Assembly: GCF_009847015.1 (NCBI RefSeq)
Contig: NZ_WVEM01000006.1
Span: 62,001 to 126,000, forward strand
Direction of reading: 5' to 3'
DNA from: Sunxiuqinia indica
GTDB lineage: Bacteria > Bacteroidota > Bacteroidia > Bacteroidales > Prolixibacteraceae
DNA length: 64,000 bases
Shown here: positions 1 through 64,000 of the stretch, in pieces
Numbering within the stretch: position 1 is the first letter of the stretch
Layout: each line of letters opens with the position of its first letter
Position numbers and translations under genes: made by a program
The notes under the pieces: generated by a model
Told to the model about the DNA's origin: nothing
The model's input: only the letters and a program-made list of their open reading frames with translations
The model's database searches: none

Positions 1-1
1 A

Positions 2-268
2 GCACCCAAGCACATGGCCATGCAGTTAATCGACCGATACGAAAATCAGCGCAGGAGTTATTACGGCGGTGCCATTGGCTTTATGGGATTCGACAATAGC
101 CTGAATCATGCCATTATGATCCGTTCATTTTTGAGTAAAGGAAAAACACTTTATTACCAGGCCGGTGCCGGAATTGTAGCAGATTCGCAGGAAGAAAACG
201 AATTGCAGGAAGTAAATAACAAATTGGCCGCCTTGAAAAAAGCCATCGAAATTGCTAAGGAGATTTAA
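2..268 (+). CDS. trpE: Anthranilate synthase component I, C-terminal part (cut by window start)
   Basis: This is the last 88 codons of TrpE, the chorismate-binding subunit that makes anthranilate with ammonia supplied by TrpG. The frame is open from base 2 and has no start in the window. The segment reads APKHMAMQLIDRYE, then YYGGAIGFMGFD and a conserved RSF plus QAGAGIVADS stretch. These match the C-terminal chorismate-binding core of anthranilate and aminodeoxychorismate synthases, including the GAGIVADS motif just before the terminal helix. The stop lies two bases before the trpG start, so the two subunits are almost certainly translationally coupled. The following trp genes make trpE far more likely than pabB or menF. 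Confidence 0.93.
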   Translation, partial: APKHMAMQLIDRYENQRRSYYGGAIGFMGFDNSLNHAIMIRSFLSKGKTLYYQAGAGIVADSQEENELQEVNNKLAALKKAIEIAKEI

Positions 269-270
269 TC

Positions 271-840
271 ATGAAAATAGTAGTCATAGATAATTACGAT
301 TCATTCACCTACAATTTGGTGCATGCTATTAAAAAGATATCCGGACAGCCGGTTGATGTCATTCGTAACGATGAGTTGGTACTGAGTGATTTGGAAAAAT
401 ACGATAAAATTGTACTTTCTCCCGGACCGGGAATACCTGAAGAAGCTGGTTTGCTATTGGATATTATTCGCGAATTTGCCCCACGCAAAAGCCTGTTCGG
501 GGTTTGTTTAGGACATCAGGCCATTGGTGAAGCGTTTGGTGGAACACTAACTAATATGAACCGAGTGCTGCATGGTATCGCTACTCCGGTGAGCCAGGTG
601 GCAGCCGACCCGATTTTATTTGATGGACTTCCTGAGCAATTTGACGCGGGCCGCTACCATAGCTGGATTGTTGATGCGGAAGGACTACCCGACTGTTTTG
701 AAGTAACCAGCACAGACAAAAATGGACAGATCATGTCGATGAAGCACAAAGAATATGATGTGCGAGGCGTGCAGTTTCATCCCGAGTCGGTATTAACTCC
801 GCTGGGCGAAAAGATGATCGAAAACTGGTTGAATAACTAA
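271..840 (+). CDS. trpG: Anthranilate synthase component II, glutamine amidotransferase
   Basis: Class I glutamine amidotransferase of 189 residues that supplies ammonia to TrpE. The nucleophile is Cys79 in GVCLGHQ, and the His170/Glu172 pair lies in FHPESVLTP. The oxyanion SPGPG motif is at residues 50-54. The length is normal for a stand-alone TrpG, not fused to TrpD as in enterics. It begins 2 bp after trpE and is followed 35 bp later by trpD. A PabA role cannot be excluded from sequence, since these subunits can be shared, but the operon context favours tryptophan synthesis. Confidence 0.95.
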   Translation: MKIVVIDNYDSFTYNLVHAIKKISGQPVDVIRNDELVLSDLEKYDKIVLSPGPGIPEEAGLLLDIIREFAPRKSLFGVCLGHQAIGEAFGGTLTNMNRVLHGIATPVSQVAADPILFDGLPEQFDAGRYHSWIVDAEGLPDCFEVTSTDKNGQIMSMKHKEYDVRGVQFHPESVLTPLGEKMIENWLNN

Positions 841-875
841 AAAAACTCGAAACGTTGAACTCGAAACTAATTGAC

Positions 876-1865
876 ATGAAAGATACTTTAAACTATTTAT
901 TTGAAGGAAATACGCTGACTGCTGCAGAAGCAGAAGCGATTCTGACAAGAATTGGCGAAGGGCAGTTTTCAGAATCTGAGATTGCTTCTTTTTTAACGGT
1001 TTTCCGCATGCGAAAAGTGAAAGGTGAAGAGATGGCCGGCTTTCGTCAGGCGATGTTGAACTTGTGCATTCCGGTCGACTTTTCAGATTTCAATACGATT
1101 GACGTGGTGGGCACCGGTGGCGACGGTAAAAACACGTTTAACATTTCAACTTTAAGTTGCTTTATTATTGCCGGAGCGGGTTATAAGGTGACCAAACATG
1201 GCAACTATGGCTTATCGTCGGTAAGTGGCTCTTCCAATATGTTTGAGCATTTTGGCTACCAATTTACCAACGATCCTGAAAAGCTGCGTCGCGAGGTGGA
1301 TGAAATTGGTATTTGCTTTTTTCATGCTCCACTTTTCCACCCGGCGATGAAGCATGTTGGCCCGGTTCGAAGAGCATTGAAAGTAAGAACCTTATTCAAT
1401 ATTATGGGGCCACTGTTAAATCCATCGTTTCCAAAAAATCAACTGGTTGGGGTTTCTGATCTGGAGATCATGAAACTGTATCACGAGGTTTTTAAAAGCA
1501 GTGATCAAAACTTCATGATTGTTCATAGCTTGGATGGCTACGATGAAATCTCTCTAACCAGCGATGCTCAGGTTATCTCCTCAGAAGATAATAAGATCCT
1601 TGCGCCCGCTGACTTTGGTTTTGACACTTATGCCCAGGAGGAATTATCCGGCGGCGAATCGGTGGAAGATGCCGCACGAATTTTTAAAAGTATTTTGGAA
1701 GGCACAGGAACACCGGCACAAAAACATGTTGGAATTGCTAATGCTGCACTTGGTATCAAGTGCATGTGTCCCGAGAAGTCACTTACTGACTGTGTTGCCG
1801 AAGCAACTGAAGCACTGGAAAACAAAAAAGCGTTGGAGGTTTTTACCAAACTGATGACGAATTGA
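876..1865 (+). CDS. trpD: Anthranilate phosphoribosyltransferase
   Basis: Transfers the phosphoribosyl group of PRPP to anthranilate, the second step of the tryptophan branch. The glycine-rich PRPP loop GTGGDGKNTFNIST is followed by KHGN, the metal/PRPP-binding region of the TrpD/NP-II family. The ATG at 876 gives 329 residues and the usual family opening MKDTLNYLFEGNTLT. A TTG seven codons upstream (855) is in frame, but the ATG is the better start. It sits between trpG and trpC in the operon. Confidence 0.95.
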   Translation: MKDTLNYLFEGNTLTAAEAEAILTRIGEGQFSESEIASFLTVFRMRKVKGEEMAGFRQAMLNLCIPVDFSDFNTIDVVGTGGDGKNTFNISTLSCFIIAGAGYKVTKHGNYGLSSVSGSSNMFEHFGYQFTNDPEKLRREVDEIGICFFHAPLFHPAMKHVGPVRRALKVRTLFNIMGPLLNPSFPKNQLVGVSDLEIMKLYHEVFKSSDQNFMIVHSLDGYDEISLTSDAQVISSEDNKILAPADFGFDTYAQEELSGGESVEDAARIFKSILEGTGTPAQKHVGIANAALGIKCMCPEKSLTDCVAEATEALENKKALEVFTKLMTN

Positions 1866-1884
1866 CAATAAACGAAAAATCGAA

Positions 1885-2667
1885 ATGACCATATTAGACG
1901 AAATAAACAATAATAAGCGACGTGAGGTAGCTGAAGCAAAGTCCAGAATTAGCGTGGAGGAGTTAAAATTATCTCCCTACTTCAAGCGAAAAACCAATTC
2001 GTTGAAAGCAGCTCTAAAAGAGAAAAGGGCCTCCGGAATTATCGCTGAATTCAAGACAAAATCACCATCAAAAGGAATGATAAATGAAACAGCTGAAGTA
2101 ACGGAGGTGACAGCAGGCTACGTTGCTGCCGGAGTTTCTGGCTTGTCGGTATTAACTGATCGCAACTATTTTGGCGGCTCATTTGAAAACCTGGCGAAAG
2201 CAAGAATGACTAACCCAGCAACACCAATTTTGCGCAAAGACTTTATGCTTGACCCATATCAGGTATACGAAGCTAAAGCACACGGTGCCGATTTGATATT
2301 ACTGATCGCCGCCAGCCTGAGCAAAGATGAAATGTTGCGCCTTTCGGAGACAGCAAGGGAATTGGATTTGGAGATTCTGGTTGAAGTTCACACGGAGGAA
2401 GAAATTGAAAAGCTCAACCCGTTAATTGATTTGGTTGGCGTGAATAACCGCAACCTGAAAACGTTTGAAGTGGATATTGAGAATTCAGTCAGACTAAGCA
2501 AATTATTACCAACAGATATGATTCGGATCTCAGAGAGTGGATTGTCATCAGTTGATAATATTCATTACTTGCGGAAAGCCGGATTTAATGGCTTCCTGAT
2601 GGGTGAGAATTTTATGAAAACAGAAGATCCGGGAAAAGCGTGTAAAGAATTTATAGCTTCTATATAA
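1885..2667 (+). CDS. trpC: Indole-3-glycerol phosphate synthase
   Basis: TIM-barrel enzyme of 260 residues that closes the pyrrole ring of CdRP to indole-3-glycerol phosphate. Family motifs in order are IIAEFKTKSPSKG (phosphate and catalytic Lys region), LRKDFMLDPYQVYEA, ADLILLIA, LVEVH, NNRNLKTFEVD and ISESGL. It is a stand-alone TrpC, not the TrpC-TrpF fusion of enterics. The stop is one base from the trpF start. Confidence 0.96.
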   Translation: MTILDEINNNKRREVAEAKSRISVEELKLSPYFKRKTNSLKAALKEKRASGIIAEFKTKSPSKGMINETAEVTEVTAGYVAAGVSGLSVLTDRNYFGGSFENLAKARMTNPATPILRKDFMLDPYQVYEAKAHGADLILLIAASLSKDEMLRLSETARELDLEILVEVHTEEEIEKLNPLIDLVGVNNRNLKTFEVDIENSVRLSKLLPTDMIRISESGLSSVDNIHYLRKAGFNGFLMGENFMKTEDPGKACKEFIASI

Positions 2668-2668
2668 A

Positions 2669-3304
2669 ATGAAAAATCAGGTTAAAATTAAAGTCTGTGG
2701 CATGCGGGATCCTGAGAATATCCAGGGTATTTTAAGTGCTGAGCCTGATTATTTGGGCTATATTTTCTATTCAAAATCAAAACGGTACGTGGGAAAGAAT
2801 CCCGGCCCAGAGATTTTTGAAATCGTTTCCAAGTCAACCCGAAAAGTAGGAGTATTTGTGAACGAACCTTTGGATAACGTGATTACAGCCTGCCGTGATT
2901 TTAAACTAGAAGTGGCTCAATTGCATGGCAACGAAGATCCCGATTATTGCAGTCTGATTCGGTCAACCGGCCTAACCGTCCTCAAAGCTTTTTCGATAGA
3001 TGAGGAGTTTGACTTTTCTTTATTGGAAACTTACAGCGGAGCAGTCGATTATTTTTTATTCGACACCAAAGGAAAACTACCCGGAGGAACGGGCTTGAAG
3101 TTCGACTGGGACATCTTACAAAGCTATCAGCTTTCGGTTCCTTTCTTTTTAAGTGGTGGTATAAAACCGGATGATGTGGAAGCACTCCAAAAATTCAACC
3201 ATGAGCAACTTTATGCGTTAGACATTAATAGTGGATTTGAGGTCAGTCCGGCTTTGAAATCAATTAACAAAGTGCAGGATTTTATTCAAAAAATCAGAAA
3301 ATAA
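2669..3304 (+). CDS. trpF: Phosphoribosylanthranilate isomerase
   Basis: 211-residue TIM-barrel isomerase that converts PRA to CdRP. The hallmark KVCGMRDPENI near the N terminus holds the catalytic Cys, and FDTKGKLPGGTG holds the acidic residue and phosphate loop. LSGGIKPDDV and LDINSGFE complete the barrel's phosphate site. The start is one base after trpC. In pathway order it acts before TrpC although encoded after it. Confidence 0.95.
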   Translation: MKNQVKIKVCGMRDPENIQGILSAEPDYLGYIFYSKSKRYVGKNPGPEIFEIVSKSTRKVGVFVNEPLDNVITACRDFKLEVAQLHGNEDPDYCSLIRSTGLTVLKAFSIDEEFDFSLLETYSGAVDYFLFDTKGKLPGGTGLKFDWDILQSYQLSVPFFLSGGIKPDDVEALQKFNHEQLYALDINSGFEVSPALKSINKVQDFIQKIRK

Positions 3305-3316
3305 AATTATAATCAC

Positions 3317-4498
3317 ATGAAATATCAGGTTAATAAAAAAGGTTATTACGGCGAATTTGGAGGTGCATTCATTCCTGAAATGATGCACCCGAACATTGAA
3401 GAGCTTCAGCAAAAATATATGGAGATTATTGGCTCCTATAATTTCAGGCAGGATTTTATTCACCTGCTAAAACATTATGTGGGGCGGCCATCTCCGCTGT
3501 ATCCGGCACAACGGTTATCTGAAAAATACGGGACAAATATTTACCTGAAACGGGAAGATCTGAATCACACAGGATCGCACAAAATCAACAATACCATTGG
3601 GCAAATTTTGTTGGCGAAAGCGTTGGGCAAAAAACGGATTATTGCTGAAACCGGAGCCGGACAACACGGCGTGGCAACAGCTACCGTTTGTGCTTTAATG
3701 GGAATGAAGTGTATCGTTTATATGGGAACTTTAGACGTGCAACGACAGGCTCCGAACGTAAAAAAAATGAAGATGCTGGGGGCCGAAGTTGTCCCTGCTA
3801 TATCGGGAAATCAAACCTTGAAAGACGCGACTAACGAGGCCATGCGAGACTGGATTAACAATCCGGTTGATACCCATTACATCATTGGCTCGGTCGTTGG
3901 CCCACATCCGTTCCCGGATATGGTTACTCAGTTTCAGGCCGTTGTTAGCGAGGAAATTAAAATGCAATTGGACGAGCACATTGGCCGCGAGTTCCCCACA
4001 CGGGTGATTGCTTGCGTTGGTGGTGGAAGTAATGCCGCAGGTGCTTTCTATCATTTTCTGGAAAATGAAGAAGTTGAATTAATTGGTGTTGAAGCTGCCG
4101 GCAAAGGAATTGACACTCAGGAAACAGCCGCTACGTTAACGCTCGGCAAAGTGGGAGTGCTGCACAGTGCTAAGTCCATGCTGATGCAAACTGACGATGG
4201 ACAGATTATTGAACCGTATTCTATTTCTGCCGGCTTGGATTACCCGGGAATCGGGCCATTGCATTCACACCTGTTTAAAACCGGCCGGGCCAAATACCTG
4301 TGGGCTACAGATGAGGAAGTTTTTGAAGCTGCTCTGGAACTGACCCAATTGGAAGGAATTATTCCTGCTTTAGAATCAGCGCATGCATTGGCAGCCCTCA
4401 AAAAAATCAAGATGAAACCCGATGATGTCACGGTCGTCAATCTTTCAGGAAGAGGTGATAAAGACATGGAAACTTACCTGGATCATTTTGGCTATTAA
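3317..4498 (+). CDS. trpB: Tryptophan synthase beta chain
   Basis: PLP enzyme of 393 residues that condenses indole with serine. The Schiff-base lysine is Lys89 in [20 protein letters not shown] and the phosphate-binding [10 protein letters not shown] motif are intact, and [15 protein letters not shown] is typical of the TrpB1 class that pairs with an alpha subunit. It lies immediately upstream of trpA, the usual arrangement for the alpha2beta2 channelling complex. Confidence 0.97.
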
Positions 4499-4516
4499 CT
4501 GACTCTAAAATTATTA

Positions 4517-5302
4517 ATGATGAAGAATAGAATCAATCAACTATTTCAAGATAAAAAAGAAAACATCCTTTCTGTTTACTTTACGGCCGGTTATCCACAA
4601 GTGAATGACACGGTTCAAATTATCAAAACGCTGGAGAAAAATGGTGTTGACCTGATTGAAATCGGCATGCCATTCTCCGACCCCGTTGCCGATGGGCCTG
4701 TCATTCAGAATAGCAGTACTGTTGCGTTGAAAAATGGAATGAGCATCAAGCAGCTTTTCGAGCAATTAAAGTCAATTCGGCAAACAGTCAACATTCCACT
4801 AATCCTTATGGGATACTTAAACCCCGTTATCCAGTTCGGTCTTGAGGCTTTTTGCAAGAAATGCCAGGAAGTTGGTATCGACGGACTCATCTTACCCGAT
4901 TTACCGGTTTCTGTTTACCAGGAAGAATACAAAGAACTGTTTGAACAGTATGGTCTTCATAATATTTTATTGATTACACCTCAAACATCCGATGCACGGA
5001 TACAAGAGATTGATGAAGCTTCCGGTGGCTTTATTTATATGGTATCCAGTTCATCAACCACCGGCGCAAAAGATAAAGTTTCTGATTTTCATGAGGACTA
5101 TTTTAATCGGGTGAACCAGTTGAAATTGAATAATCCCCGACTGATCGGCTTTGGGATTTCAAATCAGGAGACCTTTGAGAATGCCTGTAAGTATGCTTCG
5201 GGAGCAATCATAGGAAGTGCATTTGTAAAAGCACTTGAGCAAGACAAAACACTGGAAGAAAAGATTTCAGCATTTGTTAATCGTATTGTAAAGCCAGTTT
5301 AA
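4517..5302 (+). CDS. trpA: Tryptophan synthase alpha chain
   Basis: 261-residue TIM-barrel lyase that releases indole from indole-3-glycerol phosphate and passes it to TrpB. The catalytic acids are Glu48 (LIEIGMPFSDP) and Asp59 (PVADGP), equivalent to E49 and D60 of the Salmonella enzyme. SSSTTGAKD and GFGISN form the phosphate site. Two adjacent ATG codons at 4517 and 4520 are both possible starts. This is the last gene of the trp operon. Confidence 0.96.
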   Translation: MMKNRINQLFQDKKENILSVYFTAGYPQVNDTVQIIKTLEKNGVDLIEIGMPFSDPVADGPVIQNSSTVALKNGMSIKQLFEQLKSIRQTVNIPLILMGYLNPVIQFGLEAFCKKCQEVGIDGLILPDLPVSVYQEEYKELFEQYGLHNILLITPQTSDARIQEIDEASGGFIYMVSSSSTTGAKDKVSDFHEDYFNRVNQLKLNNPRLIGFGISNQETFENACKYASGAIIGSAFVKALEQDKTLEEKISAFVNRIVKPV

Positions 5303-5354
5303 TCTGAGGGTCGTTTATTTGTACTGAGATCACATTTACAAATGTTATATAACA

Positions 5355-5379
5355 AGTAAAAACGCTGTTGTTTTTTACT
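5355..5379 (+). terminator. Possible weak terminator after trpA
   Basis: An AT-rich hairpin with arms AGTAAAAA and TTTTTTACT lies about 50 bp after the trpA stop. The stem is weak and has no strong T run after it, so termination here is only a suggestion. Confidence 0.3.
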
Positions 5380-5515
5380 GGCTGAATGTCAGTTTTTTAT
5401 CCTTCATGTTGGGGTTAAGGGAAGTTAAATCGTGTTAATTTCTATTCTTCAACATACCAAAAAAGGGCTAGTTTTGTTATCTTAATAAGGAAATTAATTA
5501 AACGTTCTTAATACT

Positions 5516-5710
5516 ATGATTGAATATGCACAAGTAATTTTACCAAAGGTTAGTTTTAGCCGGGATTTATTCCGGAAAGAATTAATCAAATGTGTGAAAT
5601 GGTCTGAGAACACCAAAGACGTCAATGAACTGCGTATTTGGTGTGATGACAATTTTGGGGAAATGTATCCCGATATTTTAAATGATGTTTTTTCAATAAT
5701 TGCAGCATAA
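5516..5710 (+). CDS. Small hypothetical protein (64 aa)
   Basis: A 64-residue soluble protein with no signal peptide, membrane segment or domain I recognise. It is rich in charged and aromatic residues (for example CVKWSENTKDVNELRIWCDD). It has its own 210-bp upstream region and is closed by a strong hairpin terminator 10 bp after its stop, which supports a real short transcription unit. It lies outside the island, in the chromosomal flank between trpA and the serine hydrolase. Function unknown. Confidence 0.6.
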   Translation: MIEYAQVILPKVSFSRDLFRKELIKCVKWSENTKDVNELRIWCDDNFGEMYPDILNDVFSIIAA

Positions 5711-5720
5711 CTAAAAAAAT

Positions 5721-5747
5721 AAAAAGGCCTTTTTCGGGGCCTTTTTT
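5721..5747. terminator. Bidirectional rho-independent terminator
   Basis: Stem AAAAAGGCC / GGCCTTTTTT around a short loop, with T-rich tails on both strands. It separates the rightward 64-aa gene from the leftward serine hydrolase gene and can serve both. Confidence 0.85.
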
Positions 5748-5765
5748 CATTCCAAATTTGCTGGA

Positions 5766-7109
5766 TTATTCTCCAATACTTTTCAATACTCCATCCAAAA
5801 CTCCATTCAGGTCAAACTCTCCTTTTTTAGAATAACCGGTTCGAATCACAATCAGCTCTTTCGATGGGATTATGCAAATAAATTGGCCATCATGTCCTTT
5901 GCACATCAACATATCTCTGGGTGCATCAGGATATTCAGCAGATTGATTGAGCCAGAAAAACGAACCATAACGACCGTTTGAACCGTTGGCAACCTGAGTT
6001 GTATACTCAACCCACCCTTCGGGTAACAATTGCTCACCCTGCCAGTTTCCATCGTTCAAATACAGCAGAGCAAAGCGTGCATAATCGCGCATGGTCGCAT
6101 ACAAATAGGAAGATCCCACAAAAGTTCCGGACGCATCCACTTCAAATACGGCACTGGTCATTCCAATTTTATTGAATAAAGCTTTGCGTGGAAAAGCAAA
6201 GTACTCTTCATCAGATTCAAATGTCTTGCGTAATTCCCGACAGACTATATTAGTCGTTCCTGAAGAATACAACCAAACCGAATCAGCTGGATATTCATAA
6301 GGCTTTTGCTGTGCGTACAGTCCCATATCCCCTTTTTTATGAAGCATGATGGTCACGTCTGATAAATTTCCATAACCTTCATTCCATTTCAATCCGCTGT
6401 TCATGTGCATCAAGTTATTCAGAGTAATCCCTTGCCGCTTATCATCCTGCCAATCATCAATCTTCAGGGGCTGCTGGATGTCCATCTTTCCATCTTTAAC
6501 CCGCAAGCCCACAAGGGCATTGGTAAAGCTTTTGGCCATCGACCAACTCAAAAAGCGATTGTTTCTGTTGAAATCATCCCGATAGATTTCGGCTACCGGC
6601 TGACCTTTGTAGATAACCATCAAAGCAAAGGTGCCTTTGTAGGGAATGGTGTCTGCCATAGCCTGACTTAAAGCCAGCTTCAGTTTAACCGTGTCAAGGT
6701 CAATTGGAATGGAGTCTGCAATTAAATTCCCCACTGGCCACGCTATGGTATCCGGATTTGCCGGACGACTTTCGATGATCGGAGAATTCCTGTCTTTAAT
6801 TTCCTTTTCAGAATACGCTTCCACCAATGTACATCCATAACCGTCTATATAAACCGCTTTGGATTCGCTCCATAAAAAACGACTGACGACTTCCCTCTTT
6901 TCAAAATCGACTGTGTTATTTGTGAGGGCGACTACTGAGAAATTCAGGTCTTCATTTTCCATCGCTTCCTGACTTCTTCCAGCGACAAAAACTCCTGAAG
7001 CCAGGTTCTTTGCCGTATAACCAGTAACAACAGGCATTAGCAAGTTTAAATAATAAATAGCTCCAATTATAACAGCAATCAGAATGGTTAGAAGAAGTCG
7101 TTTTCTCAT
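5766..7109 (-). CDS. Membrane-anchored serine hydrolase, class C beta-lactamase fold
   Basis: 447-residue protein with an N-terminal membrane segment (residues about 5-27) and a large extracytoplasmic domain. The penicillin-binding/class C beta-lactamase signature is present: SxxK at Ser190-Lys193 (SWSMAKS), a Tyr-Ser-Ser triad in YSSGTTN, and GHDGQF in the position of the third motif. The family includes esterases, D-aminopeptidases and 6-aminohexanoate-dimer hydrolases, so the substrate is not predictable and beta-lactam resistance should not be assumed. It is monocistronic, in the chromosomal flank left of the island. Confidence 0.85.
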   Translation of the reverse strand: MRKRLLLTILIAVIIGAIYYLNLLMPVVTGYTAKNLASGVFVAGRSQEAMENEDLNFSVVALTNNTVDFEKREVVSRFLWSESKAVYIDGYGCTLVEAYSEKEIKDRNSPIIESRPANPDTIAWPVGNLIADSIPIDLDTVKLKLALSQAMADTIPYKGTFALMVIYKGQPVAEIYRDDFNRNNRFLSWSMAKSFTNALVGLRVKDGKMDIQQPLKIDDWQDDKRQGITLNNLMHMNSGLKWNEGYGNLSDVTIMLHKKGDMGLYAQQKPYEYPADSVWLYSSGTTNIVCRELRKTFESDEEYFAFPRKALFNKIGMTSAVFEVDASGTFVGSSYLYATMRDYARFALLYLNDGNWQGEQLLPEGWVEYTTQVANGSNGRYGSFFWLNQSAEYPDAPRDMLMCKGHDGQFICIIPSKELIVIRTGYSKKGEFDLNGVLDGVLKSIGE

Positions 7110-7492
7110 ACGATCAAAATTGTGTTTTTTAAAGGCTTCTTATGGAATTCGCATGGCAATAACGAGATCGGTTGATGTTAATTTCATGCTCATTTCATAA
7201 TCAGGCAAATAGCGAATTTCTATTGAATTGACCCTCAATTTACAAAAATATCAGCCATTCAAAAATAGGTTTTCAATATTACGAAAAGCAAAAATGACTA
7301 CCAATTAATCCAAGTTACGGAAGCTGATATTGAGGAAGCGAAGGAACTTGTATAAAAACCATGGAAGAGTTGAAGATAATTTTGAACAGATCATCAAGTG
7401 CCGTCCAATAAATACGTTATTTAATCTTATTGGCTAGGTCGAAATCGTTAAATGCAGTCGCTTTGAAATTATTGACACCACTAAAAAAACAA

Positions 7493-7524
7493 AAGCGCCG
7501 TAGTCACCTATATTACAGCGCCTT
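7493..7524 (-). terminator. Terminator-like hairpin beside the left att copy
   Basis: On the minus strand, AAGGCGCTGTA can pair with TACGGCGCTT (one bulged G, one G-T pair) and is followed by a T-rich tract. It lies just downstream, in tRNA sense, of the tRNA-Arg 3' fragment. The intact tRNA at the other island end has an equivalent terminator. This is what is expected if one of the two was the original chromosomal terminator of the tRNA gene. Confidence 0.5.
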
Positions 7525-7537
7525 AAATAAAAAACCA

Positions 7538-7555
7538 AGTAGTCCCACCGGGAAT
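7538..7555 (-). repeat. att site, outer copy of tRNA-Arg 3' end
   Basis: The 18 bases AGTAGTCCCACCGGGAAT are identical to 45289-45306, of which 16 are the 3' end of tRNA-Arg(CCT). Here the rest of the tRNA is absent and the next base already differs. A partial tRNA end about 190 bp from a tyrosine integrase gene is the classical signature of the far attachment site of an integrated element. Confidence 0.8.
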
Positions 7556-7680
7556 AATTTATGTAATCCTAAATGAATAGAAAAAAACACTACCATACAC
7601 AAAAAACCTTATTAAACGGGGATTTCGCAAGGTATAGTGAAATGAAGATAATATATAAATATAAAGTTATTCACATTTTT

Positions 7681-7708
7681 AGGGTATGACTTTCATTAGT
7701 CATACCCT
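7681..7708. promoter_or_regulatory. Inverted repeat upstream of integrase
   Basis: Perfect 11-bp arms AGGGTATGACT / AGTCATACCCT around a 6-base loop, ending 33 bp before the integrase ATG. It could be an operator, an integrase/excisionase arm site or an RNA hairpin in the leader. No T run follows, so it is not a typical terminator. Confidence 0.55.
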
Positions 7709-7741
7709 AGAAGTATTTTCGGGGGCGCTTAATATTTAAAT

Positions 7742-8950
7742 ATGGCAAAAGTATATTTTAAGGTTCTGACGAAAATTCAGGATCCTCATAAGGATGTCAA
7801 CATACGGATACGATTTAAGGAAGGCAAAATTGATCAATCAACAATCACAGGTGAATCCGTAAGGCTTCGATATTGGGATTTAGACAAACAATGTTTTAGG
7901 AGAACACACTTCAAAGGCAAAGATCAATTAACTTCAAGACTTAAAAAGTTAGAATATCATGTGCTCGAAAAAGCAGCTCAGTCAGATTCGATTAAAAAGG
8001 GATGGCTGCTTTTAGTGGTTGATCAATATCTACATCCCCAAAAATACATACAGAAAAGCGACCAGTCGATGTTTGAATGGATTGAGGCTTGGATCGATGT
8101 GTCCCCAAATACATATCATGCCATACGCCCATACCATTCAGCATTAAAGAATATCAGGGATTTCCGCCCAGATCTTGATTGGAATAAGATAGATGTGGAA
8201 TTTTATTATGATTTTGTGAGATACTTGACAAAACTCGGGTACTCCAAGAACACTATCGCTTCAAGAATCAAGAACTTAAAAGTATTTTGCAATGCATCGT
8301 ATGAAAGAAACTTACATCAGAATATTGCTTATCAGAGTTTTAAGAAACAAACAGAAGATAGCTTCAATATTTATTTGAATGAGGAAGAGTTGGCTTCAAT
8401 TTTCAAGCTTGATCTTTCAGATAAACCGCATTTGGAGCGTGTTCGCGACATCTTTTTAGTCGGCTGCTGGACTGGATGTCGTTTTAGTGACCTCTTTAAA
8501 GTAAACAAAGAAAATATAAGTGGAGAGTTTATCCATCTGGAACAACAAAAAACTCAAAAACGGGTCATCATACCCCTTCATCTTGTTGTTAAAACGATAT
8601 TGGATAAATACAACGGAAAACTTCCTGAAATGATAAGTAATCAAAAGTTTAATTCTTATATCAAAGAGGTTTGCAAGATGGCCGAGCTCAAAGGAAAAGT
8701 CTCAAAAAATATCACAAAAGGAGGGGAACGAACAGCAGAAACCCTTGAGAAGTGGCAGATGGTCAGGAGCCATACAGCACGAAGATCCTTCGCAACTAAC
8801 CTCTATAAATCTGGCTTTCCATCCATCAGCATCATGGCCATTACAGGTCACAAAACCGAGAAAGCTTTTTACAGCTACATAAAAGTAAAAGAAGAAGAAC
8901 ATGCAGAGATGTTATTAAAGCATTGGTCTAGTAGCATTGTAGATTCCTAG
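7742..8950 (+). CDS. int: Tyrosine recombinase / integrase
   Basis: 402-residue site-specific recombinase of the type found in Bacteroidota mobile elements. It has an N-terminal arm-type DNA-binding region (residues about 1-90), a SAM-like core-binding domain (about 105-200) and a C-terminal catalytic domain. Catalytic residues visible are Arg247 (GCWTGCRFSD), His344 and Arg347 (HTARRSF), His370 (TGHKTEKAF) and the probable nucleophile Tyr379 (FYSYIKV). The set is complete, so the enzyme may be active. It lies just inside the left tRNA-Arg att copy and reads into the island. The region is more AT-rich than the trp flank, consistent with foreign origin. Confidence 0.95.
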   Translation: MAKVYFKVLTKIQDPHKDVNIRIRFKEGKIDQSTITGESVRLRYWDLDKQCFRRTHFKGKDQLTSRLKKLEYHVLEKAAQSDSIKKGWLLLVVDQYLHPQKYIQKSDQSMFEWIEAWIDVSPNTYHAIRPYHSALKNIRDFRPDLDWNKIDVEFYYDFVRYLTKLGYSKNTIASRIKNLKVFCNASYERNLHQNIAYQSFKKQTEDSFNIYLNEEELASIFKLDLSDKPHLERVRDIFLVGCWTGCRFSDLFKVNKENISGEFIHLEQQKTQKRVIIPLHLVVKTILDKYNGKLPEMISNQKFNSYIKEVCKMAELKGKVSKNITKGGERTAETLEKWQMVRSHTARRSFATNLYKSGFPSISIMAITGHKTEKAFYSYIKVKEEEHAEMLLKHWSSSIVDS

Positions 8951-9408
8951 AATCACAGAATTACACTAATAAAAAAAAGCATAAATTTATTTTGGATTTT
9001 GTAAAATAGTCGCTAGTTTTGTGCTTTCCTTAACGCAGAATAAATACTGTTCAAGAATTTAATTCTGCGTATTCGAATTTTTAAATCATAATTTTTAATG
9101 GATCGGGAAGCTTAGTGTTTCCTGAAAAAGTTGAACAGTTAATCAACTGGCAACTTAAACGCATTTTGTTATTTTTTTTGGTGAAACCCAGGATTGGATC
9201 ATGAAATTATAATATTGATAATTATACACTTGACTAAACAGTATTAACAATTTAAGGACTTAAATATGGCGTACGATAGCAGTTGAAAAAAAAATGGTGA
9301 TAGAAACATTCTTCATACAAGTTAAGCTTGACTTTGAATGAGACAATTGAATTATTAATTATTAAAAAAAATATAAAATAATGGTTACAATAAAATTAAT
9401 AACATACA
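8951..9408. other. AT-rich intergenic region
   Basis: About 460 bp between the integrase and the HTH gene. I see no open frame of interest. It is strongly AT-rich, which would suit regulatory or attachment functions, but no specific motif is convincing. Confidence 0.5.
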
Positions 9409-9729
9409 ATGAACATAGAACAATTAATAAACTTGGGCCAAAAAGGAGTTGTAAAGCTCGAAATTACGGCAGCTGATTTAGTGTCTGTTGTGCAAAATGT
9501 GGCACGTGAAACGGCAGATGCGATTTTAAAAGATCGGCAACAAGAGCAATCAAATGATTTCATACCAAGGAAAATAGCGATGGAGATGCTTAATGTTAAA
9601 ACGACGTTGACAATGCTTCGATGGGAAGAAAAAGGCTATCTCCAACCCCATCGAGTAGGAAGCCGAATTTTTTACAAAAAGCAAGACGTACTTGCCGCTG
9701 TTGCTGAGTTTCACAGGGAATCAAATTAA
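9409..9729 (+). CDS. Helix-turn-helix DNA-binding protein, excisionase-like
   Basis: 106-residue protein. Residues about 48-100 form a MerR/excisionase-type winged helix-turn-helix: FIPRKIAMEMLNVK, TMLRWEEKGYLQPHRVGSR, FYKKQDVLAAV. Such proteins sit next to integrases in many Bacteroidota elements and act as recombination directionality factors or regulators. The N-terminal half (about residues 1-45) looks like a short helical region. Position between integrase and primase-helicase supports a mobile-element role; excisionase activity itself is inferred. Confidence 0.8.
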   Translation: MNIEQLINLGQKGVVKLEITAADLVSVVQNVARETADAILKDRQQEQSNDFIPRKIAMEMLNVKTTLTMLRWEEKGYLQPHRVGSRIFYKKQDVLAAVAEFHRESN

Positions 9730-9957
9730 AATCAAATAACGATGAAGAACAACTAAGAACAAGACGGCTGCGAAATTAATTTGGGAGAACGAAGCAATCG
9801 TCTGAAGAATTTTAAATTATTTATTAGAAACGCGAAATTTCATATACTCTCCCACTTGTGTATATCCGATTTTAAATAGTTCAGATATGAATATTCTAAT
9901 AACTGTTGCTTTAGAATTTAATCCTAAAACAACTAGTAATAATCTAAAATAAAAATA

Positions 9958-11259
9958 ATGTCAAAAAAATCGATCTGCTTTAAGCCTGAATTTTACAATG
10001 TTAACGGGGATTATCTTGTTTCTCATCTCAAGGATGATGGAGTATCTGTCAGACCTACATTGTCAAAAGTGAAAGAATCTGTATTAGAAACAAACTACAA
10101 GATGAATGATGAGACCAAATCGAATATCCCGAGATTTGCAAACTTTGCCTTGGTACCAGAAAATAATCCTGAAAATTATAAGAGGGAAATTAATCTTGGC
10201 GATGGATTGAAAAATTTTAACCTGTATGAACTTCCCTTTCATCCTGCTGGCAAGCATGAGTTAAATGATGGGAAACACACTAATTGGCCGAATATTCTCG
10301 AATTGCTCCTACACATTGCGCCACACAAAAAGCCCTTCCCAAAATCCAGGTTTACTTATATCGAGCTATTACTTGATTATCTGGCTATTGCTTGGCGCCA
10401 TCCCAAGCAGCGACTACCTATTTTGGTATTAGTGTCGTCGGAAAGAAGTACTGGCAAAACAACATTCCTCCAATTTTTAGAATTAATGTTTCAGTCCAAT
10501 GCGAAAATGGTTTCTGTATTCGAGTTAGAATCTGCATTTAATAATAATTGGGGATTAGCTAACTTCGTTTTGGTAGATGAAGCCAAAATACCGGACAAAT
10601 TATTGATGAAAATTAGGAATGAATCTACCAGTAAGAGCAGAAATATAAATACAAAATTTATGCAATCATACGAAGTTCCAAATTACTCCAAGTTTGCAAT
10701 GGCCACTAACAATATTACTAACTTCGCAAAAATAGAAGATGAGGAGAACAGATATTTTATGATTGAGGTCGAACCTTTTACAACAAACCAGGAAAAAAGG
10801 GATTACTTAGAACTAGTGATAGCGGAATTGCCTCAATTCTTAGATTATTTGGCAAAACATCATATTTTTTCGTCGGAAAATAAAACTCGATTTTGGTTTG
10901 ACTATGAAGATTATAAAACTCCAGCACTGGAAAAGGTTATATCTGGCAGCAAAAATGACCAAGTTACTTTAAAAGTTGAAGAACTTTTTAAAGAATCAAT
11001 TGAAAAATCCTGGCAGAACTGCCCAAATAACACGGTAGTAGAATTTTCTATTTCCGGAATTAGAGATTTTTTGGGCTTCACAAAAAGTGCCGACCAAACA
11101 ATAAAGATGACACTTTCTAAGCTGGGATTCCAAATCAGCACTGTGAAAGAGAGATATCTTTGCCTATTCCATAATCAAGAGACTCACGCAATTAGATATT
11201 ATTGCCCACTAGGCACACTTAGAACTATATTCTTCCCTGAGATTATGGACGTAAATTAA
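9958..11259 (+). CDS. Primase-helicase-like P-loop ATPase of mobile elements
   Basis: 433-residue protein with a superfamily 3-like or VirE/DUF5906-type ATPase core. The Walker A motif is SERSTGKTTF (Lys167), Walker B is NFVLVDEAK (Asp207, Glu208), and a sensor-like segment MATNNITNFAKIEDEENRYF follows near residue 240. Such helicases drive replication of phage satellites and integrated plasmids. The C-terminal part (about 330-433) looks like a winged-helix DNA-binding extension. No archaeo-eukaryotic primase domain is evident, so only the helicase half may be present. It forms the presumed replication module of the island with int and the HTH gene. Confidence 0.75.
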   Translation: MSKKSICFKPEFYNVNGDYLVSHLKDDGVSVRPTLSKVKESVLETNYKMNDETKSNIPRFANFALVPENNPENYKREINLGDGLKNFNLYELPFHPAGKHELNDGKHTNWPNILELLLHIAPHKKPFPKSRFTYIELLLDYLAIAWRHPKQRLPILVLVSSERSTGKTTFLQFLELMFQSNAKMVSVFELESAFNNNWGLANFVLVDEAKIPDKLLMKIRNESTSKSRNINTKFMQSYEVPNYSKFAMATNNITNFAKIEDEENRYFMIEVEPFTTNQEKRDYLELVIAELPQFLDYLAKHHIFSSENKTRFWFDYEDYKTPALEKVISGSKNDQVTLKVEELFKESIEKSWQNCPNNTVVEFSISGIRDFLGFTKSADQTIKMTLSKLGFQISTVKERYLCLFHNQETHAIRYYCPLGTLRTIFFPEIMDVN

Positions 11260-11285
11260 ACATCCTAATTCGTTTGACAATTTTG

Positions 11286-11313
11286 AGGAAGGGGTTACTC
11301 CCTTCCTTTTTTT
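11286..11313 (+). terminator. Rho-independent terminator after primase-helicase gene
   Basis: Arms AGGAAGGG and CCCTTCCT around a 6-base loop, followed by a T run, 27 bp after the stop of the ATPase gene. Confidence 0.85.
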
Positions 11314-12180
11314 ATGCCTTGGTCCGATGGTCCAATCTAATGTTAAAAGCTTTATTTGTGTAAACTTACCTTTTTCAGACAGGTCTATACTAAACATTTC
11401 AATTGAACCTTCTAAACTTCTCTATATTGTATAATTACCAGCAATATAGGCATAATAGAACATATTTATTATAGAATACAGATACTCTAAATATTCCAAA
11501 TAAATAAGCTGAAATAGATTGGACCACTGGACCATTTTTGAAACCCAATTACTCTATCAGCTGTTTCTCACTCCTTTTCACCAAAGTGATTGTTATAAAC
11601 TTTTCAAAAAAAACAGTACATCAATTTTAATATTCTTAATGAAGTAAAGTTGTTCGTAACAGGTCGTTACGTTTTATTAATTTGCTGATTAAATCATAGC
11701 ATACGATTTATTATCAACAACTTACACTTGTTTTATCAATATACAACTCCTATATTTGTCATTATTAAAAAATGGCAATCAATATGGACTAAAATAATAA
11801 TAAGAAAAATAGTCAGCTTGTAACCTGATATCCCGCGAGCAATGTAAAATATGGAATCAGCGATTGCATAGAGGAGCATTGAAATTTCCTTGCGAAAGAC
11901 AGATTTGCATGAAAATAATTGCACCGTTATTTTATCCAACAACGGTCCCTGTTACTTTTCCAATGAACCATTAATTTATTTCAACAAATGGGACACCTAT
12001 GGGATGCTTCATCTCACTCTCATTTAAAATGAAAATTTGAATACTACCATTGTTCATTTAAAAATGTGACTAAACCGGAGCATTATTGTTATCAATAATT
12101 TTAAATTGTAAAAAAGAACACTTAGCTTTATAGTAAAATCTGTCCAATAAGTGTAGACGTTAAACACCCTAAGAACGCTA
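11314..12180. other. Long AT-rich non-coding stretch before the CRISPR-Cas locus
   Basis: Roughly 870 bp with no credible gene on either strand. The short frames present lack recognisable sequence. It marks the boundary between the replication module and the CRISPR-Cas module, and probably carries the promoter of the WYL regulator gene near its right end. Confidence 0.6.
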
Positions 12181-13092
12181 ATGAACGGTCAACAAAAACT
12201 ACAACGGATGCTGGAAATAATGATTTTCCTTTCCAGTGGAATTCGGCACCAGCTTTCAGAGTTAGCCTATCGGTTTGAAATTTCAGAGCGAACAGCTTTT
12301 CGATATATTCAAAGTTTCAGGGAAGCTGGTTTTATTATTCCTAAGCCCAAAGATGGTTATTATTATGTGGATAAGGATTCTCCTTACTTTAGAGAAATCA
12401 GTGAATTATTACACTTCTCAAAAGAGGAAGCGGTCGTTCTTAAAAAAGCCATCCATTCCATCAGCGACGAAAACCTACTTAAACAGAACTTGATCAAAAA
12501 GCTGTACGCTCTTTATGATTTTGACCGGGTGGCTAATACCATTGTCAAGCGCGAAAATTCGGAAAACATTCATCAGCTTATGCGTGCGATAAAAAACAAA
12601 AATAAGGTTGTTCTTCATGGGTACTTTTCGGCCAACAGCAACGAGATGAAGGACCGGGTGGTTGAGCCGTTTAACTTCACTACGAATTATATTGCTACCT
12701 GGGCGTTTGATACAGAAGACCAAACATGCAAAACGTTTAAAAATACGCGGATTGGTTCGGTACAAGTATTGGATGAGCCCTGGGAGAACGGAGACAAACA
12801 CAACATGCTCCCGATCGACGTTTTCAGGATCAGCTCAAACCAGCAAATCCCGGTGAAAATGCTGCTTTCTATCCGCGCCTGTGAGTTGCTGAAAGAAGAA
12901 TACCCATTGGCCGAAGAATACATTGAAGCGGTAAACGACAATCAGTTCCTGTTCGACGCACCAGTTTGCAGTTTCGAAGGGGTTGGCCGTTTTGCACTGG
13001 GGCTCTGCAACGAGGTGCAGGTTGTTGAGCCGAAAGAATTCACCGATTTTTTAAAAGAAAAAGTAAAAAATAGTTTAACTGACATTCGTTGA
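12181..13092 (+). CDS. WYL-domain transcriptional regulator
   Basis: 303-residue protein with an N-terminal winged helix-turn-helix (residues about 5-60, LSELAYRFEISERTAFRYIQ) and a central WYL-type domain (about 125-205). It contains VVEPFNFTTNYIATWAFD and the following FKNTRIGSV. WYL proteins bind nucleic-acid-related or other ligands and are frequent neighbours and regulators of CRISPR-Cas and other defence loci. It is immediately upstream of cas6 in the same direction, so it may control the cas operon and itself. Whether it is an activator or a repressor cannot be read from sequence. Confidence 0.85.
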   Translation: MNGQQKLQRMLEIMIFLSSGIRHQLSELAYRFEISERTAFRYIQSFREAGFIIPKPKDGYYYVDKDSPYFREISELLHFSKEEAVVLKKAIHSISDENLLKQNLIKKLYALYDFDRVANTIVKRENSENIHQLMRAIKNKNKVVLHGYFSANSNEMKDRVVEPFNFTTNYIATWAFDTEDQTCKTFKNTRIGSVQVLDEPWENGDKHNMLPIDVFRISSNQQIPVKMLLSIRACELLKEEYPLAEEYIEAVNDNQFLFDAPVCSFEGVGRFALGLCNEVQVVEPKEFTDFLKEKVKNSLTDIR

Positions 13093-13102
13093 CAGTTTTA
13101 TG

Positions 13103-13121
13103 TTCGAAATTGCTCTTCGAA
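13103..13121. promoter_or_regulatory. Paired TTCGAA sites between WYL gene and cas6
   Basis: Two TTCGAA hexamers, each itself palindromic, start 13 bp apart within the 88-bp gap between the WYL stop and the inferred cas6 start. They are a candidate operator for the cas operon. Function is speculative. Confidence 0.3.
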
Positions 13122-13180
13122 AAGTAATAGCAACGAATATAAATCGCAGCAATGCAAGATTCAAAAATATATAAAATGAT

Positions 13181-13838
13181 ATGAGAATACATTTAAAAAT
13201 TCAAACACAAAAAAAAAATCATTCCATTTGATCATCAGCCATTGTTAACAGGCACTATTCATAAATGGTTGGGGTGGAATGAAGAACATGGAAAGGTATC
13301 CTTGTATTCCTTTTCTCAATTGGAAGGAGGCAAAGCGACTCCCAATGGATTACGCTTTGAAAGAAGTATCTCCTTTTTCTTCAGCTCTCATGATTCCAAT
13401 CTGATCAAAAAGTTGATTGCAGGGATTCAGCTTGATTCAACCATGTTTCATGGCATGACCGTTTCAGAAATTATCCTTCAGGAAGATCCTGATTTATCAG
13501 ATCGTGACCTGTTCTTCACTGCCAGTCCAATTTTCATTAAAAGGAGAGTTGAAGAAAAAGTAGATCACATCCTATTTGATGACCCCCGTGCAAATACCTG
13601 CTTGAAAGAAACTCTTCTAACAAAAATGGAGGAAGCCGGAATAGCCGATGAATCTTTTGATATCCGGTTTGAAACAACATACCCAAAGGCAGGGACGAAA
13701 AAAATCACTTATAATGGAATCCAAAATCGGGCAAATTGGTGCCCGGTAATTATTGAAGGCAAACCCGAAACGAAGCTGTTTGCCTGGAATGTTGGATTGG
13801 GGAATTCAACCGGAATAGGGTTTGGGGCAATTAAATAA
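13181..13838 (+). pseudogene. cas6: CRISPR endoribonuclease Cas6 with apparent frameshift near the start
   Basis: Cas6 cuts the repeat in pre-crRNA to leave the 8-nt 5' handle. The C-terminal glycine-rich loop NVGLGNSTGIGFG and the body, including a conserved HKWLG near the N terminus, identify the family. The main frame is open from 13197 but has no ATG, and its first common alternative start is a TTG at 13242. The expected N terminus MRIHLKIQTQKK begins at the ATG at 13181 in another frame and joins the main frame only if one A is removed from the 10-A run at 13209-13218. The joined product would be 218 residues, normal for the family. A sequencing error, ribosomal or polymerase slippage, or a true mutation are all possible, so pseudogene status is provisional. 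Confidence 0.75.
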
Positions 13839-13870
13839 AAACTTGTCAAGATTAAAAAGACAAAACAGAT

Positions 13871-14467
13871 ATGCTATACATAGTAAAATATTCAGGTCCC
13901 TTCGGGTTTATTAAACCCTGGACAGCGGTACGCGATAGCGAAACCTATAGTCAGCAATTTCTTACACCTTCGATAGTTGCAGGTATTGAAAGGAAGCTTT
14001 TCCCTGAATTATTGAAAGATGATGATGGTGAAATTAAAAAGATTGCAAGGCACAGGTTGAGCTACAAGCAGATTTCACAACAGCAAGAACAAATTCAACC
14101 CCGAGGGTGGAACGAAAAAGGAACCAGAAATAACAAAACCTATGAGCGACCTTATGCCATTTTGGTGCGGGGGGTATTAATTGAACCCGTTCTTTTCCTT
14201 GCCTTTTTAAATGAAGCCGATGCAATTAATGCTTCAAAACAACACATCTGTTTAGCCCGAAATGAAGACCTGCTTTATCCTGATGAAGAAATAATGGAAG
14301 TTTCGGAAACTGAATTTGAAACAAATGATGAGCTGTTTACAGGCTTTGAATTGATTTTTGAACGAAATGAAAAGTCATTTTTAGTAGGTTATAATCGACT
14401 TAAAAAGAAAGAGGCAATGTATGGCCATTTAAAAGTTGTTGGTAATCCTGTAAAAACAAATTATTAA
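13871..14467 (+). CDS. cas5: CRISPR-associated protein Cas5
   Basis: 198-residue Cascade subunit of the RAMP fold, which caps the 5' handle of crRNA. The N terminus (YIVKYSGPFGFIKPWTAVRDSETYSQQFLTP in outline) has the pattern of Cas5 N-terminal beta strands with FxKPxT and a TPSIVAGI helix. Identification rests on this and on position, since cas5 is otherwise missing from the operon. Its order, before cas3 and cas8, is unusual for type I-B, where cas5 commonly follows cas7. Its stop abuts the cas3 start. Confidence 0.75.
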   Translation: MLYIVKYSGPFGFIKPWTAVRDSETYSQQFLTPSIVAGIERKLFPELLKDDDGEIKKIARHRLSYKQISQQQEQIQPRGWNEKGTRNNKTYERPYAILVRGVLIEPVLFLAFLNEADAINASKQHICLARNEDLLYPDEEIMEVSETEFETNDELFTGFELIFERNEKSFLVGYNRLKKKEAMYGHLKVVGNPVKTNY

Positions 14468-16632
14468 TGGAAATAATTTGTCCACATATCAAAGCCAAAG
14501 GATCGCCTGAAGAGACCAGCCTTTATGAACACTTGCTTTTTGTCAGTAAGGTCGCTGTAAAAATTGCGGACTATTCAAACCTCGATTCGGAAACTGCAAG
14601 GCTTGGTGCTATTTTACACGACATTGGAAAAGCAAGTACTGTATTTCAAAAACGTCTGGATGATACAAAGATTCCAACTACCCCTTTTCGACATGAAATA
14701 GCCTCTTGTTTCTTTCTTTCATTATTTGATGAAGCGATGCATCCTCTGCTTATTGAAATGGTTATTGCACATCACAAATCTGTATTACACGATACCAGAG
14801 ATAAAGGAATTCTAGACCTTGAAGAAAATCGTGGCGATACTTTTGAACTGCACATCAAAGATTGGGAGGCATGGAAAGATGATGCCTTAACAATACTACA
14901 ATCATTTGGAATTAAAACCAGAGACATCAGTAAGGAGGAAGCTGAAGATAATTTCAATCTCGTTGTTGAATTTTGCGAAAAGACAGTTCGGGAACGTGGC
15001 TTTTCGCAATGGCGGGGACTTTTAATGGCTGCCGATCATTTTGCTTCTGCCTTGTCGGATAATACCGATGAATACCTGAATAAAACTTTTGCCATTCCTA
15101 ATCTGCAGTTTTTTAATCGGCAACATTCGCTGTATCCTCTTTCGTTAAAAGACACCAATTCAAATAAGAAGCACACCATGGTGGTGGCTTGTACCGGCGC
15201 GGGCAAAACCGATTACCTTTTTCGCCGCTGTAAAGGACGCGTTTTTTACACCCTACCATTCCAAGCTTCCATCAATGCCATGTACAAACGGGTAAAAAAA
15301 GATTTAAAACACGATAATCCTGAACTTGACATTCGATTGTTGCATGCTGCATCAAGCATTGCATTGGAAGGAAATAAAAAAGAAGAAAAGATTATTCAGG
15401 GACATGTGGGTGCATCCATAAAAGTATTAACCCCGCATCAAATTGCTGCCATAGCTTTTGGCACCAATGGTTATGAAGCCATGATTATGGATATTAAAGG
15501 TTGTGATGTTATTCTGGATGAAATTCACACTTATACTGATGTAACCCGTTCGATCGTGTTGAAAATCATTGAAGTTTTAAATTATCTTGATTGCAATATA
15601 CACATAGGAACGGCTACGATGCCTGGCATACTGTACGATAAAATAATTGCCATTTTAGGGAAAGAGAATGTTTTTGAAGTGGCTTTAACGAATGAAGAAC
15701 TAAGACTTTTTAACCGACACATCATACACAAAATTGATAATTGGGAAAAGGCTGGTTTAATCATTGAAAATGCACTTACTGATCAGAAAAAAGTTTTAGT
15801 GGTTTGCAACCGCGTCAAAACAGCGCAAGAACAATATGCCCAATACAAATCTCAATTCCCTGGAATTCCAATTCTTTTACTCCATAGTCGGTTCAAAAAA
15901 TCGGATCGAAATGAGAAAGAGCGATTGTTGCTAGGGTTAGATGAAACGGGCAAAGAAAACGGAAATTTTAACACCTCAAAAGAAGCTTGTTTGGTCATAT
16001 CAACGCAGGTTGTTGAAGTGAGCATTGATATTAGTTTCGATTGTATGATTACTGAAGCTGCACCACTCGATTCGATGGCACAACGTTTTGGGCGTGTTAA
16101 TAGAAAAAGATCATCGGAGACCATTGGTCAATATAAACCAATTTATGTGTTGACCCCGCCTGAAGATGAAAAGGAAGCTTTACCCTATTCACTTGAAATA
16201 ATTCAACGTAGTTATGAGGCCTTACCCAATAGTGAGCTTTTGGATGAAACTGAATTACAAGCCAAAATTGATCAGGTATTTACTGAAATCGATTTTCTGA
16301 AAATTGAACAACATTCGGTATTTAAGGAAAGTGGGAAGTGGGGCATCGATAAATTAACACACAACCCAAAAGCTATCTTACTCGATTTATTGGAGATTGA
16401 CAGTGTAAACTGCATTTGCGAAGCCGATGAAGAAGCTTATATGGAAAGTACTTACGAGGAGCGTACCAGAATGGAAATCAGTACACGCTATTATGTAGTG
16501 AAAGACTTGCGTCAATTAGATTGGGGGTCAAAACCTTTCATTGTACCTGATACATCATACAATTCAGAAACCGGCTTCGATGTGACCTTAGCAAAGGCCT
16601 GCAATTACAATTCAACATATTTATTTTTATAA
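14467..16632 (+). CDS. cas3: CRISPR-associated nuclease-helicase Cas3 (HD + SF2 helicase)
   Basis: 721-residue effector that unwinds and degrades target DNA after Cascade binding. The N-terminal HD nuclease shows LHDIGKAS near residue 50, then HEIASCFF and IAHHKS. The helicase has Walker A CTGAGKTDYL (about 242-250), the DEIH box in ILDEIHTYTD (about 349), IGTATMPG as motif III, and STQVVEVSIDI and QRFGRVNR as motifs V and VI. Both activities are on one chain, as usual, and no catalytic residue appears lost. The start overlaps the end of cas5. Confidence 0.95.
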   Translation: MEIICPHIKAKGSPEETSLYEHLLFVSKVAVKIADYSNLDSETARLGAILHDIGKASTVFQKRLDDTKIPTTPFRHEIASCFFLSLFDEAMHPLLIEMVIAHHKSVLHDTRDKGILDLEENRGDTFELHIKDWEAWKDDALTILQSFGIKTRDISKEEAEDNFNLVVEFCEKTVRERGFSQWRGLLMAADHFASALSDNTDEYLNKTFAIPNLQFFNRQHSLYPLSLKDTNSNKKHTMVVACTGAGKTDYLFRRCKGRVFYTLPFQASINAMYKRVKKDLKHDNPELDIRLLHAASSIALEGNKKEEKIIQGHVGASIKVLTPHQIAAIAFGTNGYEAMIMDIKGCDVILDEIHTYTDVTRSIVLKIIEVLNYLDCNIHIGTATMPGILYDKIIAILGKENVFEVALTNEELRLFNRHIIHKIDNWEKAGLIIENALTDQKKVLVVCNRVKTAQEQYAQYKSQFPGIPILLLHSRFKKSDRNEKERLLLGLDETGKENGNFNTSKEACLVISTQVVEVSIDISFDCMITEAAPLDSMAQRFGRVNRKRSSETIGQYKPIYVLTPPEDEKEALPYSLEIIQRSYEALPNSELLDETELQAKIDQVFTEIDFLKIEQHSVFKESGKWGIDKLTHNPKAILLDLLEIDSVNCICEADEEAYMESTYEERTRMEISTRYYVVKDLRQLDWGSKPFIVPDTSYNSETGFDVTLAKACNYNSTYLFL

Positions 16633-16642
16633 AAACCTAACT

Positions 16643-18205
16643 ATGATAGCATCAACCATTGGGCGTACATTTTTAAAAGCATATAACGAAAGAGAAGGAA
16701 CTAATTTCAAAGCAAAAGAATTCTTTGAAGATGTTTACTTTGATCAATTTTTCAATCATCCCAAATATTTCTTCTGGCCTCAAAATTCACCCTTTGTGCA
16801 AGGGATTACTACTTTGAATAACGGAACACTTGGATTAATGACCGTTTTAAAAGATAAAAATGGTAACACAAAACAGTTCACTAATGACGAAGAACTTGAA
16901 GATTTTTGTTTGCAATTACAAAAAGAGCCTTCTTTTGGTGGATTCAAAACAAAAACAAAAAAACAAGTCAAGATTATTCAAAAGCTCAACGCTCAAAAAA
17001 GGCAGGAGATTTTAAAAGAGTTTGTGAATAAAATAGATGAGGCCAAAAGCAACAACAATATCGAAGCAAGTATTGCCATTGGTTTTCCGGCATCTGAGCT
17101 GAAAGAATACGCGACAACCTCGGGGGCTGTAACCGATATTGATTTCAACATTGACATTGAGGATGTTTATTTCTCGTGGATTGGTGGAGGATTAGGAATT
17201 GGCATTGCCGGAGGGTATTCTATTTTTTTCGACGAACCGGAAATACTCATGAAATTATATGACGGCTGGGAAACGTATCGAGCTTATTTGAATGATAATA
17301 CCCTTAACCGATTAAGAGGAAATCAAATCAACACATGGAATGGTCAATGGCTCAGTTATGCTTTTAACAAACATTTTCGAGTTGATTTTGACTTTGCACA
17401 GCTCCATTCATCCGGCGTTTTTTCAGTTAATGAAAAAGTGATTGAAGTAAATACAATAAAATGGAGTGAACTTTTTTTCAATATTTCAAATCATTTTCCA
17501 AATCAAACCTTCACCGGTTATGTTTATACACTTGGCCAAACGAATAAAACATTAGGATTTTACCCCTTTCATTTTTCAGAAGCCAAAACACTTATTAAAT
17601 ATTATCGAATTCTATTTGGAGATCAGGCAGCCATAAGTGAAGCCAAAGATTACGAATCACTTTTCGGAATCCATATCAAAAGAGCATGCGAGTTGGGTTC
17701 AATTGGCTTACAAGCTCTGGAACCTAAAGATTTGCGAAAGTACTTTGGTAATGATGCCAATTTGAAATTGATAAAACCGTCTTTAGTAATCAAGAATGGC
17801 GAATTGGAAGAAGATTTTCAAACCCGAAAAGAAAAAGCAGAAAAAAAAGATTACGATAATATAATTACATACAGAACTTATAAAACCTGGTTATTAGCTA
17901 TGATTAATAAAAACAAAGAAGAATCGTTAGAGTATACTGCCGAAGTAGCCAATGCACTTCACGCGTATAGAATGAAAGCAACGAAAATGGATAGAAAGAA
18001 TCTAATTCAGTCGGAGTTGCTGGTTGCAAAATCTAAAAAAACTTTTTTAGATGCCCTTACCACAGTGATAAAGGACGTTGATGCAACGTCACTTGAGCTG
18101 TTTAAAGAATTGCGAGACAGAGTCCATCTGATGTCAGCCGAAGACTTTGGCTACTTTGTTGTACTGTTGAAATTTGATTATGCTTATGTCGAAAGAAATC
18201 TATAA
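16643..18205 (+). CDS. cas8: Cascade large subunit, Cas8 type
   Basis: 520-residue protein in the position of the type I large subunit, which reads the PAM and helps to recruit Cas3. Only the start (IGRTFLKAYNEREG) and a central aromatic-rich part are distinctive, and the family is poorly conserved. A glycine-rich stretch around residues 178-192 (SWIGGGLGIGIAGGYSIF) is notable. The C-terminal third is helical and charged, as expected where the small subunit is fused. Assignment as Cas8b-like relies on size and on position between cas3 and cas7. Confidence 0.75.
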   Translation: MIASTIGRTFLKAYNEREGTNFKAKEFFEDVYFDQFFNHPKYFFWPQNSPFVQGITTLNNGTLGLMTVLKDKNGNTKQFTNDEELEDFCLQLQKEPSFGGFKTKTKKQVKIIQKLNAQKRQEILKEFVNKIDEAKSNNNIEASIAIGFPASELKEYATTSGAVTDIDFNIDIEDVYFSWIGGGLGIGIAGGYSIFFDEPEILMKLYDGWETYRAYLNDNTLNRLRGNQINTWNGQWLSYAFNKHFRVDFDFAQLHSSGVFSVNEKVIEVNTIKWSELFFNISNHFPNQTFTGYVYTLGQTNKTLGFYPFHFSEAKTLIKYYRILFGDQAAISEAKDYESLFGIHIKRACELGSIGLQALEPKDLRKYFGNDANLKLIKPSLVIKNGELEEDFQTRKEKAEKKDYDNIITYRTYKTWLLAMINKNKEESLEYTAEVANALHAYRMKATKMDRKNLIQSELLVAKSKKTFLDALTTVIKDVDATSLELFKELRDRVHLMSAEDFGYFVVLLKFDYAYVERNL

Positions 18206-18225
18206 ACCAATAAAATCTATAAATA

Positions 18226-19281
18226 ATGAGTACAATTTATATTAGAACATTAAAGAGAGCAGAACATACAGTTTTTTGTGTGGCCGATGGTCAAAAAACT
18301 TATTACGATCCACAATTTTCAAGACGTATTCCCTATTCAAGTGGACAACAGGTAAAACGATCATTTATTGATTCCTTGTCAAAAGCACTGAATGAAATCC
18401 CATCACCTACCACCTTTTTATTTGATGTTAATAAAGATGGTGAGATGAAAGAAGGTGAAGTTTATGCAACTTGCGATCCTACTTATGCAGATCAGCTTTT
18501 AGGTGGCTGGATGAAGGCTTCTAAGGGAGGCAAGGACAGAACAATAAAAAGAAGAAGTCCCCTCTCCATATCTTCAATGAGAGGGCTACATCCTCTATTA
18601 GCAGGAGTCGATTCAGAAAATATATCCTTCGACAGAAGTGACAGGCCTAACAATGCTGTAATTATCAGGAATGAAAAAGGAGATGAATTGACCGAAGATC
18701 AAATCGCGGAACTCCTTTTAGGTAAAGACAGAAGTTTAAGTCGAAAATGGATATCCGATAATCGCAGGGCAACAGGCCTTTTTGTTCAAGACATGGCGAT
18801 TGATTTGCGCCGTATTTTTTGTGTGTTATTGAATAAGCTGGAACCTGAAATTACTGATGAAACTGAAGCCAAATTACGTGAAGCAGGTTGGCAAGAAACA
18901 CAAACCGTTTTTGGTGCTTGTTTAGTTGCGCCAAAAACTATCCGCGAAAAATTAATTCCTGCTTTAGCACATGCTGTTATTAATTGGACAATTACTTCAA
19001 ACCAATCACGCACATTCAGTTTAATGGAAACACTGGCTGTATCAATTTCTGATAATGCCAATAGAATAGCGGGCAGCATACGGGCAAAACTCAAAGAGGA
19101 AGAAGAGAACAAAGCAGAACCCATTATTGAAGAAAATATGCCAGGTGTTGAATCATTTGTCACATTATCGGCAGGTGGATACGTACGTACAAAAACAGAA
19201 TCTGCCGATGCCCTCGACAAAGCAGAACAAGCCCTGATTAATCAAATGTTGGCATTCGATTACGAAAATCAACTTAATTAG
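18226..19281 (+). CDS. cas7: Cascade backbone subunit Cas7
   Basis: 351-residue RAMP protein that polymerises along the crRNA. The opening MSTIYIRTLKRAEHTVF and the segment RIPYSSGQQVKRSFIDSL match the Cas7 pattern, where the guide-binding helix follows the first strand. RRATGLFVQDMAIDLRRIFC and LMETLAVSISDNANRIAGSI are further conserved blocks. It follows cas8 by about 20 bp. The closest relatives I can recall are Bacteroidota type I-B-like systems, but the subtype is inferred. Confidence 0.8.
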   Translation: MSTIYIRTLKRAEHTVFCVADGQKTYYDPQFSRRIPYSSGQQVKRSFIDSLSKALNEIPSPTTFLFDVNKDGEMKEGEVYATCDPTYADQLLGGWMKASKGGKDRTIKRRSPLSISSMRGLHPLLAGVDSENISFDRSDRPNNAVIIRNEKGDELTEDQIAELLLGKDRSLSRKWISDNRRATGLFVQDMAIDLRRIFCVLLNKLEPEITDETEAKLREAGWQETQTVFGACLVAPKTIREKLIPALAHAVINWTITSNQSRTFSLMETLAVSISDNANRIAGSIRAKLKEEEENKAEPIIEENMPGVESFVTLSAGGYVRTKTESADALDKAEQALINQMLAFDYENQLN

Positions 19282-19346
19282 AATTCATTTTTGATTAATA
19301 AACCTGATCATGGAATTGTGTGGTCAGGTTTTATTTTTTTAGTAAA

Positions 19347-19859
19347 ATGCAAGTCACCGGCACCCATTTCAACTATTACCTGATCTGTCACCGTAAACTG
19401 TGGTTGTTTGCCAATGGCATTAATATGGAATCGACCTCCGATTTGGTTTACGAAGGCAAGCTGTTGCACGAAACTTCGTATTCCCGCCGGAGCGAGAAAT
19501 ACCAGGAGATTGCGATTGATGGGATCAAAATCGACTATTTCGACGCGAAAAACAAGGTGGTTCACGAAATCAAAAAATCGGACAAGCACGAGGAGGCGCA
19601 CGAATGGCAGGTGAAATATTACCTCTATGTACTAGAGCAGAATGGTGTAACCGACGCCACAGGGTTGTTGGAGTATCCGCGCCTGCACAAAACCGATCAA
19701 GTATTGCTGACCATCCCCGACAGGGAAGCGATTGGGGAAATGCTCGAAAAGATTGAGAAGGTGATTCATGGAGATCAGTGCCCGAGTCGAATTCAGAAAT
19801 GGAAATGTAAAAATTGCAGCTATTTTGATTTCTGCTGGAGCGGGGAGGTTGAACTATGA
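19347..19859 (+). CDS. cas4: CRISPR-associated exonuclease Cas4
   Basis: 170-residue RecB-fold nuclease that trims prespacers and sets PAM-correct integration. The Fe-S cysteines are Cys14 (YLICHRKLW) and the C-terminal group in QCPSRIQKWKCKNCSYFDFC. The nuclease residues lie around IDYFDAKNKVVHEIKKS (Asp, Glu-Ile-Lys). The ATG at 19347 gives MQVTGTHFNYY, the standard Cas4 opening; a GTG further upstream adds unlikely residues. The stop overlaps the cas1 start by 4 bp. Confidence 0.92.
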   Translation: MQVTGTHFNYYLICHRKLWLFANGINMESTSDLVYEGKLLHETSYSRRSEKYQEIAIDGIKIDYFDAKNKVVHEIKKSDKHEEAHEWQVKYYLYVLEQNGVTDATGLLEYPRLHKTDQVLLTIPDREAIGEMLEKIEKVIHGDQCPSRIQKWKCKNCSYFDFCWSGEVEL

Positions 19860-20860
19860 AAAAAACGTATTACCTATTCAATCCGGGGCGGTTGCAACGC
19901 CGCGACAACACCCTGAAATTTACGCCTTACGATGAGGAAGGTAACGAACAGAGACCCCGTTTCCTTCCGGTGGAAAATGTGGGTGAGCTGTATTGTTTTG
20001 GAAACCTGGATGCCAATTCGGCGACCTATAATTTTCTTGGGCATGAGCAAATCCCCATTCACTTTTTCGATTATTACGAAAACTACACCGGTTCGTTTAT
20101 GCCTCGCGAAGCTCTGATTTCGGGGAAAATGCTGATCGCGCAAGTTAAATGCCAGCAAAACAAAAAAGCACGGATCGATTTGGCACAACGGATTTTGGAT
20201 GGTGCCAGTTTCAATATGGTGAAAAACCTAAAATACTATAACAACAGGGGAAAAGACCTGGAACCAATTATTGAAATAATTGAAAAGCTGACCGGTAAAA
20301 TTTCGTCGACCACTGCCATCGATGAGCTCATGGGCATTGAAGGGAATATCCGTAAGAACTATTATGAAGCCTTCGAACTGATCATCAATGATTTTAGCAT
20401 GAACGGTCGGAGTTACCGTCCTCCGCAGAATGAAGTGAATGCATTGATTTCATTTGGTAATATGATGTGCTACAGCCAGTGTTTGCGTGCCATCCATCAA
20501 ACCCAGTTGAACCCGACCATCAGCTTTTTACATGAGCCGGGTGATCGTCGGTTTTCTTTGTCGCTTGATTTGGCCGAGGTTTTCAAGCCATTGCTGGTCG
20601 ACCGGGTTATTTTTAAAGTGATGAACAAAAAGATGGTTCAACCCTATCATTTTGAAGAGCGGCTAAACCGGGTGACGCTGAAGCCAAATGGGAAAAAAGC
20701 AGTTGTCCAGGCCTTTGAAGACCGCCTGGGTGAATCCATTAAACACCGCTCGCTAAACCGCTCGGTGAGCTACAAACACCTGATCAAATTGGAATGCTAC
20801 AAAATACAGAAGCATCTACTGGGTATCGAAGAATACAAACCATTTAAAATGTGGTGGTAA
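19856..20860 (+). CDS. cas1: CRISPR integrase Cas1
   Basis: 334-residue spacer integrase. The metal-binding triad typical of Cas1 is visible in MGIEGNIRKNYYEAF (Glu), SFLHEPGDRRFSLSLDLAE (His, then Asp/Glu) and EVFKPLLVDR. It overlaps cas4 by 4 bp (ATGA) and its stop shares one base with the cas2 start, so the adaptation genes cas4-cas1-cas2 are tightly coupled. All key residues are present, so adaptation may be functional, which fits the long run of identical repeats at the leader end. Confidence 0.96.
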   Translation: MKKTYYLFNPGRLQRRDNTLKFTPYDEEGNEQRPRFLPVENVGELYCFGNLDANSATYNFLGHEQIPIHFFDYYENYTGSFMPREALISGKMLIAQVKCQQNKKARIDLAQRILDGASFNMVKNLKYYNNRGKDLEPIIEIIEKLTGKISSTTAIDELMGIEGNIRKNYYEAFELIINDFSMNGRSYRPPQNEVNALISFGNMMCYSQCLRAIHQTQLNPTISFLHEPGDRRFSLSLDLAEVFKPLLVDRVIFKVMNKKMVQPYHFEERLNRVTLKPNGKKAVVQAFEDRLGESIKHRSLNRSVSYKHLIKLECYKIQKHLLGIEEYKPFKMWW

Positions 20861-21123
20861 TGTATGTAATAGCAGTTTATGATATTGGGGAAAAACGTGT
20901 GGGTAAAATGTTGAAACTTTGCCGGAGATATTTGAACTGGATACAGAATTCGGTTTTTGAAGGTGAAATTTCGGAAGTCAAACTCTTGGAGTTGAAACAG
21001 GAAGCCATGCTGCTTATGGATGAGGAAACCGACAGTCTGATTATTTTTAAGGCTCGTCAGGAAAGGTGGCTGGACAAGGAAATCGTTGGACATGAGCGAC
21101 AAAACCTGGATACTTTTCTTTAA
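20860..21123 (+). CDS. cas2: CRISPR adaptation protein Cas2
   Basis: 87-residue ferredoxin-fold dimer that scaffolds Cas1. It starts MYVIAVYDIGEKRVGKMLKLCRRYL, with the conserved Asp of VYDI and the helix that follows, and WIQNSVFEGEI forms the usual second strand. The ATG at 20860 overlaps the cas1 stop by one base; an in-frame GTG nine bases upstream is less likely. Confidence 0.95.
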   Translation: MYVIAVYDIGEKRVGKMLKLCRRYLNWIQNSVFEGEISEVKLLELKQEAMLLMDEETDSLIIFKARQERWLDKEIVGHERQNLDTFL

Positions 21124-21348
21124 CCGTTGTTGTCGATTCCCTTTCCCGTTGTTCTATTTTAAGAGAATTTGACAATGATAAAGAGAGTTAAGTTCTTTGA
21201 CATATTGAAAATAAGCGATTTATATATAATTGTCGATCCCCTGGGGAAAATACCTTCTGGGGGATCGACAACATTCTTATTAAAAAATTAGATATTTGTA
21301 AAAGTTAATCTATTGAAGATGAACTTATTTTTTTAAGTCGTCGAACAG
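21124..21348 (+). promoter_or_regulatory. CRISPR leader region
   Basis: 225 bp between cas2 and the first repeat. The leader side is set by the cas genes, by the identical repeats at this end and by degenerate repeats at the far end. It is AT-rich and contains a perfect 12-bp inverted repeat, TTGTCGATCCCC (21230-21241) and GGGGATCGACAA (21260-21271). A near copy of the left arm lies at about 21130-21141. It presumably carries the array promoter and adaptation signals. Confidence 0.75.
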
Positions 21349-24121
21349 CTACCAATCGCACCATATTGGAATTGAAAGCGAATTTCCGAGCTTGAACGCC
21401 GGGTTAAATACTCTGCTACCAATCGCACCATATTGGAATTGAAAGCAATAAACCAAGAATTAATTTTTGAGCGAATTAACTACCAATCGCACCATATTGG
21501 AATTGAAAGAACAATGGTATATGAAAGTGATCTACGGGTTTGGGCTACCAATCGCACCATATTGGAATTGAAAGGTGCATTGCTTATTTTGGTGTCTACA
21601 CCCAAAATGTTCTACCAATCGCACCATATTGGAATTGAAAGTGTTATCGGATGGTTTGTTAAGCTGATTCATATTCTACCAATCGCACCATATTGGAATT
21701 GAAAGTCGGAAACGTCTTTTACAACCAGTGTGCCGTAAAGAACTACCAATCGCACCATATTGGAATTGAAAGGAGGCAAAAGAGCTAATAGCATCAACAG
21801 CGCCTTGATCTACCAATCGCACCATATTGGAATTGAAAGAAGGGGGTTTCTGATTCCAGTATTCTTTCTGGTAACTACCAATCGCACCATATTGGAATTG
21901 AAAGATGGTAAGCCGGATGCTTTAGGCTCGATAAAAATACGCTACCAATCGCACCATATTGGAATTGAAAGTGATGAAGTGTTGGAAGAAATGGCTAAAT
22001 GGTTAAGCTACCAATCGCACCATATTGGAATTGAAAGGTGCGTACATTTGATGAAATGATTCCAGCACTGGTCTACCAATCGCACCATATTGGAATTGAA
22101 AGTCGCAGGGCAAACGGGCGTAAGCTTCGACCCACAAGCTACCAATCGCACCATATTGGAATTGAAAGCGAAGTGCTTGATTATATTACCCTTCTCATGT
22201 CAGCTACCAATCGCACCATATTGGAATTGAAAGCGAGCTTGTCAATTACATTGTAATCCTTTCTTAACGCTACCAATCGCACCATATTGGAATTGAAAGA
22301 ACGTATCTCAAGAGTTGACACCTTCGGACGATGATCTACCAATCGCACCATATTGGAATTGAAAGTCAACAGCCTCTAAAATGCCTTTAGCATCGTAAAG
22401 CTACCAATCGCACCATATTGGAATTGAAAGTGATTTCTTAGTGCTGAATTACCTCCCTGTCTTGAACTACCAATCGCACCATATTGGAATTGAAAGAACA
22501 ACGTGGTTGATCCTTACGATCGCCACCGTGCTACCAATCGCACCATATTGGAATTGAAAGTCGGGATCTATATTTTTTAACAATGTCCAAAAATCTACCA
22601 ATCGCACCATATTGGAATTGAAAGGTAAATTGAAGCACCAGAACCGTAAGAGCTACCGCTACCAATCGCACCATATTGGAATTGAAAGTAATGGCAAGCT
22701 ATACGTCTATGTTAGGTATGATCTACCAATCGCACCATATTGGAATTGAAAGAGATTTCCCAGAACCGAGTGATTAACGACAATTGCTACCAATCGCACC
22801 ATATTGGAATTGAAAGATTAAGGATGAGCGGAGAAACAAAAACGGTAAACACTACCAATCGCACCATATTGGAATTGAAAGAAAGAAGAAGTGTTTGAAG
22901 CTTCATTCACGGCTAAGCTACCAATCGCACCATATTGGAATTGAAAGTCGGAAGCCTGCTGGCAGGCAATTTCTCACTACTCTCTACCAATCGCACCATA
23001 TTGGAATTGAAAGAGAATTGTCAGTGTGGACATTATATCAAAACACGCTACCAATCGCACCATATTGGAATTGAAATGACTAATTCTCCTCTGCGTACTT
23101 TAGGAATATTTACACTACCAATCGCACCATATTGGAATTGAAATAGCGGTCAATATGGGCTACAATGGAAGATATTGTACTACCAATCGCACCATATTGG
23201 AATTGAAATACGGTAAATCATGCCGGCAATACCGCAGCAAAAGACTACCAATCGCACCATATTGGAATTGAAATCAATAATGTGAATTATCTATCCCCAA
23301 CTGCTTAAACTACCAATCGCACCATATTGGAATTGAAATACAATCGGCTTGAGTATGCCAGTACGGTTGGGCGCACTACCAATCGCACCATATTGGAATT
23401 GAAATCCATAAGCGGGAACATCTGCACCTAGAAAAATACCTACCAATCGCACCATATTGGAATTGAAATTTTATTAATTTGTAATTCACTTGCTAAGTCG
23501 TTGACTACCAATCGCACCATATTGGAATTGAAATATCGTTTCCGATCCGGCTGATAAAGACAGCTATGCGCTACCAATCGCACCATATTGGAATTGAAAT
23601 GGAGGATATCATTTTCAGAAATATCAACATCACAACTACCAATCGCACCATATTGGAATTGAAATAAAATCGTTTAATGTTGGTGCTTCATCCGGATGAT
23701 GCTTCCAATCGCACCATACTGGAATTGAAATAATTCATTTCACAAGAAAGGAAAAGCGATTGATTTCTTTTAATCGCACCATACTGGAATTGAAATTTAG
23801 TACCTCCTGGTTGCTGCATAGTCGATCCCGGCTTTTAATCGCACCATACTGGAATTGAAATGATAGCGAGAACGACACACAGGCGTATATTGATTTTCTT
23901 TTAATCGCACCATACTGGAATTGAAATATGGAAGTCTGCCGCTGAGATATCTATAAACAACCTTTTAATCGCACCATACTGGAATTGAAATAACTGAAAC
24001 TAATCCATTTGTCAATGTAGTACCGCCTTTTAATCGCACCATACTGGAATTGAAATTTGCTATTATTTTATTTTCTGCTTTCTGAAATTTCCTTTTAATC
24101 GCACCATGCTGGAATTGAAAT
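21349..24121 (+). CRISPR. CRISPR array, 43 repeats of 30 bp, 42 spacers
   Basis: Repeats begin CTACCAATCG and end GAATTGAAAG, with spacers of 34-37 bp and a period of 64-67 bp. Repeats 1-26 are identical. Repeats 27-36 (from 23048) end in T instead of G. Repeat 37 (23702) starts CTTCC and has ATACTGG for ATATTGG. Repeats 38-42 start CTTTTAATCG, and repeat 43 (24092-24121) has ATGCTGG. Degeneracy therefore increases away from cas2, which sets the leader at the left. The 3' end ATTGAAAG is typical of the 8-nt handle in type I-B systems. In the main form CCAAT can pair with ATTGG to make a small stem. Confidence 0.99.
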
Positions 24122-24166
24122 ATGAGTCGGGATATTCCGATTCACGATCATAAATAATTAAACCTA
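24122..24166. other. Gap between last repeat and the sugar-transporter gene
   Basis: 45 bp separate the last repeat from the stop of the convergent transporter gene. The first 35 or so would fit a terminal spacer with no repeat after it. GAGTCGG and CCGATTC can form a short stem at about 24124-24143. Confidence 0.5.
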
Positions 24167-25165
24167 TTAACTACCAGCATAAATAATAAAGGCAATCCCT
24201 AAAGCAAACAATACAAACATAGCCGCCAATAATCCGGAAACACCCTTAACCTGTTTAAATTCTTTCCATATAAAAACGCCCCAGAGTGCAGCAACAAGGG
24301 TTGCACCCTGACCCAGCCCGTAAGAGATAGCAGCTCCGGCCTTTCCTGCGGCAATCAGGTTCAATGAATTGCCAATACCCCATATTATACCTCCCAGGAT
24401 TCCCACCAAATGAATGGAGAATTTTCCTTTGAAGTATTCTTTGTATTTTACCGGCTCCCCATTTATCGGCTTTTTCATTAAAATGGTATTGAAAACAAAA
24501 TTACTGGCAAACACACCAATTGAAAAAACTACAACCGCCGTATAAGGTGTCATCTTTCCGGCAGCCGGCGATACAAAATTGTCCAGATCCATAGAGGCAG
24601 CTACAAAGCGGTAAAAGAACGACATCAGTACCCCGGCAAGAACAGCAACTAATATCCCTTTTGTAGTTACTTTTTGCTTGCTCGAAGAAGCTTTTTTATA
24701 TGCCAGGGCATTTAGGATGATAGCAACAGTTACCAATCCCACTCCGAGAAAGAGAAACACGGGGTCTCCTTTTTGCGAACCAATGTAGTTGATAATAACG
24801 CCAAGGACAAGGGCAAGCCCAACACCAACAGGAAAAGCTACCGACATCCCGGCAATGGCAATGGCTGTTGAAAGAAGGATGTTAGAGGCATTAAATATTA
24901 TCCCTCCCAGGAATGCACTGCCAATATTGCTCCAATCAGCTTGTTTAATATCGACAAGGAAACTGCGTCCTCCTTCGCCAGTACTTCCTAAAGTAAAGGC
25001 AAAAATCAGGGCTAACAACAGGACTCCGATTACGTAATCCCAATAAAACAATTCATAGCGCCAAGTTTTCCCGGCAAGTTTCTGGGTATTCCCCCACGAG
25101 CCCCAGCACAACATGGTAATGAAGCATAAAATAATGGCTAATGGATAGCTGTTGACTATAAACAT
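24167..25165 (-). CDS. Sugar transporter of the GRP/RhaT drug-metabolite superfamily
   Basis: 332-residue inner-membrane protein with about ten hydrophobic helices. The CWGSWGNTQKLAGKTWRYELFYWDY segment near the N terminus is characteristic of the glucose/ribose porter branch of the DMT superfamily, which includes GlcU and RbsU. It is probably a proton-coupled monosaccharide importer. It is the last gene of the long leftward operon, 19 bp after the ribokinase gene. This pairing suggests ribose or a related pentose as the cargo; direct substrate evidence is absent. Confidence 0.85.
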   Translation of the reverse strand: MFIVNSYPLAIILCFITMLCWGSWGNTQKLAGKTWRYELFYWDYVIGVLLLALIFAFTLGSTGEGGRSFLVDIKQADWSNIGSAFLGGIIFNASNILLSTAIAIAGMSVAFPVGVGLALVLGVIINYIGSQKGDPVFLFLGVGLVTVAIILNALAYKKASSSKQKVTTKGILVAVLAGVLMSFFYRFVAASMDLDNFVSPAAGKMTPYTAVVVFSIGVFASNFVFNTILMKKPINGEPVKYKEYFKGKFSIHLVGILGGIIWGIGNSLNLIAAGKAGAAISYGLGQGATLVAALWGVFIWKEFKQVKGVSGLLAAMFVLFALGIAFIIYAGS

Positions 25166-25184
25166 GGATGTTAATTTTTTAGAT

Positions 25185-26108
25185 TTATACTGATATATTT
25201 TCTTTAATAAATTCAGTAATTTCCTTTTCGGAAGGTATTGCAGGCTGTGCCCCCATCTTGGTTACACACAATGCGGCGGCGGCTGTTGCAAACCTCAAAG
25301 CATCCTCCCAACTTTTATTATTGCTGATACCAGCTGCAAGTGCCCCGCAAAACGTATCGCCTGCGGCCGTTGTATCAACCGACTCAACTTCAAAGGCGGG
25401 GATATGAAAATATTTTTCCTCATTTTTAAACAAGCAGCCTTTAACCCCCATTGTAAGCACAACATTTTTTACGCCCAGGGAGTTAAGCTTTTCCGCAACG
25501 GCTTCTTCTCCGATGTCAGCTATTTTTGCAGAAGCCACAACTTCAGCTTCTGTTTCGTTTACCACGAGAACGTGAACTGCCTCTAATACAGATTTATCCA
25601 GTTTAGTTGCCGGTGCCACATTTAACATGACTTTTGACCCTTTTTTGTGGGCAATCTTGCATATTGTTTGGACTGTATTATAAGGTATTTCCATTTGCAG
25701 CATGATTAAATCGGACTTTTCAATTTCATCTTCCAAGGCTACAATATAGTCTGAAGTGAGCATGTCATTTGCCCCGGGAATTATTACAATGCTGTTTTCG
25801 CCTTTGCTATCAACCCAGATCATAGCCGTTCCTGTAGGAACATTATCAACCAACAATGAAGAAGACATATTAATCCCTTGGTCATTAAATGTTTTCAGGA
25901 TACTCTTTCCGTAAATATCATTTCCAAGGCTGGTTACAAATTTCACATTGCTGCCTGTTTTATTTGCTGCAACTGCCTGATTTGCACCTTTCCCTCCCAT
26001 TGCCTGCAAAAAAGTCTGCCCCTTTATGGTTTCGCCATCCTTGGGGAAACGTTCCATCTTTGCAATTAAATCTAAATTCGAACTTCCTATTACAAGTATT
26101 TTACCCAT
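25185..26108 (-). CDS. rbsK: Ribokinase (PfkB family)
   Basis: 307-residue sugar kinase. The N-terminal PfkB signature AMGGKGANQAVAA, the ribokinase-type opening ILVIGSSNLDLI and the C-terminal DTTAAGDTFCGALAAG with the catalytic Asp are intact. GTAMIWVDSKGENSIVIIPGAN is strongly ribokinase-like. It would phosphorylate D-ribose after import and hydrolysis. Related 2-deoxyribose or other pentose kinases cannot be excluded. It lies between the transporter and GH97 genes. Confidence 0.88.
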   Translation of the reverse strand: MGKILVIGSSNLDLIAKMERFPKDGETIKGQTFLQAMGGKGANQAVAANKTGSNVKFVTSLGNDIYGKSILKTFNDQGINMSSSLLVDNVPTGTAMIWVDSKGENSIVIIPGANDMLTSDYIVALEDEIEKSDLIMLQMEIPYNTVQTICKIAHKKGSKVMLNVAPATKLDKSVLEAVHVLVVNETEAEVVASAKIADIGEEAVAEKLNSLGVKNVVLTMGVKGCLFKNEEKYFHIPAFEVESVDTTAAGDTFCGALAAGISNNKSWEDALRFATAAAALCVTKMGAQPAIPSEKEITEFIKENISV

Positions 26109-26135
26109 AAAAAATATATTAAGTAGCCTATATCT

Positions 26136-28079
26136 TTATTTAATTATTGCAGTATAACCACCGCCTTTTGACATTTCTATTTTAAGTTTCTGACCTGCCT
26201 GGATTTTTTCAGAAATTATACGGAAATCTTTTGCCTGCTTGAAAGAATTTACCCCATCGGCATGGGCTCTTAATTGCTTTTCCCCTCCTTCTAAAAATGA
26301 TAAATCAATTTGTAGTTCACGTGGCTCAGCTCCATTCATAGCTCCAATGTACCAGGTATCTCCAGCCCTTCTTGCAACAACTATATATTTACCAATTTCC
26401 CCGGCCAAGGGAATTGTTTCATCCCAAACAGTTGGAATTTCTTTTATAAAATTAAAACTCACCGGATTTTCATCGTATTTTGTTGGGCTGTCTGAAACCA
26501 TTTGTAAGGGGCTTTCATATACCACATACATGGCGACCTGATGGCTGCGCGTACCATGGCTCATAGGTTCAGTCCGGCTAAGAAAATAATTATCATCGTG
26601 GGCATTTAACATTGCCCCAGGTGTATAATCCATAGGGCCTGCCCACATTCTTAGATATGGAATAATCAGGTCGTGTGTAACAGTCGCTATATCTTTCATC
26701 CTATTATATTCCAGGCCAACAACTCCTTCTCGTGTCATTACATTCGGATATTTTCGCCTAAGTCCTTTGCAGATATACGAGCCATGAAAATCAAGCAATA
26801 ATTTATGCCTGGCAGCATTATCTGCTACATCATAAAAAAAGTTTACCATCCTGGCATCGTTGCGATCCATAAAATCAATTTTAACACCCTTCACTCCCCA
26901 TTTGGAAAACTGGTCGAATGCAACATCCATCTGCCTGTCAACATTGATCCATTTTGCCCAAAGCATAACCCCCACTTTTTTAGCAGCGGCATGTTTACAA
27001 ATTGATGCTATATCCACATCCGGGTTTAACTCCATTAAATCATTTTTTGCAGACCATCCTTCATCGAGTAATACATATTCCAATCCGTGTTTAGCAGCAT
27101 AATCTATCATATACAAATAGGTAGCAGTATTTATACCCGAAACAAAATCGACATTGTATATATTCCGTCCGTTCCACCAGTCCCATAATACTTTTCCGGG
27201 TTTTACCCACGAAAAATCATACTCCGGGGCTTCTTCATCTGAAAGAAGGTAGGTTAAATCGCTACTCAGCATATCGGCATCATTTTCGAATATACCTACT
27301 ACCCGCCACGGGAAAGTTCTTTTTGTATTTGTTTTAACAAGATATTCTTCCCGCTCAATAGCATATAATTTATTCCCGTTATTCCTGATTTCTTCGGTAT
27401 GCGGATAATAAGCAAAAATACCTTTAAACGATTTTCCGGATGGTTGCAGGTAAAAGCCCGGATAATTTACCAGATTAGCCTCGGCAATCAGTAATTTACA
27501 GTTTCCTGCATTAACCATTACCGGAGAAATTGAAAAGCTATCTTGAGGCAAGGATGAAATATTTTTAATTGTATATTCCTCTTCAAACCAATTTTGTAAT
27601 TTATCAGTTAACAATGTATATGTTTCGTAATCATCCGGAAGATTGAAAACTACTGATTCGGAAATTATTGGTTTTTCTTCGTCTTTTTTACCAATAAACC
27701 GGTAAGCAACACCATCGTTATATGCCCTGAATTCGACCATATAATCACGGTAAGCCAATAAAATCTTATTGTATTCTTCATTGATTACTTTTAATTTTCG
27801 GGGAACAGTTAAATTTACTTCCTTTTGAATACTTTCTGTTGAAACCTTCCTTGGACGGGAATCCTTCCCCCACTCCTTCTCTCCGACTTTCATTAAAATG
27901 GGAGATTTTGTAACTACTACTTTCCCGTTTCTTTTTACTTCGTAACTGATTTCATTATGGGTTGTTATACTGATTGTATTTTTACCATCCGGGGAACTAA
28001 CACATTTCTCCTGCGAAAAAGCAGAACCTGCTATGATAAAAACAAAGATGGCAATTAAATATAAATACTTTCTTTTCAT
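26136..28079 (-). CDS. Glycoside hydrolase family 97
   Basis: 647-residue periplasmic enzyme with a signal peptide ending GSAFSQ. The GH97 N-terminal beta-sandwich (residues about 25-290) is followed by a TIM-barrel with DWWNGRNIYNVDF, YVLLDEGW, GVKIDFMDRND and LLDFHGSY, then TREGVVGLEYN. The motif KIDFMDR resembles the retaining GH97b branch (alpha-galactosidase type), where an Asp acts as nucleophile, rather than SusB. The C-terminal beta domain ends in GGGYTAIIK. The alpha-glycosidic specificity is therefore plausible, but the actual sugar is not known. Confidence 0.9.
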   Translation of the reverse strand: MKRKYLYLIAIFVFIIAGSAFSQEKCVSSPDGKNTISITTHNEISYEVKRNGKVVVTKSPILMKVGEKEWGKDSRPRKVSTESIQKEVNLTVPRKLKVINEEYNKILLAYRDYMVEFRAYNDGVAYRFIGKKDEEKPIISESVVFNLPDDYETYTLLTDKLQNWFEEEYTIKNISSLPQDSFSISPVMVNAGNCKLLIAEANLVNYPGFYLQPSGKSFKGIFAYYPHTEEIRNNGNKLYAIEREEYLVKTNTKRTFPWRVVGIFENDADMLSSDLTYLLSDEEAPEYDFSWVKPGKVLWDWWNGRNIYNVDFVSGINTATYLYMIDYAAKHGLEYVLLDEGWSAKNDLMELNPDVDIASICKHAAAKKVGVMLWAKWINVDRQMDVAFDQFSKWGVKGVKIDFMDRNDARMVNFFYDVADNAARHKLLLDFHGSYICKGLRRKYPNVMTREGVVGLEYNRMKDIATVTHDLIIPYLRMWAGPMDYTPGAMLNAHDDNYFLSRTEPMSHGTRSHQVAMYVVYESPLQMVSDSPTKYDENPVSFNFIKEIPTVWDETIPLAGEIGKYIVVARRAGDTWYIGAMNGAEPRELQIDLSFLEGGEKQLRAHADGVNSFKQAKDFRIISEKIQAGQKLKIEMSKGGGYTAIIK

Positions 28080-28115
28080 ACAATTATATTCTTATTCGTT
28101 AATAATATTTCAAAA

Positions 28116-28961
28116 CTATTCGGCATTTATTTCAGCGTTTTTTTCAAGGTAGCCAAGCACTTGCAAAAAATCATCGGTTTCACGAACTGTGCTTTTGTAA
28201 TTCTCTGGATTATTATAATTGAAAAAACCGTGTCCTTCCCCATTATATAATTTCAGCACACAGGTACTCCCCACTTTTCCCATTACCTTTTGGTAATATC
28301 TTGCTGTTTCAACAGGAATCAACTGGTCTTCTGTGCCAAGGAAAATAATGGTAGGAGGTGCTCCCTGTTTTATATTATGCAGGGGCGAAAAATCTTTATA
28401 ATCATCAGCTACTCGTTCATATCCGTAGCCCCCTGGACCGTTATCGATAACCGGACTATAAAGCACAAGGGCATCCGGCTCACAATCAACCGATAAGTCG
28501 TCGTTTTTATCATTATATTTTTTAATTAAGGCCGTGGCAGCTGCTAGCTGTCCTCCGGCCGAACCTCCCGATGCAATTATTTTTGAAGGATTGAGGCTGA
28601 ATTCAGAAGCATTTTTTCGGATATAGCGAATTGCCGACTTGGCATCTTTCAGTGCCTCGAAAGGAGTTGTACTATTTTTGCTTTCGGTTCTGTAATCGGC
28701 AAGAAAACAAACGATGCCACGTTTTGCGAAATATTCAGCATGATTTTTAAAATGGCTTCTGTCACCGGTTTTCCATCCTCCCCCAAAAAAGAATACCATA
28801 GCCGGATATTGATTTGCCTTGTTGAAATTATCGGGATATTTAACTTCTAAATACAATTTAACCGTATCTACTTTTTTATAAATAAAAAGCTCCGATTTCT
28901 GGCTGAATCCCAACAAAGCAGGTAAACAAAATAAAATGGTTATAAAATTAAATCTCAACAT
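28116..28961 (-). CDS. Alpha/beta hydrolase, acetyl-esterase-like
   Basis: 281-residue secreted hydrolase with an N-terminal signal (LPALLGFSQ). The oxyanion FFFGGGWKTGDR, the nucleophile elbow GGSAGGQLAA, the Asp in FLGTEDQLIPVETA and the His in YNGEGHGFFNY make a complete triad of the BD-FAE/carbohydrate-esterase type. In this operon it probably removes acyl groups from the glycan substrate. The exact ester is not predictable. Confidence 0.85.
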   Translation of the reverse strand: MLRFNFITILFCLPALLGFSQKSELFIYKKVDTVKLYLEVKYPDNFNKANQYPAMVFFFGGGWKTGDRSHFKNHAEYFAKRGIVCFLADYRTESKNSTTPFEALKDAKSAIRYIRKNASEFSLNPSKIIASGGSAGGQLAAATALIKKYNDKNDDLSVDCEPDALVLYSPVIDNGPGGYGYERVADDYKDFSPLHNIKQGAPPTIIFLGTEDQLIPVETARYYQKVMGKVGSTCVLKLYNGEGHGFFNYNNPENYKSTVRETDDFLQVLGYLEKNAEINAE

Positions 28962-28967
28962 AACAAA

Positions 28968-30590
28968 CTATTTATTTTGAGGAGTTAACAGGTAAGTGTC
29001 AAAATCCGAATCATTTACCCAATCAGCTGGGATTTTTTCACCATTCATATAGCGGTTATAAAAATTATGGACAGCACCTGCATAAGGGTAATTATCAAAC
29101 ACATCGCCATTGCCCAGGATACGAGGATCACCCTGTTCTGTGAGCCTTTGCTTCATTTCGATTTCAAGTCCTGATTTCAGTTCCTGAAATTCTTCATTTT
29201 CAGCCAAGTTATCCATACAAAAAGGATCGTTGGTAATATTATAAAGTTCTTCGGAAGGGCGTTTCCCAAAATTCATTTCCCAAAATTCCAGTTGGCCTTT
29301 TTTCCTCCGTGTGTCCAGAATATATGTTTTAGTCGGGCTGCCGTCGCAGTTCAGATAACCTGTTTCAGGATTACCTGCCGGCCACCTACCGGTTTTAAAA
29401 TTACGCAGGTACAAATAATCGCCCTTTATTATTCCACGAACCGGATAACCCTGGTCATCGGGCCGGCCAACATCATGCCGTTCTTTTCCAACTAAAACAA
29501 AATCGCGCTTAGTAGAAACCGAGCCTTCTTTCTCTGAATAAAATAGTTCACTCAGGCTTTTACCTGTTATAGGCTGCATCCCCGATTGTTCTTCTTTAAC
29601 TCCTGCCAATTCCAGGATGGTTGGTGCAAAATCGATAAAATTCACAAAATCATCAACCCGCCTGCCTGGATTTTTTATCCCTTTAGGCCACATAACAGCC
29701 AGGGGAAGGTGGTTGGAATATTCATAAACCTGGCCTTTAATTCGAGGGAAAGGCATACCATTGTCGGCTGTTACAAAAACAATTGTATTTTCCAATTCCC
29801 CGATTTCATCAAGTTTTTCAAGCATTCTTTTTAAATGGCTGTCGAAGTATTCAATCTCGAATGCATAATCGAGCATATCGGATCGTATTGTATCTACATC
29901 GGGCCAGAATTCAGGAATTTTATCCACGCCTGACTTTGACATTCCGCCTAATTCTTCACCCGATTCAAAATCGTAAGGACGGTGTGGTTCAAACCCTCCA
30001 TACCAAAAGCAAAAGGGTTCTCCTTCGGGACGTTCTTTAAGAAACTGAGAAAAATTCTGGGCGTAATCGTTGGGAGAAATCCCATTTGTAGGAGCTTCTA
30101 ATTTATGAGTATTGAATTTCTTTCCGGCCAACTCACGCCTTTTTCCGTCAACCTTACCAGGATTGCCTGGAGCCCATCCTTTTCCTGTACTTCCAACCCA
30201 ATATCCCTGCGCTCCCAATGCTTCAACATAGGTTTTAAATTTTGCCGGGAAATTTGGTGAATGGTTGGCTGCTTCCTCTAATTGCCAACTATTACGCCCG
30301 GTTAAAATACAAGCCCGTGAAGGGGCACATTTAGCATTTGGAGTATAAGCACGCGTAAATAAAATACCACTGTTTGCTACGCGGTCGAATCCGGGAGTTT
30401 CAACCCAATTGCAGCCATAAGCTCCAAAATGCTGCCACGAGGCATCGTCCGCAATACAGAACAAAAAATTTGGTTTCTTTTCTTTTTGTAATGAGCCTTC
30501 ATTTTTTTTACTACAAGCTAAAGTCGCACTAATTAAGGCAATGCCCAGTAAAATTAATTTCAGGTTTTGGTATGTATTATTGCGCTTCAT
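28968..30590 (-). CDS. Lipoprotein sulfatase (S1 family)
   Basis: 540-residue formylglycine-dependent sulfatase. The activation motif [12 protein letters not shown] supplies the Cys for formylglycine conversion, and the metal site [18 protein letters not shown] and TADNGMPF are present. A lipoprotein signal ([11 protein letters not shown]) indicates membrane anchoring. The ATG at 30590 gives a proper signal peptide; upstream starts (ATG 30602, TTG 30614) only add residues. No sulfatase-maturase gene is in the window. Presence of this enzyme implies a sulfated substrate for the locus. Confidence 0.93.
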
Positions 30591-30615
30591 TATTATGATC
30601 ATTATGTTTTTCAAT

Positions 30616-31839
30616 TCATTTATTTTTCTGAAAAGCCTTCGCTTTTGGAAACCTTTTTTCTGATAGATTTAGATAAAAATCAGGTAACGCTTTATTCATC
30701 CATATTTCATACTGTTCAGGATCTTCCCTTTCATAAATATGCGCATCTCCGCTTTTATCAAATTCATACGAAAAAATACCTGACTCTTTTACCTCGATAG
30801 TACAAGGGCGAAGCTTTTCCATAAAAATTTCATCGCTGTTTAATACTTCATTTTCAGGCACTATTTCAAAAACCTCGTTTTCATGTTTAACCAACTTAAG
30901 TTCCGCAACTTGCATCCAAATTGCAGTTTCCCATGTCCTGTGGGGCTTATTAAAAACGGAAGGATCAGACTGGAAGGTACTGTCGAGCATAGCCAGATAG
31001 CCTGGCTTTGTCTCCCGCAATAAAGCATAATGATAGTATTGCTTTAATTTATCGGGCAGGTTGTTAATAAAATTCAAACTTGAGATTCTGTAAAATGTAT
31101 TGTTCCCATCTTTTATAAATGCCTTAAACTTTGCCTTGCCTGCTCTTGTTTCATCGCCAGCGGCACAAGGGTACAAGTATAATGGCAACCCGGATTTTAG
31201 AACTGAAACAAATGCGTTTGTATCTAAAGCAACATTCCATTCTAAAAATGTAGGATGGTTAAAACTTGTCCCGGCGGAAATATGAACTTCTTTGACTTTT
31301 TCTTTTAGTAAATCAGGAAACCTGTTATTAGCCACAGCAAGAATCCGCAGTGAGCCAAATGAAACAACAGTTACTGCTTCCTCTGATTCTTCTAATATTC
31401 TTTTCAATAAATTGAGCCCCTTGTTCTCGTATGCGGAAATATATTCCATTTTATCATCCGTACTTTTCATAGCAGAAAAAGGGCCAACGCCATAAGGCAC
31501 ATTCTTATCGAAAATATAATTGAGTTGTTCAACTGCTGAATAGCCCGGCTCTCTTGGACCACGTTTATCCTGATGTAAACCTACTCCGGCATTTACAGCC
31601 ACTTTATTCCGAAATGTATTGTGGCAATCGAGCAATACTGCTTTTAGATCGATCTCGGGTAATAGATAAGCATTTACAAGGTCGATATTATCGCCGACAT
31701 CCTGAGCAGGAACATATAAGTCGGAAATTACAATTACCGGGGTTGAATTCTTCTTTACAAACGTTTGTGCAATAGTTGTTTGTAAAAAACAGATAGTAAT
31801 TATTATAGATATCAGGCCAACCTTCGGTAAAGTTTTCAT
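30616..31839 (-). CDS. Secreted nucleoside-hydrolase-fold protein, diverged
   Basis: 407-residue protein with a signal peptide ending TTIAQ. It shows the nucleoside-hydrolase fold in outline: [23 protein letters not shown] where the family has DTDxGxDDxxAL, [13 protein letters not shown] for the ALGPLTN block, and [18 protein letters not shown] for the later NxxxDPxA block. The Asp cluster is rearranged by an insertion, so calcium binding and catalysis may differ. The C-terminal 80 residues extend beyond the usual family length. It lies next to a canonical family member, consistent with an accessory ribosyl-hydrolase or binding role. Confidence 0.65.
31757..31768. promoter_or_regulatory. Possible internal LacI-type operator
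   Basis: ACAAACGTTTGT is a perfect 12-bp palindrome inside the start of the gene above. It differs by one base from the ACAATCGTTTGT repeated at 41918 and 42104. A role as auxiliary operator is inferred from similarity only. Confidence 0.35.
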
Positions 31840-31848
31840 AAAAGGTTT

Positions 31849-32871
31849 TTATTTTCCGGTTACAGCATTTACTAAGGCATCCAATACGTCCTGAGTATTC
31901 GAAACATTGTGTATTAAATAGCGGTGCATCCCATTTTCATTTTCCGAAAAGATACTATTCCCCTCATCATCGATTTGGATGGTACCCCAGGGCGATAATT
32001 CGAAAAAATCTTTTTGAGGTTCTGCGGCAATCAAAACCGAAGTTAAATCCCAGGTAGGCCTATCGTAAGGCATCTGCTCCCACGCCCTGTACGAAACACA
32101 CAATGGATTCTTCTCCGGGTCAGAAAAATCGTTTTCGACGCTTTGGTGTGGATAAAGCAAAGCTTTGCCAACTTCCCAGCCACTGGCTATAATTGGAACC
32201 GGACACAAAGAAAAAACATCTTGTGAGGCTTCCAGGTCGTTTACAATATTCCATTCGGGAAATGGCTCGACTCCATAATGCCCACCCATAATTGAAAGCA
32301 ACTTAACTTTTTGTTTTACGAGTTCGATCCCATTTAAGCTGCTATATTCATCGCCTTCCGACTGTAGCAACCTGCCAATATTTGTTTCCGGGCCAACCGC
32401 TACCAAAACAACAGATTGATTGGGTTGCGATGCCAATAATTTCCTTATTAATTTATACGCCTCTGGAATATTATCTTCTACCGTGCGTTTGGGTTCAAGT
32501 ATTTTTTTCCCGCCAACTACTTTTGAGAGTGTTTGTTTGAGATATTTCCCTTCGTCGGGTTTTACACCATTAAAAACATACCCCAATGGCAGGTTTTCTA
32601 TGTTATTGAAGTTACAGAACCCATCGACATATTCAACAGCCATAGGATTTGCTTTGCTGATGGTTACACCTAATAAATCGACCTTTCCCTGCTTATGGTA
32701 ATTTAACAACATTTGCAGGGCTAGTACATCATCGATGTCGTTGCCAAGGTCGGTATCGAAAATAATTTTAACCGGTTCATTTTTTGGTGCTTGATGATTC
32801 TTTTCCTTTTTATTATCGACACAGGAAAATAAACCAAGACAAAGCAATAGCAATAAAAATATATTTTTCAT
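31849..32871 (-). CDS. Nucleoside hydrolase lipoprotein
   Basis: 340-residue protein with a lipoprotein signal (CLGLFSCVDN). The calcium/ribose-binding cluster is DTDLGNDIDDVLAL near residue 42, followed by VLVAVGPETNIGRLL and EWNIVNDLEAS. These are the hallmark blocks of inosine-uridine-preferring nucleoside N-ribohydrolases. It should release ribose from ribonucleosides or another N-riboside outside the inner membrane. The ATG at 32871 is preferred to a TTG at 32880 that overlaps the previous stop. With RbsK and the transporter it suggests ribose salvage. Confidence 0.88.
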   Translation of the reverse strand: MKNIFLLLLLCLGLFSCVDNKKEKNHQAPKNEPVKIIFDTDLGNDIDDVLALQMLLNYHKQGKVDLLGVTISKANPMAVEYVDGFCNFNNIENLPLGYVFNGVKPDEGKYLKQTLSKVVGGKKILEPKRTVEDNIPEAYKLIRKLLASQPNQSVVLVAVGPETNIGRLLQSEGDEYSSLNGIELVKQKVKLLSIMGGHYGVEPFPEWNIVNDLEASQDVFSLCPVPIIASGWEVGKALLYPHQSVENDFSDPEKNPLCVSYRAWEQMPYDRPTWDLTSVLIAAEPQKDFFELSPWGTIQIDDEGNSIFSENENGMHRYLIHNVSNTQDVLDALVNAVTGK

Positions 32872-32876
32872 AAAAT

Positions 32877-34481
32877 TCAATTTTCGATAATGTATTTAAG
32901 CGAAGTATCTTTTTGCAAATCATCAAAATTTGTAATGGGGATTTCAAATTCATCTAAATCCTGGTTTAGCCCGATATACCCCATGGGATGGTTTCCACCG
33001 TTAAAATAATTGTAGGCCGCAAAACGTACAGACGGAAGCATGCCTGCCGGATCGAGAATTGCAATTGAAATAATATATTTACCATCCGGAATATCTTCAT
33101 CTATAGTTAATTCTTCTTCAATTAAATAATTTTCGGCTTCAATCGTATATTCATTTTCATCAAAATCCCAGCCATTACCCGGCATCCAGGTCGATATTTC
33201 AACATCATCTAATTGTGTTGACCAAACTTTTTCCCTGCTATCAGGATCGAGCAGGCTAATTTCCACAGGCCAGTTATAATAAAAGGGCGAAGAACCTGTA
33301 TTCTTAATTTCAAACGAAATACTAAAGGGTGAATTCGATTCAATTTTTGTTGGATAATTAAACTCGTTTATAATAAACCTGTATCCCATTGCTTTTTGAA
33401 TGGTTATAGCATTTGAAATAAATTCGGCATCTGAAAAATCGGCCCAGGTCACTCCTCCCAGGTGATTGCAATGTAAATCGCGAATTTGGTCGATTATTAA
33501 ATCACGCGTGTCTCCATCGGCAACCACTTCTTCCAAAGAATTGAACTTTGAAAGGTTTCCCCAGTTCCAGGTTATTTCTCCTCCAATGGGTTGCATTTTC
33601 CATCTGTCGCCGAGTTTTTTCATTTCGGCATAACCCCTAACCTGTTCCTGTTGCATAGCCCAGGAATCCCAAAAAATACCAAATTCGTAATCTTTAAAAT
33701 CATAAGCATAGCGAACCATTACTTTCTTATTAGGGAAAGCTTCGGTAAAAGCGTCGCCAAGTGTTTTTTCAATACCGGGAATCCAGGTACGGTTGGCTAC
33801 ATGGTAATCCTGAGTATGTGGCAGCCAGTAAGTCGTAATATTCGGATCGTGCTGTTCGCCCCAGCAACCAATAATCCCCATTTCCACATAAGCTACCCGG
33901 GGATCGTTGTTCCATGCTTCTCCCAATTTCTTTACAAATTTCTTTACCCTGTCCTGAAAAGTAGGCACAAAATATCCACCGGTAATTGGTGTATCCGGAT
34001 CTTCAGAATAAACCTCCCCGGGGATATCGCTGGGCCAATGTGACCCTCTTAAATCATCCGGATCTTCAGGATTCGTTGTCATTCCTCCCAGCCATGGTTC
34101 TTTCCATATAATGTATGCACGGGGAATAACTTTCATATTTATATCTTCTACCCCTTCCCAACGATGGTTACTGTATTCTATCACCTTTTCAACACCGTCA
34201 CTTGCAACATCTTCCATATTGTCCCATTGCATATATTCCTTTATCATGGTTCCATATGGATACGGATATTGACTGCGTTTTTTATCCTTGGCAGGATTAA
34301 AATATTCTCGGAATCCTTTCATCGGATTTCGAATAGCATTGTAGTATTCTATAGGGCTAATTACAACACGGCCATCAATTATTTTAAAATTCTCATTATC
34401 ATCGATAATATCTTCTACACCCCCATCGCCACATGAGGAAAATAAAAGCAAACAAGCCAATATATAATTCATTAAATACAT
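32877..34481 (-). CDS. DUF4832-like TIM-barrel lipoprotein, copy B
   Basis: About 534 residues with a lipoprotein signal (LLLFSSCGDG). Conserved blocks include NPMKGFREYFNP, HRWEGVEDINMKVIPRAYIIW, YVEMGIIGCWGEQHD and GGEITWNWG, which resemble DUF4832/DUF4874 proteins with a glycosidase-like barrel. A beta-sandwich (about 400-530) follows. Acidic residues in EMGI and CWGEQH could be catalytic. It is a close paralogue of the gene upstream. The start is chosen as the ATG at 34481 because it gives the lipoprotein signal; upstream alternatives overlap the preceding gene. Function unknown. Confidence 0.75.
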   Translation of the reverse strand: MYLMNYILACLLLFSSCGDGGVEDIIDDNENFKIIDGRVVISPIEYYNAIRNPMKGFREYFNPAKDKKRSQYPYPYGTMIKEYMQWDNMEDVASDGVEKVIEYSNHRWEGVEDINMKVIPRAYIIWKEPWLGGMTTNPEDPDDLRGSHWPSDIPGEVYSEDPDTPITGGYFVPTFQDRVKKFVKKLGEAWNNDPRVAYVEMGIIGCWGEQHDPNITTYWLPHTQDYHVANRTWIPGIEKTLGDAFTEAFPNKKVMVRYAYDFKDYEFGIFWDSWAMQQEQVRGYAEMKKLGDRWKMQPIGGEITWNWGNLSKFNSLEEVVADGDTRDLIIDQIRDLHCNHLGGVTWADFSDAEFISNAITIQKAMGYRFIINEFNYPTKIESNSPFSISFEIKNTGSSPFYYNWPVEISLLDPDSREKVWSTQLDDVEISTWMPGNGWDFDENEYTIEAENYLIEEELTIDEDIPDGKYIISIAILDPAGMLPSVRFAAYNYFNGGNHPMGYIGLNQDLDEFEIPITNFDDLQKDTSLKYIIEN

Positions 34482-34527
34482 ATTTCTTCGCAAACTATTT
34501 TCTACACAACTTAATTTTAGTAGCTTT

Positions 34528-36147
34528 TTAATCCAATTCATAATGCAAAGTAGTTTCACTTCCGAGGTTATCAAATTCGGTCACAGGTATCTCAAATTCT
34601 TCAATTTCTGCATTTACACCAATATATCCCATTGGGTGCCTCCCCCCTTCAAAATAGTTAATTGCAGCAAAACGCAGGGAAGGGAGCATACCCGCAGGGT
34701 CGAGGACTGCTAAGGAGATAATATATTTCCCATCAGGAACATCTTCATCCACCGTAACATTGGCTTCAACATTATTTGTTTCTGCGTCAATTGTGTATGC
34801 CTTTTTCGAACTATCCCATACATCGCCCGGCATCCACTCCGAAATATTTACATTGTTTAGTACTGTTGACCAAACCTGTTCTTTTGTTTCCGGATCTAAA
34901 AGGCTGACTTCAAGTGGCCAATTATAGTAAAAAGGCGATGAGCCGGTATTCACAACATCGAGTGATAAGGAAAAGGAAGTGTTCGGTTTAATTCTTGTAG
35001 GATAGCTAAATTTTTCAATAACAAAACGGTAGCCCAGATTTTTCTGAATGATGGCTGCATTAGAAAGAAATTCCGTGTTACTAAAATCAGCCCAGGTAAC
35101 ACCGCCAATATGGTTGATATGCAAATTACGAATATGTTTTATAACCCGGGCTTGTGTTGCATTATCGGAAATTAGTTCTTCAAAGCTATCAAACTGAGCA
35201 TGATCTCCTCTTGCCCAGGAAATTTCACCTCCCATAGGCTGTGTTTTCCACCTATCATCTAATTTCATCATTTCGTTATACCCTCTGTTTTCTTCTTGTG
35301 GCAAGGCAAACGAATCCCAGAAAACTCCAAAATCATATTCAGTAAAATCATACGCATACCGAACCATAACTTTTTTGTTTTTGAATGCTTCGGTAAATGC
35401 GTCGCCAAGTGTTTTTTCAATACCGGGTATCCATGTACGGTTTGCCACATGGTATTCCTGCGTATGGGGCGGCCAGTAGGTAGATATATTTGGGTCATGG
35501 TGTTCGCCCCAACATCCTATTATACCCATTTCGATATATGCAACCCTGGGGTCGTTATCCCAAGCTTCGCCTAATTTTTTCACCAGTTTTTTAACTCTTT
35601 CCTGAAAAGAAGAATCGAAATATCCTCCTGTAATAGGCGTATCAGGATCTTCGGAATATGTTTCACCGGGAATATCGGCAGGCCAATGTGACCCTCTCAA
35701 ATCATCCGGATTTTCCGGTTCAGTTGTCAATCCACCCAGCCAGGGTTCGCGCCAAACAATATATGGCCTCGGGATAACTTTCATATTAATGTCTTCAACT
35801 CCTTCCCACCTGTGGTTACTATAAGCTATAACCTTATCAACTTCATCGCTTTCCACATTTTCAAGGTTATCCCATTGCATATATTCCTTAATTATGGTTC
35901 CGTATGGATAAGGGTACTCGTCGCGTTTTAAATGTAATGCCGGATTAAAATACTCCCGAAGCCCTTTCATAGGATTACGTATGGCTGTATAATATTCTAT
36001 TGGTTTAACAGTAACAAGCCCGTTTTTAACACTTATAACCTGATCATCGTCATCCGGAATTTCCGGATCAGCATCGCTACAAAATGTAAAAATGGCAAGC
36101 ATTATTACAACACAATAATTCCTATGTACACCCATGTTCAATTGCAT
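34528..36147 (-). CDS. DUF4832-like TIM-barrel lipoprotein, copy A
   Basis: About 539 residues, with an N-terminal hydrophobic segment and Cys in TFCSDADP suggesting a lipoprotein. It shares long near-identical blocks with copy B (NPMKG, YPYPYGT, HRWEGVEDINMKVIPRPYI, GIIGCWGEHHDP, FTEAFKNKKVMVRYAYDF), so the two are tandem duplicates. The C-terminal beta-sandwich ends in GGRHPMGYIGVNAEIEEFEIP in both. Starts at ATG 36147 or 36135 are plausible; a GTG at 36183 is possible. It sits right after susD, the place where surface glycan-binding proteins or first-acting enzymes are often encoded. Confidence 0.75.
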   Translation of the reverse strand: MQLNMGVHRNYCVVIMLAIFTFCSDADPEIPDDDDQVISVKNGLVTVKPIEYYTAIRNPMKGLREYFNPALHLKRDEYPYPYGTIIKEYMQWDNLENVESDEVDKVIAYSNHRWEGVEDINMKVIPRPYIVWREPWLGGLTTEPENPDDLRGSHWPADIPGETYSEDPDTPITGGYFDSSFQERVKKLVKKLGEAWDNDPRVAYIEMGIIGCWGEHHDPNISTYWPPHTQEYHVANRTWIPGIEKTLGDAFTEAFKNKKVMVRYAYDFTEYDFGVFWDSFALPQEENRGYNEMMKLDDRWKTQPMGGEISWARGDHAQFDSFEELISDNATQARVIKHIRNLHINHIGGVTWADFSNTEFLSNAAIIQKNLGYRFVIEKFSYPTRIKPNTSFSLSLDVVNTGSSPFYYNWPLEVSLLDPETKEQVWSTVLNNVNISEWMPGDVWDSSKKAYTIDAETNNVEANVTVDEDVPDGKYIISLAVLDPAGMLPSLRFAAINYFEGGRHPMGYIGVNAEIEEFEIPVTEFDNLGSETTLHYELD

Positions 36148-36222
36148 AATTTTGTTTACAGCTAAATTTATATCTAAAATCACAACAAGGAGGGATATAA
36201 TCCTTCCTTGTTCTTTACCCCT

Positions 36223-37668
36223 CTAATATCCAGGATTATTCTCATTCATAGCATCGTTCGCATCCATGGCTACCTGAGGGATTGGATATACAGTTGCCTG
36301 ATTTTCACCAACGGTTATCCCGTAGCCAGCATATGCCGCTTGTACCTGTTCGTTAAGTTTCCCAAAGCGGATCAAGTCGAAACGTCGGTGGCGCTCGCAG
36401 CAAAGTTCAAGCAAACGTTCTTTTAGTAACACATCGGCAAATTCTGATTTTGAAAGGCCATCATTTTCGGTAATGCTACTAATGCCTGCCCGTGTTCGAA
36501 CCTGGTTCAGGTACTCATACTTTTTACCCGATGAATCATCAATATTATTTAAAGCCTCTGAAGCCATCAACAATACATCGGCATAGCGCATGTAAACATA
36601 ATTCAAGTCATCGTCTTCAATCTGATCCTGATAATTCTCGTCATAATATTTTTTTATTGCAGGAGGTGATTGTACAACCCCGTTAAATTCTGTCCAAAAA
36701 AATTCTGTTTTACGCTTATCGTCATCTTCGTACTGACCATAAAGGTATTGAGTTGGGCCAAACCCTCCCCAACCAAAACCACCGGCAGTAGGGCCACCAG
36801 TACCCCGGGCTCCCCAATAAGAACTTTGCAAACTTCCTTCAAGCCCCCAATAGCCGGAATGACTCCACTGAACTTCAAAGATATTTTCGTATTCTTCGTT
36901 TTTATGGCTTGCTGAATATATATCAGCATAATTATCGTACAGGTTAAAATGCCCTATGACATTATTTAAAGCTTCCAGGGCTTCGGCTGACTTACCCCAT
37001 TGCAAATAAACACGCCCAAGGAAAGCATAAGCGGCATAACTTGTTGCCCTCCCTTTATCATTGCTATTCGACCATGTTTCAGGAAGAATGCCTGCGGCAT
37101 ACTCTAAATCGCCGGTTATTAACTCATAAGCATCATCGATTGATTCGCAGCGAGGTTTTGAAATCTCATCCGGATCAACGGTGGATGTTGTCCATAACGG
37201 AATACGGCCATACATTCGTACCAATTCAAAATAAAATAATCCCCTCAGAAAACGGGCTTGTGCAATCAGCATAGTCCTGTCTTCATCGCTCATGTTTGAA
37301 TTGGAAGGCATATCAATAACTGTATTAGCAGACTTAACTCCTTCGTAACTATACACATAATGATTATACAAGAATGAATGGCTTGCCGTATAAGTATAAT
37401 ACATCAGTTCTGTATAGGCTGCCCAGCTTGTATTAAAAGGGCGAACTTCATCGGTACCAAATTCCCCCAATACTATTGTCAATTTCTGGCCTGTTACTTT
37501 TTGGAGCATTGCATAAGAACAAATCAGAGCTGCATCCCAGTCTTCGGCAGTAATAAAAGAATTTTCTGCGGTGATGCTGCTTTTTGAAACCTCTGTCAGA
37601 AAATCTTCACAAGAAGTACTCGAAAACAGAAGAATCACAATTGTTAAGACATATATTATTTTTTTCAT
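36223..37668 (-). CDS. susD: SusD/RagB-family outer-membrane lipoprotein
   Basis: 481-residue surface lipoprotein that forms the lid on the SusC transporter. The signal LLFSSTSCEDFLTE gives the lipid-modified Cys. TPR-like helices and the C-terminal RagB/SusD signature, including RHRRFDLIRFGK, YPIPQVAMDANDAMNENNPGY, are present. It is encoded directly downstream of susC, the obligate arrangement. Its cargo is expected to be the operon's oligosaccharide or nucleoside-like substrate. Confidence 0.95.
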   Translation of the reverse strand: MKKIIYVLTIVILLFSSTSCEDFLTEVSKSSITAENSFITAEDWDAALICSYAMLQKVTGQKLTIVLGEFGTDEVRPFNTSWAAYTELMYYTYTASHSFLYNHYVYSYEGVKSANTVIDMPSNSNMSDEDRTMLIAQARFLRGLFYFELVRMYGRIPLWTTSTVDPDEISKPRCESIDDAYELITGDLEYAAGILPETWSNSNDKGRATSYAAYAFLGRVYLQWGKSAEALEALNNVIGHFNLYDNYADIYSASHKNEEYENIFEVQWSHSGYWGLEGSLQSSYWGARGTGGPTAGGFGWGGFGPTQYLYGQYEDDDKRKTEFFWTEFNGVVQSPPAIKKYYDENYQDQIEDDDLNYVYMRYADVLLMASEALNNIDDSSGKKYEYLNQVRTRAGISSITENDGLSKSEFADVLLKERLLELCCERHRRFDLIRFGKLNEQVQAAYAGYGITVGENQATVYPIPQVAMDANDAMNENNPGY

Positions 37669-37691
37669 GATAATTAATTGTAAAAGTATTC

Positions 37692-40625
37692 TTAGAAATT
37701 AATTGAAATACCACCGATAAAAGCCCTTGACCCTGGATAAGGATTTGATTGGGCTGAAGCTTCTATATCATAGCCTGTGTACTTGGTAAAAGTATAGACA
37801 TTCTGAACAGAAAAATAAGCTCGTAGGCTGGTTGCTTTTAACAATTTTGTCCAGCGTTTTGGTAGCGTATAACCCAATTCCAGATTTTTAATACGGGCAT
37901 AAGTACCATCTTCCAGAATGGCATCAGTACCATCGCCATTTAAATAAGAACTACCAATACGTGGAGCCGGATATTTATTACTTGGACGGTCGGCACGCCA
38001 ATAGTTATTATAATAATCCACACTTGAATTTCCTTTGGTATTGTAACTGTTTGTAAAACGAAGCAACGAATTCCTAACCTTATATCCTCCTGCATAAGTT
38101 ACAAAAACGACCAAATCAAAATCTTTATATTTAAATGTATTGGTTAATCCGCCATAGTAAGACGGATTACTTTGCCCGCAAAAGACTCTATCATCACTAT
38201 TTATCTGATTATCTTCGTAATTGTCAACAATTTTCCTGTCACCTGGCAACGCTCCATAAACAGCAGCTTCCGCCGCTTCTTCCAATTGCCAAATTCCATC
38301 TGATTCCAGCATATAAAACTCATTTAACGAGTGCCCTACAAATATTTGCTTATTGTAATCAGTTTTACCATCATAGAGTTCAATAACTTCGTTACGGTTA
38401 TATGTAAAGTTTAATGTACTTGTCCACTGGAAATTATATTTATTTATATTGATTGTATTTAAAGAAAACTCAATCCCCTTGTTTTCAAGCACTCCAACAT
38501 TGGTGTAAGACGATTGATATCCCGATTCCAACGGCAAGGTAACGTTCCAAAGAAGGTCGGTTGATTGCTTATAATAATAATCGATACTACCGGCTACTCT
38601 ATTTCCAAAAAATCCATAATCTAAAGCTATATCCAATTGTTTAGATTTTTCCCAGGTTAAATTTGTATTTCCGATAGAAGAATATGCAGCACCGGTATAT
38701 AAAACACCATTCAAAACATAATTAAAATGCTGCCCTCCCTCAGATACAAGTGCCTGATAAAGGTAATTACCAATATTCTGGTTACCGAGCATTCCGGCGC
38801 TGACTCTTAACTTTAAATTATCAATATAATCAGCCGATTTCATAAAATCTTCTTCCGTAATCCTCCATGCTAAAGCAAGTGAAGGGAAATATCCCCAACG
38901 ATGCCCAGGTGCAAATCTAGATGAACCATCGGCACGCATTGTAAATGTAGCCAGGTAACGATCCTTATAATTATAATTAGCACGCATATAAGTTGAAGTG
39001 AGTGTCGATGCTGAAGCAGAAGAACTATTTGGACCGAACTCGCTTCCTCCTCCCAGATTATAATATTTTGTGACCGAATCAACTCCTTTGGCTTGTGCAA
39101 ATGAAGATTCTGCTTCTGATTTGGAAGCGGATACACCGACCATGGCTTTTATCTTATGGTCGCCAAATTTATTATCATAAGTTATGGTATTTTCCGATTG
39201 CCAATATCTGGATTTGCTACTTGTTATATTTGCAACTCCTTCGGTAGCATAATGCTGCCCCATCCGGGGATTTTCATATATATCAGTTATTGCAAAATGC
39301 AGTGTTGCTGCATTATTGGTTTTAATACTTAAATGTTTTACAGGTGTAAATTCGACAAAAAACGAACCGGTAATATGAGTTACTTTTGTTGATTTATCGA
39401 GCAAATCAACCATAGCCACCGGGTTTGCCTTTGTATTTAAGAAACCATCAAAATACTCTCCATCTGATCCATAAATTGGTGCAGTCGGCTGTGCAGAAAC
39501 AGCACTAAATATGGTACCGTATAACTCGTGGGTTTCTTCATTTATATTTTTGATTTTCGACTCCAAAACATTCAAACGAAATCCCATATGAGCCCAATCG
39601 TTAAGCTTGCTGTCGTTGTTAAAACGGAGTGTTATCCTATTATAATTTGAATTTTTTATAATCCCGTCCATATCGTAATAGTCAAGGCCGAGATAATTAC
39701 TGGACTTTTCGCTACCCCCAGAAACTGAGGCATTATAATTTTGGAATTTACCTTGTTCCGAAATAGCTGCCTGCCAATCGGTGGTTTCTCCACGGCTAAG
39801 CTGGAGCAATTCATCACGTTTCCACGTATATTCAATTCCTTCTGAATTAATCAGGTCATAATATTGTTGGGCGCTCATCATGTCCATTTTATTTACCATA
39901 TTCATAACACCGCCTTGCGCAGTAAACGAAACCTTGGTTTTTCCTGCCACACCTTTTTTACTGGTAATAAGTATTACACCATTTGATCCCCTATTACCAT
40001 AAATAGATGCTGCCGAAGCATCTTTCAAAATTTCAATTGATTCAATGTCAGCTGTTGCAATTTGATCAAATCCGCCGGGCACGCCATCAATAATAACTAA
40101 AGGACCATTCCCTGCATTTACCGAACCTTTCCCCCGGATAACCACTGAAACACTCCCTCCCGGTTTTAAGTTGGTTTGTGTTACCTGTACACCCGAAGCC
40201 ATGCCTTGTAACGCATTCCCCAACAAACCAACTTTTGTATTTTTAAGGTCGTTAACTTTTACTGAAGAGACTGATCCAGTTAGGTCGCTTCTTTTCGAAG
40301 TACCATAGCCAACCACAACAACATCGTCGAGGTTATAATTATCAGATATCATATTAACATTGATTTCCTTTTGCCCCTTATATACAACCTTTTGTGTAAT
40401 CATACCAACAAAAGAAAATACCAGAACATCATTTTGATTTACATCTAATGAATAGCGGCCATCTGCATCAGTTGTCACACCCGTAAGCGTACCGTCAATA
40501 ACTACTGTAACTCCGACCAAAGGCTCTGATTCATAATTCGTTACAACACCAGAAACCGTATTTTGGGCAAATCCTTCAAAAACGATCCCTAAAAACAATA
40601 CGATTAAGAAAATATATTTTTTCAT
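37692..40625 (-). CDS. susC: SusC/RagA-family TonB-dependent transporter
   Basis: 977-residue outer-membrane protein. In order: signal peptide ending GFAQ, a carboxypeptidase-like beta domain (about 22-95; SGVVTNYESEPLVGVTVVIDG), a plug domain with SKRSDLTGSVSSVK and the conserved VIRGKGSVNAGNGPLVIIDG, then a 22-strand barrel ending in FIGGISINF. It has a complete plug and barrel. It is paired with the SusD gene 24 bp downstream. Confidence 0.96.
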   Translation of the reverse strand: MKKYIFLIVLFLGIVFEGFAQNTVSGVVTNYESEPLVGVTVVIDGTLTGVTTDADGRYSLDVNQNDVLVFSFVGMITQKVVYKGQKEINVNMISDNYNLDDVVVVGYGTSKRSDLTGSVSSVKVNDLKNTKVGLLGNALQGMASGVQVTQTNLKPGGSVSVVIRGKGSVNAGNGPLVIIDGVPGGFDQIATADIESIEILKDASAASIYGNRGSNGVILITSKKGVAGKTKVSFTAQGGVMNMVNKMDMMSAQQYYDLINSEGIEYTWKRDELLQLSRGETTDWQAAISEQGKFQNYNASVSGGSEKSSNYLGLDYYDMDGIIKNSNYNRITLRFNNDSKLNDWAHMGFRLNVLESKIKNINEETHELYGTIFSAVSAQPTAPIYGSDGEYFDGFLNTKANPVAMVDLLDKSTKVTHITGSFFVEFTPVKHLSIKTNNAATLHFAITDIYENPRMGQHYATEGVANITSSKSRYWQSENTITYDNKFGDHKIKAMVGVSASKSEAESSFAQAKGVDSVTKYYNLGGGSEFGPNSSSASASTLTSTYMRANYNYKDRYLATFTMRADGSSRFAPGHRWGYFPSLALAWRITEEDFMKSADYIDNLKLRVSAGMLGNQNIGNYLYQALVSEGGQHFNYVLNGVLYTGAAYSSIGNTNLTWEKSKQLDIALDYGFFGNRVAGSIDYYYKQSTDLLWNVTLPLESGYQSSYTNVGVLENKGIEFSLNTININKYNFQWTSTLNFTYNRNEVIELYDGKTDYNKQIFVGHSLNEFYMLESDGIWQLEEAAEAAVYGALPGDRKIVDNYEDNQINSDDRVFCGQSNPSYYGGLTNTFKYKDFDLVVFVTYAGGYKVRNSLLRFTNSYNTKGNSSVDYYNNYWRADRPSNKYPAPRIGSSYLNGDGTDAILEDGTYARIKNLELGYTLPKRWTKLLKATSLRAYFSVQNVYTFTKYTGYDIEASAQSNPYPGSRAFIGGISINF

Positions 40626-40650
40626 AGTTTTTTTTCAGATTAATATTTTA

Positions 40651-41811
40651 TTAGAATTGACGAATTGGCCTTGCTGCAATTGACCAATTAGTTGCATTAG
40701 CCCTGCCTGTAACAAGATTTGTTATTTCGTAGAAATTAACATAGTAATAAGCCCATGCCCATACTGTCGTTGAGTTCACCGTTGATGTCCAGTAATTATT
40801 TTTTGAGACCAAAGCTATAGGATCAACCAGAGTAGCCCGATAGTTAAATAATTCGACCATTTCCTGAAGAGAACCTAGGAACCAATCTTCATATACATAT
40901 CCATCAACATCAAATGAATAATTATCACACAATTCAGCAACAGACGTTTCTGCCGCATTGCCATCACTGCGATAAGATATTATTCCTTGCACCAAGTTCT
41001 CGGTATTGGTTTTTCCTGCATAAATATCTTGGGTAGTACCAGAAGCATACGGATCAATTTTTACACTTACTCCAAAAGGAAGTTTCTCTGCTACATTTTC
41101 TGTTGCTACAATTAAACCATGTGCTCCATCATCGGATGTATAAAACACTGTCCCTCCTCCCAGTTGGTCGCCTACATCAACAGGCACAGCAGTACTGCCA
41201 GCTACACAAATTCTTTTTCCACGGATAAAAGAGAGATTATTCACTCCATAACATCCGGCAGGGACAGTTACCGAAAGACCATCGGATGTTAAGGTGGTAT
41301 TTACCGTAAATGACAATCCGTCGGGATAATGGTCTGCTTTAAATACAAGCTGGTCTCCACTTTCAAATCCATCACCGGATATAGCAATTGTTTCGCCTCC
41401 CAAAACCGAAGCAGGAACAGAAAGATTATCGACACTAAAAACGAAAGCTACTTTTAAGTGCTCGTCAAGGATTGTTGTTAAATTAGCCCTTGTGACAGAA
41501 ACTTCGTACTCCCCCCCCGCTTCATCTGGGATTTCAATTGTTATCCCATAGTCGTCGGCTGAAACAACTGATGCTATAAAATTAGCTTCGCCTTCAAGAG
41601 ATGTACAACTAATCACATCTTCCTCAGAAAAACCGACACCACTGACATAAACTTCTGCCCCGGGGACTGTACTACTCTGAGAAGGCATACTAACATCCTT
41701 CAGAATGGGGGCAACAACATCACCAGTTACAATAGTGACTTCATCCTCTTTTTCACAACCAATAAAAAAAGGAAGCACCAATAAAATCAATAAAAATTTA
41801 TTCATTCTCAT
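40651..41811 (-). CDS. IPT/TIG-domain lipoprotein, likely surface glycan-binding
   Basis: About 386 residues with a lipoprotein signal (VLPFFIGCEKEDE). Two IPT/TIG-type Ig-like repeats (residues about 30-125 and 125-215) carry the patterns VYVSGVGFSEEDVI and IAISGDGFESGDQL in outline. A C-terminal DUF1566-like region follows (about 215-386; GGGTVFYTSDDGAHGLIVATEN, NNYWTSTV). Such lipoproteins are common surface binding components of Sus-like systems. It is the first gene of the leftward operon, just after the LacI-controlled region. Starts at 41811 or 41805 are both possible. Confidence 0.8.
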   Translation of the reverse strand: MRMNKFLLILLVLPFFIGCEKEDEVTIVTGDVVAPILKDVSMPSQSSTVPGAEVYVSGVGFSEEDVISCTSLEGEANFIASVVSADDYGITIEIPDEAGGEYEVSVTRANLTTILDEHLKVAFVFSVDNLSVPASVLGGETIAISGDGFESGDQLVFKADHYPDGLSFTVNTTLTSDGLSVTVPAGCYGVNNLSFIRGKRICVAGSTAVPVDVGDQLGGGTVFYTSDDGAHGLIVATENVAEKLPFGVSVKIDPYASGTTQDIYAGKTNTENLVQGIISYRSDGNAAETSVAELCDNYSFDVDGYVYEDWFLGSLQEMVELFNYRATLVDPIALVSKNNYWTSTVNSTTVWAWAYYYVNFYEITNLVTGRANATNWSIAARPIRQF

Positions 41812-41890
41812 AAAATTTAGGTTTGATGTTTGAATCATCTAGTTGAAAAAAACTCGGTAATAAACTCAAGCAAATATTTTTTTCACGATT

Positions 41891-41898
41891 CAAAACTA
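41891..41898 (-). promoter_or_regulatory. Candidate -7 element of the sugar operon promoter
   Basis: On the minus strand this is TAGTTTTG, a perfect match to the Bacteroidota -7 consensus TAnnTTTG. It is about 80 bp upstream of the first gene. The LacI-like site 41918-41929 lies about 20 bp further upstream, over the -33 region. Confidence 0.4.
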
Positions 41899-41917
41899 TA
41901 GAAGAATATCATATTGC

Positions 41918-41929
41918 ACAATCGTTTGT
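41918..41929. promoter_or_regulatory. LacI-family operator, operon side
   Basis: ACAATCGTTTGT, an imperfect palindrome with central CG as in LacI-family operators. It is identical to the 12 bases at 42104-42115 in front of the divergent lacI-type gene. Confidence 0.65.
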
Positions 41930-42094
41930 TCTATGCTTTATAACACAAGCAACTAAACATTTCGATAACAACTTAAAACTAAACATATTTCATTCATCTC
42001 ATTTTCAATAATATAAATCACAAATAGCAAATAAATTAATTTCATGTTACTTAAAACCATAATAAAGTAATCTATATATAATTACATTATTATT

Positions 42095-42102
42095 TATATT
42101 TG
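42095..42102 (+). promoter_or_regulatory. Candidate -7 element of the LacI-type gene
   Basis: TATATTTG matches the TAnnTTTG consensus perfectly. It lies about 28 bp before the ATG, directly followed by the operator at 42104, an arrangement expected for autorepression. Confidence 0.5.
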
Positions 42103-42103
42103 T

Positions 42104-42115
42104 ACAATCGTTTGT
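42104..42115. promoter_or_regulatory. LacI-family operator, regulator side
   Basis: Second exact copy of ACAATCGTTTGT, 186 bp from the first, between the -7 element and the regulator ATG at 42130. Confidence 0.65.
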
Positions 42116-42129
42116 ATAAGCATTAAATT

Positions 42130-43155
42130 ATGACACATAATAGAATTAAGATTAACGATATTGCCCAACTAACTGGGTTATCAACTACTACTGTCTCCAG
42201 AGTATTGAATGGGAAAGCAAAGCAATATCGCATAGGAAAAGAATCTCAAGAAAAAATAAAAAAGATAGCCAAAGAACTTAATTATATCCCGAACCAAAAT
42301 GCAGCAAATCTTAGAACAGGAAGAAGTAACACTATTGCATTAATCGTTCCTTCCTTAAATAATCCCTTTTTTGCAAATATCGCCAGCAATATTAACAATG
42401 AAGTACGAGACAAAGGATACGTTACCATAGTGGGAGACAGTGACGAGGATGTAGCAACAGAGAAGTTGATTCTCCAACAACTTTCATCTAGAAATATAGA
42501 AGGAATTATAATAGTCCCCTGTGGAAACAAATGGGCACATATAAAAGAATTGCATGATCAAGGTTTGCCCATTGTTTGTATTGACCGATATTTTGACAAT
42601 CTTGACATTCCATTTGTCTCAACAGATAACCACCATGGAGCCTACTTGGCTACTAGACATCTGATAGAACAGGGACATACTATCATAGCATGCATCCAAG
42701 GTGTAAAAGAGTCAACCCCAAATAAGTTGAGGATAAAGGGATATCTTGATGCACTGTCAGAATCAGGCATTAAAGACATCTTAATTACAGGAGATGAGTT
42801 TAGTTTTCACTGTGGTTATATAGAAACAAAGCTTCTATTACAACAAAAAAACAAACCAACAGCGATTTTTACTTTAAGCAATACTATCGCAATGGGAGCA
42901 ATGAAGGCATTAAAAGAAGAAAGAATAAAAATACCAGATGACATTTCGTTAATTACTTTTGACGACCATCCTTACCTCGACTACCTTGCGACTCCATTAT
43001 CTTGCGTCGCCCAACCCGTAACAGACATTAGCAAAATTGCTACTAAATTCTTATTCTCTGAAATTAATAGGAACAAGATGCCTTTACCAAAAATCCTTTT
43101 AAAACCCAACTTAAATATAAAGGAATCTGTAAAACGTCTAAATTCAAGATATTAA
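42130..43155 (+). CDS. LacI-family transcriptional regulator
   Basis: 341-residue repressor. The N-terminal helix-turn-helix reads KINDIAQLTGLSTTTVSRVLNGK, followed by the hinge LNYIPNQNAANLRTGRSN and a periplasmic-binding-protein-like effector domain (about 60-335). It is divergent from the twelve-gene operon with two identical operator-like sites between. The effector is probably a sugar released by the pathway. Control by LacI instead of a hybrid two-component system or SusR type is less common for SusC/D loci but has precedent. Confidence 0.92.
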   Translation: MTHNRIKINDIAQLTGLSTTTVSRVLNGKAKQYRIGKESQEKIKKIAKELNYIPNQNAANLRTGRSNTIALIVPSLNNPFFANIASNINNEVRDKGYVTIVGDSDEDVATEKLILQQLSSRNIEGIIIVPCGNKWAHIKELHDQGLPIVCIDRYFDNLDIPFVSTDNHHGAYLATRHLIEQGHTIIACIQGVKESTPNKLRIKGYLDALSESGIKDILITGDEFSFHCGYIETKLLLQQKNKPTAIFTLSNTIAMGAMKALKEERIKIPDDISLITFDDHPYLDYLATPLSCVAQPVTDISKIATKFLFSEINRNKMPLPKILLKPNLNIKESVKRLNSRY

Positions 43156-43394
43156 TACAAATCACAGTTCCAAATCCATAATCCAAGGAAGATATAATTG
43201 GCATACATAAAATTCAACATATAAGAACAGTTTCCTTTTTCGTCTTCCTCTTTCGCTTTTTTAGGATTTTTTTAGTATTCTTTCAGATTGTTACATTACA
43301 ATCTGTATTATTTACTTTAATTTCTACTTCCCTTTTGAATGTCATAAAAAATACGCTTATTAAAAGCATTATCTTCTATATTTCCTTTTAATGG

Positions 43395-43855
43395 CTATTC
43401 TGGTTCGTTTTGTGCCACCGATTTCGGGGTGGTTTGTGCCAGTGATTTCGGTTCAAACTGTGCCACGGGGTAGCTAAAAACCGGATATCTTTCGGTTCGT
43501 TTTGTGTCAGGCAGTGCCGGGCCGATTACCCTAACGGTTCCTTTTATGCCACTTTGGGAGATCAGGTAAAAACAGCTATATCGCAGATTTTTTTCTGGAT
43601 ATGGCAAATAGACTTGATCCGATGGATTAAAAACAGATTTTATCCTTGAACAACGACGGGGTAAGCAACCGGCAGATTGGCGGTCTTTTGAGTATCTCGC
43701 GCAATACAGTCAACACTTACATCAAACTGGCAAAAGCCAGCGATTACAGTATCGGGGAATTGCTGGCAATGACTCCTGGCCAACTTGATGAACTCTTTAC
43801 CGCACACACTACACTTATCACCAACTGGTACGATGAGCTGATGGCTTGGTTCGAT
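43395..43855 (+). mobile_element. IS21-family insertion sequence, left-end fragment
   Basis: 43400-43510 holds several imperfect copies of GTGCCAnnGATTTCGG-type sequence (for example TGTGCCACCGATTTCGG and TGTGCCAGTGATTTCGG), the multiple end repeats of IS21 elements of Bacteroidota. The start of istA follows, and homology stops near 43850. The right part, including the rest of istA and istB, is missing. Confidence 0.7.
43631..43850 (+). pseudogene. IS21 transposase IstA, N-terminal remnant
   Basis: Reads KQILSLNNDGVSNRQIGGLL then SISRNTVNTYIKLAKASDYSIGELL, the N-terminal helix-turn-helix of IstA, to YDELMAWF. A stop codon (TAA at 43628) separates it from an ATG at 43622, and the frame runs into unrelated sequence after 43850. 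The DDE catalytic domain is absent. It cannot encode an active transposase. Confidence 0.75.
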
Positions 43856-43882
43856 AATACCAGGACTCGAACCTGGGACCCC
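43850..43882 (-). other. tRNA T-arm-like fragment or orphan CRISPR spacer
   Basis: On the minus strand the sequence contains GTCCCAGGTTCGAGTCCTGG, a complete T-stem and loop of a tRNA, but the rest of the tRNA is missing. It lies exactly between the IstA remnant and an isolated CRISPR repeat, and its length of about 33-35 bp is that of a spacer. Confidence 0.5.
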
Positions 43883-43912
43883 CTTCCAATCGCACCATAC
43901 TGGAATTTAAAT
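43883..43912 (+). repeat. Orphan CRISPR repeat 1
   Basis: 29 of 30 bases identical to array repeat 37 (starts CTTCCAATCG, carries ATACTGG, one G to T change at position 26). Same orientation as the array, about 19.8 kb beyond its end. Confidence 0.9.
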
Positions 43913-43919
43913 TTGAAAC

Positions 43920-44074
43920 TTCATAACAAGGAGATAATCGACTTCTTTGACAATCGAAGTAGAAATTCATACCCAAAATCTTTCAATGCTAAACAAAAAG
44001 CTTTTAGAGCCGCGTTTAAAGGGGTGAGCAATGTAAAATATTTCCTATTCAGGATTGTTAAAATCTATGATTAA
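43920..44074 (+). pseudogene. ISAon1/ISL3-like transposase, C-terminal remnant
   Basis: Translates to EIIDFFDNRSRNSYPKSFN then AKQKAFRAAFKGVSNVKYF and a short tail to the stop at 44074. This is the terminal part of DDE transposases of the ISL3/ISAon1 type. In relatives the block usually reads NRSTNAAAESFNAK; here the catalytic Glu position is Lys (YPKSF), so it is dead as well as truncated. Confidence 0.65.
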
Positions 44075-44114
44075 AAGTTGCTCTACAGAAAATGCCACCG
44101 GACCTTGTAAAGCC

Positions 44115-44158
44115 CTGATAATCAGCAAAACGGGAATTCCCGTTTTGCTGATTATCAG
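44115..44158. repeat. 44-bp perfect palindrome
   Basis: 22-bp arms with no loop: the left begins CTGATAATCAGCAAAACG and the right ends CGTTTTGCTGATTATCAG, with GGGAATTCCC at the centre. It lies between the two orphan CRISPR repeats, 40 bp after the transposase remnant. Two abutted terminal inverted repeats of an IS, or a strong bidirectional hairpin, are possible readings. Confidence 0.9.
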
Positions 44159-44176
44159 ACTGTTAGCTTTAGCATG

Positions 44177-44206
44177 GTGTCAATCGCACCATACTGGAAT
44201 TACAAG
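44177..44206 (+). repeat. Orphan CRISPR repeat 2 (degenerate)
   Basis: The central 21 bases CAATCGCACCATACTGGAATT are shared exactly with the late array repeats in outline (44181-44201). The outer bases have drifted (ends ACAAG). Same orientation as the array. Confidence 0.8.
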
Positions 44207-45258
44207 TGCATGAACATCATTAATTAACGAAATTGTGAAATTATTTATATCAAGTTATGAAATCAATTATTTCACAGAATCAACAATTACAGTATGTGAT
44301 TGCTCAACAGAATTATAAGTTCTCCAATGCTTCACATTTTAAAAGATATTCCGGCCATTTAAAGAAATTCTATAGTTTCATTTTCTCAAAGTCTGAATTT
44401 AAATTTTCTTGACGATCACAGAAAACACACATACACATAATGCGATGTTGATTTTGTAATATTTTCACTCCAGAAAAGGTCTAAAGATTGTAAAACGCAC
44501 CTAACTTCTACGTATAAAAAAAACATTTAATATTAGCAATGTTATCTCTGTGTCGCAATATTTATCAGTTGCAAATATCCGCCAATTTCCAACATTCAAA
44601 AACTCTCATAAGCACCTATATTTATACACCTTACACGATCATTTAAATTTTATGTGTTTATGAGCCTATTAAATACGATAACCAATTATTTCATGCGAGT
44701 GTGCTCACTGCATACACACCCCATTTTTATACTAATATTACCCCATCCTAAAATTATGCACTACTTATAATACGATGTTGATTTTGCTATTTTAAAACGT
44801 CGACAAATTGCGACTGATCTGGAAGTTTTTAACACAAGAAAGCTGAAAATTGGTTGAAAAAACACGATTTTTACCAAATCTTGACACACTAATTATAAAT
44901 TGTATTTTAGGATATTCTATACGAACGTCTAAGGTATACCATCAAAATAAAGAAATTTTGCAAAGGGGAAAATACCCCCCCACCCATCAAGCCGGAATAT
45001 TTCAAAACCCTTCAAATATTTTCACAAAATTATATGCCCCACAAAAGTAAGAACGCTTCAGAACATGTTCCAAGCCCAGCCTCAATGCTCTCGGCTCCAT
45101 TTCAGCTCTATGTGGTTAATTGCGATTAAACCATCCGAAAACTTAAGGTATACTTTTCTGTATCTAAAGTAATTGATATCTTTAATTGATTATTTCAGGT
45201 TGTAAGGTTCAAAATAAAGCCGAATTTCAACATCAGGGTATGATTTCGGGTATGAAAA
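44207..45258. other. Non-coding, decayed stretch at the right island end
   Basis: About 1 kb with no convincing gene. 44281-44412 translates to NYKFSNASHFKRY and nearby residues that faintly recall the end of an AraC-type helix-turn-helix, but this is weak. The sequence is AT-rich with several stops in every frame. Confidence 0.5.
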
Positions 45259-45285
45259 GCAAAAAACCTACTGATTGTCAGTAGG
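45259..45285 (-). terminator. Terminator of tRNA-Arg
   Basis: Arms CCTACTGA / TCAGTAGG with a 3-base loop at 45267-45285, followed on the minus strand by a run of T. It lies just downstream of the tRNA 3' end. Confidence 0.85.
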
Positions 45286-45288
45286 CTT

Positions 45289-45306
45289 AGTAGTCCCACC
45301 GGGAAT
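45289..45306 (-). repeat. att site, tRNA copy
   Basis: AGTAGTCCCACCGGGAAT, identical to 7538-7555. Sixteen of the bases are the 3' end of tRNA-Arg; the match breaks at the next base on both sides. It marks the right boundary of the island. Confidence 0.8.
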
Positions 45307-45362
45307 CGAACCCGGATCTACAGTTTAGGAAACTGCTATTCTATCCGTTGAACTATGGAACC
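45291..45362 (-). tRNA. tRNA-Arg (anticodon CCT)
   Basis: 72-nt cloverleaf on the minus strand: acceptor GGTTCCA / TGGGACT (with G-T pairs), D stem GTTC/GAAT, anticodon stem GCAGT/ACTGT with loop TTCCTAA giving anticodon CCT, and T stem CCGGG/CCCGG with loop TTCGATT. The discriminator base is A and CCA is not encoded. tRNA genes for Arg(CCT) are frequent integration sites, and the 3' end here is the island attachment site. Confidence 0.97.
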
Positions 45363-45402
45363 ATCATTTTCGTAAAAAACACGTCATTACAAAAAGGCTT
45401 TG

Positions 45403-45410
45403 CAAAAATA
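45403..45410 (-). promoter_or_regulatory. Candidate -7 promoter element of tRNA-Arg
   Basis: TATTTTTG on the minus strand, a perfect TAnnTTTG, about 40 bp upstream of the tRNA 5' end. Confidence 0.45.
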
Positions 45411-45584
45411 GGAAAAAGCGACAGGATTCAAAACAAAGAAATCGATGCCAACTCATTTTCCGGGCCGAATTACCAATCTGGTTTTGTTAACAGAAAATTT
45501 ACAAGGCAACTATTCATACCCTGTTGACTCACTGCTCTTTAGCACATATTTATCGAATCTTTCTTAGAAACGTTTTAAATTAGC

Positions 45585-45592
45585 TATTTTTG
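45585..45592 (+). promoter_or_regulatory. Candidate -7 promoter element of sdhCAB
   Basis: TATTTTTG, a perfect match to TAnnTTTG, about 90 bp before the sdhC start. No convincing -33 TTTG is seen at the right distance. The remainder of the 45363-45682 gap shows nothing else. Confidence 0.45.
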
Positions 45593-45682
45593 ACCTTCCA
45601 ATTATTGCGGGTAAAACCACTAAAATCTACTTTTGTGGGACTTTATCAGAAACATTAAATTTTTAAATAAAACTATTATCCT

Positions 45683-46357
45683 ATGAGCAATTTTCTGACT
45701 TCTTCTATTGGGAAAAAGTTTATCATGAGCATCTCGGGCCTTTTCCTGATGATGTTCATTGTCGTTCACTTGGGGATCAATTTACTTTTGATTTTTGACG
45801 ACAGTGGTGAGCTTTTTAACCTGGGGGCAAATTTTATGGCTACCAACCCGGCTATCCGTATAATGGAACCGTTACTGGCGTTGGGCTTTATCGTACATAT
45901 TTTATGGTCTCTCATTGTTAGTTTTCAAAACATGAAAGCTCGCCCTACCGGATACAACCAATCTAAAAATTCAAGTAACTGGGCATCTCGCAATATGCTT
46001 GTTCTTGGCTGTTTAATTTTTGTATTCCTGGTTATGCACATTTATAACTTCTTCTACATTATTAAATTTGAATACCAAAATCTACTGGAAGTCGATATTG
46101 ACGGAGAAATCATGCATGATTCCTATTCATTGGTTGCAGGCCTATTTAAAACAAGCGTAACGTATTGTATTCTTTACGTTGTTGGCGCAATTCTGTTGGG
46201 ACTGCATCTTGGACATGGTTTTTGGTCTTCGTTTCAAACCATTGGATTTGCGAATAAATTATGGTTGAAAAGATTACAGGTAATCGGACAAATTTACGCG
46301 ATTGTCGTTACTGTCGGTTTTGCAATCATCCCATTGTATTTCCTGATTAAATTTTAA
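45683..46357 (+). CDS. sdhC: Succinate dehydrogenase / fumarate reductase cytochrome b subunit
   Basis: 224-residue membrane anchor with five hydrophobic helices, of the cytochrome b558 type that binds two haems in Bacteroidota. Candidate haem-ligand His residues are seen in [29 protein letters not shown] and [14 protein letters not shown]. It carries electrons between quinone and the SdhAB heads. It is the first gene of sdhCAB, immediately right of tRNA-Arg and thus outside the island. Confidence 0.93.
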
Positions 46358-46377
46358 CCGAAAAGAAGTATAGAATT

Positions 46378-48315
46378 ATGAGCATACTAAATTCAAAGAT
46401 ACCAGAAGGGCCATTGGCTCAGAAATGGACAAATTATAAGAATCACCAAAAACTGGTGAACCCTGCCAACAAGCGAAAACTCGATGTTATTGTTGTAGGA
46501 ACGGGGTTGGCTGGAGGTGCTGCCGCAGCATCGCTTGGAGAAATGGGTTTCAATGTAAAAAACTTTACCATTCAGGATTCACCACGCCGTGCGCACTCTA
46601 TTGCTGCACAGGGTGGTATTAATGCTGCCAAAAACTATCCTAACGACGGTGACTCGGTTTACCGTTTGTTTTACGATACCATAAAAGGTGGTGACTACCG
46701 TGCCCGCGAGGCCAATGTTCACCGCTTAGCTGAAGTTAGTAATAGTATTATCGACCAGTGTGTTGCACAAGGTGTTCCTTTTGCCCGCGAATATGGCGGT
46801 TTGTTAGATAACCGTTCGTTTGGAGGAGCACAGGTTAGTCGTACATTTTACGCACGCGGACAAACCGGACAGCAGCTATTATTGGGAGCTTACCAGGCGT
46901 TAATGCGTCAGGTAAACAAAGGTTCGGTTACGATGCATACACGTACCGAGTTGGTCGATATTGTAATTGTTGACGGGAAAGCACGCGGAATTATCACCCG
47001 CGACTTGGTTACCGGAGAATTGCAACGTCATTTTGGGCATGCTGTCGTGCTAGCTACCGGCGGTTACGGAAACACATTTTTCCTGTCAACCAACGCGATG
47101 GGATCAAACGGATCGGCAGCTGTAAAAGCATTCCACAAAGGAGCCATGTTTGCTAATCCATGTATGGCACAAATTCACCCAACTTGTATTCCTGTTCATG
47201 GCGAATTCCAAAGTAAACTAACCTTGATGTCCGAATCACTTCGGAATGATGGACGTATTTGGGTACCCGCTAAAAAAGAGGACGCTCAAGCTATTCGCGA
47301 AGGAAAACTGAAACCAACCGATATTAAGGAAGAAGATCGCGATTACTATTTGGAGCGTCGTTATCCTGCCTTCGGAAACCTGGTACCTCGTGATGTTGCA
47401 TCGCGCGCAGCAAAAGAACGTTGCGATGCAGGCTTCGGTGTTGGAACCGGGCTGGCTGTTTACCTGGATTTCAAATCATCTATCGAGCGCTTAGGCAAAG
47501 ATGTGATTGAAGCACGCTACGGTAACTTGTTCCAGATGTACGAGAAAATTGTTGACGACAATCCATACGAAACTCCAATGATGATTTACCCTGCAATCCA
47601 CTACACCATGGGTGGTATTTGGGTTGATTACGAATTGCAAACCAATATTCCGGGCTTATTTGCTGCCGGTGAGGCTAACTTCTCCGACCACGGCGCCAAC
47701 CGCTTGGGAGCTTCGGCTTTGATGCAAGGATTGGCAGATGGTTATTTTGTGTTACCATACACCATTCAGAATTACCTGGCTGATGAAATTCGTACTCCTC
47801 GCATGGATACGAATGCAAAGGAATTTGTTGAAGCTGAAAAATCGGTAAAAGATCGATTTGAAAAACTGTTGAACATTAAAGGTAATCGTTCAGTAGATAG
47901 CATTCACAAAGAACTTGGTTTAATCATGTGGGACTTTGTTGGAATGGCCCGTAATGAAAAAGGTCTTAAAGAAGCTATCAAAAAGATTGAAGCAGTTAAA
48001 AAAGAGTTCTGGACCAATGTCCGCATTCCCGGAAATAAAGAAGGAATGAATGTCGAATTGGAAAAAGCCAGCCGTTTGGCTGATTTCCTTGAAATTGCTG
48101 ATCTGATGGCACGTGATGGATTGAACCGTGAGGAATCCTGCGGTGGTCACTTCCGTGAAGAATACCAAACCGGAGAAGGCGAAGCACTGCGTCAGGATGA
48201 TAAGTTTGCCTATGTTTCTTGCTGGGAATATAGAGGTGAAAAAGAAGAACCAAAACTGAATAAAGAGGAATTGGTTTACGAGAATGTTCAAATGCTTCAA
48301 CGTAATTACAAATAA
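46378..48315 (+). CDS. sdhA: Succinate dehydrogenase / fumarate reductase flavoprotein subunit
   Basis: 645-residue FAD subunit. The dinucleotide-binding [21 protein letters not shown] is near residue 37, the covalent-FAD His lies in [16 protein letters not shown], and the active-site segments include [19 protein letters not shown] and [11 protein letters not shown]. The length fits the Bacteroidota/epsilonproteobacterial branch that works with a single diheme anchor. Direction (succinate oxidation or fumarate reduction) cannot be told from sequence. Confidence 0.96.
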
Positions 48316-48338
48316 CGGCTATAAAAAGGAGATCAATC

Positions 48339-49094
48339 ATGGATAAAACAATAAATCTCACGCTTAAGATTTGGCGTCAGAACGGTCCCAAAGAAAAAGG
48401 CCGTTTCGAAACCTATCAAGTTTCAGATATTTCAACTGACAGTTCATTCCTCGAAATGATGGATATCTTGAACGAACAGTTGGTTAACGAAAATAAAGAA
48501 CCCATCGCTTTCGATCACGATTGTCGTGAAGGAATCTGCGGAATGTGTTCACTATTCATCAACGGACGTCCACACGGACCGGATGAGGAAATTACAACCT
48601 GCCAGTTGCACATGCGTAAATTTAAAGATGGAGAAACAATAACCATCGAACCATGGCGCGCGGCTGCATTTCCAATCATCAAAGATTTGATTGTCGATCG
48701 TCAGGCGTTCGACAAAATCATTGCTTCGGGCGGTTATGTTTCTGTAAACACCGGTGGTGTTCCTGATGCAAATGCCATTCCGATTGCAAAACCTGCTGCC
48801 GACGAAGCGATGGATGCTGCTTCTTGCATCGGTTGTGGAGCTTGCGTTGCGGCTTGTAAAAACTCGTCGGCAATGTTGTTTGTGTCGGCAAAAGTTAGTC
48901 AGCTGGCCTTGCTTCCGCAGGGTAAAGTTGAAGCGAAACGCCGGGCGAAAGCAATGGTTGCAACAATGGACGAACTTGGATTTGGCGGATGTACCAACAC
49001 TGGAGCTTGTGAAGTAGAATGCCCGAAAAGTATTTCTATTGCACACATCTCTCGTTTAAACCGTGAATTCTTAAGATCACGCTTGTCAGAATAA
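48339..49094 (+). CDS. sdhB: Succinate dehydrogenase / fumarate reductase iron-sulfur subunit
   Basis: 251-residue protein with three Fe-S clusters. The [2Fe-2S] cysteines are in [16 protein letters not shown] with a later Cys in [19 protein letters not shown] and [13 protein letters not shown] provide the [4Fe-4S] and [3Fe-4S] ligands. It ends the sdhCAB operon and is followed by a strong terminator. Confidence 0.96.
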
Positions 49095-49119
49095 ATCAGA
49101 GGGTATAAGATAAAAGAGC

Positions 49120-49160
49120 GGCCGTTTCTATTGGGATAGAAACGGCCGTTTTGTTTTTTC
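49120..49160 (+). terminator. Terminator of sdhCAB
   Basis: 13-bp perfect arms CGGCCGTTTCTAT / ATAGAAACGGCCG with loop TGGG, followed by a T-rich tract. Confidence 0.93.
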
Positions 49161-49172
49161 ACAAAATCAACA

Positions 49173-49886
49173 TTAATCCCGACGGACATCGCCGCCACTG
49201 GATTCATTAATATCTTTTTGGGCCGGATTTCCTTTATACCGAATGTCGCCACCACTACTCGCACTGGCTTTAATCGATTTGGTTGCATGCACAACGGCAT
49301 CTGCTCCACTGGAAGTTTTCACTTGACAATGTTCGGCCACTAAATCTCCACACGAAAGGTCAGAACCGCTGGAACTGGACGCATCAAAATTGATAACCCG
49401 TCCGGTGATTTCAGCATCCGATCCACTTGATGTATCCAGCCAAATCGTTTCTGCTGTTATATCTTCAATCTCCAAATCGGCTCCACTGCTCACCGATATT
49501 TTCAGTTCATCCAGCTTGAAGCTGTTTTCTGATTCCACATCAGCACCCGATGAAACATCAAGCCGGGTCAGATCATCAAAAGTGACATGAGCCGTGCGAT
49601 CTTCATTCCAGCTCCAGTTCAATTTCTTCTTCATGTAAATATGCAGAACACCATCTTTCACTTCGGTTATGATATCATCAATAATGTCAGGATCGGCCTC
49701 TATCACAACTTTTTCCGAGTTTCCCTGCGTTAAGAATAAATCGATTCCGCTACCAACCGAAATACCATGAAAATTGGGGGTTTGCCGAGTCTGTTTTCCA
49801 ACTCTTTCGTTTGTTGCCTGAGCTTGCAATACCATTGCAAGTAATAAAATGCTGGCAAAATAAAACCTTTTCCTCTTTGTTTTCAT
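49173..49886 (-). CDS. Secreted DUF2807 (head-GIN) domain protein
   Basis: 237-residue protein with a signal peptide ending QAQA. The rest is a single beta-helix-like DUF2807 adhesin domain with repeated SSGADVE/SSGSDAE motifs, typical of proteins found in Bacteroidota whose function is unknown. It lies downstream of a paralogue in the same direction and the two may be co-transcribed. Confidence 0.85.
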   Translation of the reverse strand: MKTKRKRFYFASILLLAMVLQAQATNERVGKQTRQTPNFHGISVGSGIDLFLTQGNSEKVVIEADPDIIDDIITEVKDGVLHIYMKKKLNWSWNEDRTAHVTFDDLTRLDVSSGADVESENSFKLDELKISVSSGADLEIEDITAETIWLDTSSGSDAEITGRVINFDASSSSGSDLSCGDLVAEHCQVKTSSGADAVVHATKSIKASASSGGDIRYKGNPAQKDINESSGGDVRRD

Positions 49887-49901
49887 CAGTGTTGCTCTTA
49901 G

Positions 49902-50621
49902 TTATTGTTTTCTGATATTACCACCTGAAGATTCATTAATGCTAACTGTGGAAGGGCTACCTGAATAATAAATATGACCGCCGCTTGAGGCTTCCCCTTC
50001 AAATTCGTTGGTTACGTCAATATAGATATGCGCCCCACTTGAAACATCGGCGAAACAATCTTCACTGACCAAACCACTCCCTTTAATATGAGCGCCCGAA
50101 GACGCTTTTAAATCGACTTTTTCAGCTTTCCCGTTGAGTTTTATGTGTGAGCCCGAAGATGCTCGCGCCTGCAGGTCCTGTGCATTAACATCCAGATTTT
50201 GCTGGCTACCAGAACTGGCTTTTGTGCTAAAATCTTTCAAGTGAATCAGATCACCCGTGCTAACCATTGCTCCTGAACTGCTTGTCAGTTTTTCAATGCG
50301 GGTAAATTCGACTGTAATTAGTAATTTCTTGGCCTTTTTTATTCGTTCTTCTGAGAAAATATTTAGCTCATCTCTCTTCATCTCAGTTTTGATAACTTCA
50401 TGCAAATTCTCATCGGCTTCTACCGTGATCAGGTTTTTATCCGACTGAACCAAGACCACCTTCATTCCGGTGGAAACTTTAATCTCATCGAAGTCTCCTA
50501 CTTCACGATATTCGGTTGTGACATGGCCATTACCCTTTATGGATGGACCTAAAAAGATGCAAGCTGAAAAAATAGTCAGGAGTACAGAAAAGGAAATTGC
50601 TATAGACAAACGCTTTTTCAT
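49902..50621 (-). CDS. Lipoprotein with DUF2807 (head-GIN) domain
   Basis: 239 residues. The signal ends in TIFSACIFLG with a Cys for lipid attachment. The repeated SSGS/SSGAHI units (TSSSGAMVSTG, KASSGSQQNL, KASSGAHIKG) are the DUF2807 beta-helix pattern. It shares the fold and C-terminal ESSGGNIR motif with the following gene, so the pair arose by duplication. Confidence 0.85.
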   Translation of the reverse strand: MKKRLSIAISFSVLLTIFSACIFLGPSIKGNGHVTTEYREVGDFDEIKVSTGMKVVLVQSDKNLITVEADENLHEVIKTEMKRDELNIFSEERIKKAKKLLITVEFTRIEKLTSSSGAMVSTGDLIHLKDFSTKASSGSQQNLDVNAQDLQARASSGSHIKLNGKAEKVDLKASSGAHIKGSGLVSEDCFADVSSGAHIYIDVTNEFEGEASSGGHIYYSGSPSTVSINESSGGNIRKQ

Positions 50622-50831
50622 ATGGTGATCGTTTTAGGGTTTTAAGGTGTTACATGGAACTCACTTGATAATCACGATTCGATAGGAGAACAGTTTATCA
50701 TGATCGTTTCATCTGTAAGTGTTTGTTGTTATTGACGCTAATTTTCAATTTTCGTTACACAATTTAGAAATCATCACGCAATTTTATTGCCACAAATTCG
50801 CCGAAACAAGGTTATTTATCGGTAAAAGGAC

Positions 50832-50857
50832 AAAAAAAATGCCGGTTTAAACCGGCA
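50832..50857 (-). terminator. Possible terminator region beside the Spy-like gene
   Basis: An 18-bp palindrome TGCCGGTTTAAACCGGCA followed on the minus strand by a T run. It lies just after the stop of the leftward Spy-like gene. Confidence 0.85.
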
Positions 50858-50865
50858 ATATTTCG

Positions 50866-51336
50866 TTAGCTCTTATCTTTCATACGTCGATCACGCATGA
50901 GATGTCGGTGTTTTTCTTTTAAGCTTTGCATTTCCAATTTTTGATCCTCAGTAAGTAACGACTGAATTTCGATACGTGACTTTGCCCGAATTTTAGACAA
51001 TTCAGTTCGCAATTCACCCTGCTGATCCAAACTTTTATAAATCGCCTTCATGTCGGGGGTTTCGGCAGTCATTAGTGTTTGATGATGTGCTTTCAGTTCC
51101 CTCAGCTGATCACGAAATGTTTTTGCTTCTTTCATGCTCTCCATCCGAATTGATTTAATCACTTCTTTTTGATCTTCAGTTAATAGTTTCGCTGCAGGAA
51201 ATCTGTGATGGTCATTGTCTGCATATTGTTCTAACTTTTGCTGACGTTCGAATCGTTGCTTTTGCCCCTGTGCCATCGTTGTCAACGACAATAATACGGC
51301 AAACATAAATACCCATGCTGTAATTTTACTTTTCAT
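50866..51336 (-). CDS. Spy/CpxP-like periplasmic protein
   Basis: 156 residues with a signal peptide ending TMAQG. It is helical and highly charged and contains two LTEDQK motifs (the LTxxQ box of Spy/CpxP chaperone-like proteins) at residues about 54 and 129. Such proteins respond to envelope stress or metals. It is bounded by its own terminator, and the downstream DUF2807 genes are separately placed. Exact role unknown. Confidence 0.75.
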   Translation of the reverse strand: MKSKITAWVFMFAVLLSLTTMAQGQKQRFERQQKLEQYADNDHHRFPAAKLLTEDQKEVIKSIRMESMKEAKTFRDQLRELKAHHQTLMTAETPDMKAIYKSLDQQGELRTELSKIRAKSRIEIQSLLTEDQKLEMQSLKEKHRHLMRDRRMKDKS

Positions 51337-51425
51337 CGCTTAAAATTTTTAAATTCTCCTTTTGGACTATCAGCGATAACATTCGTTTAATCCAGCTCCC
51401 ACACTTCACATTTCTTAACAGTATA

Positions 51426-52190
51426 TTAATCAACGTATTCAGCTATTGCAATCAATCCGTCGAGCGTTAAATTCGCCTCAAAATGATCTATTTTAGTCTT
51501 CTCCTCACGAAAAATACCTGATAAACCGCCTGTCGCTATGACGTGGAGCTCTTTATTTAATTCGGCTTCGGTTTGCTCAATAATGCGGCTGACTAATCCC
51601 AGATAACCATACACAACACCTGCCTGAATTGCGTTTACCGTATTAAGTCCCAATACTGACGGCGGCATTGACAACTGAACATGAGGCAACTGCGATGTGT
51701 TTCCTGCCAAAGCCGTTACCGCAGTCCCCATTCCCGGAGCAATGGCAACTCCCAATATTTCCCCGTTTTCGGCAAGTGTCAAAAAAGTAAGAGCAGTTCC
51801 AAAATCGATAACCATACAGGGCTTGTCGTACTTTACAAATGCTGCCATTGCATTGGCAACCAGATCGGTTCCAATCTGATACGGATTTAAGATCTTTATC
51901 GGTAGCTTTGAATAAGTTTCCGGCACTACAAACAGAGGGACAACACTTAGTAAACGGCTGATTAATTCTTTAAAATCGTCGTTTAACGAAGGGACAACAC
52001 TGCTAATAATCACTTTGCTTATTTTTTCAGGCTCAACGCCTCCACTTTCAAACAGAGATCGAAATATGACTTCGTATTCGTCTGCCGTTTTTAACTTATC
52101 TGTCCGAATCCTCCAAATATTCTTCCAATTTTCTTGTTTCCGGATTCCAAAAACAATATTTGTATTTCCAATATCGATTGCTAAACGCAT
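51426..52190 (-). CDS. coaX: Type III pantothenate kinase
   Basis: 254-residue kinase that starts coenzyme A synthesis without being feedback-inhibited by CoA. The ASKHA-fold phosphate loop is AIDIGNTNIVFGI, with VIDFGTALTF and AIAPGMGTAV as the further nucleotide and substrate motifs. The catalytic Asp is in NPYQIGTDLVANAMAA. Length is typical. It is apparently monocistronic, upstream of the Spy-like gene. Confidence 0.95.
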   Translation of the reverse strand: MRLAIDIGNTNIVFGIRKQENWKNIWRIRTDKLKTADEYEVIFRSLFESGGVEPEKISKVIISSVVPSLNDDFKELISRLLSVVPLFVVPETYSKLPIKILNPYQIGTDLVANAMAAFVKYDKPCMVIDFGTALTFLTLAENGEILGVAIAPGMGTAVTALAGNTSQLPHVQLSMPPSVLGLNTVNAIQAGVVYGYLGLVSRIIEQTEAELNKELHVIATGGLSGIFREEKTKIDHFEANLTLDGLIAIAEYVD

Positions 52191-52600
52191 CTGTTTCGTT
52201 GTTATTTGAGATGAAGTTGTAATAAATAAAGTTTATCATTAGTGTCCGGTTAAAATTTCAAATGATGGGCTAAAGCCCGCTCCATATCTGGCACTCACTA
52301 ACCCCGGGATTAATCCCGGGGTTAGTCATCGCACTAGAGCATCCGAGCTTTAGCCCATGACTCCATCTTGAGGAATATCAACTGTTCTATTTTCATTTGT
52401 TTCTCGCATCACCCAAGATTTTATTTTTCCCGGACAACAGTGAACGTTTATATTGTATCGAAAATTAATTCGCGAATTTTCACACTTTTATGTCCTATTC
52501 TTGTATATACAAGGTATTGTGTTTAATTTTTTACTAATTTTAACAAAATTAAGAATGAAAATTCTGCATAAGAGCATAACTAACTTATTATTCTTTAAAG
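52191..52600. other. Intergenic region with REP-like element
   Basis: 410 bp between divergent genes. It holds the 94-bp inverted repeat described separately; the rest is AT-rich, with the promoter of the receiver-protein gene presumably between 52480 and 52600. Confidence 0.6.
52265..52358. repeat. REP-like nested inverted repeat
   Basis: Outer arms ATGGGCTAAAGC (52265-52276) and GCTTTAGCCCAT (52347-52358) enclose a perfect 28-bp palindrome at 52298-52325 whose halves are CTAACCCCGGGATT and AATCCCGGGGTTAG. GGGCTAAAGCCC-type repeats are dispersed through some Bacteroidota genomes and are mobilised by REP-associated transposases. Confidence 0.7.
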
Positions 52601-53107
52601 ATGCAAAATAATAAAGGTCCGTTAATTTTTGTAGTTGAAGATAATCCTGTCTATAACAAACTCGTTGTAAGTTATCTCAAAACCAATAAGTTTACCAACG
52701 TAGAAGCCTTTTTATCCGGTGAAGAAGCTTTGAAGGCGATGGAACGTCAACCGAAGATCATCATTCAGGATTATTTATTAGATGGGATGAATGGGATTGA
52801 AGTATTAAAGAAAGCAAAGAAAATTGCTCCTGAGGTGGAGTTTATTTTCCTTTCGGGGCAGGACAGTATTGATGTTGCTATTAATACCATGAAATATGGT
52901 GCTTACGATTATATCGTAAAAGATCAGATGGCACTAAAAAAGATGGTGAGCAAAATGAATAAAATACTGTCGATTAGCAGCTTAGAAAAAACAAATAAGC
53001 GCTATAAAACCGGTGTAATATTGTTTTTCGTTTTCCTTTCACTTTTTATCATTGTAATCATTGCTATCGCGTTACTGTACCCTGAAACATTTGGATTAAA
53101 TTTCTAG
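52601..53107 (+). CDS. Membrane-anchored single-domain response regulator
   Basis: 168 residues. An N-terminal receiver domain (about 7-128) has the acidic pair in FVVEDNP, phosphoacceptor Asp57 (IIQDYLLDG), Ser/Thr position in FLSGQDS and the conserved Lys in YIVKDQ. A short linker is followed by a single hydrophobic helix (about 138-160). There is no output domain, so it may sequester or localise signalling at the membrane. Receiver plus C-terminal membrane helix is uncommon. Confidence 0.85.
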   Translation: MQNNKGPLIFVVEDNPVYNKLVVSYLKTNKFTNVEAFLSGEEALKAMERQPKIIIQDYLLDGMNGIEVLKKAKKIAPEVEFIFLSGQDSIDVAINTMKYGAYDYIVKDQMALKKMVSKMNKILSISSLEKTNKRYKTGVILFFVFLSLFIIVIIAIALLYPETFGLNF

Positions 53108-53150
53108 TCAGTATCTCGTCGGCTATTAAAAATATTTTGCTGAACAGCTT

Positions 53151-56100
53151 TCAAAGTTTCATTTGAAAGCTGTTTTGTTTTTTTCGATGGTTGTTGATGT
53201 ATTCCGAAGGCAGCTCCTTATACTCGGCTTTAAAATATTTCGAAAAATATCTTGGACTGTTAAATCCGCATGCATAGGCAATTTCGGAAACAGTCAACTC
53301 ACTGTTCTCCATAAAATCAGCAGCTCTTCGAAGCCTGATAATCCGAATAAACTCAACCGGCGATTTTGTAGTAAGTAGAGTTAGTTTTTTATATAAGCTA
53401 ACTCTACTCATCCCTATTTCTTTGCTTAAGTTTTCAACCGAAAACTTGGTATTATCCAAATTTTTCTCAACAATACCGAGTGCTTTTATTAAGAATTTTT
53501 CATCCTGTGATGTGACTTTAATCTTCTCCGGATTCATTCCAATCATCGATTGATAGGATCGTCGCAGCTGTTCTCTGGAATTAATCAGGTTCTCAATGCG
53601 CGATTCCAAAATCCTAAAATCAAACGGCTTCGAAATATAATCATCGGCACCAGACTGGAAGCCCTCAAGTGTTGGATCGGTATCTACCTTAGCAGTCAAT
53701 AAAATGAGAGGAACATGAGCGGTTCGTCCATCACCTTTAATTTTCGAGCAAAATTCAATTCCATCCATTTCGGGCATCACAACGTCGCTTACAATCAAGT
53801 CAGGGAGCTTCTTCAGAGTCATCTCCCATCCTATTTTACCGTTCCCGGCTTCATACACATTATAGTGCTCTTTCAGATTGTCTTTCAGGTAAAAGCGGAA
53901 ATCTTCATTATCCTCAACCAATAAAATATTTTTTTTAGTCGAATCAGATTTAACTTCATCGTTAAAAGCCGCGCGATTTTCCCGATAATAAATGACTGGC
54001 TCTTTAGAATCCTCGGACTGATTTTTTAAATCAATTTGTTCTTGCGAAAACAACTGCACCGGCAGCGCGACTTCAAAAACGCTACCTTTATCTACGATAC
54101 TTTCGACTCGGATAGTTCCTCCCAATATTTTAACGTAATCATTTACCAGCGACAAACCAATTCCACTTCCTTGATTGACAAACGAATTTGGAAGATCATC
54201 CTGAAAAAAACGATCGAAAATTCGTTCTTGTTTTTCAACTGGTATTCCAATTCCATTATCCTTGACGGAGATTAATACCGTTCCCCGCTGACTACTATTT
54301 TCAGAGTCAACATCTGACTCAATGTATTTTAACCGCAATGTAATTTTACCTTTTTCAGGTGTAAACTTAAACGCATTCGACAACAAATTGGAGATCACTT
54401 TTTCAACTTTATCCTGATCAAAATAAGTAAACAAATCTTCCTTTTCAGCTTTAAACCTGAACTTGATTCCCTTATTTGCCGCTAAATCCTGAAAAGAGAG
54501 TCCAACTTCTTTTATAAATCCAATTAAATCGCCCCAGTTTTCTTTGGCCTCAATCTGTTGAACCTCCATCTTCCTAAAATCGAGCAGTTGATTTACCATG
54601 GCCAAAAGCCTTCGCGCATGGCGATGGATAAATTTCAATTGAGCTTTTAACTTTTCATCCTTTGTCTCTCCAATTAATCGTTCAATTGGCGACAAAATCA
54701 AGGATAGAGGAGTGCGAAACTCATGACTAATATTGGTGAAAAATTTTGTCTTTAAACCATCTAACTGATGAATGCGCTCTGCTTCCTGGTGTTCTTGCTC
54801 GGCTGCGAATTTCAATCGCTCTCGTTCAACTAAAATACGACGCGCCAGCAATAGCAAGCCGACGATAAATAATACATAAAACCCAAAAGCATAATTACTT
54901 TTCCAAAAAGGAGGCGTTATTTCAATCTTCAGGGGTGGGGTCAACACTTGCCAGCTTTTGCCCCCATCGTTCGATACACGCACATGAAACGCATATTCAC
55001 CAGCATTTAGGTTCGTAAAAGTGGCCTCTGCGTTTTGCGGGTCAGTTTTCAACCAAGCTTCATTAAACCCTTCCAGCTTATATTCGAAACTATTCTTTTC
55101 GGGTTGAAAGAAATTCAAAGAAGTAAAGCCCAGAGAGAAAACATTTTCGCTGTGACGCAAAGTAATTTTATCCTGTTGTGTAATTGATTTGTCAAGAATA
55201 ATCCGATTTTGAATCGGCGTTCCAACCGGCACCTCACGATTGAAAACCTTTAAGTTTGTCAATACAACTTCGTTGCTGAGTTTTTGCTCTTCCAGATTCT
55301 CCGGTTTAAATAGATTAAACCCATTTGCTCCTCCAAAAATCAGTTCGCCGGCTTTCGTACGGTAAGCTGCATTTTCATTGAACTCTTTGCCTTGAAGACC
55401 ATCCATCATGTCGTAATTGGTGGTTTGAATCTCCAATTGGTCAATTTCCGGATTACCTGAAAAATTGGTTATTTCGATTTTTGAAACACCGTTGGTTGTT
55501 CCAATCCATAAATTACCTTGTTCATCTTCAAGTATTGTTTTGACATTCGAATCAGGCAACCCATCTTTTTCAGTAAATACCCTGAACTGGTTTTCATGCT
55601 TGCTATATAAGTTTAACCCCTCGGGAGTTGCAATCCAGATTAGTCCACGAGCATCTTCGTGAATCCCCAAGGCATTTTTATCACTCAATCGTCCGGGGAC
55701 ACCGGGCTCAGGCGTAAAATGTTCAAACCGCTTGGTTAACAAGTTCAAACGATCTACTCCGTCAGATGTCCCTAACCACAGGTTACTTTCAGAATCTTCC
55801 ATGATTGACATGATGAAGTTAGAGCCTACGGAGTTCATATCTTCAGAAGCATAATGATAAAAAACGCCTCTTTCGCGATCATACAACTCTAGACCTCCAG
55901 CCAAGGTTCCAATCCATAAATTGCGCTTCGAATCTTCAAAAATCTCCCAAACGCGGTTATCTGACAATGATGCAGGATTGTCCGGATCATGTCGGTGATG
56001 GTGAAAAACACGACCATCAAATCGATCCAATCCACCAAAATAAGTACCAATCCACAACTGATCATTTCGGTCAATAAAAAGCGAAACGATGATATTATTG

Positions 56101-57389
56101 CTCAAACTGTTCGGATCGGAAGAATCGTTCCTGTAAACCCGGTAACTGCCGGTCTTTCGGTTGAAATAAAGCAGACCACCTCCATTTGTGCCAATCCAGA
56201 GATTTCCCTTTTTGTCTTCTACAAAGCAGTTGACATCATTAAAAGGCAAGCTTGATGAGATAGATGGGACATGCCGGTAGTGATCAAAACGAATCAGACT
56301 TTGGTGATAGTAACTCACGCCTTTTTTGTATGTTCCAGCCCAAATAATGTTCTGAGAATCTTTATACAGATAATTCACACTATTTTGAATGAGGCTGTAT
56401 TTATCATCCGGATTATTGGTCACGTAAATAACAGAAAAACCATTTTTGTCCACCCTGTTTATTCCGCCATGATCGGTAGCCAACCAGATCATGCCTTCCT
56501 CATCCTCAACAATTGACGACACCAGGTCATTGTTTAATCGGGCTTTCTCCGATTTAGTATTAACATGCAAAACATTTCCGGTAGAGGTATCAATAAGGAA
56601 AGCACCGTAGGGCTGACCAAGCGAATAAACCCATACGTCATCTTCCGAATCAATAAAAATCCGATAGTTATTGGCGGCACTCTTAAACTCAGCATTCAGT
56701 TGAATACGATAGGAAACATGCAGGCTGTCCCGGTCTAGCTTTTCAAGCATGCCAGAGGATGAAATGGCCCAAAAATTCCCTTTGGAATCCTGATTAAGAG
56801 CCATCATTGAATTACTACTAATTGAAGTCGGGTCGTCCTCCTGATGTTTTAAAACAGTCACCGAACGACTTGAATCATTCAGTCGGTAAAGACCAGAGGA
56901 ATTATTCACGAACCACGTATTTCCCTCTTGATCGTTAAAAATAGTATATAAAGATATCAGAGGAATTGAAAATTCACTCAAATAAGAATCCGGACTTGAA
57001 AACGTCTCCTTTTGCGGATTAAAAATGGCGAAGTCGTTCACTGACTTAATCCAAATCTGTCCTGCCGAATCTTCAGATAAAAAGTCAATGGCATTAAACG
57101 GAATAGATGTACTATCATAAGGATCGTGCTTGTAGGTTTTAAATCTCAACCCATCGAAACGATTCAGTCCCCGGCCTGTCCCAAACCACATAAAACCCTG
57201 ACTATCTTTCAAAATTGAACGCACCTGATTATTTGACAAGCCGTCGTTAATCGTCAGGTGCATGAATTTATACTGCGTGTTTACCTGTGATTCGTTGGCA
57301 AAACCCATGATGCCAATCAGCAAAAGAGCCAACAATAAATTAGCAATTTTCGAATCATTTTTTTTCAGCAGACAGTCACTCATTAACAT
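53151..57389 (-). CDS. Hybrid two-component system regulator (HTCS)
   Basis: 1412-residue one-protein sensor-regulator. In order: signal/TM, two-propeller sensor with many Reg_prop repeats (IWIGT, LWLGT, LWIGTTNGVSK; about 40-750), a Y_Y_Y domain (about 750-830), one TM (about 838-860), HisKA (His in NISHEFRTPLSL, about 888), HATPase (NLLSNAFKFTP, KDNGIGIP, GSGIGLSLV), receiver (Asp in DLIVSDVVMPEMDG, about 1200), and an AraC-type helix-turn-helix (about 1310-1400). It is encoded at the end of the carbohydrate locus and likely activates that locus on binding xyloglucan-derived oligosaccharide. An ATG at 57383 is an alternative start. Confidence 0.95.
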   Translation of the reverse strand: MLMSDCLLKKNDSKIANLLLALLLIGIMGFANESQVNTQYKFMHLTINDGLSNNQVRSILKDSQGFMWFGTGRGLNRFDGLRFKTYKHDPYDSTSIPFNAIDFLSEDSAGQIWIKSVNDFAIFNPQKETFSSPDSYLSEFSIPLISLYTIFNDQEGNTWFVNNSSGLYRLNDSSRSVTVLKHQEDDPTSISSNSMMALNQDSKGNFWAISSSGMLEKLDRDSLHVSYRIQLNAEFKSAANNYRIFIDSEDDVWVYSLGQPYGAFLIDTSTGNVLHVNTKSEKARLNNDLVSSIVEDEEGMIWLATDHGGINRVDKNGFSVIYVTNNPDDKYSLIQNSVNYLYKDSQNIIWAGTYKKGVSYYHQSLIRFDHYRHVPSISSSLPFNDVNCFVEDKKGNLWIGTNGGGLLYFNRKTGSYRVYRNDSSDPNSLSNNIIVSLFIDRNDQLWIGTYFGGLDRFDGRVFHHHRHDPDNPASLSDNRVWEIFEDSKRNLWIGTLAGGLELYDRERGVFYHYASEDMNSVGSNFIMSIMEDSESNLWLGTSDGVDRLNLLTKRFEHFTPEPGVPGRLSDKNALGIHEDARGLIWIATPEGLNLYSKHENQFRVFTEKDGLPDSNVKTILEDEQGNLWIGTTNGVSKIEITNFSGNPEIDQLEIQTTNYDMMDGLQGKEFNENAAYRTKAGELIFGGANGFNLFKPENLEEQKLSNEVVLTNLKVFNREVPVGTPIQNRIILDKSITQQDKITLRHSENVFSLGFTSLNFFQPEKNSFEYKLEGFNEAWLKTDPQNAEATFTNLNAGEYAFHVRVSNDGGKSWQVLTPPLKIEITPPFWKSNYAFGFYVLFIVGLLLLARRILVERERLKFAAEQEHQEAERIHQLDGLKTKFFTNISHEFRTPLSLILSPIERLIGETKDEKLKAQLKFIHRHARRLLAMVNQLLDFRKMEVQQIEAKENWGDLIGFIKEVGLSFQDLAANKGIKFRFKAEKEDLFTYFDQDKVEKVISNLLSNAFKFTPEKGKITLRLKYIESDVDSENSSQRGTVLISVKDNGIGIPVEKQERIFDRFFQDDLPNSFVNQGSGIGLSLVNDYVKILGGTIRVESIVDKGSVFEVALPVQLFSQEQIDLKNQSEDSKEPVIYYRENRAAFNDEVKSDSTKKNILLVEDNEDFRFYLKDNLKEHYNVYEAGNGKIGWEMTLKKLPDLIVSDVVMPEMDGIEFCSKIKGDGRTAHVPLILLTAKVDTDPTLEGFQSGADDYISKPFDFRILESRIENLINSREQLRRSYQSMIGMNPEKIKVTSQDEKFLIKALGIVEKNLDNTKFSVENLSKEIGMSRVSLYKKLTLLTTKSPVEFIRIIRLRRAADFMENSELTVSEIAYACGFNSPRYFSKYFKAEYKELPSEYINNHRKKQNSFQMKL

Positions 57390-57461
57390 CCTGTATTAGA
57401 ACCGTAAAAGATACAAGAAAAAAGAAATACTATTAAGGATATAACAGCTTTTCTTGACCTC

Positions 57462-60299
57462 TTACATTGCTACATCCACTTTCGAACCCGCATAACTTAT
57501 AACTTTTCCGTTGTTTTTCGAAAAATCTAACGTCATGGAACTACCCTTTTTTACAAAGATTACTTCGAACTGACGCTCAGCCAACATACCTTCAAATTCA
57601 CCTTTCCGCTCACCGATTGTCAATGTTTTTAACTCTTCGTTATACGAGAACGGGATAGTTGAAAATGCCCCGTCTTCGTAACTGTAATTGGTTTCCTCGT
57701 CTTCGTACAACTCAAACGAACCGTCGGCTCCAGTGTAAACATATAGCTTGATCAACTCGGTTTTTTTCTGCGACGTATATTCAATTTCGGGCCCAATTGG
57801 CAAGATCGATCCTTCACGTACAAATACCGGCATTCGCTCAAATGGTGCATTCACATTTACCTTCTGTCCTCCGGCAATGTACTCGCTGGTGTACAAATTG
57901 TACCACCCTCCATTGTTTGGGAAATAAACATCGCGCTGACGTGCTTTGTAATTATAAACCGGGCAAACCATTAGCGAAGGGCCAAATAAATACTGGTCAC
58001 CAATATTCTGCACCCGGTGGTCGTCTGTAAAATCCATCGCTAAACCACGCATAATCGTATAGTCATCATGATAAACGGCTCCAGTCAAACTATAAATATA
58101 AGGCATCAAACGGTAGCGTAATTTATTGTAATACAGCATCGATTGATATGCCGGATGATTCTCCGGTGCCAGGTTGTAAATTTCGCGATATGGATATTGT
58201 CCGTGGACACGAAATAAGGGAACAAAAGCACCAAACTGGTACCAGCGGGTATTTAATTCGCGCCATTCCTCCATATCTTCGCTTCCTTCCCTGGCATTTT
58301 CGAAGCGCTTTTGCACGCAAAAACCACCAATATCCATTGTCCAGTATGGTAATCCTGACATTGCAAAATTTATTCCTGCAGGAATCTGCGCTTCCATATC
58401 TTCCCAGCTTGTACCAATATCGCCACTCCAGGTTACGGCTCCATAATGTTGCAACCCGGCAAAGCCCGAACGAGTAAGAATAAATACACGATCATCGGGA
58501 TTTTCTTTTCGCTGTCCTTCGTAGATTCCTTTAGCATTCATTAAAGCGTAGGCATTGAAGTATTTTGTCGAAGACCCAAGCGCTGTTGGGTTCATTAATT
58601 CTTTGCGATACTCCATGCTGGCATTCGATAAAATATCCGGTTCTGTCGCATCCAACCACCAGGCATCAATTCCTTTCTGATAAAGCTTATCATTAATTTG
58701 ATTCCAAAATAGCTCGCGTGCTTCCGGGTTGTATGCATCGTAAAAAGAGCCTATATATCCGGGGGAAATCCAATCGCGAACGCTGTCTTCTATTGCTTGT
58801 TGATACATCCATCCGTTTTTATCAAACTCATCGTAATGCTTCGTTCCCAAATAAAACTTGGGCCACACCGAAATCATGACTCTGGCGTGGTTATCGTGCA
58901 CTTCATCCATCATGGCTTTTGGATCAGGAAAACGCGCCTTTTCAAATTCGTGAGATCCCCACTTATCGACTTCCCAGTACGACCAATCTTGTACAATGTT
59001 GTCGATAGGAATATGTCTTTCCCTGAATTCTTTCAGTGTATTGAGGAGTTCATCCTGTGTTTTATAACGCTCGCGGCTTTGCCAGAATCCCATAGCCCAT
59101 TTGGGCATCACCTGAGCTTTTCCGGTCAATGTCCGGTAGTTTTTTATCACTCCGTCCATATTGTCACCATGCATAAAATAGTAATCAATCTGATCCCCCA
59201 TTTCTGACCAGAAAGCAATATCGTCCTGCACTTCAGGATCAACAGGAGACAAGGCTTTCAAACCGACGTAAGATACGCCACCATCCGGAATCCATTCTAA
59301 CCTGAGGTGGTATTTTTCTCCCTCTTTCATCTGGTATTGAAATTTGGCAACAGACGGATTCCATGCTGTCCGCCATTGATCAGCCTCGAGTTGACCGTCA
59401 ATCCAAATTTTAGTGTACCCGGCATAATAAAGCAGAAAGTGAAACAGGCCGGACTCTTCCGGTTGGATATCACCCTCCCAAATAATTTTGGCATGATTAA
59501 ACGTAAAACCCTCCGGGAAGTTCTTAATGGTAGTCAGGTTTTCGTAATCAATCGTGCTTTCCTGACGAACGGTAAAAACATGGTTGCTTTCTGTGTCATC
59601 AATGTAAGTGGCAGTCAAACTACCTTCTTCTCCGTCAGCATTAAAGAGTTTGAATTGGTCAACCTGACCGTATGGGCGTTTGTCTCCATAACGCGAGAAA
59701 GAGTAGTTGTCCCAAAGTAAACCGTAATTTTTTGTTGAAATAAGAAATGGAATGGACACTTTGGTATTGTATTGAAAAAGTTCCTCGTTTTTCCCTTTGT
59801 AGTTGATTTCATGAGCCTGATGCTGACCCAAGCCATAGAGTGCCTCATCTTCTGAAGATTCAAAAACTTGTCGAATGGAGTATCCTTTGGTTCCATCAAC
59901 CTCAATTGGGTCAAACTCTTTTCCTCCGGCCGTTTTTTCTTGAAGCAAACGGTTACCTTCCGAATCAAAAAACTGCACTTCGCCAGTTATTTTGGACACC
60001 TCAACCACTGTTTGGGCAGTTGAAATCCGGATGAAATCGTCCTGCTCTTCTGTGGAGAAATCAACACTTTGGGTAACCGGCAGAGCTACTAAGCTTTTAT
60101 CTTCGGCAAATGCCTTTGTAGCCGATGCTGTAACGCGAATAATCTCATCATTGATCGGTATAATTCGAACAGCCTTTGCGTCGTTATCCGAATCCATTTC
60201 AGGATAAACAACGACTCCTTCCTTATTTGCTTCCCAGTTTTTTTGCGCACAGGAAAAACAACATACCGCAATCAATGCGATGGCAACTAACTTCTTCAT
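57462..60299 (-). CDS. GH31 alpha-xylosidase/alpha-glucosidase with PA14 insert
   Basis: 945-residue lipoprotein (signal CCFSCAQKN). The GH31 N-terminal beta-sandwich (about 30-220) is interrupted by a PA14 domain (about 220-350; IIWEGDIQPEESGLFHF, KIWIDGQLEADQWRTAWN). The barrel contains WWLDATEPD with the nucleophile Asp (about residue 548) and WSGDIGTSWEDM with the acid/base Asp, then DIGGFC. C-terminal DUF5110-type strands end the protein. The PA14 insertion is typical of Bacteroidota and Cellvibrio alpha-xylosidases acting on xyloglucan oligosaccharides. Confidence 0.92.
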   Translation of the reverse strand: MKKLVAIALIAVCCFSCAQKNWEANKEGVVVYPEMDSDNDAKAVRIIPINDEIIRVTASATKAFAEDKSLVALPVTQSVDFSTEEQDDFIRISTAQTVVEVSKITGEVQFFDSEGNRLLQEKTAGGKEFDPIEVDGTKGYSIRQVFESSEDEALYGLGQHQAHEINYKGKNEELFQYNTKVSIPFLISTKNYGLLWDNYSFSRYGDKRPYGQVDQFKLFNADGEEGSLTATYIDDTESNHVFTVRQESTIDYENLTTIKNFPEGFTFNHAKIIWEGDIQPEESGLFHFLLYYAGYTKIWIDGQLEADQWRTAWNPSVAKFQYQMKEGEKYHLRLEWIPDGGVSYVGLKALSPVDPEVQDDIAFWSEMGDQIDYYFMHGDNMDGVIKNYRTLTGKAQVMPKWAMGFWQSRERYKTQDELLNTLKEFRERHIPIDNIVQDWSYWEVDKWGSHEFEKARFPDPKAMMDEVHDNHARVMISVWPKFYLGTKHYDEFDKNGWMYQQAIEDSVRDWISPGYIGSFYDAYNPEARELFWNQINDKLYQKGIDAWWLDATEPDILSNASMEYRKELMNPTALGSSTKYFNAYALMNAKGIYEGQRKENPDDRVFILTRSGFAGLQHYGAVTWSGDIGTSWEDMEAQIPAGINFAMSGLPYWTMDIGGFCVQKRFENAREGSEDMEEWRELNTRWYQFGAFVPLFRVHGQYPYREIYNLAPENHPAYQSMLYYNKLRYRLMPYIYSLTGAVYHDDYTIMRGLAMDFTDDHRVQNIGDQYLFGPSLMVCPVYNYKARQRDVYFPNNGGWYNLYTSEYIAGGQKVNVNAPFERMPVFVREGSILPIGPEIEYTSQKKTELIKLYVYTGADGSFELYEDEETNYSYEDGAFSTIPFSYNEELKTLTIGERKGEFEGMLAERQFEVIFVKKGSSMTLDFSKNNGKVISYAGSKVDVAM

Positions 60300-60341
60300 G
60301 GTTTCTTCTTTATTCTCTTCAATTATTGTTATCTACAGACT

Positions 60342-61853
60342 TTAATATGGGTAATCCTCAGCTTCGGCTCCTTTGATTAATCCATCCAAAATTTGCTGAT
60401 CGCCAACCGTATTGGTACTCCGGTCAAAAATTCCGAAGCCATCATTCTTGAGGCTTCCTTCGTCCCAATAAAATGGCACCAACCCATATTTTTTAGCTTG
60501 CTCGGTCACATACTCATTAAAATACGCTCGCGATTCATTGTGTTTTTCCTGCCACTCGTCATTGCCGGGAATCGTTCGGCGGATAGCACCATATTCGCCC
60601 AAAATCATAGGAATTCCCTCATCGACGAATTTGGTCTTCATTTTCTGGAATTGTGCTTTCACAAAATCTTCTTCACAGTCCCAGTCCGGGAAACGACCGG
60701 TTGCTCCGTCCAAATGATAATTTTCTCCCCAGAAGTAAAACACTTTTCCCCAACTGGCATCCTCGGTTAGTCCACAAAACTGCCATGGCGTGTAGTAGTG
60801 CACTTCTGCCAATAGTCGGTTCTCAGTTTCATCAGTTGGCATGCTCATCAATTCATCTGCTTTGTCGATATCTGTTACAGGGGCCTGCACAATCAAATTC
60901 CGATACGTATTTCTTCCTCCGGTAGCCCGAACAACATCTACAAAAGTCTGCATATAAACTGCCAAAACATCAGCAGCAGTTTGCGTTTCAGCAGCAGGTT
61001 CATTCGCTCCGGCAAAAAGCAGCTGTTCGTCGTAATCACGAAAAGTGATGGCAATTTGTTTCCAAATAGCAGCTTGCTTTTTGTTGACCTCGTTCTGCTT
61101 TTCGGGCGTGACATTATTCTCCAGCCAACCTCCATCCCAATGGACGTTGAGTATAGCATACATGTCATTATCGACACAATAATCAACCACTTCTTTTACG
61201 CGAGCCAGCCAGCTTTCTTTAATCTTGTAGGTGGTTTGATTCTCGATATAGTTGTCCCACGCACAAGGAATTCGAATCGCATTGAACCCGGCATTTTTAA
61301 CGGCAACAATCAAATCGTTGCTGGCTTTGGGGTTACCCCAGGCCGTTTCTCCACCAATGGCTTCCAGAGTATTTCCGAGATTCCAGCCCAAGTACATTTT
61401 CGAAGCAATCACTTTAGCATCACTGGCCATTCCTGTATTATCCGGGGCAATTGAATCTGCTGGTTCAGGATCAGGTGGAATTATAACTGCAGCTGCCTGT
61501 GTAATTTGAAGTGAGATATCATCAGCTCCCTTTGCAGTAAGGGTCATGCTCATCGAACGTTCTTGTTCTATCGTATTTTCTTCAGCCGTTAAGGTAACTG
61601 TTGCATTCCCTGATGTTGTTTGAATTGAGGGTTTACACCACTCCGAAGTGTTGTAGTTAATTTTCCAAACGGCATTGCTGCTAATTGATAAATCAGCTGT
61701 TCCCCCTGCTGCCTCAAACGAGAAACTGGTTGGTGACGCTGTGAGTGTTACTTCAGGCTTTTCTGGAGTCACTTCTTTCCCGGGATCGTTACTGCATCCC
61801 AGAAAGGTCACTACTATCATCAATAGGCACATCCACTCATTTGTCTGTTTCAT
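60342..61853 (-). CDS. BACON-GH5 endo-glucanase, xyloglucanase-like
   Basis: 503 residues with lipoprotein signal (VVTFLGCSND). A BACON domain (about 30-125; SPTSFSFEAAGGTADLSISSN, WCKPSIQTTSG) is followed by a GH5 subfamily-4-like barrel with MYLGWNLGNTLEAIGG, FNAIRIPCAWDNYI, LNVHWDGGW, the acid/base Glu in FAGANEPAAE and the nucleophile in ILGEYGAI. The start is the ATG at 61853, which gives the signal peptide. This is the architecture of the BoGH5A xyloglucanase of Bacteroides ovatus, so surface cleavage of xyloglucan is likely. Confidence 0.9.
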   Translation of the reverse strand: MKQTNEWMCLLMIVVTFLGCSNDPGKEVTPEKPEVTLTASPTSFSFEAAGGTADLSISSNAVWKINYNTSEWCKPSIQTTSGNATVTLTAEENTIEQERSMSMTLTAKGADDISLQITQAAAVIIPPDPEPADSIAPDNTGMASDAKVIASKMYLGWNLGNTLEAIGGETAWGNPKASNDLIVAVKNAGFNAIRIPCAWDNYIENQTTYKIKESWLARVKEVVDYCVDNDMYAILNVHWDGGWLENNVTPEKQNEVNKKQAAIWKQIAITFRDYDEQLLFAGANEPAAETQTAADVLAVYMQTFVDVVRATGGRNTYRNLIVQAPVTDIDKADELMSMPTDETENRLLAEVHYYTPWQFCGLTEDASWGKVFYFWGENYHLDGATGRFPDWDCEEDFVKAQFQKMKTKFVDEGIPMILGEYGAIRRTIPGNDEWQEKHNESRAYFNEYVTEQAKKYGLVPFYWDEGSLKNDGFGIFDRSTNTVGDQQILDGLIKGAEAEDYPY

Positions 61854-61934
61854 CTTTCGGTTTTGTTGATTCAAGGTATTGCTTTCAAAGATTATTGTCA
61901 TTCGTTCCTGTTCGGAAATGACATTTTATTTGAT

Positions 61935-61958
61935 CCCCGGAAGCAATAGCTTCCGGGG
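61935..61958. promoter_or_regulatory. Intercistronic hairpin
   Basis: Arms CCCCGGAAGC / GCTTCCGGGG with loop AATA, between the SGBP gene and the GH5 gene. No T run follows on the minus strand, so a role in mRNA stability or processing that sets higher SusC/D/SGBP levels than enzyme levels is more likely than full termination. Confidence 0.65.
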
Positions 61959-61991
61959 GGAATTGAATTACTTCATTCTATTCAGTTTCTA

Positions 61992-63782
61992 TCAATAAGT
62001 AACAACTTTATCAATTGTTGCAGTAACAGCCGACATATCGGAAATATCCGCACCCATGCCGACAATATCAACTACAAATACAACAACTCCTTCAACATCA
62101 CTTGGAGGGGCATAAGAAACAGTGTATGTCCCGTCGCCATTTACAGTAATAACATCGCCATTCCCGTTAGGAGACCAATCTGCATCGGCGTAATACATTG
62201 ATGCGTCATAACTACCAGCGGCACCATCTTTCAACGTTATTCCACTGATCGTAAAGGTGACATCAATACGATTACTGAAAACCAGGTCGGCTGTATTAAT
62301 GCCAGGGTCAGCTTTCGTTGAACCATATTCGTTATATATTTCCAAACGCAAATTACCTTTCTCTTCAATGTCGCCAATAGCCAACTTGGAATTATCAAAC
62401 GCGATTTCTGTCCCTTGAGGTCCATTGTCACTTCCACCACCAGTCTGCGCAACCAAATGGAAAGCCGTGTACTGAGGGGCAGAAGCATCTCTTGCACCTA
62501 CCCACATATCAGTCACATTACCCGACAAATCCTTTTTAATTTGAAGAATACGTAAGTGGTTATTGGCATCAGGCGCAAAACTTGCCCAATTGATCAAAGT
62601 AAAGGAAGGAACGGTGACATCAAAAGAGTAAATACCTTTGTCATCCAACGAATAGGTTCCGTTAGTTGTTGTTCCGTCAGGAGTTACAAATACAACTGAT
62701 TCGTCGCTAGAATTCATCGTCATGGAGAAACTTCCATACGCCGATGGATCAGGAGTACCCAACCAATCGGGATAATCTTCAGGAGCTTGCCAGCCGTTCA
62801 TCATCGAACCATCAAGATTAGCCCAATCCAATGGATTGCTTTCCGAAAGCTTCCAGACGATAGTTGTACTAACAGTTTTTGATATGATATCTTGCCATCC
62901 ATCAGGCAATTCTGGTTCAGGGTCTGCATATTGGTAATTATCCGCATAATCTTTTGAAACATAATTGAAGACATACCACCATTCTTGCTCATCATTATTA
63001 TCTCGATAGATGGCTACCCTCAACTGATTTTCAGTCAAATCAAGAACTTTTACATTGGTATTCCAGTTTTTTGCATTAGGAGCGACAGCCGCCAAACGAA
63101 TAATAGTAGCATCAGTCGTACTCAGTGTATGATTTTTCACATTTAGATCAAAAACACCTTGTTCCGTTACATCTCCTTCATTTGGTTTATACGAAGTTAA
63201 ATGAGGCCCACCGATCAAATCAAAAGTCATCTCTGCAGCATAGTCCTGATCAGTAGCGCCAACAGATGATCCAGAAGGATCCCAATTTATTTCATAATTC
63301 CCCCAAACTTGTTCCTGAGAAGGATCCGCAAAATACATTGGTCCATTAGTCAGTCCATATTTCCCGTTATCAAGGATCCAGGTCTTGGATTCGCCAACAC
63401 CACCGGTCAACATGTTCCATAATGGATCATCAACATAGCTTAGGTTTGTTGTTGTAATGGAAATCACCATGGTATCAGCTTGCACAAATCCACCGGCACT
63501 TTGTACTCCATAAACGAATTTATATTCTCCGGGAAAAGCGATTTTTACCGTATCTTTTAGTTCTGTAGAACGCCCTGCCGGTGTAACCCATAGCGGAGTC
63601 ACTCCCGGAGTTAAACTTTCGAGGATAATCATGTTTGGGTCGTCAGCATTTTGGGTAATGCTGTATTGCAAATCGTCTTTGGAAATTATTTTTCCAAGCG
63701 AGAACTCATCAGGCTGGCAGGATGCAAAAGCCAGGACCAAGCCTAAAAGAGCTACAAATATATTTAACTTGCGTGTGTTCAT
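61992..63782 (-). CDS. Surface glycan-binding lipoprotein (SGBP-B-like)
   Basis: 596 residues with lipoprotein signal (LVLAFASCQPDEF). It consists of Ig-like/PKD-type domains (about 30-110) then repeated beta-sandwich domains rich in Trp (WGNYEINWDPSG, EWWYVFNYVSKDY, WDSF-like motifs). It has no catalytic signature. The ATG at 63782 gives a good signal peptide; an ATG at 63818 overlaps the susD end. Located between susD and GH5, it is the expected position of the second surface binding protein. Confidence 0.85.
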   Translation of the reverse strand: MNTRKLNIFVALLGLVLAFASCQPDEFSLGKIISKDDLQYSITQNADDPNMIILESLTPGVTPLWVTPAGRSTELKDTVKIAFPGEYKFVYGVQSAGGFVQADTMVISITTTNLSYVDDPLWNMLTGGVGESKTWILDNGKYGLTNGPMYFADPSQEQVWGNYEINWDPSGSSVGATDQDYAAEMTFDLIGGPHLTSYKPNEGDVTEQGVFDLNVKNHTLSTTDATIIRLAAVAPNAKNWNTNVKVLDLTENQLRVAIYRDNNDEQEWWYVFNYVSKDYADNYQYADPEPELPDGWQDIISKTVSTTIVWKLSESNPLDWANLDGSMMNGWQAPEDYPDWLGTPDPSAYGSFSMTMNSSDESVVFVTPDGTTTNGTYSLDDKGIYSFDVTVPSFTLINWASFAPDANNHLRILQIKKDLSGNVTDMWVGARDASAPQYTAFHLVAQTGGGSDNGPQGTEIAFDNSKLAIGDIEEKGNLRLEIYNEYGSTKADPGINTADLVFSNRIDVTFTISGITLKDGAAGSYDASMYYADADWSPNGNGDVITVNGDGTYTVSYAPPSDVEGVVVFVVDIVGMGADISDMSAVTATIDKVVTY

Positions 63783-63801
63783 ACTTTCTTCTTTTTTAAT
63801 A

Positions 63802-64000
63802 TTATTTCCAACCGTCATTTTGAATCAATACTCCATCAGACAAGCTGATTTGCGTTTGAGGAATAACTTGAAAACCTTTGGTCGCCATAATTTTCGACTT
63901 TTCAATCTTCTTGGTTACTTCTACTCCACCGTTCAATACTGTTTGAGTTGTTGCAATGGTATTTGCAGCAGTTTCCAAGCCTTGGCGCAACAGATCCCAG
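63802..64000 (-). CDS. susD: SusD/RagB-family protein, C-terminal end (cut by window end)
   Basis: The last 65 codons of a SusD homologue, open to the window edge. WDLLRQGLETAAN and the C-terminal KGFQVIPQTQISLSDGVLIQNDGW match the RagB/SusD terminal signature (P-x-P-Q-x-x-I-x-L-x-N-G-x-L-x-Q-N). The susC partner is expected further right. It precedes the SGBP gene with the stop 20 bp before that ATG. Confidence 0.9.
   Translation of the reverse strand, partial: WDLLRQGLETAANTIATTQTVLNGGVEVTKKIEKSKIMATKGFQVIPQTQISLSDGVLIQNDGWK

Follow-up and report, generated by a model that had tools for sequence, protein, structure and literature searches.

A type I-B CRISPR array in the 64,000-nucleotide stretch of Sunxiuqinia indica DNA analysed here (the window) was very likely interrupted by an insertion of about 19.7 kb, which split the spacer between repeat 43 and the first of two orphan repeats and stranded the tail of the array. 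The sequences that flank the inserted segment show that orphan 1 originally followed repeat 43, with one ordinary 36-nt spacer between them. The original prediction had proposed that the old end of the array was opened by an insertion of about 19.7 kb with an operon as its cargo, and the rebuilt spacer supports this proposal. The CRISPR-Cas features of the window are:

13242-20860, forward strand: type I-B cas genes cas6, cas5, cas3, cas8b, cas7, cas4 and cas1, recognised by profiles
20851-21123, forward strand: cas2-like frame of 90 amino acids, recognised by eye
21349-24121, forward strand: CRISPR array, repeats 1-43, found by repeat scan
43883-43912, forward strand: orphan 1, formerly repeat 44 of the array, assigned by repeat scan and split spacer
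44177-44206, forward strand: orphan 2, probably the last repeat of the original array in decayed form, assigned by repeat scan and terminal-decay comparison

The presence of cas3, cas5, cas6, cas7, cas8b, cas4 and cas1 identifies the locus as a type I-B CRISPR-Cas system. A repeat scan of the window recovered an array of 43 repeats and 42 intact spacers of 34-37 nt. Beyond this array, the only matches in the window within 9 mismatches of 30 are the two orphans, both on the forward strand, and no minus-strand match was found at the same threshold. The displaced repeats therefore retain the strand of the array that ends at 24121, as had been predicted, and also its sequence. Over its 30 positions, orphan 1 has a single mismatch to repeat 37, in agreement with the 29/30 identity noted originally, and 3-4 mismatches to each of the other 42 repeats. 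Orphan 2 has 6-7 mismatches in 30 to the array repeats, and its previously noted 21-base core is exact when compared with orphan 1. A 20-nt repeat core, searched with up to 2 mismatches in the organism's own genome (5.25 Mb, 39 contigs), gave 46 matches, all forward, comprising the 43 array repeats, the two window orphans and one site on contig C11. The reversed-pattern control gave 0 matches in the same genome, and therefore the array and orphan repeats exceed chance.

The site on contig C11 is a third orphan repeat (L009, 5026-5055). It has a truncated M16-peptidase-like frame on one side and an unrelated minus-strand frame on the other, and it deviates from the array repeats in its last bases, as decayed terminal repeats do. 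Outside the window, an 18-base match to a loose repeat pattern on contig C36 (202957-202974, minus strand) may be due to chance. Single pattern matches at L102, L112 and L116 do not agree with the 30-nt repeat and were discarded as chance hits.

The segment between repeat 43 and orphan 1 is bounded by two pieces of a single spacer:

24122-24131, forward strand: left half of split spacer 43, 10 nt; the next 3 nt, ATA, recur at the start of the right half
24132-43856, no strand assigned: inserted segment of about 19,725 bp, with an uncertainty of up to 3 nt at each end
43857-43882, forward strand: right half of split spacer 43, 26 nt, matching a tRNA-Pro 3' end

When joined, the two halves (10 + 26 nt) yield a spacer of 36 nt, within the 34-37 nt of the other 42. 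The tRNA-Pro match was noticed before the split-spacer test was framed, as the right half alone had picked up tRNA-Pro 3' ends on contigs C7 and C8. Repeat 43 is followed by ATGAGTCGGG, then ATA, and the stretch GTCGGGATA after repeat 43 is identical to the tRNA-Pro loci, as the tRNA-Pro sequence predicts. The rebuilt spacer holds 32 nt of the tRNA-Pro 3' end with 1 mismatch, continuous across the junction, and matches contig C7 at 33 and contig C8 at 32 of its 36 positions. Because the halves form one 36-nt spacer of normal length with an unbroken tRNA-Pro match, we conclude that this spacer was split by the segment of about 19.7 kb. A chance estimate indicates that 8 of the 63,960 window positions tested would extend the match by at least 9 nt; the 9-mer that completes the tRNA-Pro match occurs twice in the window, once after repeat 43. 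Among the 43 spacers, only the split one carries a motif resembling a tRNA T-loop. The 32-nt block, at one base from the spacer, is common to nine tRNA-Pro-type sequences from 7 sources (C7, C8, L234, L235, L236, L237 and L242), although L234, L235, L236, L237 and L242 were found by searching with part of this block and are thus not independent.

A locus from the same repeat family (L155) served as a positive control. Its array is cut by an IS21 element with istA and istB frames, and the spacer halves of 26 and 10 nt again give 36 nt, flanked by a 6-nt duplication. The unsplit form of spacer 43 was not found: a 24-nt portion searched with up to 1 mismatch matches 7 of 140 family genomes, all with the T variant, and the three loci checked are tRNA-Pro-type sequences rather than arrays. 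A 19-nt portion matched 0 viral contigs. Likewise, no relative with an uninterrupted array or an empty site was detected among the 140 family genomes (one genome per species) or the viral contigs.

The position of the junction also bears on two other routes, named in the original prediction, by which repeats might have reached 43.9-44.2 kb, namely recombination between repeats and off-site spacer integration by Cas1-Cas2. Arrays do rearrange, but recombination would set the junction in a repeat, whereas the junction observed here lies inside a spacer. Off-site spacer integration copies its target, not a full array repeat; it would also leave the spacer unsplit, and both direction and spacer length are kept here. 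With the junction inside a split spacer these alternatives fit worse than the insertion, and we consider them highly improbable.

The inserted segment contains the twelve-gene operon, the LacI regulator and the IS21 fragment that had been placed between the array and the orphans at the outset:

24167-41838, reverse strand: twelve-gene sugar-utilisation operon (ORFs, Pfam)
42130-43155, forward strand: LacI-family regulator (Pfam)
43392-43857, forward strand: IS21 fragment consisting of the left end and the start of istA, broken off within istA, 90% identical to an intact copy in another genome (G074)

The operon encodes a permease, a PfkB kinase, a GH97 protein, an esterase-like hydrolase, a sulfatase, two nucleoside-hydrolase-like proteins, two DUF4832 proteins, SusD, a SusC-like receptor and a TIG-domain protein. 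No recombinase was recognised by Pfam among the 12 operon proteins and the LacI regulator (frames of at least 100 amino acids). The insert also lacks the marks of a transposon, since its ends, when inverted, are alike at only 8 of 20 positions and at most ATA (3 nt) is duplicated. IS21 was considered as the carrier and rejected. Homology to intact IS21 copies runs from 43392 to about 43852-43857, where the spacer starts, so that the left end of IS21 is internal to the insert, its right end is missing, and neither end of the insert is an IS21 end. The borders of the insert are not marked by base composition.

At the DNA level, at least 6 other genomes of the genus contain partial matches to the insert; among the matches listed, the longest reach about 0.9-1.4 kb (65-72%). 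For one of the two DUF4832 proteins, a search of 392 other genomes of the order found nothing at E<=1e-60, and weaker relatives of this protein occur on 4 plasmids at 22-30% identity. Matches in plasmid and phage collections were weak or absent. No second copy of the insert's IS21 was found in its own genome, and 10 of the 140 family genomes (its own included) contain matches to it at E<=1e-6, the best other reaching 88%. Because the DNA matches listed are only partial, the DUF4832 protein has no strong match and the IS21 has no second copy, the sequence comparisons suggest that the insert is likely foreign. It probably carried the IS21 piece already on arrival, and our best guess is that it came by fragment capture through end joining.

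The tRNA-Pro content of the spacer raises another route of entry, in which a spacer that copies an element's attachment site would have acted as a false att site for the insert. One phage contig (L234, 1-1574) carries tRNA-Pro 3'-end sequence, a putative attachment site, beside an integrase and with no whole tRNA, and this integrase is 91% identical to one on the organism's own contig C8 (L054, 2718-5724) that lies close to a tRNA-Pro fragment. If true, an element's own attachment site, once taken up as a spacer, would have become a landing pad for integration into immune memory. However, no integrase was recognised in the insert and its junctions have only ATA in common, and this route is judged to be very unlikely.

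Two features lie to the right of the insert, between the orphan repeats:

43922-44074, forward strand: C-terminal fragment of an ISAon1-type transposase
44115-44158, no strand assigned: perfect, loopless 44-nt palindrome, close to the left side of orphan 2

The transposase part begins within 10 bases of the end of orphan 1. Orphan 2 carries 3 changes in its last 5 nt, and this region was compared in related arrays. From 84 loci, 60 had a usable array, and in 26 of these the contig continues for over 300 nt beyond the array end. At least 2 changes in the last 5 nt were found in 7 of the 26 terminal repeats, compared with 2 of 1,410 internal repeats. As decay of the 3' end is commoner in terminal than in internal repeats, orphan 2 probably represents the repeat with which the array once ended, now decayed. 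In the other 19 of the 26 arrays the last repeat shows no such decay; the intact state of repeat 43 is thus by itself no sign of a cut.

The entire locus appears to reside on a genomic island whose borders are:

7538-7555, no strand assigned: left border, an exact 18-nt copy of the tRNA-Arg 3' end (putative attL)
7742-8950, forward strand: island tyrosine integrase, 402 amino acids (Pfam Phage_integrase, PHROG integrase)
45289-45306, no strand assigned: right border (putative attR), at the tRNA-Arg 3' end
45290-45362, reverse strand: tRNA-Arg (CCT)

In an Rfam search of positions 40000-46000, only this tRNA scored above its family cut-off. The borders are formed by an 18-nt exact repeat, an integrase lies at one end, and the flanks outside are syntenic with the closest relative (G006). 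This synteny covers window positions 1-7109, continues as short matches to 7589 and resumes from 45287. Between the syntenic flanks the relative carries about 20 kb of unrelated DNA, and at its left border there is only a decayed version of the 18-nt sequence. The border repeats and the integrase place the CRISPR-Cas locus, the inserted operon and the array tail on what is, judged from these features, one tRNA-Arg island of 37,769 bp. At the same tRNA-Arg site of the relative (L079, about 2390-12840) there are repeats, each about 120-150 nt long, with further copies on many contigs of the genome that contains the window; our guess is that these are integron-like cassette sites.

Array tails or relics of this repeat family are found near tRNA 3' ends in other genomes as well. 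An array tail lies within about 160 nt of the 3' end of tRNA-Arg CCT in G022 (L138), and relics lie about 210 nt from tRNA-Arg TCT in G011 (L145) and, in the opposite direction, about 180 nt from tRNA-Arg CCT beside sdh genes in G019 (L143). Among the 80 loci of the Cas1 scan, a tRNA lies within about 150 nt of the array end in L186 and L206, and at about 1.5 kb in L226. Two genomes of the same genus hold further relics. G003 (L081, about 1899-2074) has a single repeat next to short pieces of a cas2 tail in collinear order, and G002 (L082, 1978-2073) has two repeats separated by a 36-nt spacer, with no matching array.

A separate origin for the orphans, as remains of an older array in the tRNA-Arg island to which the present array and the operon were added later, was favoured for a time. 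This reading would account for the relics and the array tail near tRNA-Arg genes in G011, G019 and G022, and loss and gain of such loci is evident from the relics in G002 and G003. Moreover, the repeat types are out of order: orphan 1 starts with CTTCC, as repeat 37 does, and repeats 38-43 start with CTTTT. This disorder also counts against the insertion. The half-spacers flanking the insert, however, fit each other in both sequence and length, and the older array was dropped as an explanation once these halves were joined. We now regard it as very unlikely.

The same repeat family also occurs on phage DNA. Two related phage contigs with RecT-like and DnaA-like genes each carry one full-length 30-nt repeat between two listed ORFs (IMGVR_UViG_3300028167_000102, L231, 7779-7798, minus strand; IMGVR_UViG_3300028272_000002, L232, 4988-5007). 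These repeats are candidate RNA anti-CRISPRs against this type I-B system.

The window orphans could in principle be solitary repeat units of mobile elements that act, or once acted, as RNA anti-CRISPRs (Racrs). Such units are reported to inhibit CRISPR-Cas in other systems (PMC10651486), two phage contigs each carry one repeat of this family, and the orphans sit among mobile-element relics. Nevertheless, a Racr repeat would be expected on a phage or plasmid and apart from other repeats. Orphan 1 is tied to the array by the split spacer and is part of that interrupted array, and the 3' end of orphan 2 is altered. An origin of the orphans as Racrs is therefore extremely improbable.

Taken together, the evidence favours insertion into spacer 43, and we propose the following course of events. 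The type I-B locus on the tRNA-Arg island would once have had an array of at least 45 repeats with its old end toward the tRNA-Arg gene. DNA of about 19.7 kb, bearing the sugar operon, the LacI gene and the start of IS21, then entered the spacer after repeat 43, as the rebuilt spacer shows, dividing it into 10 and 26 nt and moving the last repeats 20 kb away. As a guess, a linear fragment may have been captured at a break, with microhomology over a few bases. An ISAon1-like element, since decayed, would also have entered between the last two repeats; its relic is observed, and its time of entry is left to inference. With the leader side and its 42 intact spacers untouched, immunity and the uptake of new spacers should persist, and the tail would be a fossil.

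These findings demonstrate that stranded CRISPR repeats can be linked to their array by rebuilding a split spacer, without recourse to a sister strain. They give the order of events within the island, with the array first and the operon later, and reveal that a tRNA-Arg island in a Sunxiuqinia genome carries a CRISPR-Cas locus. Furthermore, repeats taken as orphans or as anti-CRISPR RNAs can be displaced array tails.

Literature searches on orphan repeats, interrupted arrays, CRISPR islands and att-site spacers returned few or no direct papers, and we do not claim that such cases are absent from print. Solitary repeat units, including RNA anti-CRISPRs, resemble the orphans in being single CRISPR-like repeats off an array. 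Racrs are reported to ride phages and plasmids apart from other repeats (PMC10651486), whereas the window orphans are displaced members of a nearby array. The control locus L155 (Bacteroidales bacterium 6E) shares the repeat family, a split 36-nt spacer and the involvement of IS21. It differs in having an intact 2.7-kb IS21 and a 6-nt duplication, whereas the present insert has just the start of an IS21 at one of its edges and a duplication of no more than 3 nt. The compared loci span up to 10 kb beside Cas1, a range in which a 19.7-kb gap could not show. In Haloquadratum walsbyi HBSQ001, the MITE HqIRS37 is reported within a spacer of a residual CRISPR locus (PMC3119063), which likewise places a mobile piece of DNA inside a spacer between two repeats. 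HqIRS37 is a small element with its own ends, whereas the insert described here comprises about 19.7 kb of sugar genes, has no recognised ends and lies beside a complete cas operon. Insertion into a CRISPR spacer is thus already known in kind, and it is the content of this insert that is unusual.
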